A DNA stretch of 15,071 nt, taken from Gammaproteobacteria bacterium. GTDB lineage: Bacteria > Pseudomonadota > Gammaproteobacteria > Eutrophobiales > Eutrophobiaceae. The stretch covers positions 1-15,071 of the forward strand of contig VYCZ01000378.1 of NCBI GenBank assembly GCA_009843675.1. The letters are read 5' to 3'. Both the position numbers and the translations under genes were made by a program. Every line of letters begins with the position of its first letter. Positions within the stretch are counted from its first letter, which is position 1. A model generated the notes under the pieces. That model made no database searches and had not been told where the DNA came from. It saw only the letters and a list, made by a program, of their open reading frames with translations. Shown here one piece after another: positions 1 through 15,071 of the stretch.

Positions 1-2
1 TC

Positions 3-1169
3 GATATATCTGCCGGTGTCGGGGTCAGCAGTGTCGGTCGTTCCCATCCCAGGGTTATCGAAGCCATGGAAAGCCAGTCGAAGATTCTCATGCACGCCTC
101 GGACATCAGTAATACCAGGCGCGGGGAACTGGCGAAAAAGATTGCCTCCATCGCGCCGCCCGGCCTCAGGAACAACTGTATCAGCTATTTCACCCAGAGC
201 GGCAGCGGCGCACTGGAGTGCGCCATCAAGTTTGCCCGCCGGGTGACCGGGCGCAACCAGATCCTGGCCTTCCACGGCGCCTATCATGGTGTCTGGGCAG
301 CTTCCAATGCCATCACCACCGGTGACCAGTACCGCAAGGGATATGGTCCATTCATGGGTGGCGTCATTCATGCGCCTTATCCCTACGCCTACCGTTTCCC
401 CCTGCCTCTCGGGGACAAGTCCTGCGAGGAAGTCTGCGGTGACTACGTGGACTACCTGTTGAACACTCCTTATACGGCGGCGGACGACGTGGCGGCGGTC
501 ATCGTTGAACCGGTGCAGGGAGAGGGTGGCTACGTGCCGCCGGCTCCTGAATTTTTCCATCGGGTCAAGGCTGCCTGTGAAAAACACGGCGCCCTGTTTG
601 TCGCGGATGAGGTCCAGGCGGGCACCGGCCGCACCGGCAAGATGTGGTCCATTGAACATGCCGGGGTGGAGCCGGACATGATCACCTTCGGCAAGGGCAT
701 GGGCGGGGACCTGCCGATGGCGGGCGTGATCATGCGTAAGGACCTGGCGCAACAGCTTGACGACATGTCACAACCCCAGACCTTTGCCGCCAATGCGGTA
801 TCTTCTGCGGTCACCATGACCAATATCGACATCATCCAGGAAGGCGAACTGGTGGAAAGGGCGGCGCAGTTGGGCCGGGAAGTCCTGGACCGGTTGCAGG
901 CTGAAAGTGAGAACCTGCCCATCATCGGTGAAGTGCGGGGCAGGGGACTGATGATCGGCATCGAACTGGTCAAGGACAGGGAGACCCGGGAGCCCGCTGA
1001 CGGGGACACGATGATGAAAGTAGTCATGGGCCTGTTATCCAACGGTATCATCATGGTGCCCTGTGGTCGTAACGGCAACGTGTTGAGGCTGATGCCCTCG
1101 TTGACCATCACCCGGGACTACATGAACAAGGCCGTGGATATATTGCTTGATGTTCTGGGCAGTGTCTGA
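3..1169 (+). CDS. Class III PLP-dependent aminotransferase (omega-amino acid/GABA-aminotransferase-like), 5'-truncated by window edge
   Basis: The frame is open from base 3, and the residues before the first ATG (at 66) already read as family sequence (DISAGVGVSSVG, then SHPRVIEAM). The true start therefore lies outside the window; the ATG at 66 is internal. 388 residues are visible. Class III (fold type I) hallmarks: GSGALECAIKFAR and FHGAYHG near the PLP phosphate site, EPVQGEGG, the pyridine-nitrogen Asp in VADEVQAGTGRTG (visible residue 202), and the Schiff-base Lys in FGKGMGGDLP (visible residue 231). Such enzymes move an amino group from an omega-amino acid, diamine or similar donor to pyruvate or 2-oxoglutarate in the cytoplasm. 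The donor cannot be read from sequence. The MFS gene follows after 60 bases with no clear terminator, so co-transcription is likely. In an amine-catabolism setting it could deaminate a GABA- or 5-aminovalerate-like intermediate (inference). Confidence 0.9.
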   Translation, partial: DISAGVGVSSVGRSHPRVIEAMESQSKILMHASDISNTRRGELAKKIASIAPPGLRNNCISYFTQSGSGALECAIKFARRVTGRNQILAFHGAYHGVWAASNAITTGDQYRKGYGPFMGGVIHAPYPYAYRFPLPLGDKSCEEVCGDYVDYLLNTPYTAADDVAAVIVEPVQGEGGYVPPAPEFFHRVKAACEKHGALFVADEVQAGTGRTGKMWSIEHAGVEPDMITFGKGMGGDLPMAGVIMRKDLAQQLDDMSQPQTFAANAVSSAVTMTNIDIIQEGELVERAAQLGREVLDRLQAESENLPIIGEVRGRGLMIGIELVKDRETREPADGDTMMKVVMGLLSNGIIMVPCGRNGNVLRLMPSLTITRDYMNKAVDILLDVLGSV

Positions 1170-1229
1170 GTCGTATCCATGAAACGATGCCGCGGTAGGG
1201 CACAGCGACAGTCATAAGGAGGTTGTCAC

Positions 1230-2399
1230 ATGCAGTGGTTATTGGGGAATGATACCAACCCCGTGGACGTAAATTCGCGCAGGTCCATCATCGCGATTAT
1301 TTATATCGCGGTGATCGCGCCCTGTGTCTTCATCCTCCAACCGGGTTATGTTCAGGGCCTGGTTGAATACCTGGCATTGAGTGAGGAACAGGCGGGTTAT
1401 ATCGCTTCCGCGGAGATGTTCGGCATAGCCTTCACGACCCTCCTGCTCATCTTCATGGAGGCGCGCTTCGATTGGCGCAAGCTGACTGTATTGTGTCTTA
1501 TCATTGCCGCCGCGGGCAACCTCCTGTCCCTGTCCCTAGCGGATTTCGAGTCGCTGGCGGCGGTGCGGTTCCTGACCGGCATGGGCTCCGGCGGACTGAT
1601 GTCACTGACCTTCGCCATGATGGGGCTAACCGACAAATCCGACCGGAATTTCGGTTATATAGTCACCTGGGTGCTGATCTACGGCGCCCTGGGCATACTG
1701 GTGATGCCTACAGCCTTTGCCACTATCGGCATGGACGGCGTGCTGGTGTTCTTTGCCCTGTTCAATGTTTCGGGCCTGTTCTTCGCCCGCTACCTGCCGC
1801 GCTCCGGGGTCCACCACCTGGACCTGTCCGTACCGGAGAGCGTTCATTATTCCTGGCGCCTGAAAGGGATGTCACTGTTCGCTATCCTGGTCTATAACAC
1901 CTCCATCGGTATCGTCTGGGCCTACCTGTTCCTGCTCGGACTGGAAGCCGGCATCGCCGAGCAGACCGTGGCCAACGTCCTGACCGTCTCCCAGTTCCTG
2001 GGTATTGCCGGGGCCTTCGTCGCGGTGGTCTTGCAGTTGCGCATCGGCCGCATCATCCCCCTGCAGGTGAGTATCATCGGCACCGCCATCGGCATCTACT
2101 TACTGGTGGGCGAGATCGCCCTGTTGCATTTTGCCCTGGGTGTGTGCCTGTTCAATTTCCTGTGGAACGTGAGCATGCCCTACCTGTTGGCGACACTTGC
2201 TTCGTTCGACCGCAGGGGCAAGGTGGTAATCTACGGTATCTGCATGCAGACGCTGGGTTATGCCATCGGCCCCTTCATCGCTGCGACCATTCTCGGGAGG
2301 AGCAGTTATGACCATGTCTATATCGTGGCGACATTACTGTTTCTCGCCAGCGCTGTTGTCCTTATTCCGGGACTGCTGGCACAGAAAAAGCACCTCTGA
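1230..2399 (+). CDS. Major facilitator superfamily transporter, 12 predicted helices
   Basis: Inner-membrane carrier of 389 residues, a usual MFS length. Reading the hydrophobicity gives about twelve segments: roughly residues 20-40, 57-78, 85-103, 111-132, 141-163, 170-190, then six more after a central hydrophilic loop near residues 190-210 (RSGVHHLDLSVPES). The fourth helix begins with the RFLTGMGSGGLMSL pattern typical of MFS proteins, and the loop between helices 2 and 3 (MEARFDWRKL) sits where the conserved MFS loop lies. The start is fixed by a perfect TAAGGAGG at 1215-1222, seven bases before the ATG. The substrate is unknown. Its position behind the aminotransferase suggests uptake or export of the compound, or a product, handled by this cluster. 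It converges with the TonB receptor gene, 56 bases away. Confidence 0.88.
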   Translation: MQWLLGNDTNPVDVNSRRSIIAIIYIAVIAPCVFILQPGYVQGLVEYLALSEEQAGYIASAEMFGIAFTTLLLIFMEARFDWRKLTVLCLIIAAAGNLLSLSLADFESLAAVRFLTGMGSGGLMSLTFAMMGLTDKSDRNFGYIVTWVLIYGALGILVMPTAFATIGMDGVLVFFALFNVSGLFFARYLPRSGVHHLDLSVPESVHYSWRLKGMSLFAILVYNTSIGIVWAYLFLLGLEAGIAEQTVANVLTVSQFLGIAGAFVAVVLQLRIGRIIPLQVSIIGTAIGIYLLVGEIALLHFALGVCLFNFLWNVSMPYLLATLASFDRRGKVVIYGICMQTLGYAIGPFIAATILGRSSYDHVYIVATLLFLASAVVLIPGLLAQKKHL

Positions 2400-2430
2400 T
2401 AACAAGCCGGGTGAGATTGGGAACAATCTG

Positions 2431-2453
2431 CGCATCACCTGGTGAGAGATGCG
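2431..2453. terminator. Possible hairpin between convergent MFS and TonB-receptor genes
   Basis: CGCATC (2431-2436) pairs with GATGCG (2448-2453). Nested inside is an alternative short palindrome, TCACC-T-GGTGA (2435-2445). It lies in the 56-base gap between two convergent genes, where a bidirectional terminator would be expected. No clear T-run follows on either strand, so it is weak as an intrinsic terminator and may be chance. Confidence 0.3.
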
Positions 2454-2455
2454 GG

Positions 2456-4783
2456 CTAGAAGTCTTTCCTTATCGTCAATCCGTAAGTGCGTGGACGCGC
2501 GTAGGAAATCTGGGTATTGCCGGTAAAACCGGATACATCAAACCCGATAATGCCGTGGTTCGAATCGAACAGGTTGTCGATAAACCCGGTTACCGTCCAT
2601 TCATACGACGGGTCGGACCAGTTGAGGCGGACGTCTACGACAGTGTGGCTTTCTATTTCATGTGCCGTGAAGTTCCTGGCATTATGGAACACTTCGGATC
2701 GGAATGAACCGTTGAGTTGTGCTGCGATATTGCCCAGTCCGGTGTCCCGGTTATAACGAATTAACCCTGATGCCTGGAACTCGGGGGTGAATGCCGGCCG
2801 GGTATCCCTGGTCAGGCCTGGGGCAACCTCCAGTTTGTTCACCTCGGCATCTATCCAGGAACCGCCGGCCATGATATCCCAGGACTCTGACGGAGTCAGG
2901 AACAGTTCAAGTTCGAGCCCGGTAAATTCCGCTTCTTCATTCGTCACGGAACTGACGTTGTTGACCCAGGAGAAGGACTGGTAATCGGTGTAGTCATAAT
3001 AGAACAGGCTAGTATTCAACTGCACCCGTCCATCCGCTAATGTCAGTTTTGCTCCCGCCTCGCAGGCCAGTAAAATTTCCGGCTTATAAGTGCCGAAGCC
3101 TCCCAGCAAGGGAGCGCTGAAACTGCCGGCCTTGACGCCCCTGTTCACGCCGATGTAATACAGGCTGTCATCATCAGGCGAGTATTCAAGCTGGACTTTG
3201 GCCGACCAGAGGTCCTGGTTATTTTCCAGGTCCGCGCGTTCAAGGGTAGCCATACGGGTGTCCGTTTCTATTGTCCTGTCATCCAGATTCCGGAACAGAC
3301 CGATATCACCCGACAGTTTTTTGTCTTCCTTGATATAGCGCAATCCCAGCACGGCCGCCAGGCTGTGAGACAGGAAATAGTCAATCTGTCCGAAAACGGA
3401 ATAAGAGTCGGTTTCCATGGATGTGATCGTATTGAATTCCCGGCTGGGGCCGACTACCACCGATTCGGCGCTACCGGCCAGCCCCTGGGTAAACCCGGTA
3501 TCTATACCGAGATAATACAGACCGGCGACCCAGTTCATGGTGTCGTTTGAACCGGCGATTCTCAATTCCTGGGTGACTTGTTCAATTTCACCGTCGGAGT
3601 GGAATATAACTTCAGGTGAAGCGCTGACATCAGGATCTAACCCTATAATCCTATTAAATTTTTTATAATCGGATATGGATACGAATTCAATTCCGCCGAA
3701 GTCATAGTCAAGAGTCCCTGTTATCCCGTGGGATTCGATCTGGTTTTGATCGTCAAAAGCGAAATCCCGGTCGATGCGCCTGCCGCTGCCGTCCGGGTCG
3801 ATATTGCCGCTGAAATCGCCACCGGGCACAGGACGATACGGGCTGGTACCGGCATCAAGTACGGCATCGACACATCTGCCCGACTGTATCTGGTCGCACC
3901 CCAGCGGGTCGTCTGCGGCGTAGATGACGTCAATGACCGCACCGTCGGCATTGAGGATTTCGGTGGTGTTGACTGCCTGGTACGGACCTTCACTTTTTGT
4001 CGTATCGGCCCAATTCACGCTCAGCAGTAAGCTGCCATTGTTATTCAAATCATATTCGATGTGGGCGCGCACGGCCTGTGTATCATCGTTGTAGGTGTCT
4101 TCACCGCCACCGGGCGACCCCGGGCGGGTATCGGGCGCTGAACCGTCCACGTACACGTTTTTCAGTATTTCTCCCTGCAGGTTGGACAGGAAGGCTACAC
4201 GCGCGCGTAATCTGTCGGATAACGGGCCGGAGGCGGCGCCTTCAAACCGGTACTGGTCAAACCTGGCCGCGGTAAACTCGCCGTATCCTTCGAATTCATA
4301 GGTGGGTTTTACGGTTATCGTGTTGACCAGGCCGCCGGTTGCGTTCCTGCCGAACAAGGTGCCTTGCGGGCCCTTGAGGACTTCAATTCGTTCGATGTCA
4401 AACAGGCCGAAGGTCTGGGCCTGGGTGCTGGCAAGATAACTGTCGTCAACATAGACGGCTATGGGAGCCTCCGCAATATCCGCATAGTCGTTTTGCACGA
4501 CACCGCGGATATTGAAGATAGCGCGCTGGCCGCCGATGTCGCCGGCCAGGGATACACCGGGCGTGAATGCGATCAGTTCGGTACTGGATTCGATCCCCAG
4601 CGCATTCATCTGTTCCCCGCTGAAGGCGGTGACGGCTACGCCTACATCGTTGATGTTCTGCTCCCGTTTCTGGGCGGTCACGACGATCTCTTCAAGGCTC
4701 CAGGCGCTTGCGCAGGCCGTCATACTAATCAAGATGAATACCCATCTTGTCTGCCAATGTGCGGATTTCTCAATTATTGCCAT
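2456..4783 (-). CDS. TonB-dependent outer-membrane receptor
   Basis: A 775-residue outer-membrane transporter of normal family length. The N terminus has a signal peptide (WVFILISMTACASAW, about residues 14-28), directly followed by a TonB box (EEIVVTAQKR, residues 31-40). The plug domain follows, with IRGVVQN and the strongly conserved LKGPQGTLFGRNATGG. The remainder reads as a beta-barrel with alternating aromatic strands, ending in Phe (IRKDF), the usual outer-membrane assembly signal. A predicted outer loop carries two cysteines (GCDQIQSGRC) that could form a disulfide. This subtype is very common in sphingomonads and marine Gammaproteobacteria and imports varied organic ligands as well as iron chelates; the ligand here is unknown. 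It is transcribed against its neighbours and shares a 121-base divergent intergenic region with the mgs operon. There is no strong Shine-Dalgarno at 4783, but that start gives a complete signal peptide. Confidence 0.93.
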   Translation of the reverse strand: MAIIEKSAHWQTRWVFILISMTACASAWSLEEIVVTAQKREQNINDVGVAVTAFSGEQMNALGIESSTELIAFTPGVSLAGDIGGQRAIFNIRGVVQNDYADIAEAPIAVYVDDSYLASTQAQTFGLFDIERIEVLKGPQGTLFGRNATGGLVNTITVKPTYEFEGYGEFTAARFDQYRFEGAASGPLSDRLRARVAFLSNLQGEILKNVYVDGSAPDTRPGSPGGGEDTYNDDTQAVRAHIEYDLNNNGSLLLSVNWADTTKSEGPYQAVNTTEILNADGAVIDVIYAADDPLGCDQIQSGRCVDAVLDAGTSPYRPVPGGDFSGNIDPDGSGRRIDRDFAFDDQNQIESHGITGTLDYDFGGIEFVSISDYKKFNRIIGLDPDVSASPEVIFHSDGEIEQVTQELRIAGSNDTMNWVAGLYYLGIDTGFTQGLAGSAESVVVGPSREFNTITSMETDSYSVFGQIDYFLSHSLAAVLGLRYIKEDKKLSGDIGLFRNLDDRTIETDTRMATLERADLENNQDLWSAKVQLEYSPDDDSLYYIGVNRGVKAGSFSAPLLGGFGTYKPEILLACEAGAKLTLADGRVQLNTSLFYYDYTDYQSFSWVNNVSSVTNEEAEFTGLELELFLTPSESWDIMAGGSWIDAEVNKLEVAPGLTRDTRPAFTPEFQASGLIRYNRDTGLGNIAAQLNGSFRSEVFHNARNFTAHEIESHTVVDVRLNWSDPSYEWTVTGFIDNLFDSNHGIIGFDVSGFTGNTQISYARPRTYGLTIRKDF

Positions 4784-4809
4784 ACTGACACCGGGTTCGC
4801 GGTGTATTT

Positions 4810-4838
4810 ATAGTAAACTTAATGCAGGAGTCTTGAAA
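4810..4838 (-). promoter_or_regulatory. Candidate promoter for the TonB receptor gene
   Basis: Reading the minus strand, TTTCAA (4838-4833) and TACTAT (4815-4810) are separated by 17 bases. This would start transcription about 20 bases before the receptor ATG. The -10 is reasonable but the -35 matches only three of six consensus bases. The surrounding 4784-4904 region is AT-richer than its flanks and must also hold the control sequences for the plus-strand mgs operon, where I found no convincing promoter pair. Confidence 0.3.
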
Positions 4839-4904
4839 TAATAAAGTTCAGACGACCGTGTCACATTCACTGAAACAGCATTCGTTAAATTCGGCTCCAT
4901 CACT

Positions 4905-5801
4905 ATGTGTGGAATAGTCGGCCTGTTCAGCAAATCCCCGTCCATTGAAAATCACCTGGGCGAGTTGCTGGCGCGCATGCTGATCGAGATGACGGAACGT
5001 GGTCCCGACAGTACCGGCGTCGCCGTTTACCGTGATCGCGCGCCTGGCTCAATGACCAAGATCACCTTGCTCAGCAGGGATGGTGAATTCGACTGGCAGG
5101 GGATGAACGATGAGGTTTCCCGGGTATTCCCGGGTTCCGGCAGCCTGAAGTCTGCGGAAAACCATGCCGTCGTGACCATTGACGCACCGGCAAGCCGGTT
5201 CCGGGAATGGGTTGCCGGGGAACACCCGGAACTGTACATCAACAGCACCGGTACCAGTATGGAGATCTACAAGGAGAAAGGCTTGCCGTCTGATGTGGTA
5301 GACCGCTTCGGGGTATCCGCTATGCAGGGCACCCACGCATTAGGGCACACGCGCATGGCGACGGAGAGCAGGGTTACCACTGAACATTCACATCCTTTTT
5401 CCACGGGCGAGGATTTATGCCTGGTCCATAACGGTTCCCTCTCCAACCATAATCGCTTGCGGGAGTTCCTGGTAAAACAGGGTCTGGACTTCTACACGGA
5501 CAATGACAGCGAGGTAGCGGCGGGCTACCTGACCTGGCGACTGCGGGAAGGCATGTCACTGGATGAAGCCCTGCAGGCGGCGCTGCTGGACCTGGACGGT
5601 TTTTATACGTTTGCCATAGGCACCAGGGACGGTTTTGCCGTGCTGCGCGACCCGATCGCCTGCAAACCCGCGGTGATGGCGGAAACCGGCGACTGGGTGG
5701 CGATGGCGTCCGAATACCGGGCCATAGCCGTACTACCCGGGGCCGACCAGGCCGAATGCTGGGAACCGGAACCGGCGACGGTCTACAGTTGGAGTCACTG
5801 A
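4905..5801 (+). CDS. mgsA: Class II glutamine amidotransferase subunit of a split glutamate-synthase-like enzyme (MgsA/GlxB type)
   Basis: This 298-residue protein begins Met-Cys-Gly-Ile-Val-Gly. Cys2 would become the N-terminal nucleophile after Met removal, which fixes the start at 4905 even though no Shine-Dalgarno is visible before it. Further class II GATase signatures are GHTRMAT with HSHPF just after it, LVHNGSLSNHNRLR, and DNDSEVAAGYL. The domain normally hydrolyses glutamine and passes ammonia to a partner. It occurs here as a free subunit, followed after five bases by the GXGXG subunit and then the FMN subunit. That order matches N-methylglutamate synthase MgsABC and Rhizobium GlxBCD. 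In MgsABC the enzyme converts methylamine-derived amide nitrogen and glutamate to N-methylglutamate; in other hosts the product is less clear. The symbol is by family and order; glxB is an equally fair label. Confidence 0.85.
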   Translation: MCGIVGLFSKSPSIENHLGELLARMLIEMTERGPDSTGVAVYRDRAPGSMTKITLLSRDGEFDWQGMNDEVSRVFPGSGSLKSAENHAVVTIDAPASRFREWVAGEHPELYINSTGTSMEIYKEKGLPSDVVDRFGVSAMQGTHALGHTRMATESRVTTEHSHPFSTGEDLCLVHNGSLSNHNRLREFLVKQGLDFYTDNDSEVAAGYLTWRLREGMSLDEALQAALLDLDGFYTFAIGTRDGFAVLRDPIACKPAVMAETGDWVAMASEYRAIAVLPGADQAECWEPEPATVYSWSH

Positions 5802-5806
5802 AACTG

Positions 5807-6493
5807 ATGCGCCTGTTTAACCTGGATGAGGTCAGTTTAAGAGAGTTGAACCAGGCATTACACGATTGTAACGGCAGTGATGAGGCTTCTGCCTGGACGG
5901 TGACGAACACAAAGGGAAAACATGCTGTCGCCGCGGGTATTGACGCTCCGCTTGAAGTCACGGTTAACGGCCACGTAGGCTATTATTGCGCCGGCATGAA
6001 CAAACAGGGACAGGTCACGATCCGGGGTAATGCCGGACCCGGGGTCGCGGAGAACATGATGTCGGGACTGGTGCGGGTGACGGGCAATGCTTCACAGTAT
6101 GCCGGCGCCAGTGCCCACGGCGGACTGCTGGTCATCGAGGGCAATGCCGGTTCCCGCTGCGGTATCTCCATGAAAGGAGTGGACATTGTCGTCAGGGGTT
6201 CCATCGGGCACATGGGCGCATTCATGGCACAGAAAGGACGTATGGTCATCTGTGGGGATGCCGGAGGCGCCCTGGGCGATTCGTTGTATGAAGCGCGTAT
6301 CTTTGTCAAGGGAGAAGTTGCCGGCCTGGGCGCGGACTGTGTGGAGAAACCGATGGCGGAAGAGCACGAACGGGAGGTTGCACAGTTGCTGGAACAAGCC
6401 GGCATCAGCGGCGTGGATGCAGCCGGTTTCCGGCGTTACGGTTCCGCCCGCAAGCTGTATCATTTCAATATCGATAACGTGGATGCGTATTGA
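5807..6493 (+). CDS. mgsB: GXGXG beta-helix subunit of a split glutamate-synthase-like enzyme (MgsB/GlxC type)
   Basis: 228 residues from the ATG at 5807. The middle (about residues 50-180) is a run of short glycine-rich repeats such as VTIRGNAGPGV, VRVTGNASQYAG, VIEGNAGSRCG, VVRGSIGHMG and VICGDAGGALGD. These form the right-handed beta-helix of the glutamate synthase GXGXG (gltB C-terminal) domain, which has no catalytic centre and holds the assembly together. The C terminus is helical and ends YHFNIDNVDAY. I chose 5807, not the in-frame ATG at 5756, because residues from 5807 (MRLFNLDEVSLRELNQALHD) begin like the family, and a TTGGAG lies at 5789-5794. The 5756 start would overlap mgsA by 46 bases. 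The stop overlaps the next start (TGATG), so translation is probably coupled. Confidence 0.84.
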   Translation: MRLFNLDEVSLRELNQALHDCNGSDEASAWTVTNTKGKHAVAAGIDAPLEVTVNGHVGYYCAGMNKQGQVTIRGNAGPGVAENMMSGLVRVTGNASQYAGASAHGGLLVIEGNAGSRCGISMKGVDIVVRGSIGHMGAFMAQKGRMVICGDAGGALGDSLYEARIFVKGEVAGLGADCVEKPMAEEHEREVAQLLEQAGISGVDAAGFRRYGSARKLYHFNIDNVDAY

Positions 6494-7830
6494 TGCCTGA
6501 AAAAGATATCACGGAATGGTTGCGCGAATCGGCCACGTTCCCGCGAGCGGTGATCGCCGATATCCAGCGCGCCGCGCGCACCGGCATATACGATATTCGC
6601 GGTTTCGGCGCCAAACGCGCGCTGCCGACGTTTGACGACCTGGTGTTCCTCGGCGCCAGCATGACGCGCTATCCCCTGGAAGGCTACCGCGAACGTTGCG
6701 ATACCAGCGTGACGCTGGGCACGCGCTACGCGAAGAAGCCGCTGGAGTTAAAAATACCCGTCACCATTGCTGGCATGAGTTTCGGCGCGTTGTCGGCGCC
6801 GGCAAAGGAAGCATTGGGACGCGGCGCTACCGAAGTCGGCACCAGCACTACTACCGGAGACGGCGGCATGACGCCGGAAGAGCGGGAGCATTCCGAACTG
6901 CTGGTTTACCAGTTGCTGCCGTCCCGCTACGGGATGAACCCGGATGACCTGCGCCGGGCGGATGCCATCGAAGTAGTGGTGGGCCAGGGCGCCAAACCAG
7001 GGGGAGGCGGCATGCTGCTGGGCCAGAAGATCAGCGCCCGGGTTGCGGAAATGCGCGATCTGCCCGAAGGGATAGACCAGCGCAGCGCCAGCCGCCACCC
7101 GGACTGGACCGGGCCGGACGACCTGGCGATCAAGATCCGGGAACTGCGGGAGATTACCGATTGGGAAAAGCCCGTCTACATCAAGATAGGGGCTTCCCGG
7201 ACGTATTTCGACACCATGCTGGCGGTCAAGGCCGGCGCGGATGTCATCGTCGTTGATGGAATGCAGGGCGGCACCGCGGCAACTCAGGAGGTCTTTATCG
7301 AACACGTCGGCATCCCCACCCTGCCGGCGGTAAGACTGGCCGTGGAAGCCCTGAAGGAAATGGACATGCACCGCAAGGTCCAGTTGATCGTATCCGGGGG
7401 GATACGTAGCGGCGCCGACGTGGCCAAGGCGCTGGCGCTGGGCGCCGATGCGGTTTCCATCGGCGTGGCGGCCCTGATTGCCCTGGGCGACAACAGCCCG
7501 GAATTTGAAGAGGAATACCGCAGGCTGGGCACGTCCGCGGGCTTTTATGATGACTACCAGGACGGCCGCGACCCGACAGGAATTTCCACCCAGAGCGACG
7601 AACTCGCAGCCCGGTTCGACCCGGTCAAGGGAGGCAGGCGGCTCGCCAATTATCTCCGGGTATTGACGCTGGAGACCCAGACCCTGGCGCGCGCCTGCGG
7701 CAAGAACCACGTGCATAACATGGAACCTGAGGACCTGGCGGCGTTGACTATAGAGGCGGCCGCCATGGCCAAAGTACCGCTTGCCGGCACTGACTGGATT
7801 CCCGGTGAAGACAGGCCGAAAAGTAAATGA
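6493..7830 (+). CDS. mgsC: FMN-binding glutamate-synthase-domain subunit (MgsC/GlxD type)
   Basis: 445 residues, a TIM-barrel FMN domain like the synthase part of GltB. Matching blocks are AGMSFGALSAPAKEAL, TTTGDGGMTPEE, GQGAKPGGGGMLLGQKIS (GltB has a KPGEGGQLPGHKV-like block), VDGMQGGTAATQ, and SGGIRSGADVAKALALGADAVSIG, the phosphate-binding FMN loop. Only two cysteines are present (in RERCDT and ARACGKNHVHN), so the CX5CX4C [3Fe-4S] site of canonical GltB is absent. With MgsA and MgsB it should form the amidotransferase complex in which the FMN domain makes glutamate or an N-alkylglutamate. The ATG at 6493 shares one base with the mgsB stop; a TTG at 6490 is a possible but poorer start. A glutamine-synthetase-like gene follows after 13 bases, the arrangement seen in both gmaS-mgs and glx-glnT loci. 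Confidence 0.87.
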   Translation: MPEKDITEWLRESATFPRAVIADIQRAARTGIYDIRGFGAKRALPTFDDLVFLGASMTRYPLEGYRERCDTSVTLGTRYAKKPLELKIPVTIAGMSFGALSAPAKEALGRGATEVGTSTTTGDGGMTPEEREHSELLVYQLLPSRYGMNPDDLRRADAIEVVVGQGAKPGGGGMLLGQKISARVAEMRDLPEGIDQRSASRHPDWTGPDDLAIKIRELREITDWEKPVYIKIGASRTYFDTMLAVKAGADVIVVDGMQGGTAATQEVFIEHVGIPTLPAVRLAVEALKEMDMHRKVQLIVSGGIRSGADVAKALALGADAVSIGVAALIALGDNSPEFEEEYRRLGTSAGFYDDYQDGRDPTGISTQSDELAARFDPVKGGRRLANYLRVLTLETQTLARACGKNHVHNMEPEDLAALTIEAAAMAKVPLAGTDWIPGEDRPKSK

Positions 7831-7834
7831 GGAG
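7829..7834 (+). promoter_or_regulatory. Ribosome binding site that fixes the glnT-like start
   Basis: GAGGAG overlaps the mgsC stop codon and lies nine bases before the ATG at 7844. This selects 7844 over the upstream in-frame ATG at 7781, which would extend the protein 21 residues into mgsC coding sequence with no ribosome binding site or family similarity. Confidence 0.7.
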
Positions 7835-7843
7835 AAAACCGTC

Positions 7844-9151
7844 ATGACAACCGATCTGGCACAAGTTGCAAAAGAGAGAGACATCAAATATTTCCTGATC
7901 AGTTTCGTCGACCTGTTCGGCACGTTGCGATCGAAACTGGTCCCGGCGCGTGCGATAGCGGATATGCAAGCGGAAGGCGCCGGGTTTGCCGGCTTCGCCG
8001 CGTGGCTGGATATGACCCCGGCGGACCCCGACATGTTCGGCATACCGGACCCGGACAGCCTGATCCAGTTGCCCTGGAACCGGGAAGTCGGCTGGCTGGC
8101 CGCCGACCTGTGGATGAACGGCAAGGAAGTGGAAGCCTCGCCGCGTATCGTGCTGAAACGACAACTGGCCAGGGCGGAACAGTCGGGTTACCGTATGAAA
8201 ACGGGCGTTGAGTGTGAATACTTCCTCATTAACCAAGAGGGCACGGCCATCTCCGATCCCGCCGATATACAGAGCAAGCCCTGTTATGATCAACAGGCGC
8301 TGATGCGCCGTTATCCCGTCATCAAGGCGATATGCGACTGTATGCTGGAACTGGGCTGGGGGCCGTACCAGAACGACCACGAGGACGCAAACGGCCAGTT
8401 CGAAATGAACTGGGACTATGCCGATGCCCTGACGACAGCAGACCGGCACGTGTTTTTCAAGTACATGGTGAAAACCATTGCGGAGCAGCATGGCTACCGC
8501 GCAACGTTCATGCCGAAACCCTTTGCCGAGTTGACCGGCAACGGCTGCCATACCCATGTTTCCCTGTGGGATGCAGCAGGCGAGACAAACCTGTTCCTGG
8601 ATGACAGCGATGAACTGGGTCTGTCGGGGCTCGCTTACCATTTCCTGGGCGGCATCATGCACAATGCCACTGCGCTTTGCGCCCTGTTCAACCCTACCGT
8701 GAACAGCTACAAGCGCATCGATGCGCCGCGTACCCTGTCCGGCGCGTCCTGGTCGCCGAGTTCGGTCACCTACACAGGGAATAACCGTACCCACATGATA
8801 CGAATTCCGGACACAGGCCGGTTCGAACTGCGCCTGATGGATGGATCCACCAACCCGTACCTGTCCCAGGCCGGAATCCTGGCCGCCGGGCTGGACGGAA
8901 TGGAGAACGGGCGTGATCCGGGCAAACCCCTGCATATTGACATGTACGCGGAAGGCCACAAGGTCAGATCCGCCCGGAAATTACCGGCAACCCTGCTGGA
9001 TGCCTTGCGCCTGCTGGAAAAGAACAAGGTGCTGCGCGCCAGCTTGGGAGATGAGTTTGTGGATTCCTACATCAAGCTGAAAATGCAGGAATGGGGGGAG
9101 TACACGTCGCACCTCAGTGATTGGGAGCGGAGGAATACGCTGGATTGTTAA
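7844..9151 (+). CDS. glnT: Type III glutamine-synthetase-like ligase (GlnT / gamma-glutamylmethylamide synthetase type)
   Basis: 435 residues, usual for the short GS family. An N-terminal grasp domain (KYFLISFVDLFGTLRSKLVPA) precedes the ATP-grasp-like catalytic barrel. Visible GS motifs are the metal-binding GVECEYFLI (Glu123 and Glu125), EDANGQFEMNW, the ATP-loop region TGNGCHTHVSLW, NSYKR, GNNRTHMIRIPD, and FELRLMDGSTNPYL with the metal/phosphate-binding acidic residue. The protein closely follows the pattern I recall for GlnT and GMAS, which ligate glutamate with ammonia or methylamine using ATP. The Tyr adenylylation motif of type I GS is missing, so regulation by GlnE is unlikely. As fourth gene of the operon it would supply the gamma-glutamyl amide (or glutamine) that the MgsABC complex uses. 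Sequence alone does not separate methylamine from ammonia or a longer amine. A gmaS label is equally possible. Confidence 0.86.
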   Translation: MTTDLAQVAKERDIKYFLISFVDLFGTLRSKLVPARAIADMQAEGAGFAGFAAWLDMTPADPDMFGIPDPDSLIQLPWNREVGWLAADLWMNGKEVEASPRIVLKRQLARAEQSGYRMKTGVECEYFLINQEGTAISDPADIQSKPCYDQQALMRRYPVIKAICDCMLELGWGPYQNDHEDANGQFEMNWDYADALTTADRHVFFKYMVKTIAEQHGYRATFMPKPFAELTGNGCHTHVSLWDAAGETNLFLDDSDELGLSGLAYHFLGGIMHNATALCALFNPTVNSYKRIDAPRTLSGASWSPSSVTYTGNNRTHMIRIPDTGRFELRLMDGSTNPYLSQAGILAAGLDGMENGRDPGKPLHIDMYAEGHKVRSARKLPATLLDALRLLEKNKVLRASLGDEFVDSYIKLKMQEWGEYTSHLSDWERRNTLDC

Positions 9152-9177
9152 TGGCGTGCGTTAAATCCAGATTACGA

Positions 9178-9206
9178 TTGATACGTTTTAACTGACGGAT
9201 TATATT
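9178..9206 (+). promoter_or_regulatory. Strong sigma70-like promoter ahead of the SDR gene
   Basis: TTGATA (9178-9183) and TATATT (9201-9206) are separated by exactly 17 bases; each hexamer matches the consensus at five of six positions. Transcription would be expected to start near 9212-9214, only six to eight bases before the ATG at 9220. The SDR-P450-ferredoxin group therefore probably has its own promoter, separate from the mgs operon, and its first message may be almost leaderless. Confidence 0.6.
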
Positions 9207-9219
9207 AAACTTTCCCTGC

Positions 9220-9993
9220 ATGTCGATTGATCATAAAGTTTCTGCAATCGTCACCGGAGCCGGTTCCGGAAATGGAAAAGCCATCGCGGAACGCCTGCTT
9301 CGAGATGGCGCAAACGTGGCTCTACTGGATGTGGACGGTGATTCCGTAAACAACCTGGCTGCCCATCACGGGCACGCGATTGCAATCACCGCAGACGTCA
9401 CGAATGAAATGTCGATCAAACATGCGATTCAGTCAGTTGAAGAGGCTATTGGCCGGCTGAACGTATTGGTAAACAACGCAGGAATTGTGCGACCCGGGAC
9501 ATTTGAGGCTTTGTCAGTGGAAGAGTGGGACGAAGTGTTCCGCGTCAACTCCACCGGTCCATTCATTGTCAGCAGAGCGGCTGCACCGTTACTGGCCAGG
9601 ACTGCTGTCGAATGCGGGAAAGAGGCTACAAGCGCAATTGTCAATATCACCTCTGTCGAAGCGCATATCGTGATATCAAGCAGCGGTCATCCCCAGATAC
9701 ATTACAATGCATCAAAAGGCGCATTGTTGCAGTTAACCAGGGCGCTCGCGGTTGAATGCGCCGCAAACAGGATACGGGTCAATGCTGTGGCTCCGGGATT
9801 CATCAATACCCCGTTTACTGCGAAAATACTGGCCGAACCCGGTATCGAATCGTGGATCCTGGAACGTACGCCACTCGGCCGGGTAGGCCAACCGGAAGAT
9901 GTCGCCAACGCCGTGGCTTTTTTGGCCGGCAACGAAGCAAGCTGGATCACAGGGACTACTCTCTTTGTTGATGGCGGGTGGACTGTTTTTTGA
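9220..9993 (+). CDS. Short-chain dehydrogenase/reductase, probably NAD-dependent
   Basis: 257 residues, the classical SDR length. The Rossmann motif TGAGSGNG is at residues 12-19, and Asp37 at the end of the second strand (LLDVDGD) favours NAD(H) over NADP(H). NNAG is at 85-88, with the catalytic tetrad Asn110 (RVNSTGP), Ser145 (NITSVEA), Tyr162 and Lys166 (YNASKG). The C-terminal VNAVAPGFINTPF and GTTLFVDGGW blocks are typical. The Ser-to-Tyr distance (17 residues) is a few longer than the usual 13, from an added HIVISSSGHPQIH stretch next to the active site. The substrate is likely an alcohol or ketone; a carbinol product of the neighbouring P450 is a reasonable guess. There is no Shine-Dalgarno before the ATG and the predicted transcript start is only a few bases upstream. 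The P450 gene follows after 103 bases. Confidence 0.9.
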   Translation: MSIDHKVSAIVTGAGSGNGKAIAERLLRDGANVALLDVDGDSVNNLAAHHGHAIAITADVTNEMSIKHAIQSVEEAIGRLNVLVNNAGIVRPGTFEALSVEEWDEVFRVNSTGPFIVSRAAAPLLARTAVECGKEATSAIVNITSVEAHIVISSSGHPQIHYNASKGALLQLTRALAVECAANRIRVNAVAPGFINTPFTAKILAEPGIESWILERTPLGRVGQPEDVANAVAFLAGNEASWITGTTLFVDGGWTVF

Positions 9994-10096
9994 TTATTGA
10001 CGATTAACTACACATGTCTCGGCATCGTTTAATAGGGAATCACATTTTCAGGCCACAGGCGACGGTATTGTATGGCGCATAACAGGTGAACTTGAC

Positions 10097-11266
10097 ATGA
10101 GCGACAATAATCGGCCCGGACTTGATTTCGACTTCCATGGAAAGGCGCTTGATAATATTTTTGAGACATACGCAGAGATACGGGATAAGTGTCCGGTAGG
10201 ACACAGCGAAAGATACGGCGGTTTCTGGTTCATTAGCAAAAATAATGACATATTTGCCGCGGAGCAGGACCCGGAACGCTATTCAGTGGCGCCCTCAATG
10301 TTGCTCCCGTCTTTCGGGACGGATATTCCGATGATCCCCATCGACATTGACCCACCTAAACACTGGGAATACCGTAAAATTCTTCTGCCTCTGTTCACGC
10401 CCCAGGCCATTAGAAAGATCGAGAACGGCATAAGGATGACTTCCCGTGAATTGGCAATAAAAGTCCTTGAGTCTCTCAGGCATGGTCCTACAGACGCCTC
10501 CTCCATGTTCGCAAGGCCGGTGCCGACTATCGTATTCAGCCGCATCGCCGGATTTCCGGAGCAGGACTGGCCGAAATTCGACAAATGGGTATATGACATC
10601 ATCTATGCCCGTGTTGAATACCCGGAACGGGCAAAAAACGCAGCCCAGGCAGTGATGGATTACTTCAACGATCTGCTTATGGCGCGCAGAAGTGCTGAAC
10701 CCAGGGAGGATGTTATCCAGAAACTGCTTGAAGCCAGGTTGGATGGAAACCCTCTCAGCCAAGATGAACTTATTTCCTACTGCTATCTGCTGTTTGTGGC
10801 GGGTCTTGATACCACCGTATGGGCAATTCGCTCCTCCCTATGGTACCTGGGGCAGAACCTGGAAGATCAACGGCGCCTGCGGGAAGACCCGGAGTTGATA
10901 TATATGGCTGTTGAGGAATTTCTGAGAACCTTATCGCCGGTACAGGCCATGGCCAGAACCTGCCTGGCAGATACGGTTATACAGGGGCAGAAAATCTCAG
11001 CCGGCGAACGGGTCGTCCTGGTGTTCGGTTCGGGAAATCGTGATCCGGATGCATACGATCATCCTGAAAAGATCCAAATTGATCGCGAGGACAATAAACA
11101 CCTTGCATTTGGTGCAGGAATCCACCGTTGCCTGGGATCAAATCTGGCTCGTGCGGAACTGGTCATTTCCTTAAAGGAATTTCTCAATATCGTGCCGGAG
11201 TTTACCCTGGCTGAACCATCCGAACAGTGGCACGGAATAGGAAAACTTACTATCCGGATGAACTAA
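10097..11266 (+). CDS. Cytochrome P450, bacterial soluble class I type
   Basis: 389 residues, no membrane anchor, normal for a soluble bacterial P450 fed by a ferredoxin. The I-helix oxygen-activating motif AGLDTT is at residues 235-240, the K-helix ExxR is Glu274-Arg277 (EFLR), and the heme thiolate Cys345 sits in FGAGIHRCLGSNLAR. The substrate-recognition B-C region contains DIDPPKHWEYRKILLPLF. The start has AGGTGA at 10084-10089, seven bases upstream. The ferredoxin gene follows after 15 bases, so the redox partner is co-expressed. No ferredoxin reductase is visible. P450-ferredoxin-GS neighbourhoods are known from mycobacterial loci for cyclic secondary amines (morpholine, piperidine, pyrrolidine), where the P450 hydroxylates next to nitrogen. 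Whether this P450 belongs to that CYP family cannot be decided here. Confidence 0.95.
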   Translation: MSDNNRPGLDFDFHGKALDNIFETYAEIRDKCPVGHSERYGGFWFISKNNDIFAAEQDPERYSVAPSMLLPSFGTDIPMIPIDIDPPKHWEYRKILLPLFTPQAIRKIENGIRMTSRELAIKVLESLRHGPTDASSMFARPVPTIVFSRIAGFPEQDWPKFDKWVYDIIYARVEYPERAKNAAQAVMDYFNDLLMARRSAEPREDVIQKLLEARLDGNPLSQDELISYCYLLFVAGLDTTVWAIRSSLWYLGQNLEDQRRLREDPELIYMAVEEFLRTLSPVQAMARTCLADTVIQGQKISAGERVVLVFGSGNRDPDAYDHPEKIQIDREDNKHLAFGAGIHRCLGSNLARAELVISLKEFLNIVPEFTLAEPSEQWHGIGKLTIRMN

Positions 11267-11268
11267 GC

Positions 11269-11274
11269 AGGAGG
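11269..11274 (+). promoter_or_regulatory. Ribosome binding site that fixes the ferredoxin start
   Basis: A perfect AGGAGG lies seven bases before the ATG at 11282 but only one base before the in-frame ATG at 11276. The later start is therefore the functional one. Confidence 0.75.
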
Positions 11275-11281
11275 AATGCTA

Positions 11282-11479
11282 ATGAAAGTATCGGTTGACG
11301 AGAAACGGTGTCAGGGTCACGCCAGATGCATCGCCTTCGCAGCACAGGTATTTCACATCGATGATGAGGGTTTTTCCCATGAGCGCGAGGGATTTGAAAC
11401 AGTGACTCCGGAGCTTGAGAAATATGTCAAAAAAGCCTTTGCAAATTGTCCGGAAAACGCAATTCTTATCAGCGACTGA
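11282..11479 (+). CDS. [3Fe-4S]-type ferredoxin, P450 redox partner
   Basis: A 65-residue acidic protein with Cys10, Cys16 and Cys56 in the pattern CQGHARC ... CPENAI. The position where a [4Fe-4S] ferredoxin would have a cluster cysteine is occupied by the CxxHxxC-type His13. This is the small P450-associated ferredoxin family, which carries a [3Fe-4S] cluster and passes single electrons from a flavin reductase to the heme. It starts 15 bases after the P450 stop, with a strong Shine-Dalgarno, so it is almost certainly the partner of that P450. It is followed by 128 bases with several small inverted repeats and then by the second GS-like gene. Confidence 0.92.
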   Translation: MKVSVDEKRCQGHARCIAFAAQVFHIDDEGFSHEREGFETVTPELEKYVKKAFANCPENAILISD

Positions 11480-11552
11480 CAGCATTTACAGATTATGATA
11501 CATCTGGACAGAAGTGCAATTGCAATTATCAGACTCTTAGGTATCTCTGATT

Positions 11553-11588
11553 AAGTCCGGAATGGACTTGTTCAGAGCTTCTTAAGCT
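11553..11588. repeat. Two adjacent small inverted repeats in the leader of the second GS-like gene
   Basis: AAGTCC (11553-11558) and GGACTT (11564-11569) form a six-base stem with a five-base loop. Close behind, AGCTT (11576-11580) and AAGCT (11584-11588) form a five-base stem with a three-base loop. Both lie in the 128-base gap 11480-11607, a few bases ahead of the ribosome binding site of the next gene. The same gap also holds an 8-base palindrome GCAATTGC (11516-11523). No T-run follows the stems, so they are not convincing terminators. They could be RNA processing or operator elements, or chance. Confidence 0.35.
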
Positions 11589-11607
11589 ATCAAGGGGTGA
11601 TGTACAA

Positions 11608-12981
11608 GTGACAAAAGAACAAGAAATGGATGGTGAAACAGTTAATCAGCTTCTGCATGAGAACGACATCGATACCATCAAGTTGGGAATGGTAGATATC
11701 GATGGTTTATGGCGGGGGAAACGCGTTACTGTTGATTACTTTCTTAATTCCATAATACCTAAAGGCGCCCATATTTGCGACATAATCTTCGGGTGGGATA
11801 TTCAGGACAAATTAATCCAGGGACTCAAGTTCACGGGATGGCATACAGGCTATCCCGATGTATTTCTGGTGCCGGATATTTCTACGATCGCAATTGTCCC
11901 CTGGGAGGAGCGGACAGCATCTGTTATTTGTGATGTTGTAGATGCAAATGGCAATCCGGTCGCCATATCACCCAGGTATGTTCTGAGGAAGATCCTCAAC
12001 AGAATGAAAGAGGATGAGCTTACGCCGATGGTAGGATATGAACTTGAATTCTACCTTCTGAAGGAGACGTTACAGTCACTGGAGCAGAAGAATTACACCG
12101 ATATTGAACCTCTGACCAGGGGTCCGGATTGCTACAGTCTGTACCGCGGCACCAGGACAGAGTACATCATTGGCGAATTGCGGCGTAACATGAATAAGTA
12201 TGGAATTATAGTTGACGCTGCCAATAGTGAATACGGTTCCGGCCAATTCGAAGTCAATCTGCATTACTGCCCGGCCATGACAGCCGCGGACAGAAGCCTT
12301 CTTTTCAAGATCGGCATAAAGGAAATAGCGACAATTCACGACATTTTTACTACGTTTATGGCCAAATATAACCATGATGACGCCGGGAGCAGCGCTCATG
12401 TGCACCAGAGTATTTCTGACGGTAGCGGAAAAAACCTGTTTTCAGATGGTGAAGGCGGACTATCGGTCATGGCAATGCACTATCTCGCCGGCGTGATCGC
12501 CACGCTTCCTGAGTTTATGGCACTGTATTGCCCGAATATAAATTCTTATAAACGCATCGTGGAGGATTCATGGACCGGCATAAACGCAACATGGGCCAGG
12601 GAAAACCGGACTACTGCGGTACGCACTGTGGTTAGCAGTGCGAGTGCAACTCGTATCGAGAACCGTATTCCAGGTGCAGATGCAAACCCGCATATCGTGA
12701 TTGCCGCGTGCATTGCCGGTGGTTTATATGGTATGAACGAAAAGCTTAAATCATCCGAGCCTACAGCCGGTAATGCTTATGAACTACCGGATGAGGACAT
12801 CCCACAATTACCGAAGTCACTTGAATCCGCAATTGAAGTATTGTACAGGTCCAATATTGCAAGGGACTTGTTAGGATCCGAATTTGTAGATCATTTTGTC
12901 GCTACCAGGAGCTGGGAAATCCAGGAATACAGAAAGGTAGTTACCGACTGGGAACGCCACCGTTATCTCGAAATGATTTAG
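11608..12981 (+). CDS. Glutamine-synthetase-like gamma-glutamyl-amine ligase (gamma-glutamylpolyamine synthetase type)
   Basis: 457 residues of the short GS superfamily, clearly a different branch from the GlnT-like protein. The N-terminal domain contains IKLGMVDIDGLWRGKRV. Catalytic motifs are GYELEFYL (Glu145 and Glu147), NSEYGSGQFEVNL, AGSSAHVHQS, NSYKRIVEDSW, RENRTTAVR, and RIENRIPGADANPH. The GADANPH block and later GNAYELPDEDIPQLPKSL resemble PuuA-type enzymes. That family joins the gamma-carboxyl of glutamate to a primary amine (putrescine, isopropylamine, aniline in known examples) with ATP, protecting or activating the amine for oxidation. It starts with GTG, supported by AAGGGGTGA at 11592-11600; an ATG at 11626 is an alternative start. 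Placed behind P450-ferredoxin, it probably acts on an amine made or released there. It converges with the PQQ dehydrogenase across only 20 bases. Confidence 0.87.
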   Translation: MTKEQEMDGETVNQLLHENDIDTIKLGMVDIDGLWRGKRVTVDYFLNSIIPKGAHICDIIFGWDIQDKLIQGLKFTGWHTGYPDVFLVPDISTIAIVPWEERTASVICDVVDANGNPVAISPRYVLRKILNRMKEDELTPMVGYELEFYLLKETLQSLEQKNYTDIEPLTRGPDCYSLYRGTRTEYIIGELRRNMNKYGIIVDAANSEYGSGQFEVNLHYCPAMTAADRSLLFKIGIKEIATIHDIFTTFMAKYNHDDAGSSAHVHQSISDGSGKNLFSDGEGGLSVMAMHYLAGVIATLPEFMALYCPNINSYKRIVEDSWTGINATWARENRTTAVRTVVSSASATRIENRIPGADANPHIVIAACIAGGLYGMNEKLKSSEPTAGNAYELPDEDIPQLPKSLESAIEVLYRSNIARDLLGSEFVDHFVATRSWEIQEYRKVVTDWERHRYLEMI

Positions 12982-13001
12982 GTATTATTGTTACGCAGGG
13001 A

Positions 13002-15071
13002 TCATTTCTGCTGCTTGTTGTATAGCAGCCATTGGCGCTCAATAACGTAAGCGTGAATGTCATTCACGTCCTGCTCGCTCAAAATTCCCTGGAACGACAT
13101 CATGCCCTGTGGTTTTCTGACGCCGCCAAGGACAATTTGACTGAATTGCGCATGAGATTCCTGTGACAGGTATTGAAGGCTGTGCATTGACCCTCCCGGG
13201 CGAATGCCTGCGCCTGATGAACCGTGGCACAGCCCGCAGGAGGCTGCGTTATACAGTGAAGCGCCGCGCGCAATCTGTTCGGCCGATGCAGTTTGCGCCG
13301 GCGGTTGCGGTACCGGTGGCAATGCCGGCGAAAACTCAGGCAGTCTGGCATCACCATTAAGCTTGAACGCCAGCAACTGCGTCGGCCCGGGCAGGTCCCC
13401 GAAGAAAGGAATCATGAAACGGGTCATACTGACGGAACCGACAGGAACCAGGATGTACTGCTCGCCAGCCGCCGAATAGGTGACAGGACCGCCCTGGATT
13501 GCGGAGCCCGTATCAAAACTCCACAGTTCTTCTCCCGACGCCGCCGAGTGCGCTCGAAATTTTCCATCAGCCGCGCCCTGGAATACCAGGCCCCCCGCGG
13601 TTGATACCACTCCACCGTTCATGCCGAACTCGTGCAGAAATTCCCATCTCGCCTCCTGTTTGACCACGTCCCATGCGATCAAGCGGCCTTGTGTATTGAG
13701 TTTCCCCGCTTCACTCAAGCCGTCCTCCCTGGTGTTGAGGTTATCACCGTAGTAATGGAAGGAAACACCGCCAAGTGGAGCGTTCTCGCCGGCATTATAG
13801 GTCGTGTCGAAAGACTGCGCCGGTATATACACGAGGTTATGGAAGGGGTGAAAACTCATTGTATGCCAATTGTGGGCGCCGAGGGGGGTAGGGGAGGTAT
13901 AAGCGCTATTGTCCCGCTCCAGGTAATAGCGTACACCCTCGTTTTCAACCGGTCTGCCGGTTTCCAGGTCGATACTGCTTGCCCACTCGACCGGCACGTA
14001 ATTCTCCGCTGCCAGTAATTCTCCGGTTGCCCTGTCCAGGACGTAAAAAAAGCCGTTCTTTGGAGCTTGCAGCAATACTTTCCTGGGTTTGCCGTCCAGT
14101 TCCAGGTCCGCCAATATTATCTGGCTGGCCGCATTCAGGTCCCAGGCGTCAGCCGGGACAGTCTGGTAATGCCATTTGTATTTCCCCGTGTCGGCATCCA
14201 GGGCGATAATCGAGTTCAAAAACAGGTTATCGCCACCGCCGGGACTCCGGGTTTCAGGGTTCCAGGGCAGTCCGCTGTCCGTGCCGATATAGATATGATT
14301 GAATTCTGCGTCATACACGATCGCATCCCAGGCACAGCCGCCTCCGCCGGTAGCCCAGCCCAGCCCCCAGGTAGTTGCAGCCATTTCCAGGATATCGTTT
14401 TCAAACGGCAATGCGGGGTCGCCGGGAACGGTGTAGAAACGCCACACCTGGGCGCCCGTTTCAGCGTCATAAGCAGTGACATAGCCCCTGGCGCCAAAAT
14501 CCGATATGCCGTTACCGATATACACTTTGCCGTTGGCCACCCTGGGCGCGCCGGCAATGGCATATTCCTTGCCCGGATCGCAGGATTGAACTTGCCAGAC
14601 CGGTTCACCCGTCTGCGCTGATAACGCGATTAAACGGCAATCCGACGTGCCTACATACACTTTCCCGTTATTGACCGCAACACCGTGGTTGCGCCGGGCC
14701 GACCATGAAGCGCTGAAACCATGGCCCGGATCAACCTGCGGGTCGTAAAACCAGAGCTCTTCACCGGTGACAGCGTCAAGGGCAAATACCGTGGCAAACG
14801 TGCCGCTCATATATACCACGCCATCAACAACAACAGGTGTGCCGGCAAAACCGTCGTCAGGCAAGGGAGGTTGATAGGACCAGGCAAGTCCCAGTTGCGC
14901 AACATTTTCCGTATTGACCCAGGTCAGCTCACTGAAACGCTGCTCCCGTGCATCGAGTCCGTGTTGCGGCCACCAGACGTCCGATTGTTGATCCGCATCA
15001 CTCGCCGGGGTTGCCGTTTCCTGTGCGTTTCCGGCCGGCGTGTTCTGCGGTGCAGAGTCACAGCCGGACAG
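13002..15071 (-). CDS. PQQ-dependent quinohemoprotein dehydrogenase, lipoprotein, N terminus cut by window edge
   Basis: The minus-strand frame stays open past the first possible start (TTG at 14864) to the window end, giving 689 visible residues. It begins Leu-Ser-Gly-Cys, a lipobox, then a Pro/Ala/Gln-rich linker, so the mature protein is probably a lipid-anchored periplasmic or outer-membrane enzyme. The propeller starts with WWPQHGLDAREQRFSEL and has PQQ W-motif repeats (ALDAVTGEELWFY, AYDAETGAQVWRF, ALDADTGKYKWHY). The catalytic base is probably Asp311 in AWDLNAA. The C-terminal cytochrome c domain has CGLCH (visible 612-616) and a likely Met ligand at 657/658. The adjacent-cysteine pair of canonical enzymes is absent; instead Cys145 and Cys164 lie 18 residues apart. 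Two usual calcium-ligand positions look altered (Asp191 for Glu, Ser266 for Asn). It oxidises an alcohol or an amine-adjacent carbon, passing electrons to heme c. Confidence 0.92.
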   Translation of the reverse strand: MSGCDSAPQNTPAGNAQETATPASDADQQSDVWWPQHGLDAREQRFSELTWVNTENVAQLGLAWSYQPPLPDDGFAGTPVVVDGVVYMSGTFATVFALDAVTGEELWFYDPQVDPGHGFSASWSARRNHGVAVNNGKVYVGTSDCRLIALSAQTGEPVWQVQSCDPGKEYAIAGAPRVANGKVYIGNGISDFGARGYVTAYDAETGAQVWRFYTVPGDPALPFENDILEMAATTWGLGWATGGGGCAWDAIVYDAEFNHIYIGTDSGLPWNPETRSPGGGDNLFLNSIIALDADTGKYKWHYQTVPADAWDLNAASQIILADLELDGKPRKVLLQAPKNGFFYVLDRATGELLAAENYVPVEWASSIDLETGRPVENEGVRYYLERDNSAYTSPTPLGAHNWHTMSFHPFHNLVYIPAQSFDTTYNAGENAPLGGVSFHYYGDNLNTREDGLSEAGKLNTQGRLIAWDVVKQEARWEFLHEFGMNGGVVSTAGGLVFQGAADGKFRAHSAASGEELWSFDTGSAIQGGPVTYSAAGEQYILVPVGSVSMTRFMIPFFGDLPGPTQLLAFKLNGDARLPEFSPALPPVPQPPAQTASAEQIARGASLYNAASCGLCHGSSGAGIRPGGSMHSLQYLSQESHAQFSQIVLGGVRKPQGMMSFQGILSEQDVNDIHAYVIERQWLLYNKQQK

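Follow-up and report, generated by a model that had tools for sequence, protein, structure and literature searches.

A putative Ipu-type P450–ligase cassette placed behind a methylamine gene module in a metagenome-assembled genome

Introduction

The Ipu pathway, which deals with isopropylamine, was reportedly first described in Pseudomonas sp. KIE171 (by de Azevedo Wasch in 2002, according to later citing papers). Among the known Ipu clusters are those of pTC1 and pTC2 in Paenarthrobacter aurescens TC1, and on pTC1 the genes follow the order SDR, hydrolase, P450, ferredoxin, reductase and ipuC. The N-methylglutamate pathway handles methylamine, which GmaS would tie to glutamate and MgsABC would then pass on to N-methylglutamate; its genes mgsABC-gmaS (also annotated glxC and glnT) stand in the order MgsA-MgsB-MgsC-GmaS on three alphaproteobacterial plasmids.

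Here we analyse a stretch of 15,071 nt (the window), which makes up the whole of contig C89 in G000, a fragmented genome (466 contigs, 77% complete), so that both window ends are contig ends. The best explanation is that the window is a mosaic built round two gamma-glutamyl amine modules placed side by side. That is, an Ipu-type cassette for a small alkylamine was probably acquired and inserted behind the methylamine module MgsABC-GmaS (probability about 0.7, as judged from sequence comparison), a reading against which it counts that the evidence is a single MAG contig.

Gene content of the window

All genes named by the first-pass annotation were found in the window (Table 1), with best Pfam E-values of about 1e-14 to 1e-99, well past chance, and a weaker match for the GXGXG gene (2.5e-8). 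Rfam and tRNA searches of the window gave no matches, and promoter- and terminator-like sites were no commoner in it than in shuffles. A candidate promoter before the SDR gene (9178–9206, 10 of 12 matched) was discarded, as the window holds 11 such sites vs 10.7 in shuffles. Genes in the loci of relatives were called with home-made callers, later a codon-based one, as the first caller had favoured long antisense frames over the GS gene in several loci.

Table 1. Coordinates of genes and other features in the window.
Feature	Position	Strand	Evidence
Class-III aminotransferase, 5′ end cut off	3..1169	+	PF00202 E=6.5e-95; 84–98% genes in 6/91 other relatives
MFS transporter	1230..2399	+	PF07690; 75–95% identity; adjoins aminotransferase in 6/6 loci
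TonB-dependent receptor	2456..4783	-	PF00593, PF07715; 91% in G001, shortened copy in G003
MgsA-like class-II glutamine amidotransferase, N-terminal MCGIVG	4905..5801	+	PF13522/PF13537; 93% in G001
MgsB-like GXGXG protein, start uncertain (ORF opens 5756)	5807..6493	+	PF01493 2.5e-8; 95% in G001
MgsC-like FMN-binding glutamate synthase	6490..7830	+	PF01645 2.9e-86; 89–98% in 6/95 other relatives
GS1, GmaS-type gamma-glutamylmethylamide synthetase (type III GS)	7844..9151	+	TIGR03105 675 bits vs cutoff 470; RhGmaS 7cql 649 bits
Left copy of 7-bp direct repeat ATTGTTA at block junction	9144..9150	.	
Block missing from congener G003 (~3.83 kb)	9152..12986	.	Near-empty site in L157; composition
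Ipu-type SDR oxidoreductase	9220..9993	+	66% to AAur_pTC10064, located two genes upstream of pTC1 P450
Ipu-type cytochrome P450, AGLDT, E-x-x-R and FGAGIHRCLG motifs intact	10097..11266	+	63% to pTC1 P450
Ipu-type ferredoxin	11276..11479	+	52% to pTC1, 63% to Aminobacter gene; PF13459; Fer4_15/Fer4_13
GS2, IpuC-like gamma-glutamyl alkylamide synthetase	11608..12981	+	51% to IpuC of pTC1
Right copy of 7-bp direct repeat ATTGTTA	12987..12993	.	
Type II quinohaemoprotein alcohol dehydrogenase (PQQ), 5′ end cut off	13002..15071	-	TIGR03075, 1kv9

The aminotransferase and MFS genes are a separate pair outside the core finding, and the PQQ dehydrogenase is a convergent neighbour that belongs to another cluster; in G003 its counterpart (89% identity) is accompanied by two further PQQ genes, an ALDH gene and a sarcosine-dehydrogenase-like gene. 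The first-pass annotation had instead drawn all genes into one pathway for a cyclic amine or alkaloid, and had made conserved linkage across genomes the point to check. In relatives, the aminotransferase–MFS pair, MgsABC-GmaS and the PQQ gene are carried by separate contigs or have other surroundings, and the sole relative that apparently shares the gene order of the window, G003, is without the P450 block. The set as a whole is scattered, whereas each of the two inner modules is not. The single cyclic-amine/alkaloid pathway was rejected on two grounds: the window falls apart into modules when set against gene neighbourhoods in relatives, and its P450 block matches genes of the Ipu kind.

The methylamine module

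By sequence, the region 4905–9151 is MgsABC-GmaS, the entry half of the N-methylglutamate pathway, with the genes in the same order as on the three plasmids; Pfam, TIGR03105 and RhGmaS matches confirmed the initial view that MgsABC-like genes here adjoin a GMAS-type ligase. GS1 has Ala at the Asp50′ site and Trp in the Glu flap, and carries the signatures of RhGmaS as given in the accessible part of PMC7948447. Asp50′ and the Glu-flap Glu, the residues of ammonium-type GSI, are absent from both GS1 and GS2 but present in a GS on contig C237 of the same genome, which was taken as GlnA by these motifs alone. The MgsC-like protein has counterparts of 76–80% identity in ten plasmid records, among the matches listed.

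MgsABC-GmaS recurs in six relatives, in two of which MgdABCD-like genes lie beside it (after GmaS in G004 and G014), and on two of the three plasmids examined it is near sarcosine-oxidase-type genes. In G001 the module is 92.4% identical at the DNA level and there are no Ipu genes within the 20 kb inspected, so it presumably works without them. Unlike the described pathway, the window contig has no mgdABCD, folD/purU, dmmABC or XRE regulator. The best-scoring match in a search of the 77%-complete genome for MgdC was 38% identical to the MgdC of G004 (pieces 30–45%); a working Mgd may still be encoded there, because a protein on contig C305 is 44% identical to an MgdC-like protein of G015.

The P450–ligase cassette

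In a search of 72,556 plasmid records, GS2, P450 and SDR each had their top-ranked match in pTC1 of P. aurescens TC1 (for SDR, with the search limited to 5000 records), and the four cassette proteins are 51–66% identical to those of pTC1, the ferredoxin having been compared with five Ipu clusters only, with its best match in Aminobacter. The ten plasmid records with a P450 of at least 58% identity are the identical set to those with a GS of at least 41%, and eight of these ten also have an SDR of at least 59.8%, among the matches listed. Identity goes up to 37.4% in the next 20 P450 matches listed (out of 1306 records) and to 37.9% in the next 20 listed for GS (out of 691). Furthermore, the window P450 and six Ipu P450s form one clade in a 36-row tree (support 100/99). 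The C-x2-H-x2-C ... CP pattern of the ferredoxin presumably fits the 3Fe-4S type, Pfam saying only Fer4_15/Fer4_13. In GS2, Cys replaces Asp50′ and Trp replaces the Glu-flap glutamate, as in IpuC; that is, the window ligase shares with those of the Ipu clusters the absence of the ammonium-binding Asp. A ligase without the Asp50′ and Glu-flap residues and an Ipu-clade P450 with an adjacent ferredoxin, both traits of Ipu clusters, are found together in the window.

A second, different GS-like amine ligase with a P450–ferredoxin pair had been read in the first-pass annotation as amine metabolism via gamma-glutamyl amides, which agrees with these matches. Its remark that no described pathway has this combination does not hold for the P450–ferredoxin–ligase part, which is that of the Ipu pathway as presented in the available portion of PMC6776027; nor is a cyclic amine or alkaloid supported as substrate, since the closest relatives found for all four cassette genes are isopropylamine genes. 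Oxidation of a piperidine- or morpholine-type amine, proposed from mycobacterial loci, is very unlikely: in the part of PMC9477822 that bears on it, MorA acts on morpholine and has a ferredoxin and a reductase adjacent, piperidine induces PipA and, going by locus-tag numbers, pipA of Gulosibacter has a GS gene as its neighbour, but P450, SDR and GS2 of the window match Ipu genes at the level given above whereas the other listed plasmid P450s stop at 37.4%, PipA and MorA being known here by published description. As for the amine itself, ligase identities of 41–51% do not fix it, a point against the preferred reading. No P450 at the Ipu level was found in the other genomes sampled, and a GS2-based scan of named genomes yielded just two Paracoccus genes (34%). 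The 10 plasmid records come from soil bacteria, among them some atrazine degraders, and the window would place an Ipu-type cassette outside their lineages.

The gene order is that of pTC1 minus two genes. The contig differs from the Ipu clusters in that the cassette is set behind gmaS and has no adjacent IpuF-type hydrolase, ferredoxin reductase, alanine dehydrogenase or APC permease. All six Ipu clusters examined carry a gene annotated as ferredoxin reductase (two) or FAD-dependent oxidoreductase (four), and all six an amidotransferase/hydrolase gene (gamma-glutamyl-alaninol hydrolase, IpuF type), whereas the window has none of either kind, and the 103-bp and 128-bp gaps of the cassette held no significant trace of hydrolase or reductase remnants. 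These absences count against the preferred reading. Elsewhere in G000, only one protein resembles the pTC1 hydrolase (39%), and reductase-like matches are at 30–34%. With two of the six core genes of the pTC1 cluster missing, the block could be what is left of an Ipu cluster that no longer functions or is decaying, but this is unlikely, given that none of the four frames differs much in length from its pTC1 counterpart and that the P450 motifs and ligase residues are retained.

The insertion site

At the near-empty site of G003, the ends of gmaS and of the PQQ dehydrogenase gene adjoin, the intervening ~3.8 kb being missing. G+C is 48.8% in the block vs 57.6% in the remaining window, and GC3 is 0.47–0.55 in its genes vs 0.62–0.77 in the flanking genes; against this, values as low as those of SDR or P450, taken singly, occur in 7–9% of 108 congener genes. 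We infer that the difference between G003 and the window reflects an insertion here rather than a loss in G003. A chimeric assembly, with the low-G+C block wrongly attached to the contig, is most improbable; the MAG is fragmented and composition shifts abruptly, but the outer flanks of the block both match adjoining G003 sequence at 87–89%, which a chance join would hardly give. No transposase gene was found in the block. Its ends also have a 7-bp inverted pair (9213–9219 and 12995–13001), and because matches of 7–8 bp are frequent between these flanks, no type of mobile element is claimed.

Possible function

In the pathway that we propose for the inserted cassette, GS2 would use ATP to join glutamate to a small primary alkylamine, either isopropylamine or one much like it. 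The resulting gamma-glutamyl amide would be hydroxylated on its alkyl group by the P450, which would be supplied by its own ferredoxin and by a reductase from another locus. The amino alcohol would then be released by a hydrolase that is likewise encoded outside the cassette, and the SDR would serve to oxidise one of the pathway's alcohols. This substrate, this order of reactions and the action of reductase and hydrolase from other loci all appear plausible, and the cassette may be expressed by read-through or from its own promoter.

Alternatively, the cassette and MgsABC-GmaS could work in series as one integrated pathway, in which MgsABC (class-II amidotransferase plus FMN synthase) would replace the missing IpuF hydrolase, its substrate being either the gamma-glutamyl amide after oxidation or the amine that this amide releases. 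The cassette lies on the same strand, 68 bp behind gmaS, the hydrolase is absent at exactly this place, and MgsA belongs to the amidotransferases with an N-terminal Cys. We nevertheless doubt this arrangement, since the module of G001 presumably operates independently and there is no sign of a substrate common to both modules. Less probable still is a fused N-alkylglutamate route, in which ligase and P450 would make a hydroxylated gamma-glutamyl alkylamide and MgsABC would turn the amide or the freed amino alcohol into an N-substituted glutamate; one operon would then treat branched amines by methylamine logic.

Under the preferred reading, that of an Ipu-type cassette inserted behind a methylamine module, both modules are known kinds of pathway, and what appears new is that they are joined and that two of the usual helper genes have been lost; the literature searched held no report joining Ipu and N-methylglutamate modules. 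The P450–ligase block would thereby receive a named, testable function, and the arrangement suggests that movable gene blocks are the units from which gamma-glutamyl amine pathways are put together. It also raises the question of MgsABC as a stand-in for the Ipu hydrolase.

A second operon in congeners

Two congeners, G001 (L080) and G003 (L082), carry a second, uncharacterised GS–P450 operon. Like the window cassette, it has a GS-like ligase, a P450 (42%) and a ferredoxin (40% in G001; not called in G003). It differs in its ligase, which is 32–33% identical to that of the window, and in three further genes, for an alpha/beta hydrolase, a protein with weak similarity to M29 and one of 249 aa with weak similarity to PurF/GlmS amidotransferase domains. 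The 36-row tree places its P450s as sister to the Ipu clade.

Methylamine module and its occurrence in relatives

Gene calls and family searches of the window bore out the gene content listed in the first-pass annotation. The window spans the whole of contig C89 in an assembly (G000) of 466 contigs and 77% completeness, and both of its end genes are cut off.

Coordinates of the features discussed in the window and in other loci
Feature	Window	Other locus	Remark
Gap, MFS gene to TonB receptor gene	2400-2455		56 bp
TonB receptor gene of G003	2755-3713 unmatched	L159:10657-12020	lacks about 960 bp of the middle
Module 1	4905-9151		MgsA, MgsB, MgsC, GS1
MgsA	module 1		class-II amidotransferase, MCGIVG start
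MgsB	module 1		GXGXG; start position uncertain
MgsC	module 1		FMN glutamate synthase
GS1	7844-9151		GmaS-type ligase; start most likely at 7844
DNA match to G001	4904-9147	L079:7780-12024	92.4% identity, MgsA start to GmaS end
Module 2	9220-12981		SDR, P450, ferredoxin, GS2
GS2	11608-12981		IpuC-like ligase
GS1 end, match to G003 site	8934-9152	L157	89.5%
PQQ gene end, match to G003 site	12984-15068	L157	87.1%
Direct repeat ATTGTTA	9144-9150, 12987-12993	L157	single ATTGTTG in G003
FAD/GcvT protein of G003		L157:7059-9512	817 aa
Separate GS-P450 operon, G001		L080:10318-18791	
Separate GS-P450 operon, G003		L082:11092-19339	
Divergent GS-like gene, G000		C464:4-796 (L116)	

GS1 matched TIGR03105 with 675 bits (cutoff 470) and Rhodovulum GmaS (7cql) with 649 bits, and is 64-66% identical to the GmaS/GlnT proteins of three plasmid loci. 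It carries both replacements that passages of PMC7948447 describe for GmaS, Ala instead of Asp50' and Trp instead of the Glu-flap glutamate. Six of the 95 other relatives screened have MgsC at 89-98% identity (G001, G002, G004, G006, G011 and G014), and four more have matches at 36-52%; in all five of the six loci whose contig continues, GS1 directly follows MgsC. The DNA match to the congener G001 is confined to the MgsABC-GmaS genes; outside it the window and the 20-kb G001 stretch have no match, with other genes on both sides, and MgsABC-GmaS is therefore a unit occurring in different settings.

MgdABCD-like genes come next in G004 and G014, matching the arrangement of the N-methylglutamate pathway. 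Sarcosine-oxidase models match the alpha and beta genes of G004, the alpha genes of G004 and G014 are 63% identical, and sarcosine-oxidase-type genes lie near the set on two of the three opened plasmids with these four genes. A search of the window's genome, at its 77% completeness, gave no close counterpart of the G004 MgdC (best-scoring match, 38%). A working N-methylglutamate dehydrogenase may still be encoded there, because a protein on contig C305 is 44% identical to the MgdC-like protein of G015, whose gene adjoins a diverged Mgs set.

An isopropylamine-type block

Among 72,556 plasmid records, the best-ranked matches of GS2 (51%), the P450 (63%) and, among the matches listed, the SDR (66%) all lie in pTC1, the plasmid of Paenarthrobacter aurescens TC1 with an isopropylamine (Ipu) cluster. 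The same 10 records encode a P450 at at least 58% and a GS at at least 41%, the next 20 rows among the matches listed reaching only up to 37.4% and 37.9%, respectively; 8 of the 10, all except two alphaproteobacterial ones, also have an SDR at at least 59.8% among the matches listed. In a tree of 36 P450s, in which the program flagged long branches in other parts, the window groups with six Ipu P450s (support 100/99), next to P450s of another GS-P450 operon in the congeners G001 and G003. GS2 has Cys at the Asp50' site and Trp at the Glu-flap site, as do the three actinobacterial IpuC proteins compared, whereas the GS on contig C237 has Asp and Glu.

According to parts of PMC6776027, IpuC converts isopropylamine to gamma-glutamyl-isopropylamide, the P450 system converts this to gamma-glutamyl-L-alaninol, and an amidotransferase-like enzyme then hydrolyses the latter. 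The TC1 genes are assigned to the pathway there, their proteins being detected by proteomics and 'predicted to be related' to it; for the biochemistry, the paper cites work on Pseudomonas KIE171. The pTC1 order is SDR-hydrolase-P450-ferredoxin-reductase-ipuC, whereas the window has 103 bp at the hydrolase position and 128 bp at the reductase position, with no significant trace of either gene in these gaps. Genes annotated for both were present in all six Ipu clusters opened (of 10); order and annotation differ somewhat in two alphaproteobacterial clusters. Behind its methylamine module, the window holds an Ipu-type cassette that lacks two of the usual genes; both modules are of known kinds.

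Probable insertion of the block

In G003, the end of GS1 adjoins the end of the PQQ gene (contig C198), and the 3.8-kb stretch carrying module 2 is absent. The match of both flanks to adjoining sequence in G003 also argues against a chimeric contig. The block has a G+C content of 48.8% against 57.6% in the rest of the window, and its genes a GC3 of 0.47-0.55 against 0.62-0.77; values as low as those of single block genes occur in 0.9-9.3% of 108 genes from G001 and G003 stretches. A 7-bp repeat lies at both junctions; as matches of this length are frequent in the flanking sequence, it no more than suggests a target duplication. Deletion in G003, rather than insertion in the window, is less likely since a P450 at Ipu level was found in no other genome: at E<=1e-75, 53 genomes of the order gave the window's own plus G001 and G003 at only 42-43%, the best match outside its own among 96 relatives was 43%, and samples of the class (369 genomes) and phylum (398) gave its own only, these samples overlapping and being a selection above order level.

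Genes flanking the two modules

The aminotransferase occurs at 84-98% identity in six of 91 other relatives (at 36-40% in two more), adjoined by the MFS gene in all six loci, and lies on a different contig from MgsC in all three relatives with both (G001, G002 and G006). G003 carries the PQQ gene at 89% identity, next to two more PQQ dehydrogenases, an ALDH and an FAD/GcvT protein resembling sarcosine dehydrogenase. Given these settings, the P450 block is not linked to either enzyme. The window's order minus module 2 is probably present in G003, because its aminotransferase contig ends 133 bp into MgsA (window match to 5037) and C198 ends in GS1; MgsC, in the middle of the region, was not found in its assembly.

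In G001 and G003 one further gene, a peptidase M28 in G001 and alike by eye in G003, separates aminotransferase-MFS from the TonB receptor (L158 and L159), where the window has only a short gap. The G003 receptor gene lacks part of its middle. The FAD/GcvT protein of G003, adjoining the PQQ gene that borders gmaS, is a possible stand-in for MgdABCD. Five PQQ dehydrogenase matches at at least 48% identity, the window's own included, were found in the window's genome (C221, C210, C164 and the window).

Proposed function and other GS-like loci

Module 1 would assimilate methylamine; ethylamine is also well accepted by RhGmaS, according to a passage of PMC7948447. In module 2, GS2 would gamma-glutamylate a small alkylamine and the P450 would hydroxylate the bound alkyl group, with reductase and hydrolase supplied from other loci; the resulting alcohol may be oxidised by the SDR. 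A protein on contig C87 of the same genome is 39% identical to the pTC1 hydrolase, and reductase matches there are weak. We infer substrate, step order and co-transcription. The first proposal was right as to gamma-glutamyl amine metabolism, but a single cyclic-amine or alkaloid degradation system of all genes is not supported.

The separate operon of G001 and G003 encodes a GS-like ligase (32-33% to GS2), a P450 (42%), an alpha/beta hydrolase, a weakly M29-like protein and a protein of 249 aa that weakly resembles class-II amidotransferases; L080 also has a ferredoxin gene, which was not called in L082. An IpuF-like gene (37-42%; Peptidase_C26 in L080) lies nearby, and the operon is a candidate gamma-glutamyl P450 pathway. 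In the window's genome, a further divergent GS-like gene on contig C464 adjoins an SDR-like gene and a third gene.
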